64,000 nucleotides of DNA from Nonlabens sp. Its GTDB lineage: Bacteria; Bacteroidota; Bacteroidia; Flavobacteriales; Flavobacteriaceae. The stretch is from NCBI GenBank assembly GCA_020630715.1, contig JAHDIQ010000001.1:430513-494512 (forward strand), written 5' to 3'. The notes beneath the pieces are model-generated. The model had not been told where the DNA came from, made no database searches, and was given only the letters and a program-made list of their open reading frames with translations. Below, piece by piece: positions 1-64,000 of this stretch. Made by a program: the position numbers and the translations under genes. The number at the start of each line of letters is the position of its first letter. The first letter of the stretch is position 1.

Positions 1-1778
1 TGATAGAACGTAAGAAAACAGAATTTGTAGGTACGATAGAAGTACATGAAAAGTTTGCTTTTGTTAACGTAAGTGATCCTAGAATTCATACAGATTTCTT
101 TATCCCTAAACGCGGAATTAAAGATGCAAAAGATGGTCAAATCGTTCTAGTAGAATTTGTAGAATGGAATGATAAACAAGACTCACCTAATGGTGTTGTT
201 AAGTCCATTTTAGGTGATCCAGGAGAACACGATACAGAGATTCACGCTATACTTGCACAGTATGGTTTACCTTATGAATTTCCACAAGCTGTAGAAAATT
301 ATGCAGATAACATCGATAAAACTATTTCTGAAAAAGAAATTAGTAAGCGTCGTGATATGCGTGATACTTTAACTTATACCATTGATCCAGCAGATGCAAA
401 GGATTTTGACGATGCTTTATCCTTTAAAGAATTAGAAAACGGTCATTATGAAATAGGCGTCCACATTGCAGATGTAAGCCATTACGTTCCAGAAAATTCC
501 ATTCTTGAAGAAGAAGCTTATGAACGCGCCACATCTGTTTATCTAGTAGATCGCGTGGTTCCTATGTTGCCAGAAGTGCTATCTAATGGTGTTTGTTCGT
601 TAAATCCTCATGAGGATAAATTGACATTTTCTGCGGTATTTGAAATGGATGATACTGGTAAGATTTATAAAGAATGGTTTGGTCGCACGATTATTCACAG
701 TGACCAGCGATTTGCTTATGAAGAGGCTCAACATATTATTGAGACTGGTAAAGGTGATATTCCTGATGATATTTCGCTTTCGCGAAAGCGAACTCAAATC
801 AATCCAGAAATTGTAAAAGCAACTTTAAAATTAGATGAAATTGCAAAAGTAATGCGCGGAAAACGCATGCAGTCTGGAGCATTATCATTTGATAAAACAG
901 AAGTGAAATTCAATCTGAATGATAAGGATGAACCAGTAGGAGTTTATTTTAAAACTTCTCGAGATGCTAATAAATTGATTGAAGAATTTATGTTATTGGC
1001 AAACCGTAAAGTAGCCGCTTTCATAGGAAAACGACAGCCAGAACCTACTTTTATTTATCGTATTCATGATGAACCTAATGATGAAAAGTTAGGCGCGCTA
1101 GCAAAAATTGTAACGCGTTTTGGTCACCGTTTAGATTTACGTGATCGCAAGCATGTGACACAATCTTTAAATAAGTTATTAGAAGATGTAAAAGGCCAGA
1201 AAGAACAAAACATGGTAGATACGCTAGCTATTAGAACTATGTCTAAAGCGGTTTATTCTACAGATAATATAGGTCATTATGGTCTAGCATTTGACTATTA
1301 TTCGCATTTTACTAGTCCTATACGTCGTTATCCAGATGTAATGGTGCATCGCTTATTACAGCATTATCTAGATGGTGGAAAAAGTGCAAATGCCGAGTAT
1401 TTTGAAGAGAAATGTCAGCACAGTTCAAACATGGAAGTCCTAGCCACAAAAGCTGAGCGTGATTCTATTAAATACATGCAAGTGAAATACATGAAAGATC
1501 ATCAGGATGAGGAATTCCTAGGTGTGATTTCTGGAGTAACAGATTGGGGAATTTATGTAGAAATCATAGAAAATAAATGTGAAGGAATGATACGTCTAGG
1601 TGATCTAGATGATGACAGTTATGAGTACGTAGAAGAAGAATTTGCTGCTATAGGTCGCAAGACTAAAAATGCGTACACCTTAGGAGATGAAGTATATGTA
1701 AAAGTAAAAAATGCAGATCTAGTAAAAAAACAACTGGATTTTTGGATGGTAGGAAGTAAAGAAAACGTTGAAAACTGA
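1..1778 (+). CDS. rnr: Ribonuclease R (VacB/RNB family), 5' end outside window
   Basis: This is a 3'-to-5' exoribonuclease that degrades structured RNA in the cytoplasm. The open frame is already open at base 3 and runs without a stop, so the gene starts upstream of the window and the apparent Met at base 357 is internal. A cold-shock-like segment is followed by the RNB catalytic motif DAKDFDDALS (bases about 393-422), whose aspartates bind the catalytic metals, and by a C-terminal S1 domain (about 1519-1760). One exact copy of the window's 14-bp palindrome lies inside the gene and is read as LSRK, in the stretch SLSRKR. The family assignment is firm; only the N-terminus is unseen. Confidence 0.96.
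   Translation, partial: IERKKTEFVGTIEVHEKFAFVNVSDPRIHTDFFIPKRGIKDAKDGQIVLVEFVEWNDKQDSPNGVVKSILGDPGEHDTEIHAILAQYGLPYEFPQAVENYADNIDKTISEKEISKRRDMRDTLTYTIDPADAKDFDDALSFKELENGHYEIGVHIADVSHYVPENSILEEEAYERATSVYLVDRVVPMLPEVLSNGVCSLNPHEDKLTFSAVFEMDDTGKIYKEWFGRTIIHSDQRFAYEEAQHIIETGKGDIPDDISLSRKRTQINPEIVKATLKLDEIAKVMRGKRMQSGALSFDKTEVKFNLNDKDEPVGVYFKTSRDANKLIEEFMLLANRKVAAFIGKRQPEPTFIYRIHDEPNDEKLGALAKIVTRFGHRLDLRDRKHVTQSLNKLLEDVKGQKEQNMVDTLAIRTMSKAVYSTDNIGHYGLAFDYYSHFTSPIRRYPDVMVHRLLQHYLDGGKSANAEYFEEKCQHSSNMEVLATKAERDSIKYMQVKYMKDHQDEEFLGVISGVTDWGIYVEIIENKCEGMIRLGDLDDDSYEYVEEEFAAIGRKTKNAYTLGDEVYVKVKNADLVKKQLDFWMVGSKENVEN
776..789. repeat. Iterated palindrome GCTTTCGCGAAAGC, copy 1 (in rnr)
   Basis: Exact copy of the 14-bp core, with perfect symmetry extending to 20 bp. 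It is read in frame as LSRK within the RNase R catalytic domain. Confidence 0.95.
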
Positions 1779-1803
1779 TCAAATAATTGTAAGTTCGAGC
1801 ACA

Positions 1804-1827
1804 GCTTGCCTACCGGCAAAGGCAGGC
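1804..1827. repeat. Short GC-rich inverted repeat (CLPA-type)
   Basis: A GC-rich hairpin (GCTTGCC ... GGCAGGC, 10-base loop) in otherwise AT-rich DNA just after rnr. When read through it gives the peptide CLPAKAG. From memory, similar CLPAG-type palindromes recur between genes in Bacteroidota genomes. It appears once here, so membership of a repeat family is inference. Confidence 0.5.
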
Positions 1828-1863
1828 CGAGAATTAAATCTTAAGAGATTATTAGAAATTGTT

Positions 1864-2031
1864 TTGAAAACTAAAACCTGCCATACCTGTAATCATAACT
1901 TTGATGTCATGTTTAGAATTCAAATTAACAATGATAAACAATGGTTTTTTTGTTGTAAGAATTGCACTCAGAACCATCAGTCATTACCTCATTATAAATA
2001 TGGTGGTACATGGAAAGGAAAACGTCATTAA
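1864..2031 (+). CDS. Small zinc-ribbon protein, hypothetical
   Basis: A protein of about 55 residues with two cysteine pairs, CHTC near the N-terminus and CCKNC about 25 residues later, a spacing typical of a zinc ribbon. It ends in the motif HYKYGGTWKGKRH, which I recognise from small uncharacterised flavobacterial proteins. The frame is open further upstream (from a TTG at 1768), but that part runs through the GC-rich inverted repeat and overlaps the end of rnr, so the TTG at 1864 is preferred as start. The function is unknown. The start is uncertain because no ATG is available. Confidence 0.6.
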   Translation: MKTKTCHTCNHNFDVMFRIQINNDKQWFFCCKNCTQNHQSLPHYKYGGTWKGKRH

Positions 2032-2086
2032 TTTTATTTTCTATAATTCAACGTAAAAATTAACCGTTTAACGATTTATTAAACTT

Positions 2087-2233
2087 AACACTAACTAAAT
2101 TACTCCTGAGATGTGCTTTTGGGATATTTGGAGATGAATAACTAGGTAATTATTCTAAGTTACTACTTTAGGGAGTAACTAGAGTAGTGACAGTTTGTTA
2201 AAGGTGGAGATCGTAAGGTCTCCATTTTTTTTT
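2087..2233 (+). ncRNA. Candidate structured small RNA ending in a terminator
   Basis: The stretch between two genes carries nested inverted repeats: a perfect 6-bp hairpin (2136-2155), a perfect 7-bp hairpin (2158-2180), and an enclosing long-range pairing (TACTC at 2101-2105 with GAGTA at 2182-2186, then AACT 2093-2096 with AGTT 2192-2195 across an internal loop). It ends in a terminator about 190 bases beyond the upstream stop codon. A rod with a central bubble recalls 6S-type RNAs, but I could not match any family, and AT-rich DNA pairs easily by chance. Confidence 0.3.
2205..2233 (+). terminator. Rho-independent terminator
   Basis: TGGAGA / TCTCCA stem, extendable by one G-U pair, with a loop of about 6-8 bases, followed by nine T residues. 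It ends whatever transcript crosses 2032-2204. Confidence 0.8.
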
Positions 2234-2284
2234 ATAACTGTAACAATTTCAAAAACCTCTCATCTTTACTAAAAATAAGAACAC

Positions 2285-2950
2285 ATGAAATTTCTAAATA
2301 CCTTAATCATTTTACTTGTAAGCATTGGGTCAATCGCTCAAATAGAAGAACCAGTCGGAAATTTTGATACGATAAAAGTATATGATTTAATTAAGGTGAA
2401 TCTGGTGAAATCAGATGAGAATAAAATCATCATTACAGGTGAAGATGCATCTGATGTAGAGTTTGTACAAAAAAATGGCATTTTAAAAATTCGCATGCGA
2501 TTTGAAAAGAGTTTTGATGGTGATCAGACTTTTGTTCATGTTCACTATAAAGAATTACTTACTATAGATGGGAATGAAGGATCTGTAATCACTTCAAATG
2601 AGTTGATAGAACAAGAGCAAATAGAATTACGCACGCAAGAAGGTGCGACCATACGTGCTGGTGTTAAAGTAGACGTATTAAAAATACGTGCGGTTACTGG
2701 TGGTATTATGGAAATTTCCGGAACTACACATCATCAACAAATAACCGTAAATACTGGAGGAATTGTAGAAAACGAAAATTTACGATCTAATCATACTACA
2801 GTTACCGTAAAAGCTGGTGGTGAAGTAGAAGTACAAGCTACAGAAAGTGTAGATGTGGATATCAAAGCTGGTGGCGATGTAATCGTTTACGGTAATCCTA
2901 AAAAGGTGCGTAAGAAAACCTTTGCTGGTGGTTCTATACAAATCAATTAA
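2285..2950 (+). CDS. Secreted DUF2807 (head GIN domain) protein
   Basis: A 221-residue protein with an N-terminal signal peptide (about residues 1-19, hydrophobic core LIILLVSIGSIA, cleavage near AQ). The rest is a chain of short beta-rich repeats with recurring GG/GE turns (TGGIME, TGGIVE, AGGEVE, AGGDVIV), as in the putative auto-transporter adhesin head GIN domain (DUF2807) found widely in Bacteroidota. It is probably periplasmic or surface located. No enzymatic motif is visible. It stands alone between a terminator and the LysE-type gene, with an intergenic copy of the 14-bp palindrome directly downstream. Confidence 0.8.
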   Translation: MKFLNTLIILLVSIGSIAQIEEPVGNFDTIKVYDLIKVNLVKSDENKIIITGEDASDVEFVQKNGILKIRMRFEKSFDGDQTFVHVHYKELLTIDGNEGSVITSNELIEQEQIELRTQEGATIRAGVKVDVLKIRAVTGGIMEISGTTHHQQITVNTGGIVENENLRSNHTTVTVKAGGEVEVQATESVDVDIKAGGDVIVYGNPKKVRKKTFAGGSIQIN

Positions 2951-2964
2951 GGTTAATTGTGTTG

Positions 2965-2992
2965 CTATTTCGCTTTCGCGAAAGCGAAATAG
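2965..2992. repeat. Iterated palindrome, copy 2, longest form (intergenic)
   Basis: Exact 14-bp core at 2972-2985 with perfect symmetry extending outward to 28 bp. This is the longest perfect copy in the window and sits 15 bases after a stop codon. No T-tract follows, so it is not an ordinary intrinsic terminator, although its RNA would form a strong hairpin. Confidence 0.95.
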
Positions 2993-3103
2993 GTAATCAC
3001 ATTGTGTCTACACACATAATTTAAAGAATCGTATACAGATAAGGTGTGGACTTATAATCTGCACCTTTTCTATATCTCATTAAGAAGTTATAGTGGTATT
3101 AAT

Positions 3104-3111
3104 TACCTTTG
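3104..3111 (+). promoter_or_regulatory. -7 promoter box (TACCTTTG)
   Basis: Matches the Bacteroidota housekeeping -7 consensus TAnnTTTG and lies 19 bases upstream of the LysE-type gene. No clear TTG -33 element is visible. Confidence 0.55.
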
Positions 3112-3130
3112 AACATAACCTCTTAACTAA

Positions 3131-3808
3131 ATGCTAGAAGACGTTTACAGCGCAATTCCGATAGGATTTATCATGGCCTTTATGATAGGTCCTGTATTCT
3201 TTGCATTATTAGAAACCAGTGCCATTAAGGGATTTAGAGCAGCACTTGCTTTAGATATAGGTGTTTTTATTGCAGATATTCTATTTCTGCTTGCGGCCTA
3301 TTTCATGACTTCATCGATTTTAGAAAAATTAAAAGACGATCCTGGATTGTACATTTTTGGTGGTTCTATTCTAGCAGTTTATGGTATTGTGTCCTTTGTA
3401 AAAACTAGAAAAACCTATTTAAAAGAAGTGGATCCTAAGGTATTTGCGGTGCGCAAGAATAACTACTTTGCTTTATTGATTAAAGGATTTTTTCTCAACT
3501 TTATTAATATAGGAGTCTTAGGGTTTTGGTTAGGATTGATCGTGTTATTCAGTCCACAACTAGATAATGATGCTAGTAGAATCACTACTTTTTTTGCATC
3601 AGTATTAGGAACTTATTTTGTGGTTGATTTATGTAAAATTATACTTGCAAAAAACCTTAATCGTTACCTTACACCACACCGTATATTTCTTTTAAAGCGT
3701 TTAATAGCCATAATCATGATAATCTGTGGTGCGGTATTGATTTTTAAAGGCGCATTTCCAGAATCTACACATATTATTGAGGATCAACTGCCTAGTATTA
3801 CGGAATAA
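3131..3808 (+). CDS. LysE/RhtB-family amino-acid exporter
   Basis: A 225-residue inner-membrane protein with about six hydrophobic segments (near 5-30, 38-60, 75-90, 117-145, 155-175 and 190-207). The N-terminal segment IPIGFIMAFMIGPVFFALLETS fits the LysE translocator signature, including the conserved GP in helix 1. Members export amino acids or small metabolites, but the substrate cannot be told from sequence. The gene is monocistronic and followed by the oppositely oriented tRNA-Cys. Confidence 0.85.
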   Translation: MLEDVYSAIPIGFIMAFMIGPVFFALLETSAIKGFRAALALDIGVFIADILFLLAAYFMTSSILEKLKDDPGLYIFGGSILAVYGIVSFVKTRKTYLKEVDPKVFAVRKNNYFALLIKGFFLNFINIGVLGFWLGLIVLFSPQLDNDASRITTFFASVLGTYFVVDLCKIILAKNLNRYLTPHRIFLLKRLIAIIMIICGAVLIFKGAFPESTHIIEDQLPSITE

Positions 3809-3810
3809 AA

Positions 3811-3837
3811 AATCCTCAACCGTAACGATTGAGGATT
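3811..3837 (-). terminator. Terminator between the LysE-type gene and tRNA-Cys
   Basis: A 9-bp inverted repeat, AATCCTCAA / TTGAGGATT. The T-run lies on the minus-strand exit side, so it best serves tRNA-Cys, and it may also stop the converging LysE-type transcript. Confidence 0.8.
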
Positions 3838-3841
3838 TAAG

Positions 3842-3912
3842 AGGTACCAAGCGGATTCGAACCGCTGTACTAGGTTTTGCAGACCCATGCCTAGCCACTC
3901 GGCCATGGTACC
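3842..3912 (-). tRNA. tRNA-Cys (GCA)
   Basis: A 71-nt cloverleaf read on the minus strand. It has a 7-bp acceptor stem (GGTACCA/TGGTACC), a D-arm, an anticodon loop CTGCAAA giving anticodon GCA, a short variable loop GTAC, a T-arm AGCGG-TTCGAAT-CCGCT and discriminator U73, which is typical of cysteine tRNAs. The CCA end is not encoded. Confidence 0.97.
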
Positions 3913-3920
3913 ATAGACGG

Positions 3921-3928
3921 CAAAAATA
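3921..3928 (-). promoter_or_regulatory. -7 promoter box of tRNA-Cys (TATTTTTG)
   Basis: TAnnTTTG match ending 8 bases before the mature 5' end of tRNA-Cys, the expected spacing for transcription starting at or just before the tRNA. Confidence 0.65.
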
Positions 3929-3978
3929 ACAAAAAAGTTAGCTTAAACTATTTTAAATACAAAATGAATTTAGAAACC

Positions 3979-4335
3979 TTATCTAGCCTGAGACATTTCT
4001 ATCACCACACTAGCTACATCACCACCTATAGGTGGATTGATTTTTGCCACTTTAACCGTTGCTTCTGTGACTAAAAGCTCTTCTTTAAAAATACGATCTA
4101 AAATACGTTGTGCTACCTGTTCTAATAATTTAGAACGCACAGCCATTTCTTCTACAATAATGCGATTAAGAGAAACATAATCTACGGTATCTTTAAGATC
4201 ATCTGTTTGAGCGCTTTTAGATAAATCTGCTTTTACCTCTAGATCCACACGGTAATCACTACCTATTGCTTTTTCTTCATCTAGGCATCCGTGGTTTGTA
4301 AAAACCCTAACGTTTTCTAATAAAATTTTATGCAT
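3979..4335 (-). CDS. folB: Dihydroneopterin aldolase
   Basis: FolB converts 7,8-dihydroneopterin to 6-hydroxymethyl-dihydropterin and glycolaldehyde in folate synthesis. The protein of about 118 residues shows the family N-terminus ILLENVRVFTNHGCLDEE, a central segment TVDYVSLN, the LLEQVAQRI helix, and a C-terminal VKVAKINPPI with the conserved lysine before the proline pair. The frame extends five codons further upstream, but the ATG at 4335 matches the family start and lies 4 bases downstream of a TATCTTTA box. It is divergent from glnS. Confidence 0.92.
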   Translation of the reverse strand: MHKILLENVRVFTNHGCLDEEKAIGSDYRVDLEVKADLSKSAQTDDLKDTVDYVSLNRIIVEEMAVRSKLLEQVAQRILDRIFKEELLVTEATVKVAKINPPIGGDVASVVIEMSQAR

Positions 4336-4339
4336 CTGG

Positions 4340-4347
4340 TAAAGATA
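4340..4347 (-). promoter_or_regulatory. -7-like box of folB (TATCTTTA)
   Basis: One mismatch to TAnnTTTG. It lies 4 bases from the chosen folB ATG, implying a leaderless or very short-leader transcript and arguing against the longer N-terminus. Confidence 0.4.
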
Positions 4348-4358
4348 CACAGCTGTTA

Positions 4359-4387
4359 TTGATAGCCATAAAATAACCGTAAATTTG
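4359..4387 (+). promoter_or_regulatory. glnS promoter (TTG - 18 bp - TAAATTTG)
   Basis: The best two-part Bacteroidota promoter in the window: a -33 TTG at 4359-4361, an 18-base spacer and a perfect TAnnTTTG at 4380-4387, a short distance before the glnS start. Confidence 0.7.
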
Positions 4388-4410
4388 TATCATATTAAAT
4401 GAAAAGAGCG

Positions 4411-6090
4411 ATGAGCGATTCTACTAAGGCAACTAATTTTATTGAGGATATCATAGAAGATGATTTAAAAAATGGTCTTTCTACTGATGTATTACGTTTT
4501 AGATTTCCGCCAGAACCTAATGGTTATTTACACATAGGTCATGCAAGTGCGATATGTCTCAACTTTGGGCTAGGAGAAAAGTATAATAGACCAGTAAACT
4601 TGCGTTTTGATGATACTAATCCGGCAAAAGAAGAAGCTAAATACGTTGCTGCGATTCAAAAAGATGTAGAATGGTTAGGTTATCAATGGGATCACCTATG
4701 CTATGCATCAGATTATTTCCAGCAGTTATATGATTGGGCAGTGCAAATGATTAAAGATGGTAAGGCTTATGTAGATTCTCAGTCCAGTGAAGAAATTGCT
4801 TCTCAAAAAGGAACACCTACTGAACCTGGTGTAGACAGTCCATATAGAAACCGCAGTGTTGAAGAAAATCTAGCACTATTTGAAGGAATGAAAAATGGTG
4901 AGTACGGAGAAAGTGAACACATCCTACGTGCTAAAATCGATATGAAGTCTAATAATATGCTCATGCGTGATCCTATCATGTATAGAGTCGTAAATAAAGC
5001 ACATCATAGAACTGGTACAGACTGGAAAATTTATCCTATGTATGACTGGACTCATGGAGAAAGCGATTACATAGAACAAATCACACATTCATTTTGTACG
5101 CTAGAATTCCTACCACATAGGGAACTTTATAACTGGTTCTTAGACCAAGTAGTAGAAAGCGATAAAATACGCCCTAAGCAACGTGAATTTGCTCGCAGGA
5201 ACGTATCTCATACCGTAACGAGTAAACGTAAATTACAAAAACTAGTACAGGCCGGAATCGTTACTGGATGGGATGATCCACGCATGACTACCATATCAGG
5301 TTTAAGACGTCGTGGATACACACCGGATAGTATAAAGAATTTTGCAGCATCTATAGGAATTGCAAGACGTGAGAATATTGTAGATATGAATCACCTTGAG
5401 TTTCATTTACGCGATGATCTGAATAAAAAAGCAGATCGTGTAATGTGCGTACTAGATCCTGTGAAACTGGTGATCACAAATTATCCAGATGATCAAGTAG
5501 AATTGCTTCAAGCAGAAAATAGCCAGGAAGATGAAACACGTGGTTATAGAGAAGTACCTTTTTCAAAAGAACTTTACATAGAGCGCGAAGATTATAGAGA
5601 AGAAGCAAATAAGAAGTTTTTCCGTTTAAAGAATGGAAAAGAGGTTCGTTTAAAGAATGGATATATCATAAAAGGTGAAGGTTGTTTAAAAGATGAAGCT
5701 GGTAATATTACAGAGATTCACGCCACCTATGATCCAGATTCAAAAAGTGGTAGTGGTACTGAGGCGAGTATGCGTAGGGTAAAAGGAACCTTACACTGGG
5801 TAAGTGCAGCACATGCAGTTCCAGTAGAAGTGCGATTGTATGATCGTTTATTTACAGTGCCTTCACCAGATACAGATAAGGAAAAGGATTTTATGGAATT
5901 TGTAAACCCTAATTCTCTAGAAGTCATCACCGCAATGGCAGAACCTGCTATGAAAAATTTAAAAATAGGTGAGACCGTGCAATTCCAGCGCATGGGATAT
6001 TTCTGCGTAGATCCAGATAGTACAGATGATAAATTGGTATTTAACCGTACCGTTACGTTACGCGATACATGGGCAAAGCTAGATAGTTAG
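4411..6090 (+). CDS. glnS: Glutaminyl-tRNA synthetase
   Basis: Class I synthetase that charges tRNA-Gln with glutamine. Signature motifs are visible: FRFPPEPNGYLHIGH (HIGH motif), LRFDDTNP, the DW(T)HGESDYIEQITHS region of the catalytic core, and VTSKRK as the KMSKS equivalent, followed by the beta-barrel anticodon domain (GYFCVDPDS near the end). Length is about 559 residues, normal for bacterial GlnS. An ATG at 4399 is also in frame; 4411 is chosen because MSD...TNFIEDII aligns with known N-termini. A strong promoter precedes it and a terminator follows. Confidence 0.96.
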   Translation: MSDSTKATNFIEDIIEDDLKNGLSTDVLRFRFPPEPNGYLHIGHASAICLNFGLGEKYNRPVNLRFDDTNPAKEEAKYVAAIQKDVEWLGYQWDHLCYASDYFQQLYDWAVQMIKDGKAYVDSQSSEEIASQKGTPTEPGVDSPYRNRSVEENLALFEGMKNGEYGESEHILRAKIDMKSNNMLMRDPIMYRVVNKAHHRTGTDWKIYPMYDWTHGESDYIEQITHSFCTLEFLPHRELYNWFLDQVVESDKIRPKQREFARRNVSHTVTSKRKLQKLVQAGIVTGWDDPRMTTISGLRRRGYTPDSIKNFAASIGIARRENIVDMNHLEFHLRDDLNKKADRVMCVLDPVKLVITNYPDDQVELLQAENSQEDETRGYREVPFSKELYIEREDYREEANKKFFRLKNGKEVRLKNGYIIKGEGCLKDEAGNITEIHATYDPDSKSGSGTEASMRRVKGTLHWVSAAHAVPVEVRLYDRLFTVPSPDTDKEKDFMEFVNPNSLEVITAMAEPAMKNLKIGETVQFQRMGYFCVDPDSTDDKLVFNRTVTLRDTWAKLDS

Positions 6091-6111
6091 GCTTTTCTTT
6101 ACTTATAACTT

Positions 6112-6153
6112 AATGGGTTGATGCATTTAGATTAGTATTAGCCCATTTTTTTT
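6112..6153 (+). terminator. glnS terminator
   Basis: AATGGG / CCCATT stem, extendable by one G-U pair, with a loop of about 22 bases and eight T residues after the stem. Confidence 0.7.
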
Positions 6154-6170
6154 GATGAAGCTTGGTATTG

Positions 6171-6192
6171 TTTCGCTTTCGCGAAAGCGAAA
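6171..6192. repeat. Iterated palindrome, copy 3 (intergenic)
   Basis: Exact core at 6175-6188 within a 22-bp perfect palindrome, 18 bases beyond the glnS terminator T-run. It is one of two exact intergenic copies. Confidence 0.95.
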
Positions 6193-6367
6193 TCCCCACA
6201 ACTACACAATACAAAAAGGGAATAATGATCACTTCAACTACTTTGAATATTCAGATATTACTAATATAATCTTAATTGAATCATATTATTAACATGAGAT
6301 TAACGGGAAATATGTATCAGTTGTGTTATACTATAGATGAACAAGTAAAAATTAAACATTTATAATT

Positions 6368-6778
6368 ATGGCAAAGACAGGAAATACACTCGTAGCACTA
6401 GTAGCAGGAGCAGCAATAGGAGTAGCAGCAGGAATGTTGTACGCTCCAGACAGCGGAGAAAAAACTCGTAAGAAATTAAAGAAAAAAGCAAAGAAAGCAC
6501 AAGCAGATTTAGATGCTCAAGCGCGTAAAGCTTATGATCAACTAGCAACAGAGGCTTCTAAATTAACAGGAACTGTAAATACAAAAGCTTCTGAATTAAA
6601 AGGAAGTGTTAGTGATAGATTAGAAACAGCTCTATCTAGCGCAAGTTATAAGGCAGATGATGCTATTGTAGCATTAGAGAATAAATTAGAGCAATTGAGA
6701 GCACAAAATGCAAAGTTGCAAAAACCATCCAGCGTGAATGGCGCAATTCAAAAAGCAGATGCTAAGGTAAACGCATAA
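6368..6778 (+). CDS. YtxH domain-containing protein
   Basis: A 136-residue protein. The N-terminal hydrophobic, glycine/alanine-rich helix (about residues 7-25) followed by LYAPDSGEKTRKKLKKKAKK is the YtxH signature (GxLFAPxxG[KE]xxR), originally from general-stress proteins. The remainder is charged, alanine-rich and helical, suggesting a membrane-anchored coiled coil. It is first in a three-gene operon with a holin-like membrane protein and a DUF6327-type protein, an arrangement linked with stress response in Bacteroidota. The start is the only ATG that keeps the membrane helix. Confidence 0.85.
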   Translation: MAKTGNTLVALVAGAAIGVAAGMLYAPDSGEKTRKKLKKKAKKAQADLDAQARKAYDQLATEASKLTGTVNTKASELKGSVSDRLETALSSASYKADDAIVALENKLEQLRAQNAKLQKPSSVNGAIQKADAKVNA

Positions 6779-6787
6779 TCACGGATT

Positions 6788-7150
6788 TTGGGAAAAGGAA
6801 TCACTGATAACATAAATGAATTCACAACTGCCACTCAAAGCTATATAGAATCTTCTATAAGCTACCACAAACTAGATATTTATAAAAAGGTAATGCGTGG
6901 TGCTGTATCCAGTACACACAAATTATTGATGGCGTTCTTTCTACTTATTGCGGTGCTGTTTTTAAGTATCGCGCTAAGCATCTATCTAGGTGAACAATTG
7001 GAGAGTATTGCTTTGGGTTATTTGATCGTAGGATCATTTTACTTAGTACTGGTGTTTATTATAGGTTTATTTATGAAACCTGTAATAGAGAAAAAGTTGC
7101 TACGTAAAACGAGTGAGCAATTTTTTAATTCAAATGAAGATATAAAATAG
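6788..7150 (+). CDS. Holin-superfamily-like membrane protein
   Basis: A 120-residue protein with an amphipathic N-terminal part (about 1-40) and two transmembrane helices (about 45-68 and 75-95), ending in a charged tail. It resembles the phage-holin-like/DUF1469-type proteins that accompany YtxH genes. No ATG is available upstream of residue 35, so the TTG at 6788, nine bases after the YtxH stop, is taken as start. It is probably cotranscribed with both neighbours. The molecular role is not known. Confidence 0.65.
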   Translation: MGKGITDNINEFTTATQSYIESSISYHKLDIYKKVMRGAVSSTHKLLMAFFLLIAVLFLSIALSIYLGEQLESIALGYLIVGSFYLVLVFIIGLFMKPVIEKKLLRKTSEQFFNSNEDIK

Positions 7151-7156
7151 ATTTAT

Positions 7157-7366
7157 ATGAGAGTTTACAATAGTTTTGAAGAGATAGATAAAGATTTACG
7201 CTATCTACATTTACAAAAACAAATCGATCAAGAAACCATGAAGCTTCAAGTGAATGAAGTGAAAGAAAGTTTCTCTGCGGTATCTATTTTAACATCCATT
7301 ATAGGTCAAATTGCAAAGAAAGCGGTCGTTCTTAAGACAGTACACAAACTTATAGGAAGACCTTAA
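7157..7366 (+). CDS. Small conserved protein, DUF6327-like
   Basis: A 69-residue protein starting MRVYNSFEEIDKDLRYL, with a predicted coiled coil (about 10-40) and a short hydrophobic C-terminal half. I recognise this as the third member of the flavobacterial YtxH operon (DUF6327 by memory). It starts 6 bases after the preceding stop. The function is unknown. Confidence 0.6.
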   Translation: MRVYNSFEEIDKDLRYLHLQKQIDQETMKLQVNEVKESFSAVSILTSIIGQIAKKAVVLKTVHKLIGRP

Positions 7367-7392
7367 ATTCAAGTAAAAAAGCTATGAAAAAG

Positions 7393-7425
7393 AAAGAGCG
7401 GCAATTTAAATTGCCGCTCTTTTTT
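7393..7425. terminator. Bidirectional terminator
   Basis: A 30-base perfect palindrome (AAAGAGCGGCAATTT and its complement) followed by T residues on the plus strand and a T-rich stretch on the minus strand. It separates the converging YtxH operon and SPFH gene. Confidence 0.9.
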
Positions 7426-7449
7426 ATGAAATAATGATATATCTCTCAA

Positions 7450-8406
7450 TTAGTCAGCATCATTAGCTCTATTTCTATCGCCAGTTTCCTTCTTAGGATT
7501 ATTCTTTTTCATTTGTTCACCTATTTGTGCACTTGCGGTAAAACTTGCGATCATGTTGTTTAACATATCGCTACCAGCTTGTGGTGAGTTAGGTAATAAA
7601 ATCAGGTTAGAATTAGTCTCTTCACCTAGCGATTGCAGCGTATCATAATGTTGAGTCACTACGATAAGCGCACTTGCTTCTTGAGAATTAATACCTACAT
7701 TATTTAGAACATCTACACTTTCTTCTAGACCACGAGCAATTTCACGACGTTGATCTGCGATACCTTGACCTTGAAGACGTTTAGATTCTGCCTCTGCGCG
7801 TGCCTTTGCAACGATTTTAATACGGTCTGCTTCTGCTTCATACTCTGCAGCTGTTTTTTCACGCTCAGATGCGTTGATACGGTTCATCGCCGCTTTTACT
7901 TGCACATCTGGATCAATATCTGTTACTAGGGTTTTAATAATATCATAACCGTAATCCATCATCGCTTCATTTAATTCGCTTTTTACAGCGATGGCAATGT
8001 TGTCTTTTTTCTCAAATACATAATCTAGTTTCATCTTTGGAACTTCTGCACGTACTACGTCAAATACGTATGCCGTAATCTGATCATGAGGATTTTCTAG
8101 TCTATAAAATGCATCGTATACTTTTTCCCTGCGCACTTGAAATTGTACAGAGATTTTAAGACGTACAAATACATCATCCTTTGTTTTAGTTTCAACGATT
8201 ACATCCAGCTGTTGGATTTTTAAGTTGATACGTCCAGCAATACGATCGATTAAAGGTACTTTTAACTGCAGCCCAGAATGACGCATGCTAGTAAATTTTC
8301 CAAAACGCTCAATAATTGCGGCAGTTTGTTGTTTTACAGTAAAGAATGCACCGAATAACAATAGCAGTGCAAAAAAGCCTAAAATAGGCAGAAGAAATTG
8401 TCCCAT
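7450..8406 (-). CDS. SPFH/Band 7 (stomatin/HflC-like) membrane protein
   Basis: A 318-residue protein with one N-terminal transmembrane helix (about 4-24), an SPFH domain starting VKQQTAAIIERFGKF, and an alanine/glutamate-rich coiled coil (about 180-225, with repeated AEAEADRIK/ARAEAESKR patterns) typical of stomatin and paraslipin oligomers. Such proteins form large ring or cage assemblies in the inner membrane and affect membrane-protease activity. No NfeD or FtsH partner gene is adjacent, so the partner is unknown. A TATCTTTA box lies 23-30 bases upstream. Confidence 0.88.
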   Translation of the reverse strand: MGQFLLPILGFFALLLLFGAFFTVKQQTAAIIERFGKFTSMRHSGLQLKVPLIDRIAGRINLKIQQLDVIVETKTKDDVFVRLKISVQFQVRREKVYDAFYRLENPHDQITAYVFDVVRAEVPKMKLDYVFEKKDNIAIAVKSELNEAMMDYGYDIIKTLVTDIDPDVQVKAAMNRINASEREKTAAEYEAEADRIKIVAKARAEAESKRLQGQGIADQRREIARGLEESVDVLNNVGINSQEASALIVVTQHYDTLQSLGEETNSNLILLPNSPQAGSDMLNNMIASFTASAQIGEQMKKNNPKKETGDRNRANDAD

Positions 8407-8473
8407 AGTGTTGTTTTTATGATTGGATTAAAGATACATCACTATTAGTGTTATTTTAGCCTTAAATGTTACA

Positions 8474-9112
8474 ATGATGAAAAGAATCCTGTTCCTCTTA
8501 TTGATATTTAGTTTTTCTATAAATCTATACGCACAACGTCGTAATACGTATAATAATACCATAGGAGTAGGAGCAGATCTAACATTATTCAATTTACAGA
8601 CTGATGATGTTGCGGTAAACAGTAGAATAGGATGGACTGCAGGACTAGAAACACGAGGAAAATTTAGACCTTATGCAGATTTGATTTTTGGCGTGCAATT
8701 GTTCAACAATAAATTTAGTGTTGAAGAAGCTATTTCTGGCGACGACATCAATATGAACGTCATAGGTGCAGAGGTGAAGTTTCTCTACGCAGCAAAACCA
8801 TGGAGATCAGATAATTTTTCCTTTGAAATAGGTCCAACACTATCTTTTAACGGTGAGTATAAAGTAGAAGATTCTAGGTATGAAGACAGTATTATTGCTG
8901 GTGATAACGCTGTGTTAGTATCTTCATTTCAAAAAACGACACCTATCAATTTTAGTGGTATTGTAGGTTTTAGCGCAGGAACTAGAAAGATTAGATTTAG
9001 CGCACATTATCATTATGCATTTTTAGATGCGCTGAACGGTAAAAATGCGTTAAGTGAAGAGCTCAACGGTAAGATGAGTTTTATGAGCTTTGGTGTAAGA
9101 ATATATCTTTAA
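8474..9112 (+). CDS. Outer-membrane beta-barrel protein
   Basis: A 212-residue protein with a signal peptide (about 1-20, ending LYAQ), then alternating hydrophobic strands (for example IGVGADLTLF, FSFEIGPTLSF, KIRFSAHYHYAF) and a final strand MSFGVRIYL ending in an aromatic/aliphatic pattern suited to barrel assembly. It looks like a small OmpA-barrel-like/PorT-like outer-membrane protein of Bacteroidota. The specific role is unknown. It overlaps the converging gltX by four bases. Confidence 0.7.
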   Translation: MMKRILFLLLIFSFSINLYAQRRNTYNNTIGVGADLTLFNLQTDDVAVNSRIGWTAGLETRGKFRPYADLIFGVQLFNNKFSVEEAISGDDINMNVIGAEVKFLYAAKPWRSDNFSFEIGPTLSFNGEYKVEDSRYEDSIIAGDNAVLVSSFQKTTPINFSGIVGFSAGTRKIRFSAHYHYAFLDALNGKNALSEELNGKMSFMSFGVRIYL

Positions 9113-10623
9113 CCTAGATGTTTTATTGCGTTATGAATGCGTTGAACACTTTCTTTCTTTCCTATCACAGAGGCGATTTCAAAAACATCTGGACCCATTA
9201 AACTTCCTACTAATGAAAGCCTTAAAGGCATCATTACTTTACCAAAACCCATTTCTTGACTCGTAATCCATCCTTTTACAGCAGTGCTTAATCCTGTAGC
9301 ACTATCGTCATCACAGTTTTCAATTACGGTAATCACATCATTCATAATATCTGATGTTCCTTCTTTCCATGCTTTTTTGCTCGCTTTTTCATCATAAGAT
9401 GTAGGCGCGGTAAAGAAAAATCTTGCTAACTCAAATAAATCTTCAGTAAATACGGCGCGTTCTTTTACCAGTCCAGCCACTAGATTTACGTAATCTTGTG
9501 ATCCGTAGTCTATATGTTGTTCTTGTAACGCTTTCGCGAAAGCGGCACCTATAACAGCATCATCTTGTTGCACGTACCATTGCTGTTGAAACCATTTTGT
9601 TTTCTCTAGATCAAACTTTGCACCAGCACTATTTACTTTTTCCAGACTAAAGGTTGCTACAAGATCTTCTAAGGAGAATAATTCCTGCTCTGTTCCAGGA
9701 TTCCAACCTAAAAAGGCTAGCATATTAATAACAGCTTCTGGTAAATATCCATCTTCACGATATCCAGCATAGGTAGTGTCTTCTTTCTTATCAAACCATT
9801 CTAATGGAAACACTGGAAAACCAAATTTTGCTCCATCACGCTTGCTTAATTTTCCTTTTCCGGTAGGTTTAAGAATCAATGGTAAATGGGCAAATTGAGG
9901 TGCTTCCCACCCAAAACTTTCATATAATAAAACATGTAACGCCATACTAGGTAACCATTCTTCACCACGTATCACATGGGTGATGCGCATATCATGATCA
10001 TCTACCACATTTGCCAGGTGATAGGTAGGCATTCCGTCGCTTTTAAATAATACTTTATCGTCTAGTAAACTAGTATCAATAGTAACGCCTTTACGCACGA
10101 TGTCGTGCATGTGTAATGTTTTAAGTTCTGGCTTAAAACGGATTACATAATCATCACCACGATTAATACGTTCCTGCACTTCATCGTTTGATAAGGTAAA
10201 TGAGTTTTCAAACTCGTGTCTTACGGTATGGTTGTAAATAAAGGTTTGTTTTTGAGCTTCGGCAGTTTTGCGGGCTTCTGTTAATGCGTCTGCAGTGTCA
10301 AAAGCATAGTAAGCAGCACCTTTTGAAATTAGCTCTAGTGCATAATCTTTATACATCGCTTTACGTTCACTCTGGCGATACGGTCCACAGTCACCTTCTT
10401 TATTAATTCCTTCATCATAAGGAATACCGCACCAGTTTAGCGCATCGATGATGTATTGTTCTGCTCCTTCTACATATCTGTTTTGATCTGTATCTTCTAT
10501 ACGTAGTATGAAGTCACCAGCATGCTTTTTTGCAAATAGGTAATTAAACAATGCGGTTCTTACTCCACCTATATGAAGTGGTCCTGTAGGACTAGGCGCA
10601 AAACGTACACGTACTTTACTCAT
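9109..10623 (-). CDS. gltX: Glutamyl-tRNA synthetase
   Basis: Class I synthetase charging tRNA-Glu. Visible motifs are SPTGPLHIGG (residues 10-19, HIGH class), FILRIEDTDQNR, and GKLSKRDG (about residue 258, KMSKS class), followed by the helical anticodon-binding domain. Length is 504 residues, normal. The 14-bp palindrome is embedded in the anticodon domain as AFAKA at residue 361. A TACCTTTG promoter box lies 23 bases upstream, so the gene is probably transcribed independently of the preceding alkB-like gene. Confidence 0.97.
   Translation of the reverse strand: MSKVRVRFAPSPTGPLHIGGVRTALFNYLFAKKHAGDFILRIEDTDQNRYVEGAEQYIIDALNWCGIPYDEGINKEGDCGPYRQSERKAMYKDYALELISKGAAYYAFDTADALTEARKTAEAQKQTFIYNHTVRHEFENSFTLSNDEVQERINRGDDYVIRFKPELKTLHMHDIVRKGVTIDTSLLDDKVLFKSDGMPTYHLANVVDDHDMRITHVIRGEEWLPSMALHVLLYESFGWEAPQFAHLPLILKPTGKGKLSKRDGAKFGFPVFPLEWFDKKEDTTYAGYREDGYLPEAVINMLAFLGWNPGTEQELFSLEDLVATFSLEKVNSAGAKFDLEKTKWFQQQWYVQQDDAVIGAAFAKALQEQHIDYGSQDYVNLVAGLVKERAVFTEDLFELARFFFTAPTSYDEKASKKAWKEGTSDIMNDVITVIENCDDDSATGLSTAVKGWITSQEMGFGKVMMPLRLSLVGSLMGPDVFEIASVIGKKESVQRIHNAIKHLG
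9530..9543. repeat. Iterated palindrome, copy 4 (in gltX)
   Basis: Exact core, read as AFAKA (residues 361-365 of GltX). Confidence 0.95.
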
Positions 10624-10646
10624 CTTATTGCAGTTTTATTGGGGCG

Positions 10647-10654
10647 CAAAGGTA
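10647..10654 (-). promoter_or_regulatory. -7 box of gltX (TACCTTTG)
   Basis: Perfect TAnnTTTG match, 23 bases upstream of the gltX ATG. Confidence 0.6.
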
Positions 10655-10660
10655 CTTGTT

Positions 10661-10696
10661 AAATCTAAATTTAAGCTTAAACTTAAGTTTAGGTTT
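10661..10696 (+). repeat. Long AT-rich hairpin between alkB-like gene and gltX
   Basis: A 15-bp inverted repeat with a 6-base loop, built of TTAAG-like units. Read as plus-strand RNA it pairs fully with two G-U wobbles; on the minus strand the same positions become C-A mismatches. It overlaps the alkB-like stop codon and lies just upstream of the gltX promoter. The function is unknown. Confidence 0.5.
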
Positions 10697-11747
10697 AAGT
10701 TTTACTCAACTCCACCATTTCCTGTGGCACATGCTTATTCACTAGTGAAAACCATAATGGTGGTATGGTCGCAATAACCATCATTGTAGGATATCCATAA
10801 GGCAATTGCGGACTCGTTTCATGATAATCTAAAACTTGGTATTTTTTACTAGCACGATAATGATGATCGCTATGTCTAGTTAATTCATACAACAAGATTC
10901 TGCCCAGTGCGTGATTAGAATTCCAGCTGTGGATTTCACGTACAACTTCGTACCGACCAGATTTCTTTTGCTGGCGTCGTAAACCATAATGTTCTAAATA
11001 ATTAATGATTTCTAGTAACGTGAATCCTACTATTGCAACACCTATGGAAATAACTGCGGTCATCCATGAAAATACGATTCCTATACTTACTAGATAAGTG
11101 ATTTGGATAATGGTATACCACAACATATCGTTTTTTAATCCGAAGAACTTCGTCTCATTCACCTTGTTTAATCGATGCTGAATTTTCCAAGCACTTTTGT
11201 ACTGTGTAGGAACAGATCGCAACCAGAACGCATAAAGATTCTCATTATATCTAGCACTAGCAGGATCATCTGGCGTGGCCGCTTTGATATGGTGACCATA
11301 ATTATGCTCTACATAAAAATGCATGTAAAGACTAGGAAGTAGCAATGCTTTACCTAAAAATCGTTCCCAGGTTTCCTGACGATGACCTAGTTCATGAGCT
11401 ACATTAATTCCATTACTACCAGCTACAATTCCTAGTGAAAATATCAAACCTACAACTTCATAAGCTTCATAAGAATTAATAGAATAGGAGTAAAGTCCAT
11501 AAAATAGCACACTGAATATGATAGGAACATTTAACCACAGCAACACATCAAAAAATTTGTTTTTGAGCTTACTTTCCTTTGTTTCTTCATCCAGGTTAGA
11601 AGTTAAAGATGGCATCAATAACTCAATGAATGGTACCAGTACAAATACCATTATGGGCGTTAAAAAAAGCCACCAACTTCCATAGGTAATTCCCACAATG
11701 CAAATCACAGGAACAATATATGCGGTAAGGTATTTAAGATCTTTCAT
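10695..11747 (-). CDS. alkB: AlkB-type alkane/fatty-acyl hydroxylase
   Basis: A non-haem di-iron integral membrane enzyme family that hydroxylates terminal carbons of alkanes or related chains. The four histidine signatures are in order: HELGHR, EHNYGHH, NYLEHYGL and TRHSDHHYR. About six transmembrane segments surround them, and the 350-residue length is slightly shorter than classic AlkB (about 400). No rubredoxin gene is nearby, so the electron donor must be encoded elsewhere. The substrate is not predictable; flavobacterial homologues may act on substrates other than alkanes. Confidence 0.85.
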   Translation of the reverse strand: MKDLKYLTAYIVPVICIVGITYGSWWLFLTPIMVFVLVPFIELLMPSLTSNLDEETKESKLKNKFFDVLLWLNVPIIFSVLFYGLYSYSINSYEAYEVVGLIFSLGIVAGSNGINVAHELGHRQETWERFLGKALLLPSLYMHFYVEHNYGHHIKAATPDDPASARYNENLYAFWLRSVPTQYKSAWKIQHRLNKVNETKFFGLKNDMLWYTIIQITYLVSIGIVFSWMTAVISIGVAIVGFTLLEIINYLEHYGLRRQQKKSGRYEVVREIHSWNSNHALGRILLYELTRHSDHHYRASKKYQVLDYHETSPQLPYGYPTMMVIATIPPLWFSLVNKHVPQEMVELSKT

Positions 11748-11849
11748 TAGGTAAAAAATGAAGTTAAATATAGGTTAGAAATCGATTACATCATAAACCA
11801 TAACCACATTACGTTATATTTACACAACGATCACGACTACCAGTAAGCA

Positions 11850-14800
11850 ATGAACAATTATAAAATCATAGAGCAAAAGTTACAGCGCTTCATAAAAAAG
11901 TACTACACAAATGAAATTTTGCGTGGTATTATTTTATTCCTAGCTATAGGATTACTGTACTTTTTAATCACGGTTTTTATTGAACATTTCTTATGGTTAA
12001 ACACCACAGGTAGAACGATCCTGTTTTGGTTATTTATAGCAGTTCAGGTGGCTTTGCTATTTAAGTTTATAGGAATTCCGGTAGCGCGATTGATGAAATT
12101 ATTCTCTGGAATTAATTTTAGAGACGCCAGTGCGATCATAGGAACTCATTTTCCAGAGGTTTCTGATAAGTTGATTAACGTATTGCAATTACATAAAAAT
12201 GGTGGCGATGATGAATTGACTTGGGCTAGTATCAATCAGAAAAGTGAGGACTTAAAACCTATTCCCTTTTCACTGGCGATTGATTTTAAACAAAATTCAA
12301 AATACCTTAAATACCTAGCCATTCCGGTGATCATACTGGCAACCTTATTTTTTACAGGTAATAATGAAGTGATTACGGAAAGCGCTTCTCGTGTGGCAGA
12401 TTTTCAAAACGAATACATTCCGCCAGCGCCATTTGATTTTAAGATCATTAATTCTGATTTAAATACCTTACAAAAACGAGATTTTAAATTGAATGTAGAG
12501 GTCACTGGTCGTACCATTCCAGAAAGTGCTAGCATTCATTTTAATAACCAGACCTACTATTTAACTCAGGAATCACCTGGTAAATTTAGCTTTGTCTTTA
12601 ATCAACCTAATGAGAATATTGATTTTTATTTACAAGCAGTTGATGTAAAATCTACCTCTTATGAGTTGCTGGTAGATGAGGTTCCCGTGATTGATAATCT
12701 AGAGCTAGTCATGGATTATCCTGGCTACACTGGTAAAAAAGATGAGGTATTGAAAAGTACTGGAAATGCCTTGGTACCTCAAGGTACTCGTGTTCAGTGG
12801 CGTTTAAAAACTACGGCTACAGATCAGGTGCGATTTAAGAGTGAGGATAAGGATGAACTATTTAGTAAGGATGGTGGGAATTTCGCTTTCGCGAAAGCGA
12901 TATCAAAACCAATAAGTTACTCTATATCAACATCTAATGCTATTGTGAAAGAGTACGAGCAATTAAACTTTAAGATTCAAGTAACTAAGGATGAATATCC
13001 AGAATTGTCGCTAGAAACCAAAGCCGATAGCATAGATGATACTGTGAACTATTATAGAGGTCAGGTAGCAGATGATTATGGGATCAAACAGATTCAAATC
13101 GTTTATTATCAAGAAGCTACACCAGATGATCTTAAAAAAGAAGTGATCGCCACAAATCGTGGAACCTTTGACCAGTTTTATTTTGTATTTCCTGGGAACT
13201 TACCATTACAAGGTGGATCTACCTATCAGTATTACTTTGAAGTGATAGATAATGACGCGGTTAATAATTTTAAGTCTACAAAAAGTCAAGTTTTTGGCTT
13301 CACAAAACTTACTGAAGAACAAGAAGAGCAACAGCAATTAAAAAATCAAAAAGAGTCGCTTTCTAATCTTGAAAAATCTATTGAAGAACAGAATAAGCAA
13401 CAAGAAGAACTCAAAGAATTATCACAAGAACAGCTAGAGAAAAAAGAGCGCGGTTTTAACGATAAAAAGAAGCTGGAACAAGCTCTAGAGAATCAGCAAG
13501 AGCAGGAACAAAAAATGCGCCAGCAGTTAAAACGCCTAAAAGATAACCTAGAAAAAAATCCTGATGAAGATCCTATGAAAGAACAACTCATAGATCGCAT
13601 GGAGAAGAGTGAAGAACAATTAAAACAAAACGAGGAATTACTCAAGGAACTTAAGGAGTATCAGGATAAGCTCACGCCAGAAGAATTAAAAGAACGTCTA
13701 GAGGAGACAGAGAAAAACAGCAAAGAACAGAAACGTAATCTAAAGCAATTGCTAGAGATGACAAAGCGCTTTTACGTCGCCCAGAAATATGATTTGCTTG
13801 CAAAACGCCTTAAAGAAATGGCAAAAAAGCAAGACAAACAAGCAGAAAAGGATGGTCTTGAAAATAAGAAAGAAGATCAAGACGCGCTCAACAAAGAGTT
13901 TGAACAATGGGAGAAAGAATACAAGGAATTAGATAAAGAAAATGAGGATTTAAAACGTCCTATGAAACTGAGTTTTGATCCTCAAGATTCTGAAGAAATT
14001 GAAAAAGATCAAAAAGATGCTAGTAAAAATCTAGAAGAGCAAAAAACCAGCGACGCACAGCAAAAACAAAAGGACGCCGCAGAGAAGATGCGCATAAAAG
14101 CCAGACAGATGCAACGACAGATGCAACAAGGTGGCGAGGAAACGATCAAGGAAGATGCAGAGATGTTGCGTCAGGTTCTAGATAATCTGGTTACGTATTC
14201 TGTAGAACAAGAAGACCTTTCTCAGGACATTAGAACGATGTCAAAGAACAGTCCTAAGTTCGGAAAAACATTAAAGATGCAAAAAGATCTAGAACGCGCT
14301 TTTAAACACGTTGATGACAGTTTGTTTTCTATAGCAACACGACAACCAGAAGTAGGAGAAGTCGTAAATAAAGAAGTGAGCGATATCTTATTTCAAATCG
14401 AAAGAGCACTGGAAAGTTTAGGTGATTTTGATATGGCTCAAGGCCAAATTTCACAACAATTTGCAGTTCGGTCAGCAAACAACCTTGCGGTGATACTGGC
14501 TAACTCATTAGATCAATTATTAGATGCTATACCGATGCCTGGTCAAAGTGGTGAATCTAAGGAAGGCGGTTTTCAATTACCTACCATCATTAAACAACAA
14601 GAAAGTTTAAGTAAAGGTGATCAAGGGGAAAAAGGAAAAGAAGGAAAAGAAGGAAAAGAGGGAAAAGAAGGAAAGGAAGGAAAGGAAGGCGAGTCCGGTG
14701 AATCAGGTCAAGAAGGACAATCAGGTGAGCAAGGTCAATCTGGAAAAGAAGGTGAATCTGGAGAATCAGGTGAAGCTGGCGAGCAAGGACAATCAGGAGA

Positions 14801-15452
14801 ATCTGGTAAGTCGGGTCAAAGTGGACAAAACGGACAAAGCGGTGAATCTGGTGAACAAGGTCAATCTGGAAAAAATGGTCAAGGTAAAAGTGGCGAAGGA
14901 GAAAACGGTGAAGGAGAAAATGGAAAAAGTGGTAATGGAGAATCAGGTAATGGCAGTGTAGAGAATGGTAAAGGAGGAAATGGTTCTGGAAATGGAGAAG
15001 AAGATGAAGATTCAGAAAGGCAGAGCTATAGAGAATCAGAAGAAGAAAGTGAACGCATCTATGAAATCTATAAAAAGCAACAGCAGTTACGTGGCCAATT
15101 AGAAGACATGATTCGCAAGGAAGGATTAGAAGGCGTTATGAATGACATTACAGATAAAATGAAAGCTGTAGAGAAAAAACTATTAGATCAAGGTTTTAAT
15201 CGTGAAGTACAAGAACAAATGAAAGAGATTCAGTATGATCTATTAAAATTAAAAGATGCTGATTTAAAACAAGGAAAAGAAGATCAACGCGAGGCCGATG
15301 CGAATCGTAAATCGTACAGAAACAACACGAATACTGAATTACCAGATGTTTCTAAATTCTTCAATAACAAGGAAATATTAAATAGGCAGGTATTACCTTT
15401 GCAACAGCAGTATAAGCAGTTAGTTAAGGAATACTTTAAAGCTAATGATTAG
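11850..15452 (+). CDS. Large DUF4175 family protein with collagen-like tract
   Basis: A 1200-residue Bacteroidota protein with N-terminal transmembrane segments (about 22-45, 53-75 and 153-170), an extracytoplasmic beta-rich part containing a DYPGYTG motif (about 290), a very long charged coiled-coil region (about 485-860, rich in E, K and Q) and then an uninterrupted Gly-X-Y tract (923-1009) leading into a charged C-terminus. I recognise the family as DUF4175, function unknown. The 14-bp palindrome is read as AFAKA at residue 346. The gene overlaps ybeY by 8 bases, suggesting coupling. Confidence 0.8.
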   Translation: MNNYKIIEQKLQRFIKKYYTNEILRGIILFLAIGLLYFLITVFIEHFLWLNTTGRTILFWLFIAVQVALLFKFIGIPVARLMKLFSGINFRDASAIIGTHFPEVSDKLINVLQLHKNGGDDELTWASINQKSEDLKPIPFSLAIDFKQNSKYLKYLAIPVIILATLFFTGNNEVITESASRVADFQNEYIPPAPFDFKIINSDLNTLQKRDFKLNVEVTGRTIPESASIHFNNQTYYLTQESPGKFSFVFNQPNENIDFYLQAVDVKSTSYELLVDEVPVIDNLELVMDYPGYTGKKDEVLKSTGNALVPQGTRVQWRLKTTATDQVRFKSEDKDELFSKDGGNFAFAKAISKPISYSISTSNAIVKEYEQLNFKIQVTKDEYPELSLETKADSIDDTVNYYRGQVADDYGIKQIQIVYYQEATPDDLKKEVIATNRGTFDQFYFVFPGNLPLQGGSTYQYYFEVIDNDAVNNFKSTKSQVFGFTKLTEEQEEQQQLKNQKESLSNLEKSIEEQNKQQEELKELSQEQLEKKERGFNDKKKLEQALENQQEQEQKMRQQLKRLKDNLEKNPDEDPMKEQLIDRMEKSEEQLKQNEELLKELKEYQDKLTPEELKERLEETEKNSKEQKRNLKQLLEMTKRFYVAQKYDLLAKRLKEMAKKQDKQAEKDGLENKKEDQDALNKEFEQWEKEYKELDKENEDLKRPMKLSFDPQDSEEIEKDQKDASKNLEEQKTSDAQQKQKDAAEKMRIKARQMQRQMQQGGEETIKEDAEMLRQVLDNLVTYSVEQEDLSQDIRTMSKNSPKFGKTLKMQKDLERAFKHVDDSLFSIATRQPEVGEVVNKEVSDILFQIERALESLGDFDMAQGQISQQFAVRSANNLAVILANSLDQLLDAIPMPGQSGESKEGGFQLPTIIKQQESLSKGDQGEKGKEGKEGKEGKEGKEGKEGESGESGQEGQSGEQGQSGKEGESGESGEAGEQGQSGESGKSGQSGQNGQSGESGEQGQSGKNGQGKSGEGENGEGENGKSGNGESGNGSVENGKGGNGSGNGEEDEDSERQSYRESEEESERIYEIYKKQQQLRGQLEDMIRKEGLEGVMNDITDKMKAVEKKLLDQGFNREVQEQMKEIQYDLLKLKDADLKQGKEDQREADANRKSYRNNTNTELPDVSKFFNNKEILNRQVLPLQQQYKQLVKEYFKAND
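12885..12898. repeat. Iterated palindrome, copy 5 (in DUF4175 gene)
   Basis: Exact core with symmetry to 18 bp, read as AFAKA at residues 346-350. Confidence 0.95.
14616..14876 (+). repeat. Gly-X-Y (collagen-like) coding repeat
   Basis: Twenty-nine consecutive G-X-Y triplets, including six tandem GKE units encoded by near-identical 9-base repeats (GGAAARGAR) and later GES, GQS and GEQ units. Proline is absent. The pattern breaks down into G-rich irregular sequence for about 40 more residues. Confidence 0.9.
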
Positions 15453-15864
15453 TTTCCATTCTCAGAATGATTTTATTTTAACGTCAGAAAAAGATTACAA
15501 GTCTTGGCTTAATGCCATCGCTCTTATTCATAATATGACTGTCGCAGATTTAAGCTATGTGTTTTGTAGTGATGATTATTTGCATCAAATAAATGTAGAG
15601 TATTTGGATCATGATACTTATACTGACATTATCACCTTTGATTATGCGGAAGAAAGTATAATTAAAGGAGAAATATATATATCAACAGATCGTGTGACAG
15701 AAAATGCTAGAGAATTTGATGTGTCATTCAATCATGAATTAAAGAGAGTAATGGCGCATGGTTTATTGCACTTATGCGGTTATGGAGATAAAGAGGAAGA
15801 TGAAAAATCGTTGATGCGTCAATTTGAAAATGAATCAATTGATATGTTTCACGTGAAACAATAG
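15445..15864 (+). CDS. ybeY: Endoribonuclease YbeY (rRNA maturation)
   Basis: A single-strand metal-dependent endoribonuclease involved in 16S rRNA 3'-end maturation and ribosome quality control. The 139-residue protein carries TDIITFDY and the metal site HGLLHLCGYGD. The last position is Asp rather than the third His of the E. coli form, a variant I associate with Bacteroidota YbeY. The final codons (FHVKQ) are encoded by a perfect parS-like palindrome. The start overlaps the DUF4175 gene by 8 bases and mnmG begins 3 bases after the stop. Confidence 0.93.
   Translation: MISFHSQNDFILTSEKDYKSWLNAIALIHNMTVADLSYVFCSDDYLHQINVEYLDHDTYTDIITFDYAEESIIKGEIYISTDRVTENAREFDVSFNHELKRVMAHGLLHLCGYGDKEEDEKSLMRQFENESIDMFHVKQ
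15845..15860. promoter_or_regulatory. parS: parS-like centromere site 1
   Basis: TGTTTCACGTGAAACA, identical over all 16 bases to the classic ParB-binding parS consensus known from Bacillus subtilis and conserved across bacteria. It is embedded in the last codons of ybeY, immediately before mnmG. Confidence 0.85.
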
Positions 15865-15866
15865 GT

Positions 15867-17738
15867 ATGTTTGATAAGGAATATGATGTTATAGTAGTTG
15901 GTGCCGGTCACGCTGGAAGTGAGGCTGCTGCGGTCGCTGCTAATATGGGCGCTAGTACATTGCTTGTGACTATGAATCTACAAACGATAGGTCAGATGAG
16001 CTGTAATCCAGCGATGGGTGGAATTGCTAAAGGTCAAATTGTTCGTGAAATAGATGCTTTGGGTGGATTAAGTGGTATCGTTAGTGATAAAAGTGCTATT
16101 CAGTTTAAAATGCTGAACCAATCTAAAGGACCAGCTATGTGGTCGCCACGTACTCAGAACGATCGCATGAGATTTGCCGAGGAATGGAGATTACAGTTAG
16201 AAAATATAGAAAAGCTTGATTTTTACCAGGAAATGGTTTCTGGTTTAATTGTAGAGCAAGATAAGATTGCAGGAGTACGTACAAGCTTAGGGTTAGAGAT
16301 TAGATCTAAAGCCGTTGTGTTAACTAATGGAACGTTCCTGAATGGTCTAATTCACATTGGTGAAAAACAATTTGGTGGTGGACGTGCTGGGGAAAGAGCT
16401 GCCACAGGAATTACGGCTCAGCTGTTAGAGTATGGCTTCGATGCTGGTAGAATGAAAACCGGAACACCACCTAGAGTAGACGGTAGATCTTTGGACTATT
16501 CAAAAATGGTTGCTCAACCAGGCGATGATGTGGTAAGTAAATTTAGTTATTCAAGTCAAACTTCAACCTTAAAAAATCAACGTGATTGTCACATGACATA
16601 TACTAGTCCGCTGGTACATGATTTATTGCGTGAAGGGTTTGATCGTAGCCCTATGTTTAATGGTAGGATACAATCTATTGGACCTAGATATTGTCCTAGC
16701 ATAGAAGACAAAATAGATCGCTTTGCAGATAAAGATCGTCATCAGTTGTTTGTAGAACCAGAAGGTTGGGATACCGTGGAGGTTTACGTGAATGGTTTCT
16801 CTACAAGTTTACCAGAGGATGTTCAGTATAAAGCTTTAAAATCTGTAGTAGGTTTTGAGAATGTAAAGTTCTTTAGACCTGGTTATGCCATCGAGTATGA
16901 TTATTTTCCTCCTACACAACTGAAGCACACCCTAGAAACTAAGCTCGTTGAGAATCTTTATTTTGCTGGTCAGATTAATGGAACTACTGGATATGAAGAA
17001 GCGGCATCACAAGGTTTGATGGCTGGTATAAATGCTGTGCAAAAAATACGAGAGAATGAGGCTTTTATTCTTAGACGTGACGAAGCCTACATAGGTGTTT
17101 TGATAGACGATTTGATCACTAAAGGAACAGAAGAACCTTATCGCATGTTCACATCAAGGGCAGAATATAGAACCTTATTAAGACAAGATAATGCAGATTT
17201 ACGCTTAACGCCTAGAGCATTTGATTTAGGCATTGTGAGTGATGAAGCTATGAAACGTGTAGATCGTAAAGAGCAGGAAGCAGAGAAGATGGTGCAGTTT
17301 CTCAAAAACACAAGCTATGATTTTAAGGAAATGAATGAATTATTAGAACGTAAAGATTCAGCGCTAGTAAAACAGAATGACAAATTCTTTAGGGTATTTG
17401 CCAGACCACAAATTGACTTATCAGACATTCGTGAAATTTCACAAGTCAAGAAGTACATTGAGGATAACGATTTGAATGAAGATATTCTAGAACAGGTTGA
17501 AGTGCAAGTGAAGTATAGCGGCTATATAGAAAAAGAGAAAAATAACGCTGACAAATTACATCGTTTAGAGAATGTAAAGATTCCTGCTAATTATGATTAC
17601 TCAAATATCAAGTCCCTATCTTATGAAGCGCGTGAAAAATTAGCGGCGATACAGCCTACTACGGTATCACAGGCTTCTCGTATTTCTGGAGTTTCTCCTA
17701 GTGATATTTCGGTATTATTAGTTCACATGGGTAGATAG
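15867..17738 (+). CDS. mnmG: tRNA uridine-5-carboxymethylaminomethyl modification enzyme MnmG
   Basis: MnmG (GidA) is the FAD-binding partner of MnmE in modifying wobble uridine U34 of tRNAs. The 623-residue protein has the N-terminal FAD motif VVGAGHAGSEAA (about residues 9-20), MSCNPAMGGIAKGQ, MKTGTPPR, and the second family motif AGQINGTTGYEEAA. Length is normal. It is flanked on both sides by parS-like sites; mnmG is often close to the replication origin in bacteria, which fits. Confidence 0.97.
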   Translation: MFDKEYDVIVVGAGHAGSEAAAVAANMGASTLLVTMNLQTIGQMSCNPAMGGIAKGQIVREIDALGGLSGIVSDKSAIQFKMLNQSKGPAMWSPRTQNDRMRFAEEWRLQLENIEKLDFYQEMVSGLIVEQDKIAGVRTSLGLEIRSKAVVLTNGTFLNGLIHIGEKQFGGGRAGERAATGITAQLLEYGFDAGRMKTGTPPRVDGRSLDYSKMVAQPGDDVVSKFSYSSQTSTLKNQRDCHMTYTSPLVHDLLREGFDRSPMFNGRIQSIGPRYCPSIEDKIDRFADKDRHQLFVEPEGWDTVEVYVNGFSTSLPEDVQYKALKSVVGFENVKFFRPGYAIEYDYFPPTQLKHTLETKLVENLYFAGQINGTTGYEEAASQGLMAGINAVQKIRENEAFILRRDEAYIGVLIDDLITKGTEEPYRMFTSRAEYRTLLRQDNADLRLTPRAFDLGIVSDEAMKRVDRKEQEAEKMVQFLKNTSYDFKEMNELLERKDSALVKQNDKFFRVFARPQIDLSDIREISQVKKYIEDNDLNEDILEQVEVQVKYSGYIEKEKNNADKLHRLENVKIPANYDYSNIKSLSYEAREKLAAIQPTTVSQASRISGVSPSDISVLLVHMGR

Positions 17739-17752
17739 TTTCACGTGAAACA
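17737..17752. promoter_or_regulatory. parS: parS-like centromere site 2
   Basis: AGTTTCACGTGAAACA, 15 of 16 bases identical to the parS consensus with an intact 14-bp palindromic core. It overlaps the mnmG stop codon and ends 2 bases before the next start codon. Confidence 0.85.
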
Positions 17753-17754
17753 TT

Positions 17755-18591
17755 ATGAAGCAAGTTCCATACAAAACCCATATTAAAACACGCGACCATT
17801 TTCTAACGAGCGAAGAATTTGAGATTATTGAAGATCCCGCAACAGGTGTTTTAAAGACTGTTCCACAACCGGATCAATTAGATAAGTATTACGAAACAGA
17901 AGATTACCTATCTCATTCAGATCGGTCTAAAACCGTTTTTGAGAAATGTTATCAGTTTGCTAAACGTAACAACCTTAAATCAAAGATAGACTTGATGAAA
18001 AGCATTAAGACTTCTGTTAAAGTTTTAGATATAGGAGCTGGTGCTGGAGATTTTGCGTTAGCATTAAAAGCACATGGCTATGAAGTTGATGGAGTGGAAC
18101 CTAATGAGACGGCTCGCGATGTAGCTTTACAAAAAGGAATTGATCTAAAAGCTACTACCACAGATTTACCAGATGACAGTTTTGATGTCATTACGATGTA
18201 TCATGTTTTAGAACATGTTCCGGATATTAATATTCAAAAGGAAGAATTAAATCGCTTATTAAAAAAGGATGGTACATTGATCATTGCCTTACCTAATTAC
18301 AAAAGTTACGATGCATCTTATTTTAAATCCTTTTGGGCAGGTTATGATGTGCCAAGGCATTTATATCATTTCAATCGAGATAATGTAAGAAAATTCTTTA
18401 GTGATGAATATACTCTTGAAAAAACAATTCCTATGAAATGGGACGCATTGTACGTTTCCATTTTATCTGCTCGATATCAAAAACGATGGATACCTTTTTT
18501 ACAAGGATTATGGATAGGATGGCTTTCTAATTTAAAAGCAAGTAAATCTGGCGAGTATTCTTCACTCACCTACGTGTTAAAACGCGAATAA
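17755..18591 (+). CDS. Class I SAM-dependent methyltransferase
   Basis: A 278-residue protein with the Rossmann SAM motif VLDIGAGAGDFALAL (about residues 90-105), a DGVEPN acidic loop, and VITMYHVLEHV, typical of methyltransferase domain families 11/23 acting on small molecules or sugars/lipids. The C-terminal part contains PRHLYHF, common in this group. It starts 16 bases after mnmG and is probably cotranscribed. The substrate is unknown. Confidence 0.82.
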   Translation: MKQVPYKTHIKTRDHFLTSEEFEIIEDPATGVLKTVPQPDQLDKYYETEDYLSHSDRSKTVFEKCYQFAKRNNLKSKIDLMKSIKTSVKVLDIGAGAGDFALALKAHGYEVDGVEPNETARDVALQKGIDLKATTTDLPDDSFDVITMYHVLEHVPDINIQKEELNRLLKKDGTLIIALPNYKSYDASYFKSFWAGYDVPRHLYHFNRDNVRKFFSDEYTLEKTIPMKWDALYVSILSARYQKRWIPFLQGLWIGWLSNLKASKSGEYSSLTYVLKRE

Positions 18592-18611
18592 GGCGTTTTA
18601 AGCAGTTTTTT
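18577..18611 (+). terminator. Probable terminator spanning the methyltransferase stop
   Basis: A perfect 9-bp stem TTAAAACGC / GCGTTTTAA around the stop codon, with a six-T run four bases after the stem. Confidence 0.5.
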
Positions 18612-18718
18612 AATTAATAACGGTCAATTGGCTTCAAAACAGAATAAAAGCCGTGAAATAACGTATAACAAACTGGTTTTTAATAAGTAAAACCTATGTT
18701 TTATAAAATGACAATAGC

Positions 18719-19111
18719 TTATATTGATTGTAACCAAAACAGGCAAAAAACACTCAATAAAAAGTAACCTATAATTCTTGCCGCACCTTCATAATCTTTT
18801 AGAATTCGCATTCCTACCATCAAGAAAATAAAAAGAACCGCACTTAAAATAGATGCTAATTCGGCGACGTAAGAATCCTCACTAACCATCAGGTCATAAA
18901 TACCTACACTAATACAAGAAGTAACTACGATTTCAATTAGTAAAATAATCACAATGGATCCAGTGACTAGAAAAGGATTAAGATTATTTTTATACAAATC
19001 AATGTAATACGATAAAGAGTCTGTCCATTTGAATATTTTTTCAAATGCAGAGTAGATACAGGTAATACCAAGAAAGATCAATATTAAAACAGGACCTAAA
19101 CAGCTTTCCAT
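18719..19111 (-). CDS. DoxX-like integral membrane protein
   Basis: A 130-residue protein with four predicted transmembrane helices (about 5-22, 47-70, 82-102 and 112-128). The sequence SAFEKIFKW near the N-terminus and ILKDYEGAARI before the last helix resemble flavobacterial DoxX-like proteins. The function is not established. It sits just downstream of holB in the same direction with a 9-base gap. Confidence 0.55.
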   Translation of the reverse strand: MESCLGPVLILIFLGITCIYSAFEKIFKWTDSLSYYIDLYKNNLNPFLVTGSIVIILLIEIVVTSCISVGIYDLMVSEDSYVAELASILSAVLFIFLMVGMRILKDYEGAARIIGYFLLSVFCLFWLQSI

Positions 19112-19120
19112 TGCGAGAGT

Positions 19121-20263
19121 TTAATTTAGAGAAGCAGGCTTCTTATGTAGCAATCTAGTCAATTGTATGGACAAATCGGTAAGAATTACCTTTCCATTTC
19201 CATTGCGTTCTATATGATAAATAGCATCTTCTATAGCACTCATGATATCTGTAATGCGATGACCATCAATAAATGGCGCAAATTTTTCTAGTTCAAAACC
19301 TTCTACTTGCGACTTTAAGTAAACTACTGGAGTCGCTTTATAATTAAGTAACATCGCCTGTCTAAAATATTCTAAGCAATAGTTTAAAAACCGCTTTTGA
19401 GTTTCACGATTAGTGGCTGCAATAGTATTAGACCATTCTATTAAATCGTTAATAGATGATTTTCTACCACGTGCTCTAAAAGCCGCACGTACCCAAGTTA
19501 TAAACCATCGTTCAAATTCTAAATCCTCAGAACTTAGATTTGATAACTGTAACGCCTTATTAAAATCACCGTTAGATTGTCGCGCCAGCATCGCAGCTTT
19601 AGCAGGTTCTATAGATGCTTTTGAAACTAATCCTTGCGCTATGGCATCTGCACTTAACTTAGGAATATCCAGAATCTGACAGCGTGACTTTATAGTATTA
19701 ATGATTTGGTCAGCATCTTCTGTAATGAGAATAAATAAGGTTTTTGCAGGTGGTTCTTCTATCAGTTTTAGCAGTTTGTTTGAAGCTTCTGTATTTAGTT
19801 TATCAGCACCCCAAATGATTAAAATCTTATATCCACCTTCATACGATTTTAAGCTTAGCTTACTTACAATTTTCTTTGCTTCATGAACGCTTATGTTACT
19901 TTGCTTTTTTTCAATATCGATATAAGGATACCAGTCTGCTAACGATCCATAAGGTTGTTCTTTTAAAAACTGACGCCATTCTGATAAAAAATCATCACTA
20001 GTCGCCTTATCTTTAATACGTGTGTTATTTGCAACAGGATAAGAAAAATGTAGATCAGGATGTGCTAATTGATCCATCTGAATATGACAACGATCTGGTG
20101 CTTTACTGCATAAAACATCACGTGCGTATGCAATGGCTAGAGGTAATACACCGCTACCAGTAGGACCCACAAAAAGCTGTGCGTGTGCCACGCGACCATT
20201 AGACACGGTAGTGTGTAAATGGTTTTTAATATGTTCTAGACCTAAAATCTCATCATATCGCAT
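19121..20263 (-). CDS. holB: DNA polymerase III delta' subunit
   Basis: Clamp-loader subunit that helps open and load the beta sliding clamp. The protein of about 380 residues starts MRYDEILGLEHIKNHL, has the degenerate P-loop GPTGSG, SNISVHEAKKI, the Walker-B-like ILIIWGADKLN, and NKLLKLIEEPPAKTLFILIT, which is diagnostic of DnaX/HolB-type clamp loaders. The frame is open for 21 more codons upstream, but a TATATTTG box lies 5 bases from this ATG, inside that extension, so the short form is chosen. Confidence 0.92.
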   Translation of the reverse strand: MRYDEILGLEHIKNHLHTTVSNGRVAHAQLFVGPTGSGVLPLAIAYARDVLCSKAPDRCHIQMDQLAHPDLHFSYPVANNTRIKDKATSDDFLSEWRQFLKEQPYGSLADWYPYIDIEKKQSNISVHEAKKIVSKLSLKSYEGGYKILIIWGADKLNTEASNKLLKLIEEPPAKTLFILITEDADQIINTIKSRCQILDIPKLSADAIAQGLVSKASIEPAKAAMLARQSNGDFNKALQLSNLSSEDLEFERWFITWVRAAFRARGRKSSINDLIEWSNTIAATNRETQKRFLNYCLEYFRQAMLLNYKATPVVYLKSQVEGFELEKFAPFIDGHRITDIMSAIEDAIYHIERNGNGKVILTDLSIQLTRLLHKKPASLN

Positions 20264-20267
20264 AGTG

Positions 20268-20275
20268 CAAATATA
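20268..20275 (-). promoter_or_regulatory. -7 box of holB (TATATTTG)
   Basis: Perfect TAnnTTTG match 4 bases from the holB ATG, suggesting a leaderless transcript. Confidence 0.55.
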
Positions 20276-20306
20276 AAAGTAAACACCTAGGGTTATCTCA
20301 TAACCG

Positions 20307-20314
20307 CTATATTT
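20307..20314 (+). promoter_or_regulatory. -7 box of pgk (TATATTTG)
   Basis: Perfect TAnnTTTG match 24 bases before the pgk ATG, divergent from the holB box 31 bases away. Confidence 0.6.
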
Positions 20315-20338
20315 GTCAAAATGCAATAATTACAACTA

Positions 20339-21520
20339 ATGAAAACCATAAACGACATCAACTTTAAAGATAAAAAAGCACTAGTACGCGTAGATTTTAA
20401 TGTACCGCTAGATGATGATCATCAGGTGACAGACACCACACGCATTGTCGCGGCAAAGGATACCATTATTAAAATCCTAGAAGATGAAGGTGCTGTAATT
20501 TTAATGTCGCATTTAGGACGTCCTAAAGGAAAACAAGAAGAATTTTCATTACAACATGTTGTTGCTGCAGCTACAGATATTCTAGGCGTTCAAGTGAAAT
20601 TTGTCAATGATTGCATCGGTGAAACTGCGGTAGAGGCTGCCGCAAATCTCAAACCATGCGAGGTGCTTCTTTTAGAAAACTTACGCTTTTATGAGCAGGA
20701 GAAATCTGGTGATGCCGCTTTCGCGAAAGCGTTATCTCAACTAGCAGACGTATACGTAAATGACGCATTTGGTACCGCACATAGAGCACACGCTAGTACT
20801 GCAGTGATCGCACAGTATTTTGAAGAGAAATGTTTTGGTCATCTTATGACGCGAGAAATAGAAAGTTTGAATCGTGTTTTAGACACACCAGAACAACCAG
20901 TAGTTGCCATTTTAGGTGGTGCAAAAGTATCTTCTAAAATTACTGTAATCGAGAACATTCTTACTAAAGTAGATGACCTAATTATCGCTGGTGGAATGGC
21001 ATATACTTTTATAAAAGCACAAGGTGGCGAGATAGGCGACTCTTTATGTGAAGACGACAAGCAGGAATTAGCATTAGAAATTCTTAAAAAAGCAAAAACC
21101 TTAGGAACAAATATTCATTTACCCGTCGATGCCGTAACCGCAGATGCGTTTTCTGAACACGCAACACGTGATTATGCAGCGATAGATAGCATACCACAAG
21201 GATGGATGGGACTGGATATAGGTGAAAAATCTAGAGCACAGTTTCATGAAGTGTTACAAAATGCCAAAACCATTCTATGGAATGGTCCAGCTGGTGTTTT
21301 TGAAATGGAACCATTTTCACATGGAACTATCGCACTAGGAAATGCTGTGGCACAATCTACTGCTTCTGGCGCTTTTTCATTAGTAGGTGGTGGTGATAGT
21401 GTTGCGGCGGTAAAGCAATTTGGCTTTGCAGATAAGGTGAGTTATGTCTCTACCGGTGGTGGCGCGATGCTAGAAATGCTAGAAGGAAAAACATTGCCAG
21501 GAATCGCGGCTATTAAATAA
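20339..21520 (+). CDS. pgk: Phosphoglycerate kinase
   Basis: Glycolytic enzyme interconverting 1,3-bisphosphoglycerate/ADP and 3-phosphoglycerate/ATP. The family signatures RVDFNVPL (residues 17-25), [32 protein letters not shown] and GGGDSVAAV are present, and 393 residues is normal length. The palindrome is read as AFAKA at residues 127-131, where homologues have a similar AFAKxL helix, so the repeat here replaces naturally similar sequence rather than adding residues. Six bases separate it from the lytic transglycosylase gene. Confidence 0.98.
20717..20730. repeat. Iterated palindrome, copy 6 (in pgk)
   Basis: Exact core, read as AFAKA at residues 127-131 of Pgk. Confidence 0.95.
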
Positions 21521-21526
21521 GCAATA

Positions 21527-23110
21527 ATGATAAAATCTTTTTTAGCTGTTTTAATATTGTTAGTAACCACAGTTTCTGTTGCTCAAGTAACACCAGATTC
21601 TACCGTACAAAAAGAAAAAAAGCGCGTCCTTACTTACGAAGAATTTAAAGCACAACAAGCAGGAAATGTAGTTGTAAAAAAAGCAACAGATTCTATTAAA
21701 CCAGTTACCGAAACAGCTACGGACACGATTACGACTACTATTCCTGTAATGGAAGGAGTAACCACTACTGCTCTTAATGAATATCCAGAAGTAGATGCGC
21801 TGGATGATGCGTTGCTACAAGAATTGTATAATAATGACATGTATGATTACATGTATAAAAGTGTGGCAAGTATGGATTTAAGCGCTACCGTAGGTCAAGT
21901 AGTTCCTACAGATACGCTTAAAGCAAGACTTCAAAAGATTAATGAATCCACACCATTTCAGATCGATTATAATCCTGTTCTAGAAAAGCTCATCAATAAA
22001 AAGCTGAGTTATCAGCGCGTTTATTTAGAACGATTGATGACCTTGAGTGATTACTACTTTCCGCTGTTTGAAGAGACGCTAGATAAATATGACATACCAC
22101 TAGAAATGAAATATCTAGCCGTAGTAGAAAGTGCACTAGATCCACGTGCAAAAAGTCCTGTAGGAGCAACAGGTTTGTGGCAATTCATGTTTGCTACCGG
22201 ACGTAATTATAATCTTGAGGTAAACAGCTATGTGGATGAACGCATGGATCCTATTAAATCTACAGAAGCGGCTTGTAAATTCTTAAAAAGTCTCTACAAT
22301 ATCTATGGTGATTGGGATCTTGCGCTTGCCGCTTATAATTCTGGTCCAGGAAATGTGAATAAAGCCATACGACGTAGTGGTGGTTATAGAAACTACTGGA
22401 ATTTAAGACCTTATTTACCGCGTGAAACCGCTGGATATGTTCCTGCGTTTCAGGCGATGGTTTATCTATATACTTATGCAAGTGAGCACGGTTTTCAACC
22501 TAGACAGACGCCACATAAAACAATCGCTACAGACACCATTCATGTTAAACAGATGATTGCACTAGATCATGTGGCACAATTTGTAGATGAAGATATCGAG
22601 GTTGTAGAATTTCATAACCCTAGTTATAAATTAGATATTATTCCTGTTTTAAAAGGTCGTGATTATTACTTGAGATTGCCCTTGCGAGCAGTAAGTAAAT
22701 TTGTGAGTAATGAGGATGCGGTGTACGCTTTCGCGAAAGCGGAATTCGACAAACGTGAAAAACCTTTACCAGAATTATTAAAAGCAGAATCTCGTGTGGT
22801 CTATCGTGTAAAAAGTGGTGATTATTTAGGGAAAATAGCTAATAAATATGGCGTGCGCGTTAGTCAAATTAAACGATGGAATAGCCTGCGTAGTAACAAT
22901 TTAAAAATAGGACAACGTCTATACATTCATCCACGACGGCCAGTAGCAAATACTGCTGTAAGAAGTACGCCTAGTAGTTATACGGTTAAGAGTGGTGATA
23001 GTTTATGGAAGATAGCAAACACCTATGGCACAAGTATTGCTGCAATACGTAAATTAAATCCTGGCAAAACAGAAGATCTACAACCAGGAACTACCTTAAA
23101 ACTAAAATAA
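21527..23110 (+). CDS. MltD-type lytic transglycosylase with two LysM domains
   Basis: A periplasmic enzyme that cleaves peptidoglycan glycan strands. The 527-residue protein has a signal peptide (1-20, ending VAQ), a low-complexity Thr-rich linker, and an SLT domain with AVVESALDPRAKSPVGATGLWQF (catalytic Glu about residue 201) and LALAAYNSGPGNV. Two LysM peptidoglycan-binding modules follow at the C-terminus (YRVKSGDYLGKIA and YTVKSGDSLWKIA). The palindrome is read as AFAKA at residue 401, between the catalytic and LysM parts. Probably cotranscribed with pgk and the DUF4837 gene. Confidence 0.92.
   Translation: MIKSFLAVLILLVTTVSVAQVTPDSTVQKEKKRVLTYEEFKAQQAGNVVVKKATDSIKPVTETATDTITTTIPVMEGVTTTALNEYPEVDALDDALLQELYNNDMYDYMYKSVASMDLSATVGQVVPTDTLKARLQKINESTPFQIDYNPVLEKLINKKLSYQRVYLERLMTLSDYYFPLFEETLDKYDIPLEMKYLAVVESALDPRAKSPVGATGLWQFMFATGRNYNLEVNSYVDERMDPIKSTEAACKFLKSLYNIYGDWDLALAAYNSGPGNVNKAIRRSGGYRNYWNLRPYLPRETAGYVPAFQAMVYLYTYASEHGFQPRQTPHKTIATDTIHVKQMIALDHVAQFVDEDIEVVEFHNPSYKLDIIPVLKGRDYYLRLPLRAVSKFVSNEDAVYAFAKAEFDKREKPLPELLKAESRVVYRVKSGDYLGKIANKYGVRVSQIKRWNSLRSNNLKIGQRLYIHPRRPVANTAVRSTPSSYTVKSGDSLWKIANTYGTSIAAIRKLNPGKTEDLQPGTTLKLK
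22727..22740. repeat. Iterated palindrome, copy 7 (in lytic transglycosylase gene)
   Basis: Exact core, read as AFAKA at residues 401-405. Confidence 0.95.
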
Positions 23111-23119
23111 GTCACAACT

Positions 23120-24091
23120 ATGAAAAGAGTGATTCTAATAGTATTTGCGGCAATTACATTAATTTCTTGTAATGATAAGCCAGTCTTGATATCAGATAGT
23201 GCTGGTAAAATGAATGATATTCTAGTAGTCATAGAAGATGATTTATGGGATGGCGCAGTAGGCGACAGCATTAGAAAAGTACTAGCCGCATCAGTAGATG
23301 GCTTAGTTAGAGTAGAACCACAGTTCACTCTTAATCAGGTAAAACCTACTTCATTTAACGGGATGCTTAGAAAATCTCGCAACTATTTACGGGTTGAAAT
23401 ACGTGATAATGTGATTGCAGATGTAAGCGTAACAAATAACCTGCATGCAAACCCTCAGAAAGGAGTGGTACTACGAGGATCTTCAGAGGAAGAAATAAGC
23501 AATCAGGTAATTGAAAAAGCGGCTTTAATTAAAAAAGTATTTAAAGACCATGAGATTCAAGAAAAACAGCGATTAATAGATCGTGTTGCTCTGGATGTAT
23601 TGCGTATTGAGGAAAAGCTAGGCATCACCATTAAAGTTCCTCAGGCATACCGTTATGCAGCAGTAGAGGATCCTGATTTTTTCTGGTTGCGTCGTAACAT
23701 TAGAGAAGGAACTATGGATGTAATGATGTATGAAATCCCTAGAAATGCGCTAGACGTAGAAAATATTTCTGCTAGTGTTACTAGAGTCCGCGATTCTATT
23801 GGGGTACTTAAAATTCCTGTAGATGAAGGTGGTGTTTTTCAAACAGAACCAGCCTATTCTCCTTTTGTTAACGAGAGTAATGTAAATGGTGTTTTTGCCT
23901 ATGAGACGAAAGGTCTGTGGGAAGTAAAAAACAAATACATGTCAGGTCCATTTTTAAACTATGCTATTTATAATGAGAAAAGAGATTCCTGGATCATTGC
24001 CGAAGGTTATATCTATGCACCTAGCGCGGCACAACGCAATTACCTTTTTGAACTAGAAGCCATTTTAAGAAGCATCAAGTTTGTAGAGTAG
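23120..24091 (+). CDS. DUF4837 family lipoprotein
   Basis: A 323-residue protein with a lipoprotein signal peptide (LISCN, lipidated Cys at about 17), so probably anchored in the outer or inner membrane. The body contains SAGKMNDILVVIEDDLWDG, RLIDRVALDVLRIEEKLGITIKVP and DFFWLRRN, which I recognise from the Bacteroidota DUF4837 family. The function is unknown. It follows the lytic transglycosylase by 9 bases, suggesting a cell-envelope role. Confidence 0.75.
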   Translation: MKRVILIVFAAITLISCNDKPVLISDSAGKMNDILVVIEDDLWDGAVGDSIRKVLAASVDGLVRVEPQFTLNQVKPTSFNGMLRKSRNYLRVEIRDNVIADVSVTNNLHANPQKGVVLRGSSEEEISNQVIEKAALIKKVFKDHEIQEKQRLIDRVALDVLRIEEKLGITIKVPQAYRYAAVEDPDFFWLRRNIREGTMDVMMYEIPRNALDVENISASVTRVRDSIGVLKIPVDEGGVFQTEPAYSPFVNESNVNGVFAYETKGLWEVKNKYMSGPFLNYAIYNEKRDSWIIAEGYIYAPSAAQRNYLFELEAILRSIKFVE

Positions 24092-24259
24092 CTTTAAAAC
24101 TAGTGAGGTTGTATTGATATTGTAACTTCCTTTCCTTGGCAAGTATTGGTGGATCTGGGCTTTACCTAGAAATGTATAGCTCTTAAAAATGTTATTCAAA
24201 GCATTACATAGATATTTATTGATAACGCTATGCAAGGTTATGAAAATAGAGCCAACAAA

Positions 24260-24290
24260 AAACCCGTCTAGGTTCAACCTAGACGGGTTT
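24260..24290. terminator. Strong bidirectional terminator
   Basis: A 15-bp near-continuous stem (AAACCCGTCTAGGTT and its complement), with TTTTA on the plus side and a T-run on the minus side. It ends tatA and probably the converging pgk operon. Confidence 0.9.
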
Positions 24291-24310
24291 TAATATGTTT
24301 AAAAGATAAA

Positions 24311-24496
24311 TTAAGAATCTAATTCATCTTTTTTCTTGTCATCTTCTTTGGTAGCATCCTTAAACTCTTTAATTCCACCGCCTAGACCGCGCATTAATTC
24401 TGGTATCTTTTTACCACCAAAAAGTAATAAAACCACCACTACAATAAGCACGATGCTCCATACACCTGGTATCGCTAAAAAAAAGTTTGCTGTCAT
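24311..24496 (-). CDS. tatA: Twin-arginine translocase TatA/TatE subunit
   Basis: Forms the pore-like part of the Tat system exporting folded proteins. The 61-residue protein has one transmembrane helix (about 12-28), the conserved [14 protein letters not shown] amphipathic hinge and a charged tail. It stands alone with its own promoter box and terminator; no tatC is in the window. Confidence 0.93.
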
Positions 24497-24516
24497 AATA
24501 TCTTACTTTGAATTTA

Positions 24517-24524
24517 CAAAGATA
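24517..24524 (-). promoter_or_regulatory. -7 box of tatA (TATCTTTG)
   Basis: Perfect TAnnTTTG match 20 bases upstream of the tatA ATG. Confidence 0.6.
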
Positions 24525-24655
24525 CAATAAGCACGTTTAACTCAGTTTAAAATGGTGTTTGTTTAACAATAAAGGTGTGTTGATAGGTAAAGATAAGCAC
24601 TCTTAAAAAGCATTTAAAAGCAATACTATCGTAAAACATTCCTCACATTTCTCGT

Positions 24656-24663
24656 TATCTTTG
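24656..24663 (+). promoter_or_regulatory. -7 box of M23 peptidase gene (TATCTTTG)
   Basis: Perfect TAnnTTTG match 16 bases before the ATG. Confidence 0.6.
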
Positions 24664-24679
24664 AAATGGTCTTATTACT

Positions 24680-25543
24680 ATGGGCAAAAAGAAAATTAAA
24701 AAGCAACAATCAAAATGGCGCAGTCATTACCGTATGGTAGTGATTAATGACGATACTTTTGAAGAACGTTTTAGTCTTAAACTCAATAGGCTTAACGTTT
24801 TTGTGGTGACTACAGTAGCAGCTATTTTACTAGTAGGACTTACTACTGTAATTATTGCATTCTCACCGCTGCGTGAATTGATTCCTGGATATTCTAGTAC
24901 AAAGGTAAAACGTGCTACTGCAACCTTATTACAACGCACAGATTCTTTAGAAACTGCTATTGCTTTAAATAAGCAACAATTTGACCGTATACAGCAAGTG
25001 CTTTCCGGTAATATCACCGCACAAGAATATGAGCGTATTGATAGCATCGCAAAGGTAGAAACAGCTAATCAAGATGAGATCATAGATCCTATACCTCAGG
25101 ACTCCATACTAAGAGAGGAAGTTGCTCGTGAGGACCAGTTTAACCTTATGGAAGGTGCTGTCGCACGCACAAACTTTGTGTTTTTCACACCAGTTACGGG
25201 TAACATTTCTAGTGTTTACGATCCAGACAAAGAACATTTTGCAGTAGACGTGACTGCGCCTGTAGGAACGCCTGTAAAAGCTGCTGCTGCTGGCACGGTT
25301 ATTTTTGCGGGTTTTACAACAGACACTGGATACACCATTATTGTAGAACATCCTTATGGACTAATCACAGCTTACAAACATCTAGGCGATATACTTACCA
25401 CACAAAATGATCAGGTTCTAGCAGGTGAGGTCTTAGGTTCTGTAGGGAATACAGGCGAGCTTACTAATGGTCCACACTTACATTTTGAATTATGGAGTGA
25501 TGGTTATCCATTAGATCCTACTAATTTTATAAATTTTGAGTAA
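24680..25543 (+). CDS. M23 family metallopeptidase (LytM-type)
   Basis: A membrane-anchored peptidoglycan endopeptidase or regulator. A basic N-terminus is followed by one transmembrane helix (about 40-62), a coiled-coil stretch (about 80-125) and a C-terminal M23 domain. Zinc-site residues are visible as HFAVD (H186, D190) and GPHLHFE (H266, H268), so the enzyme looks active. It shares one base with the GH3 gene start (TAATG), indicating translational coupling. Confidence 0.9.
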   Translation: MGKKKIKKQQSKWRSHYRMVVINDDTFEERFSLKLNRLNVFVVTTVAAILLVGLTTVIIAFSPLRELIPGYSSTKVKRATATLLQRTDSLETAIALNKQQFDRIQQVLSGNITAQEYERIDSIAKVETANQDEIIDPIPQDSILREEVAREDQFNLMEGAVARTNFVFFTPVTGNISSVYDPDKEHFAVDVTAPVGTPVKAAAAGTVIFAGFTTDTGYTIIVEHPYGLITAYKHLGDILTTQNDQVLAGEVLGSVGNTGELTNGPHLHFELWSDGYPLDPTNFINFE

Positions 25544-27045
25544 TGTCCATAAAGTCATTTGCCGCACGCATATTTGCTAAAATTGTCGCTAGACAGACTC
25601 AAAAATGGGCGAGTAATCCTATTACTTCTCAACAACGAGTGTTTGAACATTTGATTAAAGCTGCTGGTGATACTGCTTTCGCAAAAGCGCACTCCTTCAA
25701 CACCATTACTACTCATCAAGATTTTGTAAAGAACGTTCCTGTAAGAGATTATGAAGCCTTGAGGCCTTTTGTAGATCGCGTGGTAGCCGGAGAGTCTGAT
25801 ATTCTATGGCCAGGAAGACCATTGTATTATGCTAAAACCTCTGGAACTACCAGTGGCGCAAAGCATATCCCTATTACTAAAGATTCTATGCCAGAGCATG
25901 TAAAAGCAGCGCGTAATGCGATCTTAAGCTATATCCATGAGACCGGAAAAAGTGCTTTTGTAGATGGTAAAATGATTTTCCTACAAGGCAGTCCTGTAAT
26001 GACAGATAAAAATGGGGTTCAACTAGGTAGATTAAGTGGTATCGTAGCACATTACGTTCCTGGTTACTTGCAAAAAAACCGCATGCCTAGTTGGAAAACA
26101 AACTGTATAGAAGACTGGGAAACAAAAGTAGAAGCAGTTATTGATGAAACGCTTCCTGAGAAAATGAGTGTGATTTCAGGTATTCCTAGTTGGGTACAAA
26201 TGTATTTTGAACGCATTGTCCAGAGAACTGGTAAACCAGTAGGCGAAGTCTTCCCAGATTTTAATCTCTTCATTTACGGTGGTGTGAATTTTGAACCTTA
26301 CCGTCCTAAATTTAGGCAACTGATAGGTCGTGATGTAGATAGCATTGAACTGTTTCCAGCTAGTGAAGGCTTTTTTGCTTATCAAGATAAACAGGACGAG
26401 AAAGGAATGTTACTGCTACTAGACGCAGGAATATTCTATGAATTCATCCCAGCAGATCAGTTTTATGAAGAAAATCCACCGCGATTAACCATAGGTGAGG
26501 TAGAAATAGGTGTCAATTATGTGCTTATTATTTCTACTACTGCAGGATTGTGGGTTTATAATATAGGTGATACCATAGCATTTACCAGTACCAGTCCATA
26601 TCGTGTCATTGTCACAGGACGTATTAAACATTATATAAGCGCGAGCGGTGAACACGTTATAGGTAAAGAAGTAGAACAGGCCATGAAAGAAGCTGCTCAA
26701 GAACACAATGTGGTCATTAATGAGTTTACCGTTGCACCACAATTAGCCCCACAAAGCGGACTACCTTATCATGAATGGTTCATAGAATATGGTGAAATCC
26801 CTAAGGATGTAGAAGCCTTTGCAGCAACGCTAGATCTTAAAATGCGTGGTCAAAACGTTTATTATGATGACCTTATAACGGGTAAGATTTTACAACCTTT
26901 AGTAATCACGGCAGTTCCAGAAAATGGATTTAAAGCCTACATGAAAACCATAGGTAAATTAGGTGGTCAGAATAAATTACCACGATTATCAAATGATCGT
27001 AAGATTGCTAGTGTGCTAGAGCAGATTGTTAAAGATGCTCTTTAA
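25543..27045 (+). CDS. GH3 family acyl-adenylate enzyme-like protein
   Basis: A 500-residue protein of the GH3 auxin-responsive-promoter family, related to enzymes that adenylate carboxylic acids and join them to amino acids. Visible motifs are YYAKTSGTTSGAKHIPIT (phosphate-binding loop), FPASEGFFAYQ and YNIGDTIAFTS, matching GH3/adenylate-forming folds. The bacterial substrate is unknown. It is coupled to the M23 peptidase gene. Near the N-terminus the palindrome occurs as a one-mismatch copy read as AFAKA. Confidence 0.85.
   Translation: MSIKSFAARIFAKIVARQTQKWASNPITSQQRVFEHLIKAAGDTAFAKAHSFNTITTHQDFVKNVPVRDYEALRPFVDRVVAGESDILWPGRPLYYAKTSGTTSGAKHIPITKDSMPEHVKAARNAILSYIHETGKSAFVDGKMIFLQGSPVMTDKNGVQLGRLSGIVAHYVPGYLQKNRMPSWKTNCIEDWETKVEAVIDETLPEKMSVISGIPSWVQMYFERIVQRTGKPVGEVFPDFNLFIYGGVNFEPYRPKFRQLIGRDVDSIELFPASEGFFAYQDKQDEKGMLLLLDAGIFYEFIPADQFYEENPPRLTIGEVEIGVNYVLIISTTAGLWVYNIGDTIAFTSTSPYRVIVTGRIKHYISASGEHVIGKEVEQAMKEAAQEHNVVINEFTVAPQLAPQSGLPYHEWFIEYGEIPKDVEAFAATLDLKMRGQNVYYDDLITGKILQPLVITAVPENGFKAYMKTIGKLGGQNKLPRLSNDRKIASVLEQIVKDAL
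25675..25688. repeat. Iterated palindrome, near copy (in GH3 gene)
   Basis: GCTTTCGCAAAAGC, one mismatch to the core, read as AFAKA at residues 45-49. Confidence 0.8.
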
Positions 27046-27048
27046 TTC

Positions 27049-27068
27049 ATTCCGCTTCATGGCGGAAT
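27049..27068. repeat. Short intergenic hairpin
   Basis: Perfect ATTCCG / CGGAAT inverted repeat with an 8-base loop, just after the GH3 stop. There is no T-run, so it is unlikely to be a standard terminator. Confidence 0.4.
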
Positions 27069-27145
27069 CGGCTAATATAATCGAGACGCTATTAAGATTT
27101 ATGAACTAATTATAGTGGTTGTAGCCAAGTAAAAAACCAAAACAG

Positions 27146-27589
27146 TTGAAGATTAATACAAACATCAAACGACTTTCTTTACACGACTCACATTTTGAAA
27201 ATGTGGAGCGGATAGGAAATGATATTGAACTGATTTTTGATTGGGCGAAACTGGATGATTTCAATGAAGGTGGAATTGAAGACGGCCTGATATTAGGTAA
27301 AACTAAATTGACCATTAAGGGAATTTCAAATGAAAAATTTAAAGGCTATTTTGATGGAGCAAAATGGAAACCTATGACTGGACCGATTGATTTTGTGAAT
27401 TCATGGCAAGAGGTAGCTAACACAAAAATCGATGAAAAATTAAAACAATTTCAATTGGATGGAATGTATCATGCCGAAAAAGAAAATTACTGGATTGAAT
27501 GGTCTTTTAATTATAAAAACTTTGAAATTGAGTGGAATAGTCATGTGACTTCAGCAGAATGGAAAGAAGGAAAGTTACCAAATGATTAA
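27146..27589 (+). CDS. Hypothetical protein
   Basis: A 147-residue soluble, acidic protein beginning (from a TTG) MKINTNIKRLSLHDSHFENVERIGNDI and rich in Trp, Phe and charged residues. No signal peptide or membrane segment is visible. I do not recognise the family with confidence. The HDSHFENV start and the size resemble small uncharacterised or immunity-like proteins, but no toxin gene is adjacent. It sits between two housekeeping blocks with AT-rich flanks, which suggests an accessory gene. Confidence 0.55.
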   Translation: MKINTNIKRLSLHDSHFENVERIGNDIELIFDWAKLDDFNEGGIEDGLILGKTKLTIKGISNEKFKGYFDGAKWKPMTGPIDFVNSWQEVANTKIDEKLKQFQLDGMYHAEKENYWIEWSFNYKNFEIEWNSHVTSAEWKEGKLPND

Positions 27590-27824
27590 AATATACTTAT
27601 TACAATTGCGTATATATCTCATAATTTATCATTTGATTAGCAGAAGTTAATGCATATTTGAAAAGTTGCTAAATTTTTAGATTTGATGATTTCAAAATAA
27701 AAAAGATTAATAGCAAAATTTAAAAATCAGGCTCGTGCTTAAACCGAAAATAATCGATAATTTATGTGTTAAGAGCCATATTTACAACGGTTACTTTCAA
27801 CAGCAAAAGTGAGATCAAAAACTT

Positions 27825-27832
27825 TATCTTTG
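27825..27832 (+). promoter_or_regulatory. -7 box (TATCTTTG)
   Basis: Perfect TAnnTTTG match 16 bases before the next ATG. The 235 bases upstream of it, back to the previous stop codon, are AT-rich and show no other feature I can support. Confidence 0.6.
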
Positions 27833-27848
27833 TAAAGAAATACCATAT

Positions 27849-29573
27849 ATGCCTATACTTAATGTAGAACCACGTACCAGAGCTCAAGAAAGCACTAATG
27901 CTATAGAACGCATGTATATAACGATGCGTCATTTATTCAATCGTGGCTTTTATAAACCTATGGGCGTGAGTGGTGAATCATTGAGAGAATCCCTGTTAAC
28001 CTTACGACCAGAAATTTACGGTTCTATTGCAGATGATAAGATAGAACTAAGCGGTTTGCTTTATGTAATGGATCGCCTGCCATCTGGTATTGAGGAATGT
28101 AGTTATATCAACCTTACAAGTGATGAAGGTTATGATGGATCTCATTTTATTCCTATCATTCCTAAAAAACGCCGTCGTAATTGCTACCGCATCGATAGCG
28201 AGCAAATGAATATAGAAGTTACTCGTGGACGTTCAGAGATTTATGATATCCTCACACACCTTACCTTTTTAATGATTGAGTCACATAAAATCATGAAACA
28301 GGTTCTAGTAGGCGATAGCGGTAACACGACTCGCGACTGGAAATGTCTAGAAAGTGCAGTCAAAAAGAAAAAACTTACCCAGCCAGAAAAAGAAATTGCA
28401 GTTACGCACACAGCAACCATTTTAGGTCGCACTTTTGATGAGGTGATGACCGTTTATGATGATTTTGCTACAGATCAGAATCCGCATCAGTTTTTGAGTA
28501 TTATTTATCATTTAGGTGAATTAGCACGACGTGAGATCATGGATGAACAGAAACGTCTAGTTACCTTTTCACCAGTACTTAGAGAACGATTAGGACATCA
28601 CATTCATGGTGATAAATGGGCTTATCGTATCAAACAACATTTAATTGACAACAATTTGTTTGATAGACCATTACATATTATTAGTGCAAACTTACATAGT
28701 GTGATGAACTCCTTATATGGTCCTAAAGCGCTAGCATCTAAACTTAAGAATAAGGATCGTATGGAGCTTTTTGCACAGTTAAGTGATGATGGTTCTAAGA
28801 AAGATCGCGATGCTATTAAAAAGCACGCTTTGGCAAATGGGATGACCTATCTTAAGGATGAAAGCGGCACAAATATCAATGTGCAAGTTTTTGATATGTC
28901 TCAATGCCAGTATATGGATGTGGATTTTTGTTCATTACGCTTTCGCGAAAGCGAAAACAACACAAAACCAGTACTTATTGTGATGGACTACGCTTTTGGA
29001 GAACAGGCCTATGAAACTATGGATGAATTACTGAAGCCTTACAAAGATCAAGAAGGTAACGAGCATCAAATGAATGTGCAGTCCATTAGCATTATGGGAA
29101 AAGCTGGAATTCTAGAAGGTGATAAAGGTGATATCATGGTGCCAGATGCGCACGTTTTTGAAGGAACTGCAGATAACTATCCTTTTAAAAATGCACTTTC
29201 TAAAAAAGATTTAAAAACAGATGGAATTAATGTGGTTTCAGGATCTATGGTCACCGTTTTAGGAACTTCATTGCAAAATAAAGATTTACTGGAATTTTTC
29301 TACAGCTCTAGCTGGCGCGTGATAGGTCTAGAAATGGAAGGTGCACATTACCAGAAAGCGATTCAAGCGGCTTCACGTGTACGACGTAGTATCAATAAAA
29401 AAGTAAAAGTACGATATGCCTATTATGCTAGTGATAATCCTTTAAAAACAGGACATACGCTAGCTAGTGGTGGATTAGGTTTATTAGGAGTAAAACCAGT
29501 CTATGTCATTACAGAAAAGATCCTAGAACAAATTATGGAAGAAAGCATTCCTCCAGATCTAACGATAGACTAA
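27849..29573 (+). CDS. Conserved Bacteroidota protein, DUF6909-like
   Basis: A 574-residue cytosolic protein. I recognise the N-terminal pattern RTRAQESTNAIERMYITMRHLFNRGFYKP and LPSGIEECSYINLTSDEGY from a conserved uncharacterised Bacteroidota family (DUF6909 by memory). The C-terminal 200 residues (PVLIVMDYAFGEQAYE, SISIMGKAGIL, VVSGSMVTVLGTS, VIGLEMEGAHY) resemble nucleoside phosphorylase/AMP nucleosidase folds, where an ExEG-type motif binds ribose. A nucleotide-related role is inference. The palindrome is read as FRES at residues 365-368. Confidence 0.65.
   Translation: MPILNVEPRTRAQESTNAIERMYITMRHLFNRGFYKPMGVSGESLRESLLTLRPEIYGSIADDKIELSGLLYVMDRLPSGIEECSYINLTSDEGYDGSHFIPIIPKKRRRNCYRIDSEQMNIEVTRGRSEIYDILTHLTFLMIESHKIMKQVLVGDSGNTTRDWKCLESAVKKKKLTQPEKEIAVTHTATILGRTFDEVMTVYDDFATDQNPHQFLSIIYHLGELARREIMDEQKRLVTFSPVLRERLGHHIHGDKWAYRIKQHLIDNNLFDRPLHIISANLHSVMNSLYGPKALASKLKNKDRMELFAQLSDDGSKKDRDAIKKHALANGMTYLKDESGTNINVQVFDMSQCQYMDVDFCSLRFRESENNTKPVLIVMDYAFGEQAYETMDELLKPYKDQEGNEHQMNVQSISIMGKAGILEGDKGDIMVPDAHVFEGTADNYPFKNALSKKDLKTDGINVVSGSMVTVLGTSLQNKDLLEFFYSSSWRVIGLEMEGAHYQKAIQAASRVRRSINKKVKVRYAYYASDNPLKTGHTLASGGLGLLGVKPVYVITEKILEQIMEESIPPDLTID
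28939..28952. repeat. Iterated palindrome, copy 8 (in DUF6909-like gene)
   Basis: Exact core, read in the third frame as FRES within the stretch LRFRESE. Confidence 0.95.
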
Positions 29574-29618
29574 AACCTACAAAGAACCGTTAGCGATGTA
29601 GTGATGTGTAATCTTCGC

Positions 29619-29626
29619 TATATTTG
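29619..29626 (+). promoter_or_regulatory. -7 box at the head of the polysaccharide locus (TATATTTG)
   Basis: Perfect TAnnTTTG match 22 bases before the Wzz-like ATG. It is the likely promoter for the wzz-rfbBACD group. Confidence 0.6.
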
Positions 29627-29648
29627 ACCTTTATTAAAGCAAACATTG

Positions 29649-30686
29649 ATGGACCAACCCAACAATCAAAATCAAGAGCAGGAAGTAGATTTAGTACCTG
29701 TATTTGTATGGATAAGTAATGGATTTAAAAACCTATTTAATGGTATAGGGAACATCTTTAAATCAATAGGACATTTCTTAATCTTATTCCTAATTTTTAT
29801 AAAGAAGAACTTAATTATAGTAGGGATTACTTCTATTTTAGGAATCGCTGGAGGATGGTATTTAAAAGATCAAATAAGCAATGTATACTCTGCAAAAGTA
29901 CTTGTAAAGCCTAATTTTAAAAGTGTTGCACAGTTAATTTCTAATATTAATCATTACAATTCTTTGACAGAACAGGAAGATTATACTAGCCTTTCTAAGG
30001 CGTTAGCTATTTCACAAGAAAAAGCTGCTACGCTTCAAGGTATGGAAATCACAGCAGAATTTAATGAAACAGAGTTGCTTCAAGAATACGACGCTTTAGC
30101 ACGAGAATCTGATACTATGGCATTAGAAAATTTCACTTTTGAAGGGTTTATGGCTGCAAAACGTGATATTGATTATGAGTTTCATAGCATAGAAATTACG
30201 GGTAATGATCGTGACGTTTTAGAAAGTGTTATCCCACAGATTATAAATGTGGAAGAGAATACAATGATTAAAGCACAACGTATGGCTTTAAGAGAAACAA
30301 CTACCTTTGATTTAAAGACAAAAGAAAATCAATTAGTAGAGATAGATTCTTTAATTGCTGCTTATGAAAGCGCCATAAAAACCAGCGATATTTCTAGTGG
30401 TTCAGGAACTAATATTCATTTAGGTGATCAACGACCATCAGAGGCGTTAAATCAACTGTTTAATCAGAAAAGATATTTATTAGAAGAAATGTCTGAAATT
30501 AGAGAAGATAAATACACCTATGGTGAAACGATACATACGGTATCTCAATTCATTACTAAAGGAACCCTAGAAAAGAAACATTATAGACTTAAAGGTGCTC
30601 TTATCGGATTTGGATTAGGTTTATTAATTGCTTTAATTCCAGTTGTTTTTAGATTCTTAAATGAATATGAAAAAAACAACGCATAA
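29649..30686 (+). CDS. Wzz-like polysaccharide chain-length protein
   Basis: An inner-membrane protein with two transmembrane helices (about 43-80, a long hydrophobic region, and 315-335) enclosing a periplasmic, largely helical domain, the architecture of polysaccharide co-polymerases. There is no C-terminal tyrosine-kinase domain, so it is Wzz-type rather than Wzc-type. The ATG at 29649 follows directly on a TTG, and the ATG is chosen. The 3' end overlaps rfbB by 26 bases. It likely sets polymer length together with the Wzy-like proteins downstream. Confidence 0.75.
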   Translation: MDQPNNQNQEQEVDLVPVFVWISNGFKNLFNGIGNIFKSIGHFLILFLIFIKKNLIIVGITSILGIAGGWYLKDQISNVYSAKVLVKPNFKSVAQLISNINHYNSLTEQEDYTSLSKALAISQEKAATLQGMEITAEFNETELLQEYDALARESDTMALENFTFEGFMAAKRDIDYEFHSIEITGNDRDVLESVIPQIINVEENTMIKAQRMALRETTTFDLKTKENQLVEIDSLIAAYESAIKTSDISSGSGTNIHLGDQRPSEALNQLFNQKRYLLEEMSEIREDKYTYGETIHTVSQFITKGTLEKKHYRLKGALIGFGLGLLIALIPVVFRFLNEYEKNNA

Positions 30687-31701
30687 GGTTTTAGTCACTG
30701 GTGGCGCTGGTTTTATAGGAAGCAATCTTATAGAATACCTGTTAGAACATACTAGCGATCATATCATAAACCTAGACAAATTAACATACGCTGCAGATCG
30801 TGATTTTGCATTGAATTTCTCGCACGATCGATTGACCTTTATAAAAGGCGATATTTGTGATGCATCATTTGTAAATCAACTGTTTCAAGAACATCAGTTT
30901 AGTAGAGTCTACCATCTCGCTGCAGAATCTCACGTAGATAACAGTATTGAGAATCCGCAGGTGTTTGTGGAGACTAATGTAAACGGAACCTTTAATTTAT
31001 TGCATGGAGCATATCGCTTATGGATGAAGCAACCAGGTGAATTTAATGCCGCTTTTGCAAAAGCAGCAACACCACCTAAATTCCTGCATATTTCTACAGA
31101 TGAGGTGTATGGAAGTTTAAAAGACGATGGGTTTTTTACAGAAACAACGCCGTATGCACCCAGCAGTCCGTACAGCGCAAGTAAAGCAGCAAGTGATCAT
31201 TTAGTGATGAGTTATGTTCATACCTATGGATTTCCAGCGGTGATTACAAATTGTAGTAATAATTATGGTCCACGCCAGCACGATGAGAAACTGATTCCTG
31301 TTGTGATTAGAAAAGCACTACAAAAAGAGTCTATTCCTATTTACGGTGATGGGAAAAATGTGCGTGACTGGTTATATGTTACAGATCATTGTAGAGCATT
31401 ACATGAAGTTCTTGAAAACGCGACTATTGGTGAAAATTATAACGTAGGCGGACACAATGAAATCCGTAATATTGATATTGCACATCATATTTGTGAAATA
31501 CTAGATAGAATTCAACCTAGAGACGACAGCCAGTCTTATGCATCACAGATTACCTATGTAAAAGATAGACCAGGTCATGACTATCGTTATGCGATTGATC
31601 CATCTAAAATTAAAGAAGATTTAAACTGGTCACCAGATGAAACCTTTGCAACAGGAATTGAAAAAACCGTAGCATGGTATCTTAAAAAATATACATCATG
31701 A
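30661..31701 (+). CDS. rfbB: dTDP-glucose 4,6-dehydratase
   Basis: Second enzyme of dTDP-L-rhamnose synthesis. The 346-residue short-chain dehydrogenase has the NAD motif [39 protein letters not shown] and the catalytic [10 protein letters not shown] (Tyr-x3-Lys). A near copy of the palindrome encodes AFAKA (residues 131-135) in the variable loop before the STDEVYG strand, where homologues differ in length. An ATG at 30667 is an alternative start. It overlaps rfbA by four bases. Confidence 0.96.
31051..31064. repeat. Iterated palindrome, symmetric variant (in rfbB)
   Basis: GCTTTTGCAAAAGC, two substitutions placed symmetrically so the sequence is still a perfect palindrome, read as AFAKA. 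Confidence 0.75.
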
Positions 31702-32561
31702 AAGGAATTGTACTTGCCGGTGGTAGCGGTACCAGATTACATCCACTAACTTTATCAGTAAGTAAGCAGCTCATGCCTATTTATGATAAACCCATGATTT
31801 ATTATCCTATCGCTACCTTAATGAGCGCAGGAATACGGGAAATTCTAATTATTTCAACACCACAAGACCAGCATTTGTTTAAAAACTTACTAGGCGATGG
31901 GTCACAATTAGGATGCAACTTTGAATATGCCGTACAAGACCAACCTAACGGACTAGCAGAGGCTTTTATCATAGGCGCAGATTTTATAGGAAAGGATCCT
32001 GTCGCATTGATATTAGGAGATAATATCTTTTATGGAACGGGTTTAAAAAACACCTTACAAGAAAGTATTAATCCTACAGGTGGAATCATTTTTGCCTATC
32101 ACGTAAATGATCCACAACGTTATGGAGTCGTTGATTTTAACGATCACATGATTGCTTCTAGTATCGAGGAGAAACCAGCACAACCTAAATCTAATTATGC
32201 GGTTCCTGGTATTTATTTTTATGATAATGAAGTGGTAGAAATTGCAAAATACATACAACCATCCCATCGTGGCGAGCTAGAAATTACAGATATTAATAAC
32301 GTCTATTTAGAACGCAATAAATTGCATGTAAACGTTCTAGATGCTGGAACGGCTTGGCTAGATACAGGAACTTTTGAATCCTTAATGCAGGCCAGCCAGT
32401 TTGTTCAGGTAATAGAGCAACGTCAAGGTCTTAAAATAGGTTCTATTGAGGAAGTGGCGCATAGCATGGGTTATATAAATGATGACCAACTCAAAGCCCT
32501 AGCAAAGCCACTAGTTAAAAGTGGTTATGGTGATTATCTCATGCAATTATTAGAACGATGA
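31698..32561 (+). CDS. rfbA: Glucose-1-phosphate thymidylyltransferase
   Basis: First enzyme of dTDP-rhamnose synthesis, making dTDP-glucose from glucose 1-phosphate and dTTP. The nucleotidyltransferase signature [16 protein letters not shown] and [15 protein letters not shown] lie at the N-terminus, with [14 protein letters not shown] and AWLDTGT further on. Length is 287 residues, as expected. ATGA overlaps on both sides show tight coupling within rfbBACD. Confidence 0.97.
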
Positions 32562-33094
32562 AAATAATTGACACACCGCTACAGGATTGTAAAATCATAG
32601 AGCCATCTGTTTTTAAAGATGCTCGTGGTAAATTTATAGTGGCTTTTGATAGTTTCGCTTTCGCGAAAGCGTTACCACAGCAACCACCATTCATCACCAT
32701 CAATGAAAGCACCTCTACTTACGGCGTGATCCGTGGATTACACCTTCAAAAAGCCGAAGCGTCACAAGCAAAATTAGTACGTTGTATCAGTGGTCGTATT
32801 CTAGATGTTGCTGTGGATTTCAGACCAGAATCACCTACCTATTTGCAACATATTGCCGTAGAATTGAGTAGTGATAACAACAAACAAATATTAGTTCCTA
32901 GAGATTTTTTACACGGCTTTTCTGTCTTATCAGAAACAGCAATAGTAAACTACCAAGTGGATAATACATATCAACCAGAAGAGGAATTAACAATCAGGTA
33001 TGACGATCCGTCGCTACTTATAGATTGGAAAATTCCTAAAGATCATATTGTAGTTTCTGACAAGGATCGTAACGCTGGTTTTATAAATGGGTAA
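32558..33094 (+). CDS. rfbC: dTDP-4-dehydrorhamnose 3,5-epimerase
   Basis: Third enzyme of the pathway, a cupin-fold epimerase. Visible motifs are [22 protein letters not shown] (active-site His) and [13 protein letters not shown]; length is 178 residues. The palindrome is read as AFAKA at residues 34-38, aligned with the usual FxxAL helix before the substrate strand. It overlaps rfbA by four bases and abuts rfbD. Confidence 0.95.
32657..32670. repeat. Iterated palindrome, copy 9 (in rfbC)
   Basis: Exact core, read as AFAKA at residues 34-38 of RfbC. Confidence 0.95.
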
Positions 33095-33934
33095 ATGAGT
33101 TTTAAAAAAATCATTATCACAGGTGCAAATGGTATGCTAGGAATAGCGATAAGCAATGCATTAGTAAACCATCAACTTTTTAGGTTTACCAGTAAAGAAT
33201 TAGATATCACCTGCACACATCAATTCCATAAAAAAGTAGCACAGATTAAACCAGACTATATCATTAATTGTGCAGCTTACACAGCCGTAGATCTAGCTGA
33301 AACAGAACAGGAAAAAGCGTTTAAAATAAATGCTATTGCGGTTGAGAAAATAGCCCAAATTGCAAAGCAATATAATGCTACACTCATTCATTTCTCTACA
33401 GATTATGTGTTTCAAGGTGATGCTAACCAGCCTTATACAGTAGATCACGATACTGATCCTATTAATGTCTATGGAGCTAGTAAATTAGCTGGAGAAAAAG
33501 CGATCACACAAATAGCAGGGAACCATTATATTTTTAGGATATCGTGGTTATACGCGCCATATGGTAAAAACTTTTTTAAATGGGTAGCGACTACAGATCA
33601 ATCGCAATTAAACGTGGTTAATACTCAAATAGGTTCTCCTACTAGTGCAATAGATGTCGCGAGCTTTATGAAGCATGTGATTTTAAATGAACCTAAACAA
33701 TATGGATTGTATCATTTCACAAACTATGGCGCAATAAGCTGGTATGATTTTGCAGTCATGATTAATAAGAAACTAGAATTAGGTAAAGAAATAAATCCAA
33801 TAGACATTTTTAAAACAGCGGCAAAACGTCCTGCTTATAGTGTGATGGATTGTAGTGTTACTCAAAATATTTTTGACTACAAAATTCCTAGTGTTGAAAA
33901 GGGATTTGATAAAGTAGTTGCGTTACATCAATAG
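33095..33934 (+). CDS. rfbD: dTDP-4-dehydrorhamnose reductase
   Basis: Final enzyme, giving dTDP-L-rhamnose with NAD(P)H. The 279-residue protein shows ITGANGMLGIAISNAL, DYIINCAAYTAVDLAE, FSTDYVFQG and the catalytic YGASKLAGE (Tyr-x3-Lys), plus RISWLYAPYGKNF. It completes the rfbBACD set, so the polymer made here very likely contains rhamnose. Confidence 0.95.
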   Translation: MSFKKIIITGANGMLGIAISNALVNHQLFRFTSKELDITCTHQFHKKVAQIKPDYIINCAAYTAVDLAETEQEKAFKINAIAVEKIAQIAKQYNATLIHFSTDYVFQGDANQPYTVDHDTDPINVYGASKLAGEKAITQIAGNHYIFRISWLYAPYGKNFFKWVATTDQSQLNVVNTQIGSPTSAIDVASFMKHVILNEPKQYGLYHFTNYGAISWYDFAVMINKKLELGKEINPIDIFKTAAKRPAYSVMDCSVTQNIFDYKIPSVEKGFDKVVALHQ

Positions 33935-33955
33935 TGATTGTATATTTCTCAACTT

Positions 33956-34306
33956 ATGAGTAAGCAAAAAACAAAAATTGATTGGGTATCATGCCACCGC
34001 AAGCCAGAACGCTCCTTTTTCTGGCGAGGTAAGCAATTCCCGGTATGTGCAAGATGTACAGGTATTCATTTAGGATATTTAGCCTTTCCAGTGTTCACTT
34101 TTGGATTAGCATACTTAAATCTTTGGTGGACGTTACTGCTAATGATTCCTACCATAGTTGATGGATTAACACAAGCTTATTTTAAAAGAGAAAGTAATAA
34201 TTTTATGCGAGTGACTACTGGATTAGCAGCAGGAATAGGCGCTATGTCATTTGTTTCACTAATAGGTAAGTCAATAGGAAATTTTTTATTACATTTATTT
34301 TCTTAA
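33956..34306 (+). CDS. DUF2085 small membrane protein
   Basis: A protein of about 116 residues with the CHRKPERSFFWRGKQFPVCARCTGIHLGY signature of DUF2085 (one Cys-His and a CxxC pair that could bind metal) followed by three hydrophobic helices. A TTG six codons upstream is in frame, but the ATG at 33956 is preferred. It is 21 bases after rfbD and may be read through from it. The function is unknown. Confidence 0.75.
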   Translation: MSKQKTKIDWVSCHRKPERSFFWRGKQFPVCARCTGIHLGYLAFPVFTFGLAYLNLWWTLLLMIPTIVDGLTQAYFKRESNNFMRVTTGLAAGIGAMSFVSLIGKSIGNFLLHLFS

Positions 34307-34318
34307 AAATCAATCAAC

Positions 34319-34558
34319 ATGAGTCAAGACGAATTCGGCAATGTAGCGCCACAAGATGAAGATTTAGGTATCGGTTTAAAAATCGTATCCTTTTGTATAC
34401 CTATTGTAGGTGCAATTTTATACTTCGTGTATAAAAAAGATGAACCTAAAAAATCTAAACAAGCTTGTTATGCGGCTTTAATAGGAGCTGGAGTAGGTAT
34501 TGTAATTAATATTTTACTTACGGTATTAGGCTTTGGTGCAGCAGCAATGGGTGGATAA
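34319..34558 (+). CDS. Small two-helix membrane protein, hypothetical
   Basis: A 79-residue protein with an acidic N-terminus and two transmembrane helices (about 22-38 and 50-72) separated by a lysine-rich loop (KKDEPKKSK). It is common-looking in flavobacteria but without known function. A strong terminator follows, closing this transcription unit. Confidence 0.6.
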   Translation: MSQDEFGNVAPQDEDLGIGLKIVSFCIPIVGAILYFVYKKDEPKKSKQACYAALIGAGVGIVINILLTVLGFGAAAMGG

Positions 34559-34581
34559 TCTTTTGCTAACGTAGTAATTTC

Positions 34582-34613
34582 AAACCGCTTCTCTACAAGG
34601 AAGCGGTTTTTTT
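34582..34613 (+). terminator. Rho-independent terminator
   Basis: 10-bp stem AAACCGCTTC / GAAGCGGTTT followed by seven T residues. It ends the wzz-rfb-DUF2085 unit. Confidence 0.92.
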
Positions 34614-34634
34614 ATGTGGTCTTTTGATGGTTAT

Positions 34635-34648
34635 GCATTCGCGAAAGC
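34635..34648. repeat. Iterated palindrome, near copy (intergenic)
   Basis: GCATTCGCGAAAGC, one mismatch to the core, between the terminator and gmd. Confidence 0.75.
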
Positions 34649-34702
34649 GTAATTCTATAAATCTATTGCAATACCTTATTTTTACAGCTTTACAACTAAT
34701 AT

Positions 34703-35830
34703 ATGTCTCAAGTTAAACATAAAGTAGCTTTAATTACCGGTGTCACTGGTCAGGATGGAGCTTATTTAAGTGAGTTTTTATTAAAAAAAGGATATGAGGT
34801 TCATGGTATTAAACGTCGTGCCTCTTTGTTTAATACAGACCGTATTGATCACTTGTATCAAGATCCACATGAGAAGGATGTAAAGTTTCACTTGCACTAT
34901 GGTGATCTAACGGATACCACAAATCTTACTAGAATTATTAAGGAAACACAGCCTGACGAGATTTACAATCTAGCAGCAATGTCTCATGTTCAGGTTTCTT
35001 TTGAAATGCCAGAATACACCGCAAATGCAGACGGAATAGGTGCGCTACGCATCCTAGAATCTGTACGTTTACTAGGAATGGAGAAGAAAACTAAGGTTTA
35101 TCAAGCTTCTACATCAGAGTTATACGGGAAAGTTCAAGAAATTCCACAATCAGAAACGACTCCATTTTATCCGCGTAGCCCTTATGCTGTTGCAAAAATG
35201 TATGCTTACTGGGCAACGGTAAATTATCGTGAGGCTTATGGAATGTTTGCTTGTAACGGGATTCTTTTTAACCATGAATCTCCAGTACGTGGAGAAACCT
35301 TTGTGACTCGTAAAATTACTCGTGCCACCTCAAAAATTGTCAAAGGACTTCAAGACAAAGTATATTTAGGAAATCTAGATGCTAAACGTGACTGGGGACA
35401 TGCTAAAGATTATGTGCGCATGATGTGGATGATCTTACAGCACGATGAGCCAGAAGACTGGGTGATCGCTACAGGAACAACAACTAGTGTGAGAGACTTT
35501 GTACGTATGGCCTTTCAATATGTAGGTATTGAGCTAGAATTTACTGGTGAGGGCGTGGATGAAAAAGGAACTGTAAAGTCCTGTTCAAATCCAGATTACC
35601 AATTAGAAATAGGAAAAGAAGTAGTAGCGGTAGATCCACGATACTTTCGTCCTACAGAGGTGGATTTATTGATAGGAGATCCTACTAAAGCCAAAGAAAA
35701 ACTAGGTTGGGTTCCAGAAATCGCACTTCAAGAACTGGTTAATGACATGATGAAAAGTGATTTACACCTCATGTCTAGAGAAGAGTATTTAAAAAGTGGT
35801 GGTTATCGTATTAATAACTATTTTGAATAA
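34703..35830 (+). CDS. gmd: GDP-mannose 4,6-dehydratase
   Basis: First step from GDP-mannose to GDP-L-fucose or related deoxysugars. The 375-residue protein carries [47 protein letters not shown], and the catalytic [10 protein letters not shown]. Length is normal. With the downstream fcl it forms the GDP-fucose branch of the locus. A region of 141 bases with hairpins separates the two genes. Confidence 0.97.
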
Positions 35831-35938
35831 AGATTATCGATTAAAGAATATGGAATATAGAAGTAGAGATAGAATTCTGATTTCATTTTTAAAACCATAT
35901 TATAGTAGACAATAAGGTTATTAATAACCGAGAAAAGG

Positions 35939-35957
35939 TCCTTTCCTTTGGAAAGGA
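35939..35957. repeat. Hairpin upstream of fcl
   Basis: Perfect TCCTTTCC / GGAAAGGA inverted repeat with a TTT loop, ending 14 bases before the fcl ATG; a second palindrome, GGTTATTAATAACC, lies just upstream (35917-35930). From memory, CCTTTCCTTTGGAAAGG-type elements recur in flavobacterial intergenic DNA. It could be a mobile repeat or a leader hairpin. Confidence 0.45.
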
Positions 35958-35971
35958 TTTAGGATAGGCCT

Positions 35972-37021
35972 ATGAATAAAAATTCTAAAATATACGTTGC
36001 TGGACATCGTGGTCTGGTGGGAAGCGCCATTGTGAGTGAATTACAAGAGTTAGGTTATACTAATTTTGTATTACGCGCTCACAAACAACTAGACCTCACT
36101 AATCAAAAAGCAACTGCAGATTTTTTTGCTATTGAACAACCAGAATATGTTTTTCTTGCAGCAGCAACGGTAGGTGGAATCGTCGCAAATAACACCTATC
36201 GTGCAGATTTTATCTATAAAAACCTCATGATACAAAATAACGTTATTCACCATAGTTATGTGAATGGCGTGAAGAAACTACTATTTCTAGGTAGCACTTG
36301 TATTTATCCTAAAATGGCACCACAACCTATGCCAGAGGATAGTTTACTTACAGGCCCATTAGAATATACAAATGAACCTTATGCGATTGCAAAAATTGCA
36401 GGAATAAAAATGTGTGAGAGTTACAATCTACAGTATGGCACCAACTTTATATCAGTAATGCCTACAAATTTGTATGGTCCTAATGACAATTTTGATTTAG
36501 AAAAATCCCATGTATTGCCAGCCTTAATTCGTAAAATGCATTTAGGAAAATTGTTGATGGATGGAAACGAGCAAGCATTAATGAAGGATTTAGGTGTTGA
36601 TGATTACGCTTTCGCGAAAGCGGAATTACAAAAACATGGAATCACAGAAACTAGTATATCTTTATGGGGAACTGGCTCACCAAAACGGGAGTTTCTATGG
36701 TCACACGATATGGCAAAAGCTTGTGTTTATCTTATGCAACATAAAGATTTTGATGACATCAAAGGAAATAATCCACAAGTACGCAACACGCATCTTAACA
36801 TAGGAACAGGTGAAGATATTGCTATTAAAGACCTTGCAGAACTGATTAAAATCACTGTAGGTTATAAGGGAAATCTAGATTGGGACAGCTCAAAACCAGA
36901 CGGCACACCACGCAAACTGACTGATGTTTCAAAGCTCCATAATTTAGGCTGGAAGCATGAGGTAGACCTTAAAAAAGGTGTGGAGATGATGTATGAGGCT
37001 TATAAAAATCAAAATCAATGA
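35972..37021 (+). CDS. fcl: GDP-L-fucose synthase
   Basis: Epimerase-reductase converting GDP-4-keto-6-deoxymannose to GDP-L-fucose. Signatures are [47 protein letters not shown] and the catalytic [13 protein letters not shown]. At 349 residues it is about 30 longer than the usual enzyme, owing to an insertion (about 195-230) before the [12 protein letters not shown] strand that many flavobacterial homologues also have; the palindrome lies in that insertion as AFAKA (residues 213-217). ATGA overlap with the next gene. Confidence 0.96.
36608..36621. repeat. Iterated palindrome, copy 10 (in fcl)
   Basis: Exact core, read as AFAKA at residues 213-217 of Fcl, inside a lineage-variable insertion. 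Confidence 0.95.
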
Positions 37022-37890
37022 TAAACTTATTGAAGTTTATATGGTCTCATCCATTAAATAGCAACGGTAAATTAAAGGCTTTAGGCAGGTTTGTTAAGTG
37101 GCAAATAGGAAGTAGAGTCCTTAAAAAACCAGTACTGCATCAGTTTACTGAAAAGTCTGTTTTGGTAATTGAAAAAGGAATGACCGGAGCGACACAAAAT
37201 ATTTATTGTGGACTTCATGATTATTGGGAAATGTTATTTGTTCTACATTTTCTAAAACCAGAAGATACCCTTATTGATATAGGTTCAAATGTGGGCGCTT
37301 ATTCTGTGCTTGCTGGAGCTCATTGTGAGAGTAAGGTAATCGCTGTAGAAGCTTTACCTCAAACATTTGAAAAATTAAAAAGGAATGTTGCTATCAATAA
37401 AATCACAAATATTGATTTAAATAATCTTGCAATAGGCAGTAAGGAAGGCTCAATTAACTTCACAACAGAGCATGATACTACTAATCACATAACAACAACA
37501 TCTGGAGTAGGAACTACAGTTGTAAAGATGACTACACTAGATAAATTAATTCCTGATAATAATGATTTAAAAATCTTAAAGATAGATGTTGAAGGTTATG
37601 AAATAGAAGTTTTACTAGGCGCTAAAGAGTTGCTAAAGAACGTTAACCTAGTTGGTATTTTAATAGAGATAAATGGTTCAGGAAAACGATTTGGTTATTC
37701 TGACGACCATATTCACAATCAGTTACTAGAGCAAGGTTATTTACCTTATATATATAATCCTAAATTAAGAGTACTTAATAAACTAGATTCATATGGAACT
37801 CACAATACATTGTACATTAAAAATCTAGAAGTCGTAGAAAAAAGACTTTCTACTGCTGATACTATAAAGATCTTTAACGAGTTCTATTAA
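37018..37890 (+). CDS. FkbM family methyltransferase
   Basis: A 290-residue SAM-dependent methyltransferase. The motif [18 protein letters not shown] (about 85-100) is the SAM loop, followed by [17 protein letters not shown] and [18 protein letters not shown], typical of the FkbM family that O-methylates sugars in polysaccharide loci. It overlaps fcl by four bases, so it is probably part of the same unit, and likely methylates a sugar of the polymer (inference). Confidence 0.88.
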
Positions 37891-37908
37891 AAGTTTAATC
37901 TTAATTTA

Positions 37909-39174
37909 ATGAAATTATTTTTTAAAAATCTTTCTTCTGATAAGATTAAGGTATTTGAAAATTACTTTTATCTAACTATAATTCAAGGGCTTAATTACCT
38001 TCTTCCTTTTCTTGTCGTACCTTTTTTAGTTAGACATTTAGGGATTTCAAATTTTGGTCTAGTATCTTTTGCTCAGGCCTTAATGGTCTTTTTTATCATT
38101 TTTACTGATTTTGGTTTTAATACAACAGCTACTCGGGAGATAGCTAGATTGCATAGTGAAGGCAAAGATTTATCACCTTTATTTTTCAATGTATTATGGT
38201 CAAGAATAGCATTAGTTATTATAGGTTTTCTAATTCTACTGATCATTACTTTTTCATTTGATAAATTTTATAAAAACCAGTCACTTTACTTAATAAGCTA
38301 TGGAGTGGTTGTAGGGCAAGCTATTTTTCCAGTATGGTTTTTTCAGGGTATTGAAAAAATGAAATTCATTACAGTAATAAATGTGGTTGCTAAGGTCATC
38401 TTCACGGTATTAATTTTTATTTATGTTGATAATTCAAACGATTTCATTCTAGTTCCAGTATTTAATTCAACAGGTTTTATAATCGCAGGTTTGCTTAGTC
38501 TTTTGATTAGTTTTAAGACTGTAAGCTGGAAGAGACCAGACTTCAAGGGTAGTAAAATATTTTATATAGAAAGCTTCCAAATGTTCGTAAGTAGTCTGTC
38601 AACTAGCTTAGTTACATCTTTAAATGTTTTCTTATTAGGTATTTTTGGAGGTGATTTTTTAGTAGGGATTTATTCTAGTTTTGAAAAACTTATACTAGCT
38701 GCAAAGAATATGTTTATCCCTATATATCAGGCTCTATATCCATTTATGTCTAGGCAATCTATAACGGGAATACACCGCTATATGAAGAAAATTTTACCAG
38801 GCGTGGTACTTTTAGGCTTCAGTATTGTAGCTGTATTCTATTTTCTATCTGAATCTATATTGTATTTCCTATATAAAGAGAAGGTAATCCTAGAATATAC
38901 TTACTTATTTAAAATTATGAGTATTATTGCTTTAATTAGTGGATTACATATGATGTTTAATGTCTTGTATGCTCCTGCAACTAGGCAGTTTAAATTACTT
39001 ATGTGGATTATGATAAGTGCAGGAGTTTTTAATTTAATACTGAGCCTTTCCATTGTTCCAATTTATAAAATTCAAGGTACAGTATTATCAGTGGTAATCA
39101 CTGAATTGTTTTTACTAGTGCTGTGCACAATTTTTTATGTGCGTGATGTTAAAAAGGCGACTTTAAACACCTAA
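37909..39174 (+). CDS. Wzx-type polysaccharide flippase
   Basis: A 421-residue integral membrane protein with about 12-14 hydrophobic helices. The N-terminal region YFYLTIIQGLNYLLPFLVVPFLVRHLG and the following FGLVSFAQAL fit the MOP/Wzx family of lipid-linked oligosaccharide flippases. Base composition is lower in GC than neighbouring housekeeping genes, as usual for such loci. It moves the undecaprenyl-linked repeat unit across the inner membrane. Confidence 0.9.
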   Translation: MKLFFKNLSSDKIKVFENYFYLTIIQGLNYLLPFLVVPFLVRHLGISNFGLVSFAQALMVFFIIFTDFGFNTTATREIARLHSEGKDLSPLFFNVLWSRIALVIIGFLILLIITFSFDKFYKNQSLYLISYGVVVGQAIFPVWFFQGIEKMKFITVINVVAKVIFTVLIFIYVDNSNDFILVPVFNSTGFIIAGLLSLLISFKTVSWKRPDFKGSKIFYIESFQMFVSSLSTSLVTSLNVFLLGIFGGDFLVGIYSSFEKLILAAKNMFIPIYQALYPFMSRQSITGIHRYMKKILPGVVLLGFSIVAVFYFLSESILYFLYKEKVILEYTYLFKIMSIIALISGLHMMFNVLYAPATRQFKLLMWIMISAGVFNLILSLSIVPIYKIQGTVLSVVITELFLLVLCTIFYVRDVKKATLNT

Positions 39175-39181
39175 TAAACTA

Positions 39182-40219
39182 ATGACTATTCTATATCTAT
39201 ATGCAGAGTTGATGGGCTACAATATTCCTGTGCTACAGGAATTATCTACTTCTCATAATGCTCAAGTATATGTAGTGCATTGGGATAAAAAGAAATTAAC
39301 GCCTTATAAAGCACCTCAAATAGATGGTGTCACCTACTACAATCGTTCTGAATTTGAGAGGAACGATTTTATAGAACTTGCTCAAAAGATTAATCCAGAT
39401 ATCGTGTATGTTCCTAATTGGTATGATAAAGGCTATTTACCAGTTTGTAAATTTTTAAGAGATAAGAATGTTCCTGTTGTTGCTGGATTAGATAATCAGT
39501 GGTCAGGTAGTTTAAAACAATGGTTAGGATGTGCTTATATGCGGTTGTATTTGAGAAATTTTTTTTCTCATTTATGGGTAGCTGGTCCATCCCAATATGA
39601 ATTTGCAAGAAGACTAGGTTTTTCTAAAAACAAAATCATTTTTGACTTTTATAGTGCAGACGTGGATAAGTTTAAACCTATTTATCAGGAAAAAGTATTA
39701 GCTCACAATCCTAAAAAATTCCTGTTTGTAGGAAGACTTGAGCCCGTGAAAGGGATTGACTTGCTTTTAGAGGCATGGCGTCATATTTCAGATAAAAAAG
39801 ACTGGGATATCACATTAATAGGTAGTGGTAGTCTAAAGAGCCAATTTAAGGATGAGCTAGGTGTTACTGTAAAAGACTTTATGCAACCTGAAAAATTAGT
39901 TGAAGAAATAAGAAATTATGACTGTTTTATACTTCCTAGTATTTATGAGCCTTATGGTGTGGTACTACATGAGTTTGCAACTGCAGGAATGCCCATTATC
40001 GCTAGTGATACTTGTGGTGCTTCTTCTATATTTGTTATAAGCGGTCATAGCGGTTATCAATTTAAATCTGGTAATGCATTAGATTTAAAGGATAAAATGG
40101 AGCGAATAATGCAACTGAATGAAGACGAGTTTAATGACATGCGACGCAATGCACATTTTAAAGGGATGAAGATTACTGCACAAACAAGTGCTGCCCAATT
40201 TATGTCAGTGATATATTAA
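39182..40219 (+). CDS. Glycosyltransferase family 4
   Basis: A 345-residue GT-B enzyme. The donor-binding half has FLFVGRLEPVKGIDLLLEAW and the E-x7-E type motif SIYEPYGVVLHEFATAGMPIIASD, characteristic of GT4 retaining transferases. The N-terminal half is less conserved, as expected for acceptor recognition. It is cytoplasmic or membrane-peripheral and adds one sugar to the repeat unit; donor and linkage are unknown. Confidence 0.9.
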   Translation: MTILYLYAELMGYNIPVLQELSTSHNAQVYVVHWDKKKLTPYKAPQIDGVTYYNRSEFERNDFIELAQKINPDIVYVPNWYDKGYLPVCKFLRDKNVPVVAGLDNQWSGSLKQWLGCAYMRLYLRNFFSHLWVAGPSQYEFARRLGFSKNKIIFDFYSADVDKFKPIYQEKVLAHNPKKFLFVGRLEPVKGIDLLLEAWRHISDKKDWDITLIGSGSLKSQFKDELGVTVKDFMQPEKLVEEIRNYDCFILPSIYEPYGVVLHEFATAGMPIIASDTCGASSIFVISGHSGYQFKSGNALDLKDKMERIMQLNEDEFNDMRRNAHFKGMKITAQTSAAQFMSVIY

Positions 40220-40222
40220 TCT

Positions 40223-41515
40223 ATGGAAATAGGAATTTACATTATATGCATCTTATTTCAGGTTGCGATTCTATCTAGAATTGTAAAGTTTAATTTTGTA
40301 AGTCCTGTTTATACTTATATTATTTTTTATGCTGTATGTATCTCATTATCTGTGTTATACTATTATTTTTACGATGATAAAATATCGCTGTATAATTTTG
40401 ATTTTATAAATAATAAATTGTTTACTGATGCAATAACCTTTCACTTACTAGCGGTTTGCACCTTTTGTTTAGGAGTAATTTTATATTATGATTTTTCTTC
40501 TTCTAAAGTTCGTAAACTATTCAACTCACCTATAGGTATTGCCTTTAAATTTGATTACACTTTACCTAAAAGCTTAAACCTGTTAATACACATATTTATG
40601 GCTATTATAGTCTTGTTATGTGCATTCTCATATGGTGATTTACTCTTTTTCAGAGCTGAGTATTTAATTGATAAAAACACATCATTTATTACTTTAATGA
40701 AATTATTAAGTTTTGTTACTGTTTTAATGCTTGGTATAACCTACAAGAATCAAAAAGCAATTACTATTATCTACTTTTTATTAATAATCATAATTGCAAC
40801 AGGAACAGGTTCAAGATTAGCAGTGATTTATGCTATCGTATTTGGATTACTCATATTTATTTCGGGAAATAAAAGTACGTTATCTAAGTTTTATTTAGCC
40901 TTAAATCTGTTAACAGCGTTTGTATATTTAGCTTTTTTAATGAGTGTAAGACCTTTACCTAATCATGGTCTAATCCCGTATATTGGAAGTATTTTTAATA
41001 ATTCTTCTGACATTACTTCTAATCTAGTATTTAACATCTATTACACTTTTATTTTTGGTGTTTTCGTAACATCAAAAACGATAGTAGGCGATGCAACTAC
41101 CGTTAATACCATTCTTATTAGTATTAATCCATTGCCTGGTAAATGGGTAGGCTGGTATGATGTAGCAAATAGCTTAAGAGCAAATAGATTTGCTCCTTAT
41201 AGTGCAAATGGAGAAGTTTTTTCCATGGGTAAAATATTTACTTCAGTGTTTTTTACTTTCATTGGGTTAATATTTGCTTTTATGGAGCATAAAATGAGAT
41301 CACTCTTCAAAAATGGTAGTAAGGTTTTCGGGTTTATAATCTCAATTCTATGCATCTTATTTGTTATTTACTCTTTTGAATACAATTTAAGATCAACCAT
41401 GAGATACTTATACTATGCATTCTTCTTCTTGTTAGTCTATAGTTTAGTCGGTAAATATGATTACAAAATAGGAGCTGTAAAAATCAAACGGAAGTCAAAA
41501 AAAAACTTGTTCTAA
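40223..41515 (+). CDS. Wzy-like O-antigen polymerase (membrane protein)
   Basis: A 430-residue protein with about 11 transmembrane segments and a basic C-terminus (KIKRKSKKN). Topology, position between glycosyltransferase and ligase-like genes, and an FRAEYL segment followed by a GTGSRLA loop suggest the Wzy polymerase or an oligosaccharide repeat-unit polymerase. Sequence motifs in this family are weak, so the assignment rests on topology and context. It is one base from the next gene. Confidence 0.65.
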   Translation: MEIGIYIICILFQVAILSRIVKFNFVSPVYTYIIFYAVCISLSVLYYYFYDDKISLYNFDFINNKLFTDAITFHLLAVCTFCLGVILYYDFSSSKVRKLFNSPIGIAFKFDYTLPKSLNLLIHIFMAIIVLLCAFSYGDLLFFRAEYLIDKNTSFITLMKLLSFVTVLMLGITYKNQKAITIIYFLLIIIIATGTGSRLAVIYAIVFGLLIFISGNKSTLSKFYLALNLLTAFVYLAFLMSVRPLPNHGLIPYIGSIFNNSSDITSNLVFNIYYTFIFGVFVTSKTIVGDATTVNTILISINPLPGKWVGWYDVANSLRANRFAPYSANGEVFSMGKIFTSVFFTFIGLIFAFMEHKMRSLFKNGSKVFGFIISILCILFVIYSFEYNLRSTMRYLYYAFFFLLVYSLVGKYDYKIGAVKIKRKSKKNLF

Positions 41516-42781
41516 ATGACACAGGTCGTCTTATCAAAATTTAATTCGGTTGAGGAAAGGTTACTAGCTTTTGTTATGATCTCAATGGGTCTTTTCCCAA
41601 TTTTACCTAATAAGTTAAAGCCGTTGCCTGTAGTGTTTTTAATGATACTCACTTTATGGATGTTAATAAGAAAACCAAAAACCAAATCAAAATCAATCCC
41701 ATTATGGCAACCTGTCTTATTATCCTCGCTCTTACTTTTATATACGATAAGTCTCATCTATACTTCTGATTTAAAAGTAGGTTTCAAACGATTAGAAACA
41801 GGCGCTTCATTATTATTAGTTCCGTGGTTTTTTTATATAATTAGCGCTAGGACGAGTTACACGTTAATGCAATTAAAAATTTTATTGTACACCTATTTTT
41901 GGGCATCTGTCTGTTATGCTTTTATTATTATTATATTTTTTATTTCCATAGGGTTTTATAGTGGTGATCAAACTTTAGAATATTGTTTATCCTGGTTAGA
42001 TGGAATGCTATGGGGTTTGAGTCAGCATGCAATTTACGCTTCTATGATTCTAGCCATTGCTATCATTATGGCACCATATCTTTATAAAGATTATGCAGGC
42101 TGGAAGAGGATAGTGTTTATTATAGGTGCTATAGTGCTCATTTATTTACTTTTTCTAATGTTTAGAAAAGGTGTTATTATCGCCATAGCATTATCTATGT
42201 TAGTTTTTTTATATAATAAACGTAAAGAAATAGGTTTACTTAAAATAGGTCTTGTAGGTGCTGTACTTATTATTGCGGGACTTTTTATGAGGGATAAAAT
42301 ATCTGAACGTGTAATGGAGATGTTTTCAGTAAATACTTATGCTCAGGTGGATGTAGATAAGTCCACGAGCATGAGATTTACCGTTTATAATTGTGTTATT
42401 GATGATATAAATAAAAGTCCATGGATAGGTCATGGAGTAGGTGATGGATATCATTTAATTGAAACTTGCCTTAAAGAAAAGTACGGTATTGTTTTTCATG
42501 ATAGCAAGCTTAGAAAAAATTCTCACAATCAGTATTTGGGAATATGGTTATACACTGGAATTGTAGGTTTAGGACTGTTCTTGTTCCAGTTATTTCTATA
42601 TTTTAAGAAAGCTAAGGCTACTAAAAACTTATTTTTTACACAGCTCATTATATTTTTTACAATTGTACTTTTTACAGAAAACATTTTAGATCGTCAAACA
42701 GGAGTTTTACTCTTTGCTTTGTTTCTCAATCTGTTCTTTTTTATGCAACTTGCACCAGATTCAAAAAAGCAATTGCAATGA
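41516..42781 (+). CDS. O-antigen ligase/polymerase family protein (Wzy_C-like), paralogue A
   Basis: A 421-residue membrane protein with about 10-12 helices. The large periplasmic loop and C-terminal part contain IGHGVGDGYHLI and NSHNQYLGIWLYTGIVGL, the latter being the conserved HNxYL-type motif of the WaaL/Wzy_C family. It resembles the next gene throughout (shared YTSDLKVGFKRLE / YSENMDYSFKKLE and ENILDRQTGVLLFALFLNL / ENLLERQEGVIYFALFLNL), so the two arose by tandem duplication. Overlaps it by four bases. Confidence 0.78.
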   Translation: MTQVVLSKFNSVEERLLAFVMISMGLFPILPNKLKPLPVVFLMILTLWMLIRKPKTKSKSIPLWQPVLLSSLLLLYTISLIYTSDLKVGFKRLETGASLLLVPWFFYIISARTSYTLMQLKILLYTYFWASVCYAFIIIIFFISIGFYSGDQTLEYCLSWLDGMLWGLSQHAIYASMILAIAIIMAPYLYKDYAGWKRIVFIIGAIVLIYLLFLMFRKGVIIAIALSMLVFLYNKRKEIGLLKIGLVGAVLIIAGLFMRDKISERVMEMFSVNTYAQVDVDKSTSMRFTVYNCVIDDINKSPWIGHGVGDGYHLIETCLKEKYGIVFHDSKLRKNSHNQYLGIWLYTGIVGLGLFLFQLFLYFKKAKATKNLFFTQLIIFFTIVLFTENILDRQTGVLLFALFLNLFFFMQLAPDSKKQLQ

Positions 42782-44046
42782 ATACAACCATAAGACCTTC
42801 TATAAGATTTGAGCGTTTATTCATAATAGCCTTATTGCTATTGCTGGCGACACCTATATTTCCACAATTGCTTAAAATCGCTTCAATTGCTTTTTTTATT
42901 GTGATTTGCTTAAGTGATTTCATTAAGAATAAACCTTCTTTTAAATGGTCTTTCTTTTTATTTAATGCAGGCTTGTATTTAGTATACTTGTTTAGTGTTT
43001 TATATTCTGAGAATATGGACTATAGCTTTAAAAAGCTAGAAGTAAGTGCATCACTCATATTGTTTCCACTATGTTTTGCAATGGCTTCTCAATCGTTAAT
43101 TGAAAAAGGGATTAATAAAATCAAACTTTTGTTTATTACCTACATAGCATCTGTTTTACTGGTAAACATCTTACTAGTTATAGGTTTTTTAAATAGTGGG
43201 TTTTCCTGGACAGAGTTTATAGAATATTCACCTTACGTAAACAGACTGGAAAACTATCCAGGAATTCATTCACTTTATTTAAGTATGCATAATGCTGTTT
43301 CGATAATAATGGTGTTTTATTTGTTACGTACAGAACGTTTTTTAAAAACAGGAATTCTATTGTTTATTTTCGGTTTTTTGCTGGGAATCGGGCTGATTTT
43401 ATTACTTAAAAAAGGTCCTATTTTTGCTTTACTAGTAGTAGCAACATTACTTAGTATAAGGTATAAATTAATACGTATTTGGGCGTTTTATGGAGTCTTT
43501 ATTGCCAGCCTTTGTTCCTTATTTATAGCGTTTCCCAGTTCTGTGGACCGCTTTAATCAGCTTCTTAAAATGGAAAAAGTAAATACTGATAAGGATTCTG
43601 CTCAGATTCAAGAAGTTGTTCTCTCTTGTGCAAAAATAGAAATGGAGCAAGCTGGGATTTTTGGCTATGGAATAGGCGATGGAAAGGCACATCTCATTGA
43701 CTGCTATGGAGACGTGGATCAAGACTTAGTTAGTAGTTCTTATAACTCACATAATCAATATATAAGTTTGATTTTAATGGTTGGTTTTTTTGGACTCTTT
43801 GTATTTCTAGCATCATTGTTTTATAATGTCATGAACGCAGTAAGAAATGGTGTTTTTATAACTATCGCATTGATCTTATTTTATGCTATTGCCATGTTTT
43901 CAGAGAATTTACTAGAACGTCAAGAAGGAGTAATTTACTTTGCATTATTTCTAAACTTGCTCTATTTTCTTAATAAAAATAATCAGCAAAAAGTACGTCG
44001 CAATCCTAATCAAGAGGAACTCCTTAAACATATTATCGATGAGTAA
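42778..44046 (+). CDS. O-antigen ligase/polymerase family protein (Wzy_C-like), paralogue B
   Basis: A 422-residue membrane protein, paralogous to the preceding gene, with FGYGIGDGKAHLI and NSHNQYISLILMVGFFGL in the matching places. One copy could act as polymerase and the other as ligase, or they may handle two different polymers; sequence alone does not separate these. Its end overlaps the next glycosyltransferase by 8 bases. Confidence 0.78.
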   Translation: MNTTIRPSIRFERLFIIALLLLLATPIFPQLLKIASIAFFIVICLSDFIKNKPSFKWSFFLFNAGLYLVYLFSVLYSENMDYSFKKLEVSASLILFPLCFAMASQSLIEKGINKIKLLFITYIASVLLVNILLVIGFLNSGFSWTEFIEYSPYVNRLENYPGIHSLYLSMHNAVSIIMVFYLLRTERFLKTGILLFIFGFLLGIGLILLLKKGPIFALLVVATLLSIRYKLIRIWAFYGVFIASLCSLFIAFPSSVDRFNQLLKMEKVNTDKDSAQIQEVVLSCAKIEMEQAGIFGYGIGDGKAHLIDCYGDVDQDLVSSSYNSHNQYISLILMVGFFGLFVFLASLFYNVMNAVRNGVFITIALILFYAIAMFSENLLERQEGVIYFALFLNLLYFLNKNNQQKVRRNPNQEELLKHIIDE

Positions 44047-45133
44047 GAAACGCATACTCATAGTTGGTCCATTACCACTACCTACCACAGGTGTTTCTCT
44101 AGCAAATCAAGTGGTTTATGAAGAGCTTCAAAAATCACCCTTTTTTGGTGTTAAAACAGTAAATACAAGTTATTCCAGTTTTGATGAACAATTAGGCGCA
44201 GTAAGCCTCAAAAAACTTTGGTTTTACCTTAAACTTCAAGTTTATTTCTTCAAAGTATTTAGTCACGATATTATCTATATCACTCCAGGACAAACGTTTT
44301 TTGGGGTTGTTAAATATGCACTATATATTTTAGGGGCTACGCTTTCGCGAAAGCAAATTATACAACACATTCACGGTAATTTTCTAGGAAAGCAATATCA
44401 TTTACTCTCAGGTTGTAAAAAGAAGATATTCCACTTTTTAATGTCTAAAACAGACAAAGGTATAGTACTTTCTGACTCTTTGAGACCTAATTTTGAGCCT
44501 TTTATTGAACCTAACAACATCTATTCCTTAAAGAACTTTGTAATAGACGAACTTTTTTTTGAAGATGAGGTCATAAAACAAAAAAATTATACTGATTTAA
44601 GAATAGTATTCCTAAGCAACTTAATGACTGAAAAAGGAATTTTTGATTTGTTAGAAGCTCTACTAAAACTAGAACAACAAAAGATTCCTTATAAAGCTAA
44701 AATTGCTGGAAATATTGCACCAGAAAATCAAGCAATAGCCCAAGAGTACTTTAGTAAATTAAAATGGACAAAATACATAGGTGTGGTAGATAAACCTCAA
44801 AAAACAAAACTTTTAAAGTGGTCTAATATTTTTGTTTTACCTACTTATTATACTATGGAAGGACAACCTATTTCTATACTAGAGGCAATGGCAAGCGGTA
44901 ATGTAGTTCTTACCACGCCACATGCAGGTATACCAGATGTGTTTGAACATGGCGTTAACGGTTTCTTTGTAAAACCACAAGACCCTAAAACAATTGTTAA
45001 ACAATTTTATAAACTCGTAGATCATAAAAGCCTGTTTACAACTATAGTTCAAAATAATATTCATCAGGCCAGAGCAACCTATCGTGTCGCTCATTTTGTG
45101 GATAATCTTGAGCAGATAATTTTTAAAACGTAA
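44039..45133 (+). CDS. Glycosyltransferase family 4
   Basis: A 364-residue GT-B enzyme starting RILIVGPLPLPTTGVSLANQ. The C-terminal donor site has LPTYYTMEGQPISILEAMASGNVVLTT (E-x7-E type). The palindrome is read as LSRK at residues 102-105. Likely acts on the repeat unit; donor unknown. It overlaps the preceding ligase-like gene by 8 bases. Confidence 0.88.
   Translation: MSKKRILIVGPLPLPTTGVSLANQVVYEELQKSPFFGVKTVNTSYSSFDEQLGAVSLKKLWFYLKLQVYFFKVFSHDIIYITPGQTFFGVVKYALYILGATLSRKQIIQHIHGNFLGKQYHLLSGCKKKIFHFLMSKTDKGIVLSDSLRPNFEPFIEPNNIYSLKNFVIDELFFEDEVIKQKNYTDLRIVFLSNLMTEKGIFDLLEALLKLEQQKIPYKAKIAGNIAPENQAIAQEYFSKLKWTKYIGVVDKPQKTKLLKWSNIFVLPTYYTMEGQPISILEAMASGNVVLTTPHAGIPDVFEHGVNGFFVKPQDPKTIVKQFYKLVDHKSLFTTIVQNNIHQARATYRVAHFVDNLEQIIFKT
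44341..44354. repeat. Iterated palindrome, copy 11 (in GT4 gene)
   Basis: Exact core, read in the second frame as LSRK. Confidence 0.95.
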
Positions 45134-45172
45134 GTTTAGAAATAATTACCTTGCAACCATAACTTAACCACT

Positions 45173-45718
45173 TTGAAAACCTACCAGCGTCTTGATCAGT
45201 TTGAACTACCACCTAACTTCCGTGGTCGTGGTGCATTTACCGTACAATTATGGTGGTTAGTACAAAGCACACTATTTTCATGGTCACCGCAATTTATGTA
45301 CGGTTGGCGTAGGTTTTTATTAAGATCTTTTGGAGCACAAATAGGAAAAAAAGTAATCTTAAGACCTACAGTAAGAACACAATTCCCGTGGAAAGTAACT
45401 ATAGGTGATTACAGCTGGATAGGTGACGATGTAGTGTTATATAGTCTAGGAGAAATAGAAATAGGAGCACACGTTGTTATCTCACAAAAATCTTATATCT
45501 GTACAGGAACTCATGATCCACAGGCGATCAACTTTGATATTTACGGTCATAAAATCACCATAGAAGATCAGTGCTGGATTGCTACAGACGTTTATGTAGC
45601 GCCAGGAATAACCATAGGTCGTGGCACTTTAGTAGGCGCGCGCAGTAGCGTTTTTAAAAGCCTGCCAGCAGGAAAAGTATGTTTAGGAAGTCCAGCAAAA
45701 GTGATAAAGTACCGCTAG
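45173..45718 (+). CDS. WcaF-like acetyltransferase (hexapeptide repeat)
   Basis: A 181-residue left-handed beta-helix acyltransferase. Hexapeptide repeats are visible (IGDYSWIGDDVVL, IGAHVVISQ, IEDQCWIATDVYVAPGITIGRGTLVGARSSV). The N-terminus FRGRGAFTVQLWW and the GSPAKVIKYR end match colanic-acid WcaF-type enzymes, which O-acetylate sugars of exopolysaccharide. The start is a TTG; no ATG lies upstream in frame. Confidence 0.85.
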   Translation: MKTYQRLDQFELPPNFRGRGAFTVQLWWLVQSTLFSWSPQFMYGWRRFLLRSFGAQIGKKVILRPTVRTQFPWKVTIGDYSWIGDDVVLYSLGEIEIGAHVVISQKSYICTGTHDPQAINFDIYGHKITIEDQCWIATDVYVAPGITIGRGTLVGARSSVFKSLPAGKVCLGSPAKVIKYR

Positions 45719-45725
45719 TTGAATT

Positions 45726-46664
45726 CTACCAATAGCCTAATTCAATTCCTTTTTCATATCTAAGTCTGCCTAATAATTCATAACCTATAGCATTAAAATG
45801 AACGCCACTAGAAATTAAGGATTCAGGAGTATACCCATTATTCATTCCATTTAAATCTTCGGCGGTAGGATAAGTTCCATTATCAGGTAATAAACCATAA
45901 TCTATAGCATCATATATAGCTTGAGTTGACATATATTCTTTTAAATCTATGTGTTTTTCACCATATTTTTCTCTTATTGGTTCTACAACATCAGGTGTTC
46001 CATTAATGTGCGAAGTGATTATAATTACATTTTCATCTCCTTTGTGATCTACAAATAAATCTATCTGATTTAGAAAATCGATAGGAGAGCTGTAGTCGCC
46101 ATTTTGCCCCATGAATATGGTAGTTATACCACGGGTTTGTTTTGATAAAGAAGTATTAATATGCGTATTAGGTTGGGTAACATGTTCAGAATCAACAAAA
46201 TCAGTTCTACCTATATAATAATCACCATTAAGCCTGATAAGTTCACACTTAATATTATCTACATAACAAGGATTAATTCCACCACTACCTTGAATTAATG
46301 GAAAAACACTTGAGTCATCATAAGTACTGAATAGTCCTGTAGGGATTTGAACATAAAAACCACTTGCAGGAATAATAATAGATTCTTTAATATACATAGG
46401 TATACCGCCTTGACGTGCACCTATAGTTAAGGTATTCTCACCGCCTACACCCATGTTTTTAACTAACCATTGATTCCCTAAAAGATCAGATGTAACGCTG
46501 GACATAGTAGTGCCATTTCCTCCAGCACCAGCCGTTAGTGAATCTCCTAAATCTATTAAAACATTTCCTTCTGGCCTATCTACCTCTATAGCCTCATCAG
46601 AACAGCTTACCGTAAGAAATATGATACACAGATATGCTGAAAGTTTAACGTTTTTAAAAACCAT
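45726..46664 (-). CDS. SGNH/GDSL-like hydrolase lipoprotein
   Basis: A 312-residue protein with a lipoprotein signal (FLTVSCSD, Cys about 21). It has a block-I-like GDSLTAGAGG (nucleophile Ser) and a block-V-like GVHFNAIGYELLG, but the last motif lacks the usual DxxH Asp, and the GxND block is altered (MGQNGDY). It may be a divergent carbohydrate esterase acting on the surface polymer. It lies on the opposite strand from all its polysaccharide neighbours and has its own promoter box. Confidence 0.65.
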   Translation of the reverse strand: MVFKNVKLSAYLCIIFLTVSCSDEAIEVDRPEGNVLIDLGDSLTAGAGGNGTTMSSVTSDLLGNQWLVKNMGVGGENTLTIGARQGGIPMYIKESIIIPASGFYVQIPTGLFSTYDDSSVFPLIQGSGGINPCYVDNIKCELIRLNGDYYIGRTDFVDSEHVTQPNTHINTSLSKQTRGITTIFMGQNGDYSSPIDFLNQIDLFVDHKGDENVIIITSHINGTPDVVEPIREKYGEKHIDLKEYMSTQAIYDAIDYGLLPDNGTYPTAEDLNGMNNGYTPESLISSGVHFNAIGYELLGRLRYEKGIELGYW

Positions 46665-46698
46665 CTTTTATAAAAAATCAGAAATGGGAAATAATAAC

Positions 46699-46706
46699 CA
46701 AATATA
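46699..46706 (-). promoter_or_regulatory. -7 box of SGNH-like gene (TATATTTG)
   Basis: Perfect TAnnTTTG match 34 bases upstream of the ATG. Confidence 0.5.
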
Positions 46707-46745
46707 ATCATGTTACTCTTAGAAAAGCTCTACAGAATTATGAAG

Positions 46746-46753
46746 TAAATTTG
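46746..46753 (+). promoter_or_regulatory. -7 box (TAAATTTG)
   Basis: Perfect TAnnTTTG match 45 bases before the TTG start of the next glycosyltransferase; divergent from the SGNH-like gene's box. Confidence 0.5.
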
Positions 46754-46798
46754 CGTGCGATATAATAATCTGTTTAGAACTGTAAATTAAAAATTATC

Positions 46799-48016
46799 TT
46801 GAAAGGGAAACACATCACGTTCATAGGACTAAACTATGCTCCAGAAGATACTGCTATAGGATTGTATTCTACTCAAATGGTAGAAGCATTGCTGGATGCA
46901 GGAGCAATCGTGAATGTTGTTACAGCCTTTCCCTATTATCCACAATGGAAAATAGCACAAGATTATCAGGATCAACCTAATTATCTTCAAGAAGAACTAA
47001 ATGGCGCACAACTTTATAGGTACAAACAATACGTTCCAGAAACGCCTACCTTTTTAAAACGTATCCTACATATTTTAAGCTTTACAAAAGGAAGTTTTTT
47101 CAACTTAAGAAAGATTAAAAAAACAGACCTAGTAATCTCCATCATTCCATTTACATCTAGTGCATGGTTAGCTGGATACCACGCTAGAACCCGTCAGGCT
47201 AAAAGCTGGATACATATTCAGGATTTTGAATTTGACGCAGCCTTACAGTCTGGACTTTCCAGTGGTGGAAAAAAAGCGATTTTTAAGTTTCTTTTTAGTT
47301 TAGAAAAGGGCATTCTCCATAAAGCAGATGTGATAAGCACCATCAGTCACAACATGATTGCAAAACTGGAGACTAAGACCACAACGCCTAATTATTACTT
47401 ACCTAACTGGATAGACGAGAGCCAAGTGAATCCAGCAACTGCTGTGCAACATGCATATTTAAAGTCAGATAAATTTAAGTTGCTTTACAGCGGTAATGTA
47501 GGAGATAAGCAAGACTGGGAATTTTTTTCCGCTTTTGCGAAAGCGTTACCACCACAACATTATGACATCATCATCGTAGGTGCTGGGGCAAAATACCAGC
47601 AATTAAAGGATGCTACCAACCAAGAAAACATCCACTTTTACGATCCAGTACCTTTTGAAGAACTCTCTGATTTACTGTGTAGTGCTGATGCTCATTTTCT
47701 ATTCCAAAAAACAGAAGTGCTAGATACCGTAATGCCGTCAAAATTACTAGGAATGATGGCAAGTCAGAAGCCTTCACTTGTTTTAGGAAATCAAAATTCA
47801 GAGGTGAAACAGGTAATGGAACTAGCAAACGCTGGACATTATCTTATCACACCAGAGGTTGAACAAGCGGTTCATATACTTGAAAAATGGCGCACAGATC
47901 CAGCATTTTGTTCTCACATAGGGAAACAATCACGAGATTATGTCATCGATAAATTTGCGCGTAAACCTATCCTAGAGAATTGGATCGAGCAGTTACAACT
48001 ATTGATAGAAGAATAA
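46799..48016 (+). CDS. WcaI-like glycosyltransferase family 4
   Basis: A 405-residue GT-B enzyme. The start HITFIGLNYAPEDTAIGLYSTQMVEAL and the later VLDTVMPSKLLGMMASQKPSL are typical of the WcaI-like colanic-acid glycosyltransferase group. A one-mismatch palindrome copy encodes AFAKA in the donor half. The start is TTG. It begins the last block of the polysaccharide locus, with a UXS-like enzyme and the initiating transferase downstream. Confidence 0.85.
   Translation: MKGKHITFIGLNYAPEDTAIGLYSTQMVEALLDAGAIVNVVTAFPYYPQWKIAQDYQDQPNYLQEELNGAQLYRYKQYVPETPTFLKRILHILSFTKGSFFNLRKIKKTDLVISIIPFTSSAWLAGYHARTRQAKSWIHIQDFEFDAALQSGLSSGGKKAIFKFLFSLEKGILHKADVISTISHNMIAKLETKTTTPNYYLPNWIDESQVNPATAVQHAYLKSDKFKLLYSGNVGDKQDWEFFSAFAKALPPQHYDIIIVGAGAKYQQLKDATNQENIHFYDPVPFEELSDLLCSADAHFLFQKTEVLDTVMPSKLLGMMASQKPSLVLGNQNSEVKQVMELANAGHYLITPEVEQAVHILEKWRTDPAFCSHIGKQSRDYVIDKFARKPILENWIEQLQLLIEE
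47531..47544. repeat. Iterated palindrome, near copy (in GT4 gene)
   Basis: GCTTTTGCGAAAGC, one mismatch, read as AFAKA at residues 245-249. Confidence 0.8.
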
Positions 48017-48076
48017 GCTGACTGCTTACTTTTCATTTTCGCTATATTTACCATTCTAACTATCATTTTTTATTTA

Positions 48077-49066
48077 ATGAGTAAAAGAATATTAATCACT
48101 GGCGCCGCTGGGTTTTTAGGCTCACATCTTTGTGACCGTTTTATAAAAGACGGTTATGCCGTAGTTGCCATGGATAATCTGATTACTGGTGATTTGAAGA
48201 ATATTGAACACCTTTTTGCGCTAGAGCAATTTGAATTTCACCACCACGATGTAAGTAATTTTGTTCATGTAGCAGGCGATTTAGATTACATATTGCATTT
48301 TGCTAGTCCAGCTAGTCCCATCGATTATTTAAAAATCCCGATTCAAACTTTAAAAGTAGGATCATTAGGAACACATAATTTATTAGGACTTGCCAAAGCT
48401 AAAAACGCTCGCATTCTTATCGCATCTACTAGCGAGATTTATGGTGATCCATTAGTGCATCCACAAAGTGAGGATTACTATGGTAATGTAAACACCATAG
48501 GTCCTCGAGGTGTTTATGACGAGGCAAAACGTTTCCAAGAGTCCATGACCATGGCATATCATCGTTTTCATGGTCTAGAAACACGTATCGTACGTATTTT
48601 TAACACCTATGGACCTAGAATGCGTCTCAATGATGGCCGCGTAATTCCAGCTTTTATGGGACAGGCGTTAAGAGGAGAAGATATTACGGTTTTTGGTGAT
48701 GGTAGTCAGACCAGATCATTTTGTTATGTAGATGATCAGGTAGAAGGTATTTATAGATTGTTGTTAAGTGATTATAGCGATCCGGTAAATATTGGAAATC
48801 CACATGAGATTACCATAGGTGATTTTGCACAAGAAATTATAGAATTAACAGGAACAGATCAAAAGGTAGTTTATAAAGAATTACCTCAAGATGATCCTTT
48901 AAAACGCAAACCAGACATATCACTTGCAAAAAAGATACTAGATTGGGAACCACAGGTTTCTCGAGAAGAAGGAATGCGTATCACCTTTGAATATTTTGAA
49001 ACACTTTCTAAAGAAGACCTAGAAAAACGTGAGCACAAAGACTTTGCAAAACATATCAGACGATAG
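48077..49066 (+). CDS. UDP-glucuronate decarboxylase-like (UDP-xylose synthase) epimerase
   Basis: A 329-residue extended short-chain dehydrogenase. Signatures are [65 protein letters not shown] and the catalytic YDEAKRFQE, which match UXS-type enzymes making UDP-xylose from UDP-glucuronate. A TATATTTA box lies 28 bases upstream. The 3' end overlaps the next gene by 38 bases. Confidence 0.9.
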
Positions 49067-50417
49067 TATTTCCTATCGCGATGGTCGCTATTCTGGACTA
49101 TTGAGGCCATTTCTGTATCTTACAGATTTGTCGCTCATTATCGTAGGCGCTTCTTACTTTTTTGATAAAAGTTTTGATTTACTCACCTACGGGATTTTCA
49201 TAGGAATATGCTGGATCATCGTTTCTATGCAATTTGGTTTTTATCAGATTCATCGCAATACTAATCTAATAACCTTAATAGCTCGTCTAGCAAAACAAAC
49301 GGTATTTTTCGGCTTTATCGTTTTTGCGTTTTTTGGTTATTACTACCAGCTTAATAGGGACTCACTTTTTATTTTTCAATACATAGGTGCAACAATGGCG
49401 CTTATCGCCTGCATAAAAGTGACCATATTTTTTACCCTTAGAAATTATAGAAAAGTATTAGGTGGTAATTTGAGACGTATTGCCATATTAGGTGCAAATA
49501 AAGAGACTGAAAACCTGAAGAACTTCTTTGAAAAGCGACCAGATTATGGATACAGGACAAAAAACCTTTTTGACGTAAAAAACTCCTTTCATATCAAAGA
49601 ATTTACAGACTGGGTAATTGAGAATAATATAGATGAGATTTTTTGCTCTGTAAAAGAATTATCAAATGAACAATTACTAGAGCTCACAGATTTTGCAGAT
49701 AATAATCTACGCACGCTAAAATTTCTACCAGATCCAGATCAGGTACTGTCTAAACAATTGCACTATGAGTATTACGGGACAACACCTATCATTTCATTAC
49801 GTGAAATCCCATTAGATGATCCTATCAATAAAGTAGCAAAACGTGCTTTTGACGTCCTATTTTCCTTAATCGTTATCATAGGTGTATTATCATGGTTGAT
49901 ACCTATTATCGCGATTATTATAAAGTTAGAATCTAAAGGTCCTGTATTTTTTAAACAAGCGCGTAATGGATTAGATTATCAGGAATTTATTTGTTACAAA
50001 TTTCGCTCTATGGTGCCTAATAAAACGGCACATTTACATCAGGTCACTCGTGGCGATCATCGCATTACTAAAATTGGTAAATTCTTGCGTAAAACCAGCA
50101 TCGATGAATTACCTCAATTTTTCAACGTGTTATTAGGAGATATGAGCGTAGTAGGACCACGACCACACATGGTAAGTCACACACATATGTATGCAGAACG
50201 TATCGATAAATTTATGGTGCGTCATTTTGTAAAACCAGGGATTACTGGACTTGCTCAGGTAAGCGGTTTCCGTGGTGAGGTAGAGACAGAAGAAGATATC
50301 ATAGGTCGTGTGCGCAATGACATTTATTACATAGAAAACTGGAGCACGCAAATGGATTTAAATATCATATTTAAGACCGTGGCAAACGTGTTTATGGGCG
50401 AGGAAAAAGCATACTAG
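49029..50417 (+). CDS. WcaJ-like undecaprenyl-phosphate sugar phosphotransferase
   Basis: Initiates polysaccharide synthesis by transferring a sugar 1-phosphate to undecaprenyl phosphate. The 462-residue protein has four N-terminal transmembrane helices, a central nucleotide-binding-like domain ([16 protein letters not shown]) and a C-terminal catalytic domain with [56 protein letters not shown]. The GTG at 49029 overlaps the UXS-like gene; the true start may be slightly later, as no ATG is close. Confidence 0.92.
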
Positions 50418-51191
50418 ATGAACCTGGTTTCTGTCATCATGCCTACTTACAATAGCCGTGCTACCTTACAGCAGGCGCTAGACAGCATTGTTAAGCAAAC
50501 CCATCGACCTATAGAAATCATTGTTATTGATGACGCTAGTGATGATGATAGTTACGCTTTCGCGAAAGCATATTCACAACAACATTCCACCTCACAATTA
50601 AGCTTTAAAATTCTAAGCAACTCACAGAATTCTGGCGCAGGAATCAGCCGAAACAAAGGAGTTACCATAGCAACTGGAGATTACATCGCATTCCTAGATG
50701 CAGATGATTTATGGAAAACACATAAACTACAAGCCCAATTAGAAGCCATGAAAGCGGTAAATGCTAGCGTTTGTTATGGAGCTTATGAGTTATTTAAAGA
50801 CGATCCAGACCAGCCAGTTGCCATCCACAAAGTGTTTCAAAAACTAACCTATAAGAAACTACACAAAGCAAATTACCTAGGTAATCTTACAGGTATTTAT
50901 GATGTTCATGCACTAGGTAAAATCGCAATTCCTAGCTTGCGTAAACGACAAGACTGGGCGATGTGGCTGGATGCACTTAAAATATCAGGTCACGCCATAG
51001 GAATTCAAGAACCGCTGGCCAGTTATCGTTTAGGCAACGGTATTTCATCAAACAAATGGAAGTTGATTAAATACAATCATGCGGTGTATAGGCAACACTT
51101 AGGTTATAGCGCTGTGAAAAGCTTATGGATGATGATAATATTTTTCTATGAGCAATTTGTGGTGAAAAGGAGTATGGTTGAAAAGATTTAA
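50418..51191 (+). CDS. Glycosyltransferase family 2
   Basis: A 257-residue GT-A enzyme with VSVIMPTYNSRATLQQALDSI, IIVIDDASDDDS, NKGVTIATGDYIAFLDADDLW (DxD type metal site) and a basic C-terminal region. The palindrome is read as AFAKA at residues 47-51, between the DDAS strand and the acceptor part. It directly follows the initiating transferase (adjacent codons) and may add the second sugar. Confidence 0.92.
   Translation: MNLVSVIMPTYNSRATLQQALDSIVKQTHRPIEIIVIDDASDDDSYAFAKAYSQQHSTSQLSFKILSNSQNSGAGISRNKGVTIATGDYIAFLDADDLWKTHKLQAQLEAMKAVNASVCYGAYELFKDDPDQPVAIHKVFQKLTYKKLHKANYLGNLTGIYDVHALGKIAIPSLRKRQDWAMWLDALKISGHAIGIQEPLASYRLGNGISSNKWKLIKYNHAVYRQHLGYSAVKSLWMMIIFFYEQFVVKRSMVEKI
50556..50569. 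repeat. Iterated palindrome, copy 12 (in GT2 gene)
   Basis: Exact core, read as AFAKA at residues 47-51. Confidence 0.95.
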
Positions 51192-52258
51192 TTCAATACT
51201 GCCATGAGTCTATGGTTAAGGTATAATACCTCTTTACCTACTTTTTTAGAAATTAAAAACCCTTTGTTTTCTAACTCTTTTAGATAATTCCCTACGGTTT
51301 TTGCAGTTCCTAGATCTGCATCTACTAGCGCCTGCCGTTTAGTATAAGGTAAATAAAATAGTACCTCTACTAGTTCTTTAGAATAGATTTTAGGCAGCTC
51401 ATTTTTAATATCTTTTGCGGTGTCTTCCATTATTTGTGTAATGCTGTCTAATCTATTGATTCCTTTAATTGCAGCATGATCCACCATTTCTAGTACATAT
51501 ATAATCCATGCTTCCCAGTCATTACCAGCAGTTACAGCATTAAGTTTTCTATAATATTCGTTTTTATGGCTTATGATATATTCACTTAAGTATAGCGCTG
51601 GTAGCTCCAGCAAACCACTCATCTTTAAGTAAAGTAACATGATAATTCTACCGGTTCTTCCATTACCATCAGTAAATGGGTGAATGGCTTCAAATTGATA
51701 GTGAATCATCGCTAGCTTTATAAGTGGATCGTGCTCCTCATTAGTATTTATAAACTCATCCAGTTGGGCTAGCTTTTCTCTAATGACTTGCTCTCCAGTA
51801 GGTGGTGTATAAACAGGTTTTCCATCACTACCTGCCAGTATTGTTCCTGGTGTATTTCTTATGCCAGAAGTATTTTCTTTAATAATTTGCATAATTTCTA
51901 CATACAAATTAGTATGAAGGAATGGTCGCTTTTCTAAAGCCGCTAAACCATGAAAAAGAGCTTTTTTATAATTAATGACTTCCTTTTCACTATTGTTTTG
52001 GTACTTTTTATCTGCCACGATTTGCTCATATAATCGCTCATTTGTGGTCACAATATTTTCGATTTCAGAACTTCCTTTAGCCTCTTGTAAATGAATGGTA
52101 TCTATAAATAAATGTGGATTAGGTAGATTTTTGATAGCACCATTAAATTGTGCTAATGATCTACTACTTGCGATCAGTGGTTTATAGATATTAGATAGGT
52201 CTATACCTCGTGGTGGTAAATCTGGCAAATCATTATAAGGCACATTTTTATCATACAT
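51188..52258 (-). CDS. Fic family protein (putative AMP transferase), class II, with C-terminal winged helix
   Basis: Fic enzymes usually transfer AMP to protein hydroxyl groups. The 356-residue protein has an N-terminal Fic_N-like region, the inhibitory-helix motif S63-x3-E67-N68 ([S/T]xxxE[G/N], class II arrangement), and a complete catalytic HPFTDGNGRTGR (193-204), so it should be active once the inhibition is relieved. The C-terminus (about 295-356, KRQALVDADLGTAKTVGNYLKELENKGFL) is a winged helix-turn-helix, so it may bind DNA. Five phased repeats lie upstream. Overlaps the converging GT2 gene by four bases. Confidence 0.92.
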   Translation of the reverse strand: MYDKNVPYNDLPDLPPRGIDLSNIYKPLIASSRSLAQFNGAIKNLPNPHLFIDTIHLQEAKGSSEIENIVTTNERLYEQIVADKKYQNNSEKEVINYKKALFHGLAALEKRPFLHTNLYVEIMQIIKENTSGIRNTPGTILAGSDGKPVYTPPTGEQVIREKLAQLDEFINTNEEHDPLIKLAMIHYQFEAIHPFTDGNGRTGRIIMLLYLKMSGLLELPALYLSEYIISHKNEYYRKLNAVTAGNDWEAWIIYVLEMVDHAAIKGINRLDSITQIMEDTAKDIKNELPKIYSKELVEVLFYLPYTKRQALVDADLGTAKTVGNYLKELENKGFLISKKVGKEVLYLNHRLMAVLN

Positions 52259-52260
52259 AC

Positions 52261-52399
52261 GAGTAAAAATACAACAAAACTACCTTTATAACAAAAACAA
52301 GAGTAAAATAAATAAAAATATACTCATGTACATATTACGCAGGTAATAATTACTCATGTTTTATAAACAAAGGTAAAAAATAATAAAAATTACTCGTGT
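52261..52399 (-). promoter_or_regulatory. Phased operator-like array upstream of fic
   Basis: Five copies of a TACTCnTGT-like site: two in inverted orientation (GAGTA starting at 52261 and 52301) and three direct (TACTC starting at 52321, 52351 and 52391). Successive spacings are 40, 20, 30 and 40 bp, all exact multiples of ten, so every site faces the same side of the helix. A TACCTTTG promoter box (minus strand, 52368-52375) lies among them. The first site abuts the fic start codon. Confidence 0.65.
52368..52375 (-). promoter_or_regulatory. -7 box of fic (TACCTTTG)
   Basis: Perfect TAnnTTTG match on the minus strand between operator-like sites four and five. It gives a leader of about 100 bases that would contain three further sites. 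Confidence 0.5.
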
Positions 52400-52453
52400 T
52401 GATGTTTTTCTATAAAATGATAAGCACTAATACGGATAATAAAACTTCAAAAT

Positions 52454-53752
52454 TTAGCTTAAACAACTAACAAACTGCTTTAACTTTCCACGATTACTGC
52501 GGTCTAGGGTTTCCATTCTAGTGAAAATCACTACCAGTCCAGGTTCTAGATATTCATCCATGGCCTTTTGCACTTTAGATTTTTGAGAATCATCCATTTC
52601 TTGCGAACTCACATATTGTATTTCAAACAACGCAGGTTCTTTTTGAATAACTATAAACTCTAGAATATTGAGATCTTCACTTATAATTGATTTTGTAACA
52701 TAGTAAAACGTTAATCCTGGTACTACTTTACCGCTAGGTAGCCTTGCAATATCACTAGTACGACCTTGTAGATTACTTAATATTCTTGTACCGTTTTCTA
52801 GTGTTTTTAAACTTCCTAGATCACCTATTTCATAACGTATCATAGGATGCGCTAGATTATATAAATCTGTTACGAGTATGCGACCTATGGTTCCATCAGG
52901 AACTGATATGTTATGATCATCTACTACTTCTACAAATAGGTTTTCTTGATTAATCACAAATTCTCCTTGTGGATTTTCCATAGCGATGAGTCCTACTTCA
53001 CTTGCGCCATATTCATTTGCTACTGGAATTCCTAACCATTTTTCCAGTAAAGCACGATCATCTGGAAAAAGCATTTCACTAGTTACGATACATAGTTTTA
53101 AGCTAGGGCAAATTTGCTTTAGGACTTGATTTGTTTTTCTGCAATATGTTGCTAATAGTACAATGCTACTGGTGTACCCATTGATGTAATGGTATTCGCT
53201 TTCGCGAAAGCGAGATACATAACGCTCCAGCACTTCATCATTTAAATTGAAAATAGGAAAGCGTTTACGATTACTCAAAAAATCTTTTAACAGCTCTGCA
53301 TATTTCCCTTTACCACTTAATGGGATACCATAAAACCGCGCTTGTAAAGAGTCGTTAAGACTTATCCCATGCTGATGATATGCATTGTGAAAAGACGCCC
53401 AAGCCAGTGCATGTGCATATTTATCTTTTGCATAAGTAAATGGATGACCACTGGAACCGCTTGTTTTTCCTTTAAAAATGGATTTTATAGCAAAACCATC
53501 ACTTAGTCGTGACGGCAGCGGTTGCTGTAAATCACGTTTAGTAAGCACTGGTATTTCTTCCCAAATCGCACTAGGCTCACTCACTATGGATTTATAAAAC
53601 TGATTATGGTTAAGATGATGGTTTAAAATAGCAGTCTTTTGCTTTTCTAATGAGGAAGCATCACTATTTAGCAAATTTGCGTATTGCTTTTTTGCGTCCT
53701 CTATAGGAAAACCTTTGAATTTTAATATGTTGTCAAAAAGTTGTAGTGGCAT
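52454..53752 (-). CDS. PaaK/CapK-like adenylate-forming enzyme
   Basis: A protein of about 432 residues related to phenylacetate-CoA ligase, often found beside capsule and exopolysaccharide loci as CapK-like proteins. Visible motifs are KGKTSGSSGHPFTY (AMP-binding loop), NEYGASEVGLIAME and RYEIGDLG. The frame extends nine codons further from a TTG; the ATG at 53752 is chosen. The substrate is unknown. The palindrome is read as FRES at about residue 182. Confidence 0.8.
   Translation of the reverse strand: MPLQLFDNILKFKGFPIEDAKKQYANLLNSDASSLEKQKTAILNHHLNHNQFYKSIVSEPSAIWEEIPVLTKRDLQQPLPSRLSDGFAIKSIFKGKTSGSSGHPFTYAKDKYAHALAWASFHNAYHQHGISLNDSLQARFYGIPLSGKGKYAELLKDFLSNRKRFPIFNLNDEVLERYVSRFRESEYHYINGYTSSIVLLATYCRKTNQVLKQICPSLKLCIVTSEMLFPDDRALLEKWLGIPVANEYGASEVGLIAMENPQGEFVINQENLFVEVVDDHNISVPDGTIGRILVTDLYNLAHPMIRYEIGDLGSLKTLENGTRILSNLQGRTSDIARLPSGKVVPGLTFYYVTKSIISEDLNILEFIVIQKEPALFEIQYVSSQEMDDSQKSKVQKAMDEYLEPGLVVIFTRMETLDRSNRGKLKQFVSCLS
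53198..53211. repeat. Iterated palindrome, copy 13 (in PaaK/CapK-like gene)
   Basis: Exact core, read on the minus strand in the third frame as FRES (within RFRESEYHY). Confidence 0.95.
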
Positions 53753-53788
53753 TTTAAATATGCAAGCAATATTGAGCAAGGTAAAACT

Positions 53789-53796
53789 TATTTTTG
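53789..53796 (+). promoter_or_regulatory. -7 box of purD (TATTTTTG)
   Basis: Perfect TAnnTTTG match 19 bases before the purD ATG. Confidence 0.55.
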
Positions 53797-53815
53797 CATC
53801 AAATACATTCTAACT

Positions 53816-55087
53816 ATGAACGTTTTAATTCTAGGATCTGGTGGACGCGAGCATGCATTTGCTCATTCCATTGTAAAAAGCTCTTTATTATCAAAGCTAT
53901 ATGTGGCACCAGGTAATGCTGGTACAGCTCTAATGGCAACTAATGTTGATTTAAGCGTGACAGATTTTGACGCGATTAAGGCTTTTGTTTTAGAACATGA
54001 GATCACTATGGTAGTCGTAGGTCCAGAAGCACCATTAGTAGCTGGAATCTATGATTATTTTCAGGCAGATGATAGCTTGAAACATGTTAATGTGATAGGT
54101 CCATCTAAAAACGCTGCGATGTTAGAAGGTTCTAAGGAATTTGCCAAAGAATTTATGCAACGCAATAAGGTTCCTACTGCGGCTTATGAAAGCTTCACGG
54201 CTGCATCGGTAGATCAGGGAAAAGCCTTTATCGATACCTTAAAAGCACCATTTGTTCTTAAAGCAGATGGTCTAGCTGGTGGAAAAGGCGTGCTAATCAT
54301 TAACGATGCAACTGAGGCAAAGAACGCATTAGAAGAAATGTTAGTCGGTGGAAAATTTGGTGAGGCTTCTAATAAAGTAGTGATAGAAGAATTTCTAGAT
54401 GGTATTGAAATGAGTGTTTTTGTGATGACAGATGGCGATTCTTATAAAATCATGCCTACTGCCAAGGATTATAAACGAATAGGTGAAGGTGATACAGGTC
54501 TCAACACTGGTGGAATGGGTGCCGTTTCTCCGGTACCATTTGCAGATGATACACTGATGCAAAAAATTGAACAACAAGTAGTGATCCCAACGATAAATGG
54601 CTTACAATCAGAACAACTAGATTATAAAGGCTTTGTTTTTATAGGCCTTATGATTGTGAATAACGAACCTTTTGTCATTGAGTATAACGTGCGCATGGGC
54701 GATCCAGAGACTGAGGTAGTACTACCGCGTATTTCTAGCGATTTATTGTCTCATTTAAACGCTTTTGCAAAAGCAGCATTACATAAAGAGCAATTTCAAA
54801 TCGACCCTAGAAGTGCGACTACCGTAATGTGTGTTGCTGGTGGATATCCAGAAGCTTATGATAAAGGAATGAGAATAAACGGATTAGATCAAGTGGAAAA
54901 TAGTATCGTTTTTCACGCGGGAACTAAGAAACATAATGGTGAGGTAGTAACTAATGGTGGACGCGTTATGGCGATTACTAGTTACGGTGATGATTTCAAA
55001 CATGCACTAAAAAAATCCTATGAAAACATCAGTAAACTGAGTTTTGATAGGATGTATTATAGAAGTGATATAGGTTTTGACCTATAG
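53816..55087 (+). CDS. purD: Phosphoribosylamine-glycine ligase
   Basis: Second step of purine synthesis, joining phosphoribosylamine and glycine with ATP. The 423-residue ATP-grasp enzyme has NVLILGSGGREHAFAHSI, VVVGPEAPLVAGI, FVLKADGLAGGKGVLI, and FVIEYNVRMGDPETEVVLPR. Length is normal. A symmetric variant of the palindrome encodes AFAKA (residues 316-320). Confidence 0.97.
   Translation: MNVLILGSGGREHAFAHSIVKSSLLSKLYVAPGNAGTALMATNVDLSVTDFDAIKAFVLEHEITMVVVGPEAPLVAGIYDYFQADDSLKHVNVIGPSKNAAMLEGSKEFAKEFMQRNKVPTAAYESFTAASVDQGKAFIDTLKAPFVLKADGLAGGKGVLIINDATEAKNALEEMLVGGKFGEASNKVVIEEFLDGIEMSVFVMTDGDSYKIMPTAKDYKRIGEGDTGLNTGGMGAVSPVPFADDTLMQKIEQQVVIPTINGLQSEQLDYKGFVFIGLMIVNNEPFVIEYNVRMGDPETEVVLPRISSDLLSHLNAFAKAALHKEQFQIDPRSATTVMCVAGGYPEAYDKGMRINGLDQVENSIVFHAGTKKHNGEVVTNGGRVMAITSYGDDFKHALKKSYENISKLSFDRMYYRSDIGFDL
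54761..54774. repeat. Iterated palindrome, symmetric variant (in purD)
   Basis: GCTTTTGCAAAAGC, identical to the variant in rfbB, still perfectly palindromic, read as AFAKA. Confidence 0.75.
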
Positions 55088-55097
55088 CACGTAATTG

Positions 55098-55337
55098 CTA
55101 TTCTTGATTTTTACCTAAAAAAGAATGAGCGGTTTGAGATTTATCTTCTTCACCGTTTGCATCAAAAATGCGTAATTTATTCATCCAGTAACCTAAAGCC
55201 ACACATAAAATTAAAATTGCAAGCCAGCTGATACTATTAGCTAACCACCAGTTTTCTAGTTCTAACTCGCTTAACATTTTAAATGGCGATAATAATGCTC
55301 CAAATAAATCTGCGATACCTTCAAATACTTCTTTCAT
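55098..55337 (-). CDS. Small conserved membrane protein, DUF6341-like
   Basis: A 79-residue protein with one or two hydrophobic segments (about 27-50) and a charged tail. The pattern FEGIADLFGALLSPFKMLSELELENWWLANSISW is one I associate with a flavobacterial family (DUF6341 by memory) found next to purD and DUF6427-type genes, as here. Function unknown. A TATTTTTG box lies 25-32 bases upstream. Confidence 0.6.
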   Translation of the reverse strand: MKEVFEGIADLFGALLSPFKMLSELELENWWLANSISWLAILILCVALGYWMNKLRIFDANGEEDKSQTAHSFLGKNQE

Positions 55338-55361
55338 TACTGTAAATTGCTAGTTAAAGTG

Positions 55362-55369
55362 CAAAAATA
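55362..55369 (-). promoter_or_regulatory. -7 box of DUF6341-like gene (TATTTTTG)
   Basis: Perfect TAnnTTTG match on the minus strand, in the 46-base divergent gap. Confidence 0.5.
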
Positions 55370-55383
55370 GTCAAAAATCGTTT

Positions 55384-56295
55384 ATGCTATCTACTTTTTT
55401 TAGTACTTCTAAGCCTATCCATTATTTAGTAATTGCCTTAATCGTAATACTAAGTTTAACGGCTTTGATTTTTTTGAATCCAGCTACAGATTGGACTTTT
55501 TACTTTTTGATAATTCCAGTGATTTTTGCCTTAGGATTAGGTCAGTTTATTGTTTTTAAGAATGAGCTTACTAATTCTAACACCTATGCAGTGTTTTTAT
55601 TTGCATTATTTTTACTAATCGCATTAAGCTTTGAAATTCACTGGAAATCTCTAGCCACACTAGTGCTGGTACTTCTAGCTTTAAGACGTTTACTAAGTTT
55701 AAGAACTGGTAAAGACTACATTAAAAAGATATTTGACGCATCATTCTGGATTACTATTTCTTGCTTAATAGAAAGCTGTTCTTCTTTATTCTTCATTACG
55801 ATTTATGTCTCTATTTTCCTGTTTGCGAGACATCAGTTTAGGTACTGGTTTGTTCCTATCATTGCATCGCTTAGTGTCATTATCATCGCGTTTACACTAG
55901 ATCAGTTTGTAAGCTGGAATTTATTTCAATACATTAAGGATGGCTGGCAATTAGACTTTTTATGGAATTATGACGCGATTGAATTATCAATGTTTCCTGT
56001 TATTTGTATTGCGGTGATGACCGCTATTGCAATCGTAATCTACTTTGTTCAATTTACGAGATTACAAAAAAGTGAACGACCTAGACAAATTGTCTTGATC
56101 ATAACAGCAGTAACTATAGGTACTTTGTTCTTTATTTCATTTGAAACTTTTCTTAAACATGGCGTCTTATGGATAGCATTGATTCCTGCTATTTTTATGG
56201 CGCGACTAGTTCAAAAAATATCATCGCAACTCTGGAAAGAATTGATGTTGTGGTTTCCTGTAATTCTATTAGTCATAACCTTCATGATTAGTTAA
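55384..56295 (+). CDS. Multi-pass membrane protein, DUF6427-like
   Basis: A 303-residue inner-membrane protein with about eight to nine helices. It starts MLSTFFSTSKPIHYLVIA and contains SLRTGKDYIKKIFDASFWI, features I recall from the flavobacterial DUF6427 family. The function is unknown. Divergent from the DUF6341-like gene with a short shared promoter region. Confidence 0.65.
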   Translation: MLSTFFSTSKPIHYLVIALIVILSLTALIFLNPATDWTFYFLIIPVIFALGLGQFIVFKNELTNSNTYAVFLFALFLLIALSFEIHWKSLATLVLVLLALRRLLSLRTGKDYIKKIFDASFWITISCLIESCSSLFFITIYVSIFLFARHQFRYWFVPIIASLSVIIIAFTLDQFVSWNLFQYIKDGWQLDFLWNYDAIELSMFPVICIAVMTAIAIVIYFVQFTRLQKSERPRQIVLIITAVTIGTLFFISFETFLKHGVLWIALIPAIFMARLVQKISSQLWKELMLWFPVILLVITFMIS

Positions 56296-56322
56296 AACAG
56301 CCCAAATATCTTCTGGCTAGCG

Positions 56323-56330
56323 TATATTTG
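56323..56330 (+). promoter_or_regulatory. -7 box (TATATTTG)
   Basis: Perfect TAnnTTTG match 20 bases before the DUF4254 gene. Confidence 0.6.
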
Positions 56331-56350
56331 TAACGTTAAAATATGCACCT

Positions 56351-56959
56351 ATGTTTTCAGAAAAAGCAAACGCCATTTTTCAAGACGTTATTGAAACGTA
56401 TAAGAAATTAAATACTGTAGATCAGCCATTTACTAATAAATATGATAGAAATACGCACTTAATTGAGCATCTACTATATCGTAAGAGCTGGATTGATACC
56501 GTACAATGGGCTTATGAAGACATTATTAGAGATCCGCAGATTGATCCGGTTGCAGCACTTACCTTGAAACGTAAAATTGATGCTTCTAATCAGGATCGTA
56601 CAGATACCGTAGAATATGTAGATGGTTATTTTCTTGATAAATATAAGGATGTAACCATTAAAGATGATGCTACGATAAATACAGAAAGTCCAGCATGGGC
56701 AGTAGATCGTTTATCGATTCTAGCATTAAAAATCTATCACATGAATGTAGAGGCAACGCGCACAGATGCTAGCCCAGAACATATCAGCGCTTGTAAAAAG
56801 AAGCTAGATGTATTGTTAGAACAACGTGTAGATTTATCTACTGCGTTAGACCAATTATTAGATGATATCGCACATGGTCGTAAGTATATGAAGGTGTACA
56901 AACAAATGAAAATGTACAATGACGACGAGCTTAATCCAGTATTGAGAGCACGTAAATAA
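56351..56959 (+). CDS. DUF4254 domain protein
   Basis: A 202-residue soluble, helical protein with NTHLIEHLLYRKSWIDTVQWAYED and IDASNQDRTDTVEYVD, matching DUF4254. Members are commonly next to heptosyltransferase-like genes, as here (4-base gap to the GT9 gene), which suggests a link with lipopolysaccharide core synthesis. The exact function is unknown. Confidence 0.8.
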   Translation: MFSEKANAIFQDVIETYKKLNTVDQPFTNKYDRNTHLIEHLLYRKSWIDTVQWAYEDIIRDPQIDPVAALTLKRKIDASNQDRTDTVEYVDGYFLDKYKDVTIKDDATINTESPAWAVDRLSILALKIYHMNVEATRTDASPEHISACKKKLDVLLEQRVDLSTALDQLLDDIAHGRKYMKVYKQMKMYNDDELNPVLRARK

Positions 56960-56963
56960 TACC

Positions 56964-57992
56964 ATGAATTTACCACAACGCATACTCGTCATAAGGCTTA
57001 GCGCTATGGGTGACGTAGCGATGTGTGTTCCAGTTTTTCTAGCATTACATAAAAAATATCTTAGTGTTGAGGTGATTATGCTTTCGCGAAAGCGGTTCAA
57101 ATCCATCCTACAGCCACTACCTAACGTCCACTTTATAGAAGCTCAGGTAGATGATGTGCACAAAGGCGTATTAGGATTGTGGAAATTATCTAAAGCGCTC
57201 AAATCTCAACACATTGATGCCGTAGCAGATTTACATGACGTATTGCGCAGTAGGATCTTGCGTACGTTTTTAAGTAAATCACTCACTGCGGTAATTAATA
57301 AAGGCAGATCAGATAAAAAAAAGTTAGTGCGTGACGCCACTTTTTTCAAACCCTTAAAACACACTACTCAACGCTATGCAGATGTATTCCGTGAACTGGG
57401 ATTTGAAATTGACTTAGCTAATGATTTTCTTCAAAAAAGAACTGTTTCTAATCAAATTCATGAAAAAATAGGTAAAAACACCTCAAAATGGATCGGTTTT
57501 GCACCATTTGCTGCACATCGTACCAAGGCTTTGGGAATTGAAAAAGCAACAGAGATCGCACAAGAAATCATGAGGTTAGAAAATGTACAGGTATTGCTTT
57601 TTGGAGGTGGAAAAAAAGAAATCCAACTACTAGATCAAATCGCCCAAAAAACAGGCGCGATCAATCTAGCAGGTCAATTTAATTTTGATGAAGAATTAGA
57701 TTTGATATCAAATTTAGATGCGATGATTGCTATGGATAGTGGTAATGGACATCTAGCAGCCATGTATGGAATACCTGTAGTCACACTATGGGGAAATACA
57801 CATCCTTATGCCGGTTTTGCACCGTATGCTCAACCTATAGAAAACCAAATCACCGTAGATAGAACCGCTTATCCTTTAGTGCCTACATCGATTTTTGGAA
57901 AAACTATCTTAGATGGTTATGAGGACATCACTGATTATATTGAAACAAGAACGGTTATTAATAGATTAAAGGGTTTGATATCAGTGGTTTAA
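56964..57992 (+). CDS. Glycosyltransferase family 9 (heptosyltransferase-like)
   Basis: A 342-residue GT-B enzyme of the ADP-heptose:LPS heptosyltransferase family. Visible motifs are RILVIRLSAMGDVAMCVPVFLAL at the N-terminus and AMDSGNGHLAAMYGIPVVTLWGNTHPY in the donor domain. It probably adds a heptose or related sugar to the lipopolysaccharide core. The palindrome is read as LSRK at residues 40-43. Confidence 0.9.
   Translation: MNLPQRILVIRLSAMGDVAMCVPVFLALHKKYLSVEVIMLSRKRFKSILQPLPNVHFIEAQVDDVHKGVLGLWKLSKALKSQHIDAVADLHDVLRSRILRTFLSKSLTAVINKGRSDKKKLVRDATFFKPLKHTTQRYADVFRELGFEIDLANDFLQKRTVSNQIHEKIGKNTSKWIGFAPFAAHRTKALGIEKATEIAQEIMRLENVQVLLFGGGKKEIQLLDQIAQKTGAINLAGQFNFDEELDLISNLDAMIAMDSGNGHLAAMYGIPVVTLWGNTHPYAGFAPYAQPIENQITVDRTAYPLVPTSIFGKTILDGYEDITDYIETRTVINRLKGLISVV
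57080..57093. repeat. Iterated palindrome, copy 14 (in GT9 gene)
   Basis: Exact core, read in the second frame as LSRK within MLSRKRFK. Confidence 0.95.
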
Positions 57993-58003
57993 TGGTATAA
58001 GAA

Positions 58004-58303
58004 TTAACTCTTATACTCATACTCACGCTCTACTTTACAAATTCTAACCTTATACCATTCATACCATTGTTCTTTACCTAATTGTTGTGCTAATTGATGA
58101 TCTATTTGTTCTTTCCACATGGAGATGGCTTCAAGTGATTCCCAATAAGAAACTGTAATTCCTATTTTTTCTCTAGCACTTTCATGACCCATATATCCTG
58201 ATTGTAGTTGTGCTAAATTTGTCATACTTCTTGCCATATGATCATAAGCAGGATCGTCGACTTTTTTCACAGAAGTGAATATAACTGCATAGTAAGGTTT
58301 CAT
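58004..58303 (-). CDS. Antibiotic biosynthesis monooxygenase (ABM) family protein
   Basis: A 99-residue protein with the dimeric alpha-beta barrel pattern of ABM proteins: YYAVIFTSVKKVDDPAYDHMARSM, QSGYMGHESARE, ITVSYWESLEAISMWK and a C-terminal EQWYEWYKVRICKVERE. Members act on small aromatic or other molecules, but many have no known substrate. It is coupled to the upstream lipoprotein gene by a one-base stop/start overlap. Confidence 0.85.
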   Translation of the reverse strand: MKPYYAVIFTSVKKVDDPAYDHMARSMTNLAQLQSGYMGHESAREKIGITVSYWESLEAISMWKEQIDHQLAQQLGKEQWYEWYKVRICKVEREYEYKS

Positions 58304-59400
58304 TAATTATTCACTCCAGTAACATTTAATCCTTTAACTGCAAATGTAATGTCTGATTTTCTAGTGTTAGAATATAAATCTAATCCAACAATTACTGCAT
58401 CATCTATGGAAAAATTGTTTGGAGGATTGTTAAGGTGTAACAATAATAAAGATTTTAGATCAAAATTAATATTTATGAAATCTGGATTTGATTTTACTCC
58501 ATTAGAATCAATTTGAAGATTATCATCTAGATTATCTAGATTTAATTCAGAAGCAACAATTTCTACTTTTTCTCGCGTATAACCTGAAGGCGCAATTGAG
58601 GAAGTTTTAGCATAATAACCATCTCCAATTACACCAAAATAATCTGTATTAGATAAATTACTGATCAAAATTCCTAGTAGATCTGATTTTGCGATGCTGC
58701 GATCATTATTCAAGTATACTACTCTAAAATCAACTCTAATTAGATTATTTACTTCATTATTTGAATTAACCCTATAGGTATTAAGTTTAATGTCTGCGTC
58801 AAATTTAATCTCATCAAAATCATGAATTTGATATTCCTCTTTAAAACTCCATTGACCTATTTCTCCTTCTGTTGTATAGTGGTTTAGAACTAACCCAACT
58901 TCTCTATTAATAGCTGAAAGCCCTAATGAGTTGTTTTTGAAAGTCCAAACTGGGTGATTGTAAGTTAATCCATCAAACCACATATCAAAACCTGGATATT
59001 GTCCATATAATGTTGGGCAATAACGGAAAGAAGTCCATAACATGGAATGAGCGCTGTTATCTAGTGAAGTAAATGAGTAGTTGGTCGAATAATCAAAGTA
59101 AGTATGATTTCGACTTTTAACTTTATTAAGTAAGTGATTTTCGGACAAATTACTAATAGAGTTAAAATAATTATCATCATAAGTATAATTCTTCAAGCAT
59201 CGATAGTTTGAAATCAGATCCATATTGTTGTAGTAAACAAAAGCTTTTTTTTCCAAATGAGGATTCCATAACATATTTGTAATAATTGGGGCGTTTTTAA
59301 AATACAAATTGTTATCTATGATGTTTTCTTCTATTGATTCAGAGCAGCTGAAAAGGAATTTTAAGGTAATAACTAAAAATATAATTTTCTTATTTTTCAT
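58303..59400 (-). CDS. Hypothetical lipoprotein
   Basis: A 365-residue protein with a lipoprotein signal peptide (LKFLFSCSE, Cys about 19), so probably anchored to the outer membrane. It is rich in Asn, Tyr and Asp, with many short beta-prone segments, and the coding sequence is clearly more AT-rich than its neighbours. I do not recognise a family. It lies between the alpha-2-macroglobulin and ABM genes on the same strand. Confidence 0.7.
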   Translation of the reverse strand: MKNKKIIFLVITLKFLFSCSESIEENIIDNNLYFKNAPIITNMLWNPHLEKKAFVYYNNMDLISNYRCLKNYTYDDNYFNSISNLSENHLLNKVKSRNHTYFDYSTNYSFTSLDNSAHSMLWTSFRYCPTLYGQYPGFDMWFDGLTYNHPVWTFKNNSLGLSAINREVGLVLNHYTTEGEIGQWSFKEEYQIHDFDEIKFDADIKLNTYRVNSNNEVNNLIRVDFRVVYLNNDRSIAKSDLLGILISNLSNTDYFGVIGDGYYAKTSSIAPSGYTREKVEIVASELNLDNLDDNLQIDSNGVKSNPDFININFDLKSLLLLHLNNPPNNFSIDDAVIVGLDLYSNTRKSDITFAVKGLNVTGVNN

Positions 59401-59420
59401 AATATCATTTTTTATGTTCT

Positions 59421-62400
59421 TTACTGTTTCACTTCAATCCATTGTCCTTTATTACGTACTACATACTCATTATCATACATCGCTTCACATTGCACGCCAG
59501 GCAGGTAGTAATTACCTAAATAACTAGCATTCATAACGGTTTTAAAAGTGATACTTTTTCTAGCACCTAAACTGAAATAGTAATTCACACGATCATCGCG
59601 TATATCAGTGTACTCTGCTTTATTACCAGTTCCTGTATTATCACCATAATCTGTAAATCGCGTGTTTACGATTTCCCATCCAGATGGTAAGATTTGGGTG
59701 AGCGCCACATCATTAACATAACTACCAGTATCATTTGTAATGGTGACACTTGCGATGATCTCTGTTCCTTGAGTGACACTTTTCACATCGATGTTCTTAC
59801 CGCTACGGTCTGTATAACTTACGCTCGCTTTGAGCTTGCTTTGTATCGCTTTTTCTTTACCTACTGGTAATTTACCAGTTGTTGCAGTGGTAATATAAAT
59901 CGCATTATCACCATTGTTTGAAACATTTAAGTTTATGGCATTAGTATCTATAGTAAGATCCCTTGTTGCGATTCCTTTTTCTGTTTTAAGCGATGTGCTC
60001 TTTCCATTTATGGTATAAGAAATGTTGATTCCTTTTCCACCTATATAGTTGATATATTTTGCAATGGCGAGTAGACTATATGCTGTAGATTGTGTGCTAT
60101 AGTAACGCTTAGAATCTAAATTTCTAGCAATATCTTCTATTATGGCACGAGCTTTATCATCTTCTTGTAATAACACCATGGTTTCTAGTGCCATTGCACG
60201 ATTACGATCTACAGATCCATAACTTCTATAATCGTACTTACTAGGTTTGAAATCTATATTAGAATTTCCTAACAGTTCATTTGCGGCCTTTTTCTGTCCT
60301 ACTAATGCATAGGCAGCGGCAAGGCGCAATTTGCTATTATTAGAAAGATTTTTAGTCTCGCGCAATCTGTTCATAGACGATAAATCAGGCGCACCAGCTA
60401 GTGCTAATGTGTATAATCTATAAGCCTGATGTAAGTCATTCCATTGATCTGATCGCCATTCTTTGGCAGCGCGTTTTTGATAAGCGATCCAGTTAGATTT
60501 GAATGAAATAGGCACTTTATAACCCATTTTTTCTGCTTCAATGAGAAAATGACCAGCATAGGTGGTTCCCCAATCGTTTACACTTCCATATCCTGGCCAG
60601 TAAGAGAATCCACCGTTAGAACGCTGATAACCGCCTAATTTTGAAACTGCGGCCTTTATGTTTCGGCTTATTTCAGTTTCTTTTGTGGTGGTTATATCCA
60701 TTACTTTACTCAAATGTAATTGAGGAAAAGCAGCACTAGTAGTTTGCTCCACACATCCATGCGGATAGCGTATTAAATACTCCATTCTACGACCTAAATC
60801 CATAGGTGGTAAACTAGAAAATGTCACACTAGCACTATTAGTTCCTGCATCACCAAAAGGTGTTATTCTTACTACATCTGTGACTCCAGCGGCCAGTTGT
60901 ACTTTATCAGAACTCGTGCTGTATGGATTAGGATTAATGACATCAATCTCTGTACTGTAACTAGCTGTTTCTCCATTACCACTAGCACTTAAGTTAATGG
61001 TTGCAATTCCAGCCTGTGGTTTTACTTTTACATTGAAATAGGCAATTTGATCTCCAGTTTCACTAAAAGAAAGGCTTTGGCTATTCCCATTTAGTAATTC
61101 AAAATAGGGTGATTCTTTTAGTTTCACAGTGACATCACGCACTTTCTTATCCATAGCAAAAATGGTCACTGGTAGTTTTACAGTTTCTCCAGGAGACAGC
61201 TTTCGCGGAAGCGAGGCCAGCATCATCAATGGTTTTTTAACAGGCACTGTTTTTTCTGCATTGCCGTAAGCCTCATTGTTATGATTTCCTGCAACTACCA
61301 TCACGCGTACAGATCCTACATATTGAGGTATATCAATCTTGTGTTTTTTACTTTGTCCAGCCTCTAATTTGAATGGTCCTAGATGGATCACCATAGGTTT
61401 AAAGCGGTTTGCTTTTTTGGCTTTGGCACCTTTTGCATCTTCATCACCACCTATGGCAAATGCGGCGTCTATACGACCACCATAAGCGCCGATTACGTCG
61501 TCATAAATATCCCACGTTTTTACACCTAACGCTTCACGAGCGTAGAACGTATCCCATGGATTAGGTGTTTTAAAGTTAGTTAAGTCCAGCAATCCATCAT
61601 CTACAACCGCTAGTGTATAGGTCATTGCCTGATTGTTCTTTTCATTTACGGTGATGGTCGCACTACTTTGTGGCGCAAGCTCAGTAGGCATTTTAATTTC
61701 TGGTTCCAGATGAGTTGCTTTGTTTTCTACTAGTAAAGGAATGACTCCATACATACGTAGCGGTAGGTCGTTTGCAGTTTGTGCGTGCGGTTGTACATAA
61801 CTTATGTGTACAAATACATTAGGCACGTACAGATTATTTAGCGGTAGGGAAACTTTGGTTTGATCCTTTGTTGTATCTACCCATTGTGCATCTAGTGTTT
61901 CTGTTCCGTTTTCAACGGTTACAAGAGCGCGTCCACCAGCGGCGCTAGGGAACGTGATTTGAGCGGTCTCGCCTACTGTATAGTTATCCTTATCTGCATT
62001 AAAAATAAGCATGGATGCGTTTTCAGGATTTGCTTTGCGGTTGCCACGTCGCCAGTATGGATAATCCATATAGATGATTTTACCAGTGGCGTGACCAGAT
62101 TTAGGATCGCGCACTCTTACAAGATAGCGTCCCCAGTCGTTTTCATTATTAGTGTAAGAGAATGATCCCATACCATTTGAAGATGTTGAAATCGTGGTGC
62201 TATAGACTTCTTCTTTATAACGTTCTGACTCGTATCTAGATAAACTACCTGAACTAGATTGCCACCACCAGCGCCATCTTACTTTATATACTTTTACTTC
62301 TAGGTTTTCAACTTTTTTAGGCGAACCGGATTGATCTAGCGATACCACGTTAAAATTGTGTTTTTTACCAGATTCTAACCAGCCGTAACCTTGATCACCT

Positions 62401-64000
62401 TCTGGTGCGTCCAGTCCTATATAGGTTTCATAAGGCGAATAGTTCTTTGTGGTGACATTAGTACTAAAATCACCACCGTTTTCAAATACTTTAGTGAGGA
62501 AACTAGCTCGCAACATTCCTGGAGCTTGTTTTGCCATTCCTGGATCAAATTTGAAACTAGCTTCTCCTAGGTTATTTACGGTTCCTTTAAAAGCTTGAAT
62601 TTCTTCTGTTTCATAACGACGTGATGGATCGTCAAAGATGTAATTCGTAAAGGATTCAAAACTCGTTTTAGTAGGATATAGCTTTGCAGTAACCTCTGCT
62701 TTTAGTCCTTTTGCAATAGCGCCATGTAGCCACATACTTTTTAAATCCACAGTACTGGTCTGACCAGACTTAAGCACGTCATCCTCAAAACTTAAGGTTA
62801 CTTTTAAACGATTAGGTTTTATGGTTTCTATTTTTAATCGTTTGTTAAAAGTAACGCCACCTACTTCTACACGCGCATTCCAGTTTCCAGTAGGTGCATC
62901 TTCATCTGTTTTAAGGTCAAATTGATAGAAGTTGTTTAATCCTTTTTTAAGGACTTCGCGATGTGTGATTTTACCATTAGGATTGCGCAATTCTAGTTTA
63001 ATGGGATGATCACTAGGTAAGTCATTATCAGTGTCATTTAACACAAAGGTTAAAAAGATATGATCTCCAGGACGCCACACACCACGCTCGCCATAGATGT
63101 AGCCTTTAATTCCTTTTTGTAATTTTTTACCTGAGGTATCAAATTTACTAATTGGCAATGCGTTTCCGTCTTCCAGCCGAACATAGCCAAATTGATTATT
63201 AAAGGTCACCTGTGCAAAAAATGCTTGTTGATCGTGTAAGTCGATATTGAGCAGTCCATTACTACCAGTACGGCCATCATAAATTTTCTGTTGCTGGAAG
63301 TTGAATAATTCTACTTTGGCGCCACCTAGTGGTTTTGTAGTAACGATGTTACTTACAGCTATTAAATAAGTATTGTTTTCTCCTTTTTTAACGGTAATTC
63401 CTAAATCACTGGCCAGCACATTTGTACTTACGGTGTTATTACGGTAGTAGCTTGTATTACATGGATTATCACGTTCACTCCAGTCATAATCATAGTAGTA
63501 ATCATCATAATAGTAATTTTGATAGCCGTCCCAATTTGCGGTTTCTAGTGGTTCATCAAAATTGATAGGTTCTTTCTCGCTCGTTCCTTCATCTGCGCTA
63601 TCACAGGTATAAGCGCTGTAGGTGTATTTATATTTTAACTCTACGCGGTAGATCGCACCAGGATCTGGAATGATAATTTCGCTTAAATTAATAGCATAGG
63701 TATTCCATCTGGTGACGTCTTTTACCTCAGATTTAAGATCAATGACTTTACGTGCCACTGGTCTACCTACATTACGGATATTACTCGTAGTGTTGAGGTT
63801 ATTATTCTGTAAAAACTGAAACACATTATTAGTATAAATCTTATAAACCCAAACATCAACAGCGTTTAAATTCACCGCTCTAAAGTTGATTTTTAAGTTT
63901 TGAGAAGATGGTAAAATAGCTCCATTACTTATCAATTCTACAGATGGAGCGACCTGTTCGAAAGCGATAAAACTGCTAAAACCTTGTTTTAACTTATAAT
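59421..64000 (-). CDS. Alpha-2-macroglobulin family protein, N-terminus outside window
   Basis: A very large secreted or lipid-anchored protease trap. The frame stays open to the window edge, so the true start is beyond base 64000 and the apparent start near 63935 is internal. More than 1500 residues are visible: macroglobulin-type beta domains, ENGTETLDAQWVD, and the thioester motif GCVEQTTSAAFPQL (C-x-EQ) in the complement-like alpha/alpha barrel, followed by a C-terminal receptor-like domain. The thioester residues are intact, so covalent trapping is possible. No pbpC-type partner is visible in this window. Confidence 0.93.
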   Translation of the reverse strand, partial: YKLKQGFSSFIAFEQVAPSVELISNGAILPSSQNLKINFRAVNLNAVDVWVYKIYTNNVFQFLQNNNLNTTSNIRNVGRPVARKVIDLKSEVKDVTRWNTYAINLSEIIIPDPGAIYRVELKYKYTYSAYTCDSADEGTSEKEPINFDEPLETANWDGYQNYYYDDYYYDYDWSERDNPCNTSYYRNNTVSTNVLASDLGITVKKGENNTYLIAVSNIVTTKPLGGAKVELFNFQQQKIYDGRTGSNGLLNIDLHDQQAFFAQVTFNNQFGYVRLEDGNALPISKFDTSGKKLQKGIKGYIYGERGVWRPGDHIFLTFVLNDTDNDLPSDHPIKLELRNPNGKITHREVLKKGLNNFYQFDLKTDEDAPTGNWNARVEVGGVTFNKRLKIETIKPNRLKVTLSFEDDVLKSGQTSTVDLKSMWLHGAIAKGLKAEVTAKLYPTKTSFESFTNYIFDDPSRRYETEEIQAFKGTVNNLGEASFKFDPGMAKQAPGMLRASFLTKVFENGGDFSTNVTTKNYSPYETYIGLDAPEGDQGYGWLESGKKHNFNVVSLDQSGSPKKVENLEVKVYKVRWRWWWQSSSGSLSRYESERYKEEVYSTTISTSSNGMGSFSYTNNENDWGRYLVRVRDPKSGHATGKIIYMDYPYWRRGNRKANPENASMLIFNADKDNYTVGETAQITFPSAAGGRALVTVENGTETLDAQWVDTTKDQTKVSLPLNNLYVPNVFVHISYVQPHAQTANDLPLRMYGVIPLLVENKATHLEPEIKMPTELAPQSSATITVNEKNNQAMTYTLAVVDDGLLDLTNFKTPNPWDTFYAREALGVKTWDIYDDVIGAYGGRIDAAFAIGGDEDAKGAKAKKANRFKPMVIHLGPFKLEAGQSKKHKIDIPQYVGSVRVMVVAGNHNNEAYGNAEKTVPVKKPLMMLASLPRKLSPGETVKLPVTIFAMDKKVRDVTVKLKESPYFELLNGNSQSLSFSETGDQIAYFNVKVKPQAGIATINLSASGNGETASYSTEIDVINPNPYSTSSDKVQLAAGVTDVVRITPFGDAGTNSASVTFSSLPPMDLGRRMEYLIRYPHGCVEQTTSAAFPQLHLSKVMDITTTKETEISRNIKAAVSKLGGYQRSNGGFSYWPGYGSVNDWGTTYAGHFLIEAEKMGYKVPISFKSNWIAYQKRAAKEWRSDQWNDLHQAYRLYTLALAGAPDLSSMNRLRETKNLSNNSKLRLAAAYALVGQKKAANELLGNSNIDFKPSKYDYRSYGSVDRNRAMALETMVLLQEDDKARAIIEDIARNLDSKRYYSTQSTAYSLLAIAKYINYIGGKGINISYTINGKSTSLKTEKGIATRDLTIDTNAINLNVSNNGDNAIYITTATTGKLPVGKEKAIQSKLKASVSYTDRSGKNIDVKSVTQGTEIIASVTITNDTGSYVNDVALTQILPSGWEIVNTRFTDYGDNTGTGNKAEYTDIRDDRVNYYFSLGARKSITFKTVMNASYLGNYYLPGVQCEAMYDNEYVVRNKGQWIEVKQ
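61199..61212. repeat. Iterated palindrome, near copy (in A2M gene)
   Basis: GCTTTCGCGGAAGC, one mismatch to the core, read on the minus strand as LPRK in the LSRK frame. Confidence 0.7.

Follow-up and report, generated by a model that had tools for sequence, protein, structure and literature searches.

What keeps a 14-bp palindrome, GCTTTCGCGAAAGC (8 of its 14 bases G or C, and containing TCGCGA), recurring through unrelated genes of Nonlabens sp.? The window, i.e., the whole stretch of DNA analysed here, is 64,000 nucleotides long. The preliminary description listed 14 exact copies of this core, and all 14 are present at the starts given, while dinucleotide shuffles of the window yield a mean of 0.00 and at most 0 (100 shuffles). 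As had been described, two copies lie between predicted ORFs, at 2972..2985 (between 2285..2950 and 3131..3808, with GAAAT after the core on both strands) and 6175..6188 (between 4399..6090 and 6368..6778), and 12 lie inside genes. The latter include 776..789 (ORF 357..1778, plus strand), 32657..32670 (ORF 32558..33094, plus), 36608..36621 (ORF 35972..37021, plus), 44341..44354 (ORF 44039..45133, plus), 50556..50569 (ORF 50418..51191, plus), 53198..53211 (ORF 52454..53779, minus), and 57080..57093 (ORF 56964..57992, plus).

Orthologous sites in six Nonlabens relatives show how firmly the copies are held; the preliminary description had proposed such a comparison for related genera. The core at 9530..9543 (ORF 9109..10623, minus) is exact in four of the six and has 1 mismatch in two, as does 28939..28952 (ORF 27849..29573, plus). 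Those at 12885..12898 (ORF 11850..15452, plus) and 22727..22740 (ORF 21527..23110, plus) are exact in five and have 1 mismatch in the sixth. The copy at 20717..20730, which encodes AFAKA in ORF 20339..21520 (plus), presumably phosphoglycerate kinase (PGK), is exact in three relatives, and the others have 1, 5, and 7 mismatches. Over all sites, 35 of 51 aligned cells are exact vs 2.8% for random 14-mers (33 of 84 cells were unaligned and dropped). In the six Nonlabens species compared, the element stays at the same positions with little or no change to its sequence.

Allowing up to 2 mismatches adds six sites to the window, giving a total of 20 vs 0.12 expected. Two of the 1-mismatch sites, 25675..25688 and 47531..47544, have fitting flanks, lie about midway in 6.2-kb gaps, and are exact in four and five relatives, respectively. 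The flanks also fit at 34635..34648 (1 mismatch, exact in one relative) and at 31051..31064, where GCTTTTGCAAAAGC is a symmetric 2-mismatch form. At 54761..54774 (2 mismatches, exact in two relatives) and 61199..61212 (1 mismatch), the flanks are under the threshold.

The palindrome is not peculiar to the window. The 2.98-Mb Nonlabens sp. assembly holds 609 core copies (~204 per Mb, one per 4.9 kb) vs 0 for the reversed motif, and such gross genome-wide over-representation is a hallmark of DNA uptake sequences. Codon-preserving shuffles had been named as the comparison that might refute the observation, which survives it: in 464 kb (16% of the genome), 400 predicted CDS contain 63 cores, and 200 synonymous-codon shuffles give a mean of 0.31 and a maximum of 2. 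Hence, codon or amino-acid preference was rejected as the cause. Genes cover 91% of these 464 kb and hold 63 of the 92 copies there, and the other 29 are crowded into the remaining 9%; as genes were called crudely from ORFs, these counts are approximate (29 or 31 of 92 intergenic). A transcription terminator was rejected as well: 3 of 31 intergenic copies lie between convergent genes, and 29 flanks have no T-run after the core.

Abundance is confined to 3 of 235 Flavobacteriaceae genera sampled. All 23 Nonlabens genomes carry 288-857 copies each, all 18 genomes of a second genus, which we infer to be Dokdonia, carry 369-905, and one genome of a third genus carries 408; the remaining 232 genera have 0-17. 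Nonlabens and Dokdonia are both marine. Nonlabens and Dokdonia sites mostly differ, with one of six comparable sites of our genome common to both. From these few shared sites and one gene tree (MnmG, 1 of 30 rows dropped), the motif appears to have accumulated independently in two or more lineages. The sister of Dokdonia in this tree, G144, has 1, 1, 4, and 21 sites at 0, 1, 2, and 3 mismatches in 420 kb. Sixty permuted palindromes gave means of 0, 0.05, 1.0, and 10 there, with largest counts of 0 (exact), 1, 11, and 39. A decayed system in G144 was therefore rejected, as its 1-3-mismatch sites are within the control range and, although the lone exact copy is above it, none has fitting arms. 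In 74 other Flavobacteriaceae PGK loci, no further iterated palindrome is prominent except a parS-like one (2-3 per locus).

Core and arms together form a large, symmetric DNA sign that extends well beyond a 14-mer. Of 184 arms, 156 have G directly after the core, so that most copies read C-core-G. Next to the core, each strand usually has GNAAT, and beyond it come some 20-25 bases that are poor in G and show positional preferences. The arms are strand-asymmetric (5' of the core C-poor and G/T-richer on each strand) with little change in G+C, and they are alike on both sides of the core and in genes and between them. The optimum is sharp, with 92 exact vs 15 one-mismatch sites in our 464 kb and 101 vs 8 in Dokdonia.

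Copies avoid each other, near copies included, as if one per few kilobases sufficed. In our genome, 1 of 89 intervals (1.1%) is below 1.5 kb vs 23 expected, and 1 of 19 near sites lies within 1.5 kb of an exact site vs 10.9 expected (0 of 5000 random trials as low). The spacing CV is 0.48 vs 0.98 for random placement, 0.53 vs 0.87 in G252, and, each vs 0.99, 0.74 in Dokdonia G655 and 0.68 in G190. Spacing that is more even than random, another hallmark of uptake sequences, was thus found in four genomes; it is weaker in single 60-kb regions (CV 0.54-0.81). A toy one-site-per-fragment model gave CVs of 0.28-0.79 over 12 settings, and 0.43-0.46 with 3-5 kb fragments and middle strength. Sampling 20 kb every 200 kb along one 3.9-Mb chromosome (20 stretches, 10% of its length), we found copies in 19 (0-7 per stretch, variance/mean 0.57) and no origin or terminus bias. 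The empty stretch is an NRPS/PKS cluster, and two closely related Nonlabens phages have 0 copies; these phages and this one stretch are our sample of newly acquired DNA.

How a copy arises is visible at the PGK site. All 73 rows with a usable frame (7 of 80 loci were dropped) align gap-free; at the same residues, 70 other loci have 4-9 mismatches. The copy arose by substitutions and not by insertion, and these substitutions change protein residues. At 28939, the one diverged orthologue seen (L024, L025) likewise differs by substitutions, with no gap in the core.

The preliminary description had offered both an uptake signal and a nucleoid-protein site, and we favour the former. The palindrome is probably maintained, even where proteins change, for a machine that recognises the cell's own DNA. 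Our tentative proposal, to which we give somewhat less than an even chance, is that it marks DNA as the cell's own and is maintained by a one-site-per-fragment process, most likely as a signal for DNA uptake. A dimeric or two-fold-symmetric DNA-recognising machine would prefer fragments bearing one copy, and such fragments would be taken up and recombined more often in natural transformation. Copies would then spread and be repaired by molecular drive until every fragment-sized stretch has one. As guesswork, the strand asymmetry of the arms may stem from the strands being parted, or RecA being loaded, at the core.

Uptake is supported by the even spacing, the avoidance by near sites, the sharp optimum, the residue-changing substitutions, the spread round the chromosome, and the CVs of the toy model. 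Even distribution is given in the cited part of PMC7811141 as the expected outcome of uptake-driven spread in H. influenzae. We also count for uptake that the two phages have no copies, that Nonlabens and Dokdonia sites mostly differ, and that genes hold 63 of the 92 copies, 65% being the figure quoted for H. influenzae uptake sequences (PMC1939737, in part). It is possible in these bacteria because the ComEC family, the one competence gene searched, is present in 22 of 22 genomes; being equally present in the 11 motif-poor ones among them, it is no discriminator. No receptor or other reading protein was identified in the families searched (ParB_N, PF01555, PF00145, and ComEC). Against uptake we count that the toy model keeps 3-6% of intervals below 1.5 kb vs the 1.1% seen, and that selection for a nucleoid or repair site would likewise explain the conservation and the lack of copies in phages. 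Known uptake sequences are, in the section of PMC1939737 cited, not palindromes.

The same evenness lends weight to a site for a chromosome-organising protein: nucleoid anchors about 4-5 kb apart would fold or coat the DNA, and selection would keep candidate sites near the consensus. The passages cited from PMC1939737 quote the view that replication, repair, or compaction lies behind even spacing; very even spacing is taken there as a sign of compaction, whose sites would be set out more regularly than uptake sequences are. On that argument, the pronounced evenness of our element may speak for a chromosomal role. Regular spacing throughout the genome with near sites included, conserved orthologous places, and a symmetric extended footprint with position-specific preferences also fit such anchors. 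We nevertheless hold them to be unlikely, though well worth keeping in view, as one-mismatch sites are few for ~600 binding sites, the 10% sample of one chromosome has no origin or terminus bias, and there is in general no second chromosomal ParB. A single ParB_N hit was found in 9 of 10 motif-rich genomes; in the tenth, G254, there is an additional hit of 616 aa, and motif-poor G101, G215, G220, and G021 likewise carry a long second one. A parS or Noc site was rejected, as ParB is single and Nonlabens loci carry a different palindrome that is parS-like. Sites of Noc, SlmA, and MatP are biased relative to the origin or terminus, and a MatP or SlmA type was rejected, as the sample has no regional bias.

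The strand asymmetry raises a Chi-like recombination sign, at which a nuclease-helicase arriving from either side would halt at the palindrome and load RecA on the 3' tail, C-poor and G/T-richer 5' of the core. The asymmetry comes with little G+C change and is equal in genes and between them, copies are one per 4.9 kb, and the stablest RecA filaments are reported on TG-rich DNA in the cited part of PMC3763553. We consider such a candidate sign improbable, since the arms have position-specific preferences and, in G252, the 5' side is more T-rich than G-rich, with TGG outside its 12 commonest triplets. Known Chi sites are, moreover, short and asymmetric.

A HIP1-like origin, in which methylation and mismatch repair at TCGCGA would leave the palindrome as a by-product, is quite improbable, even though the centre is CpG-rich. 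In its favour, the commonest single changes are at the TC of TCGCGA (T to C 8/29, C to T 7/29), and a limit from repair range would also space the sites (PMC4390886, in part). The hexamer as a methylation target, suggested earlier, is disfavoured: outside the motif, TCGCGA occurs 58 times vs 60.7 expected, i.e., with no enrichment. No common N6/N4 or C5 methyltransferase was found among the two families searched in the motif-rich genomes tested; PF01555 is present in 7 of 11 (not found in G000, G242, G259, and G206) and PF00145 in 8 of 10 (not found in G242 and G190). HIPs reach 1000-2000 per Mb, and alternative HIPs have at least 75% GC, in the cited part of PMC4390886, compared with 204 per Mb and 8 of 14 bases here. 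HIP1-type deviations would lie at outer positions, but 19 of 29 one-mismatch sites differ at T or C of TCGCGA and 6 at the two outermost positions; some orthologues are counted twice, and our 464 kb alone gives 10 of 15 and 3 of 15. Finally, transposition of a REP- or MITE-type repeat (mobile or inserted), which the many copies and their intergenic enrichment might recall, is scarcely credible and was rejected for the coding copies examined, as copies share just a few preferred positions beyond the core and the PGK site and the 28939 orthologue are gap-free.

Returning to self-recognition, we put only just below an even chance the fuller proposal that Bacteroidota here yield their first described signal for DNA self-recognition (in uptake or recombination): a ~60-bp palindromic element whose arms are strand-asymmetric, which became established independently in Nonlabens and in the Dokdonia lineage and is read by an undescribed two-fold-symmetric machine. 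Iterated signs this strong are known from few groups, and the role of HIP1 is still debated. Here, a long, sharply defined sign in 3 of 235 genera has motif-poor neighbours as natural controls, so that the hunt for the reading protein becomes a tractable gene-content comparison, and drive by uptake vs selection for chromosome structure or repair becomes an ordinary bench question. As a separate observation, metal-efflux genes in other genera carry the element with its arms. The element thereby stamps DNA, hinting at the past whereabouts of those genes.

Among known systems, the sites of Noc, SlmA, MatP, and ParB are palindromes of similar length bound by dimers but far fewer, whereas our element has ~600 copies and no regional bias in the sample. 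Chi sites have a similar density, and both have G/T-richer sequence on the 5' side; the element differs in being palindromic, much longer, and sharply defined. The likeness to cyanobacterial HIP1 drawn in the preliminary description holds for a short, iterated palindrome scattered genome-wide, mostly in coding DNA, with differences in detail: the element is five to ten times sparser, with a longer exact unit, arms, and deviations in the centre. Like our element, the uptake sequences of Pasteurellaceae (USS) and Neisseriaceae (DUS) number in the hundreds or more, are distributed evenly round the chromosome with many inside genes, and occur in few genera. They are said to be scarce in newly acquired DNA (PMC7811141, in part), and our two phages and single NRPS/PKS stretch may point the same way. 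Their density is about one per kb in the same cited part, compared with one per 4.9 kb. Unlike USS and DUS, the element, known here from sequence, is palindromic and longer, with a 14-bp core and long symmetric arms, and belongs to Bacteroidota.

The palindrome is a sharply defined DNA-level sign, of which one copy is maintained every few kilobases. The 14 exact copies of the 14-bp core counted in the preliminary description were all recovered in the window (starts at 776, 2972, 6175, 9530, 12885, 20717, 22727, 28939, 32657, 36608, 44341, 50556, 53198 and 57080), whereas window shuffles yield none. Six more sites carry one or two mismatches. The motif is not limited to the window: exact copies number 609 in the source genome (2.98 Mb, 17 contigs), where the reversed motif is absent. 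Codon use does not account for the excess either: the 400 predicted genes in 464 kb (16% of the genome) contain 63 coding copies, compared with a mean of 0.31 and a maximum of 2 in 200 synonymous-codon shuffles. In these genes, 28 of 38 AFAKA peptides are encoded by the motif, although this calls for the uncommon codons TTC (20% of those for Phe) and GCG (15% of those for Ala).

By its phosphoglycerate kinase, the window belongs to Nonlabens, with 87% identity to N. ulvanivorans in the best hit. All 23 Nonlabens genomes carry 288–857 copies. In a survey of 249 Flavobacteriaceae genomes from 235 genera, which we infer to be every genus of the family in the collection, more than 400 copies occurred in five genomes (three Nonlabens, G190 and G206), 1–17 in 48 and none in 196. 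The genus of G206, which also contains G655 and is probably Dokdonia, has 369–905 copies in 18 of 18 genomes, and the genus of G190 is represented by a single genome with 408. Class-wide, 24 of 395 genomes gave a match, with more than four copies in the source genome only. The MnmG tree, built from 29 of 30 rows, requires three changes to account for the motif-rich ones, and the starred branches force at least two; G190, Dokdonia and the motif-poor G144 fall into one supported group. The motif-rich genera do not form a single group in this tree, which, being of one gene, does not fix the number of origins.

The core is flanked by arms on each strand. In 92 exact copies from the 464 kb (184 arms), the first base 3' of the core is G in 156 arms, the next is any base, and A, A and T usually follow. 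From +6 to +20, G drops to 5–11% and A and C rise; the pattern fades past +30. In flank score, every one of the 92 copies lies above the background 99th percentile, a result inflated because the score was trained on those very sites; of the one-mismatch sites, which lay outside the training, 13 of 15 exceed it. In intergenic Nonlabens arms, A is preferred at +3 (81%), +4 (91%), +10 (68%) and +13 (68%), hence the arms are partly position-specific and more than composition. They are similar on either side of coding copies and in intergenic copies and therefore seem to be read as DNA. Like arms were found in G252 and also in Dokdonia, whose arms have T as the second base in 64%. In G190 (14 stretches, 280 kb; 46 exact copies), the arms are weaker and the core is less sharp, with 21 two-mismatch sites versus 0.9 for permuted palindromes. 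Of the 12 two-mismatch sites in the 464 kb, five are the symmetric variant GCTTTTGCAAAAGC (e.g., 31051 and 54761 in the window), four of these with fitting arms; the variant may be a tolerated second form.

Spacing is more regular than random placement gives. Over 89 intervals of the source genome, the CV is 0.48 (random 0.98; lowest of 5000 trials 0.69), and one interval is shorter than 1500 bases where 23 are expected. G252 has a CV of 0.53 over 71 intervals (random 0.87) and five such intervals instead of 23, with two pairs less than 300 bases apart. For the first 100 listed places, the CV is 0.74 in Dokdonia G655 and 0.68 in G190 (random 0.99); the G655 value lies in the tail of the random trials, not under all (lowest 0.71), and its four intervals below 1 kb (23 expected) are under every trial. 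Single 60-kb regions range from 0.54 to 0.81, so the regularity is uneven in strength from place to place. Of 19 near sites in the 464 kb (one or two mismatches with fitting flanks), one has an exact copy less than 1.5 kb away, versus 10.9 at random and never fewer than four in 5000 trials; 16 of 19 fall in longer-than-mean gaps (11.2 expected; equalled in 100 of 5000 trials).

Some regions are of note in themselves. Window positions 36622–44340 have the lowest GC of the window (0.30–0.33 in 4-kb steps) and lack the element; their ORFs presumably belong to surface-polysaccharide genes. A 20-kb stretch of G252 (C1:190001-210000) has no copies and contains giant ORFs for NRPS and PKS, one of which includes an extended internal duplication. 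At 14600–15000, the translation of ORF 11850..15452 shows low-complexity Gly, Glu, Lys and Ser repeats (EGKEGKEG..., GESGE...).

Orthologous sites were compared in six relatives. Of the 51 that aligned, 35 are exact and 44 have at most one mismatch; random aligned 14-mers are identical in 658 of 23,262. Four near sites of the source genome, at 25675, 34635, 47531 and 54761, each have an exact counterpart in between one and five relatives. Around 33746, an exact copy is present in five relatives, and the source sequence differs at 6–8 positions. Positions in Nonlabens and Dokdonia are mostly different in a small sample (shared: one of six comparable source sites, one of three in Dokdonia). The copy at 20717, in the phosphoglycerate kinase (PGK) gene, is exact in three Nonlabens rows and has 4–9 mismatches, ungapped, in 70 others; the residues are AFAKA in Nonlabens, AFAEK in 20 of 73 rows and AFAEQ in 14 of 73. 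By this alignment, the copy arose through several substitutions, with two residues changed. Five Nonlabens PGK loci each contain the parS-like palindrome TTTCACGTGAAA twice, and several other Flavobacteriaceae PGK loci (L037, L051, L053, L055 and others) contain two or three copies of TTCCACGTGGAA; a change in the specificity of ParB may have taken place in Nonlabens.

In seven motif-poor genomes, nine stretches picked for clustered copies hold 23 copies, 19 with arms above the source genome's 99th percentile. Five of their proteins were searched (outer-membrane efflux, RND transporter, two P-type ATPases, Fur-like regulator), and G087 and G101, of two different genera, share an efflux gene at 99.9% identity. 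The element-bearing efflux and P-type ATPase genes probably once resided in a motif-rich genome. The closely related Nonlabens phages P12024S and P12024L contain neither the motif nor TCGCGA, and CGCG occurs 9 and 10 times versus about 43 and 44 expected; a restriction system or codon habit could underlie this avoidance.

In a literature search that left subscription papers mostly outside, the 14-mer and its 12-mer gave no match, the 10-mer TTTCGCGAAA appeared in ten papers, on other subjects judging by their titles, and nothing on point was seen, in the partial texts covered, on Nonlabens or Dokdonia palindromes, Flavobacteriia motifs or Bacteroidota uptake sequences.

The element would have a putative reader. 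If one copy per fragment suffices, uptake with molecular drive could spread and space the copies; a toy model with 3–5 kb fragments gave about the observed regularity, which any one-site-per-segment rule would reproduce. ComEC is present in every genome tested, motif-rich or not. A nucleoid organiser is a less likely reading. The occurrence of ParB paralogues across genomes does not follow that of the motif. A Chi-like sign is unlikely, and a HIP1-like by-product of methylation is slightly less likely still. Neither of two methyltransferase families searched tracks the motif. We regard the DNA-uptake signal as the likeliest, though still a tentative, reading: one copy per fragment fits, but other rules fit too, and one source holds that sites serving compaction would be spaced more evenly than uptake sequences are (PMC1939737).
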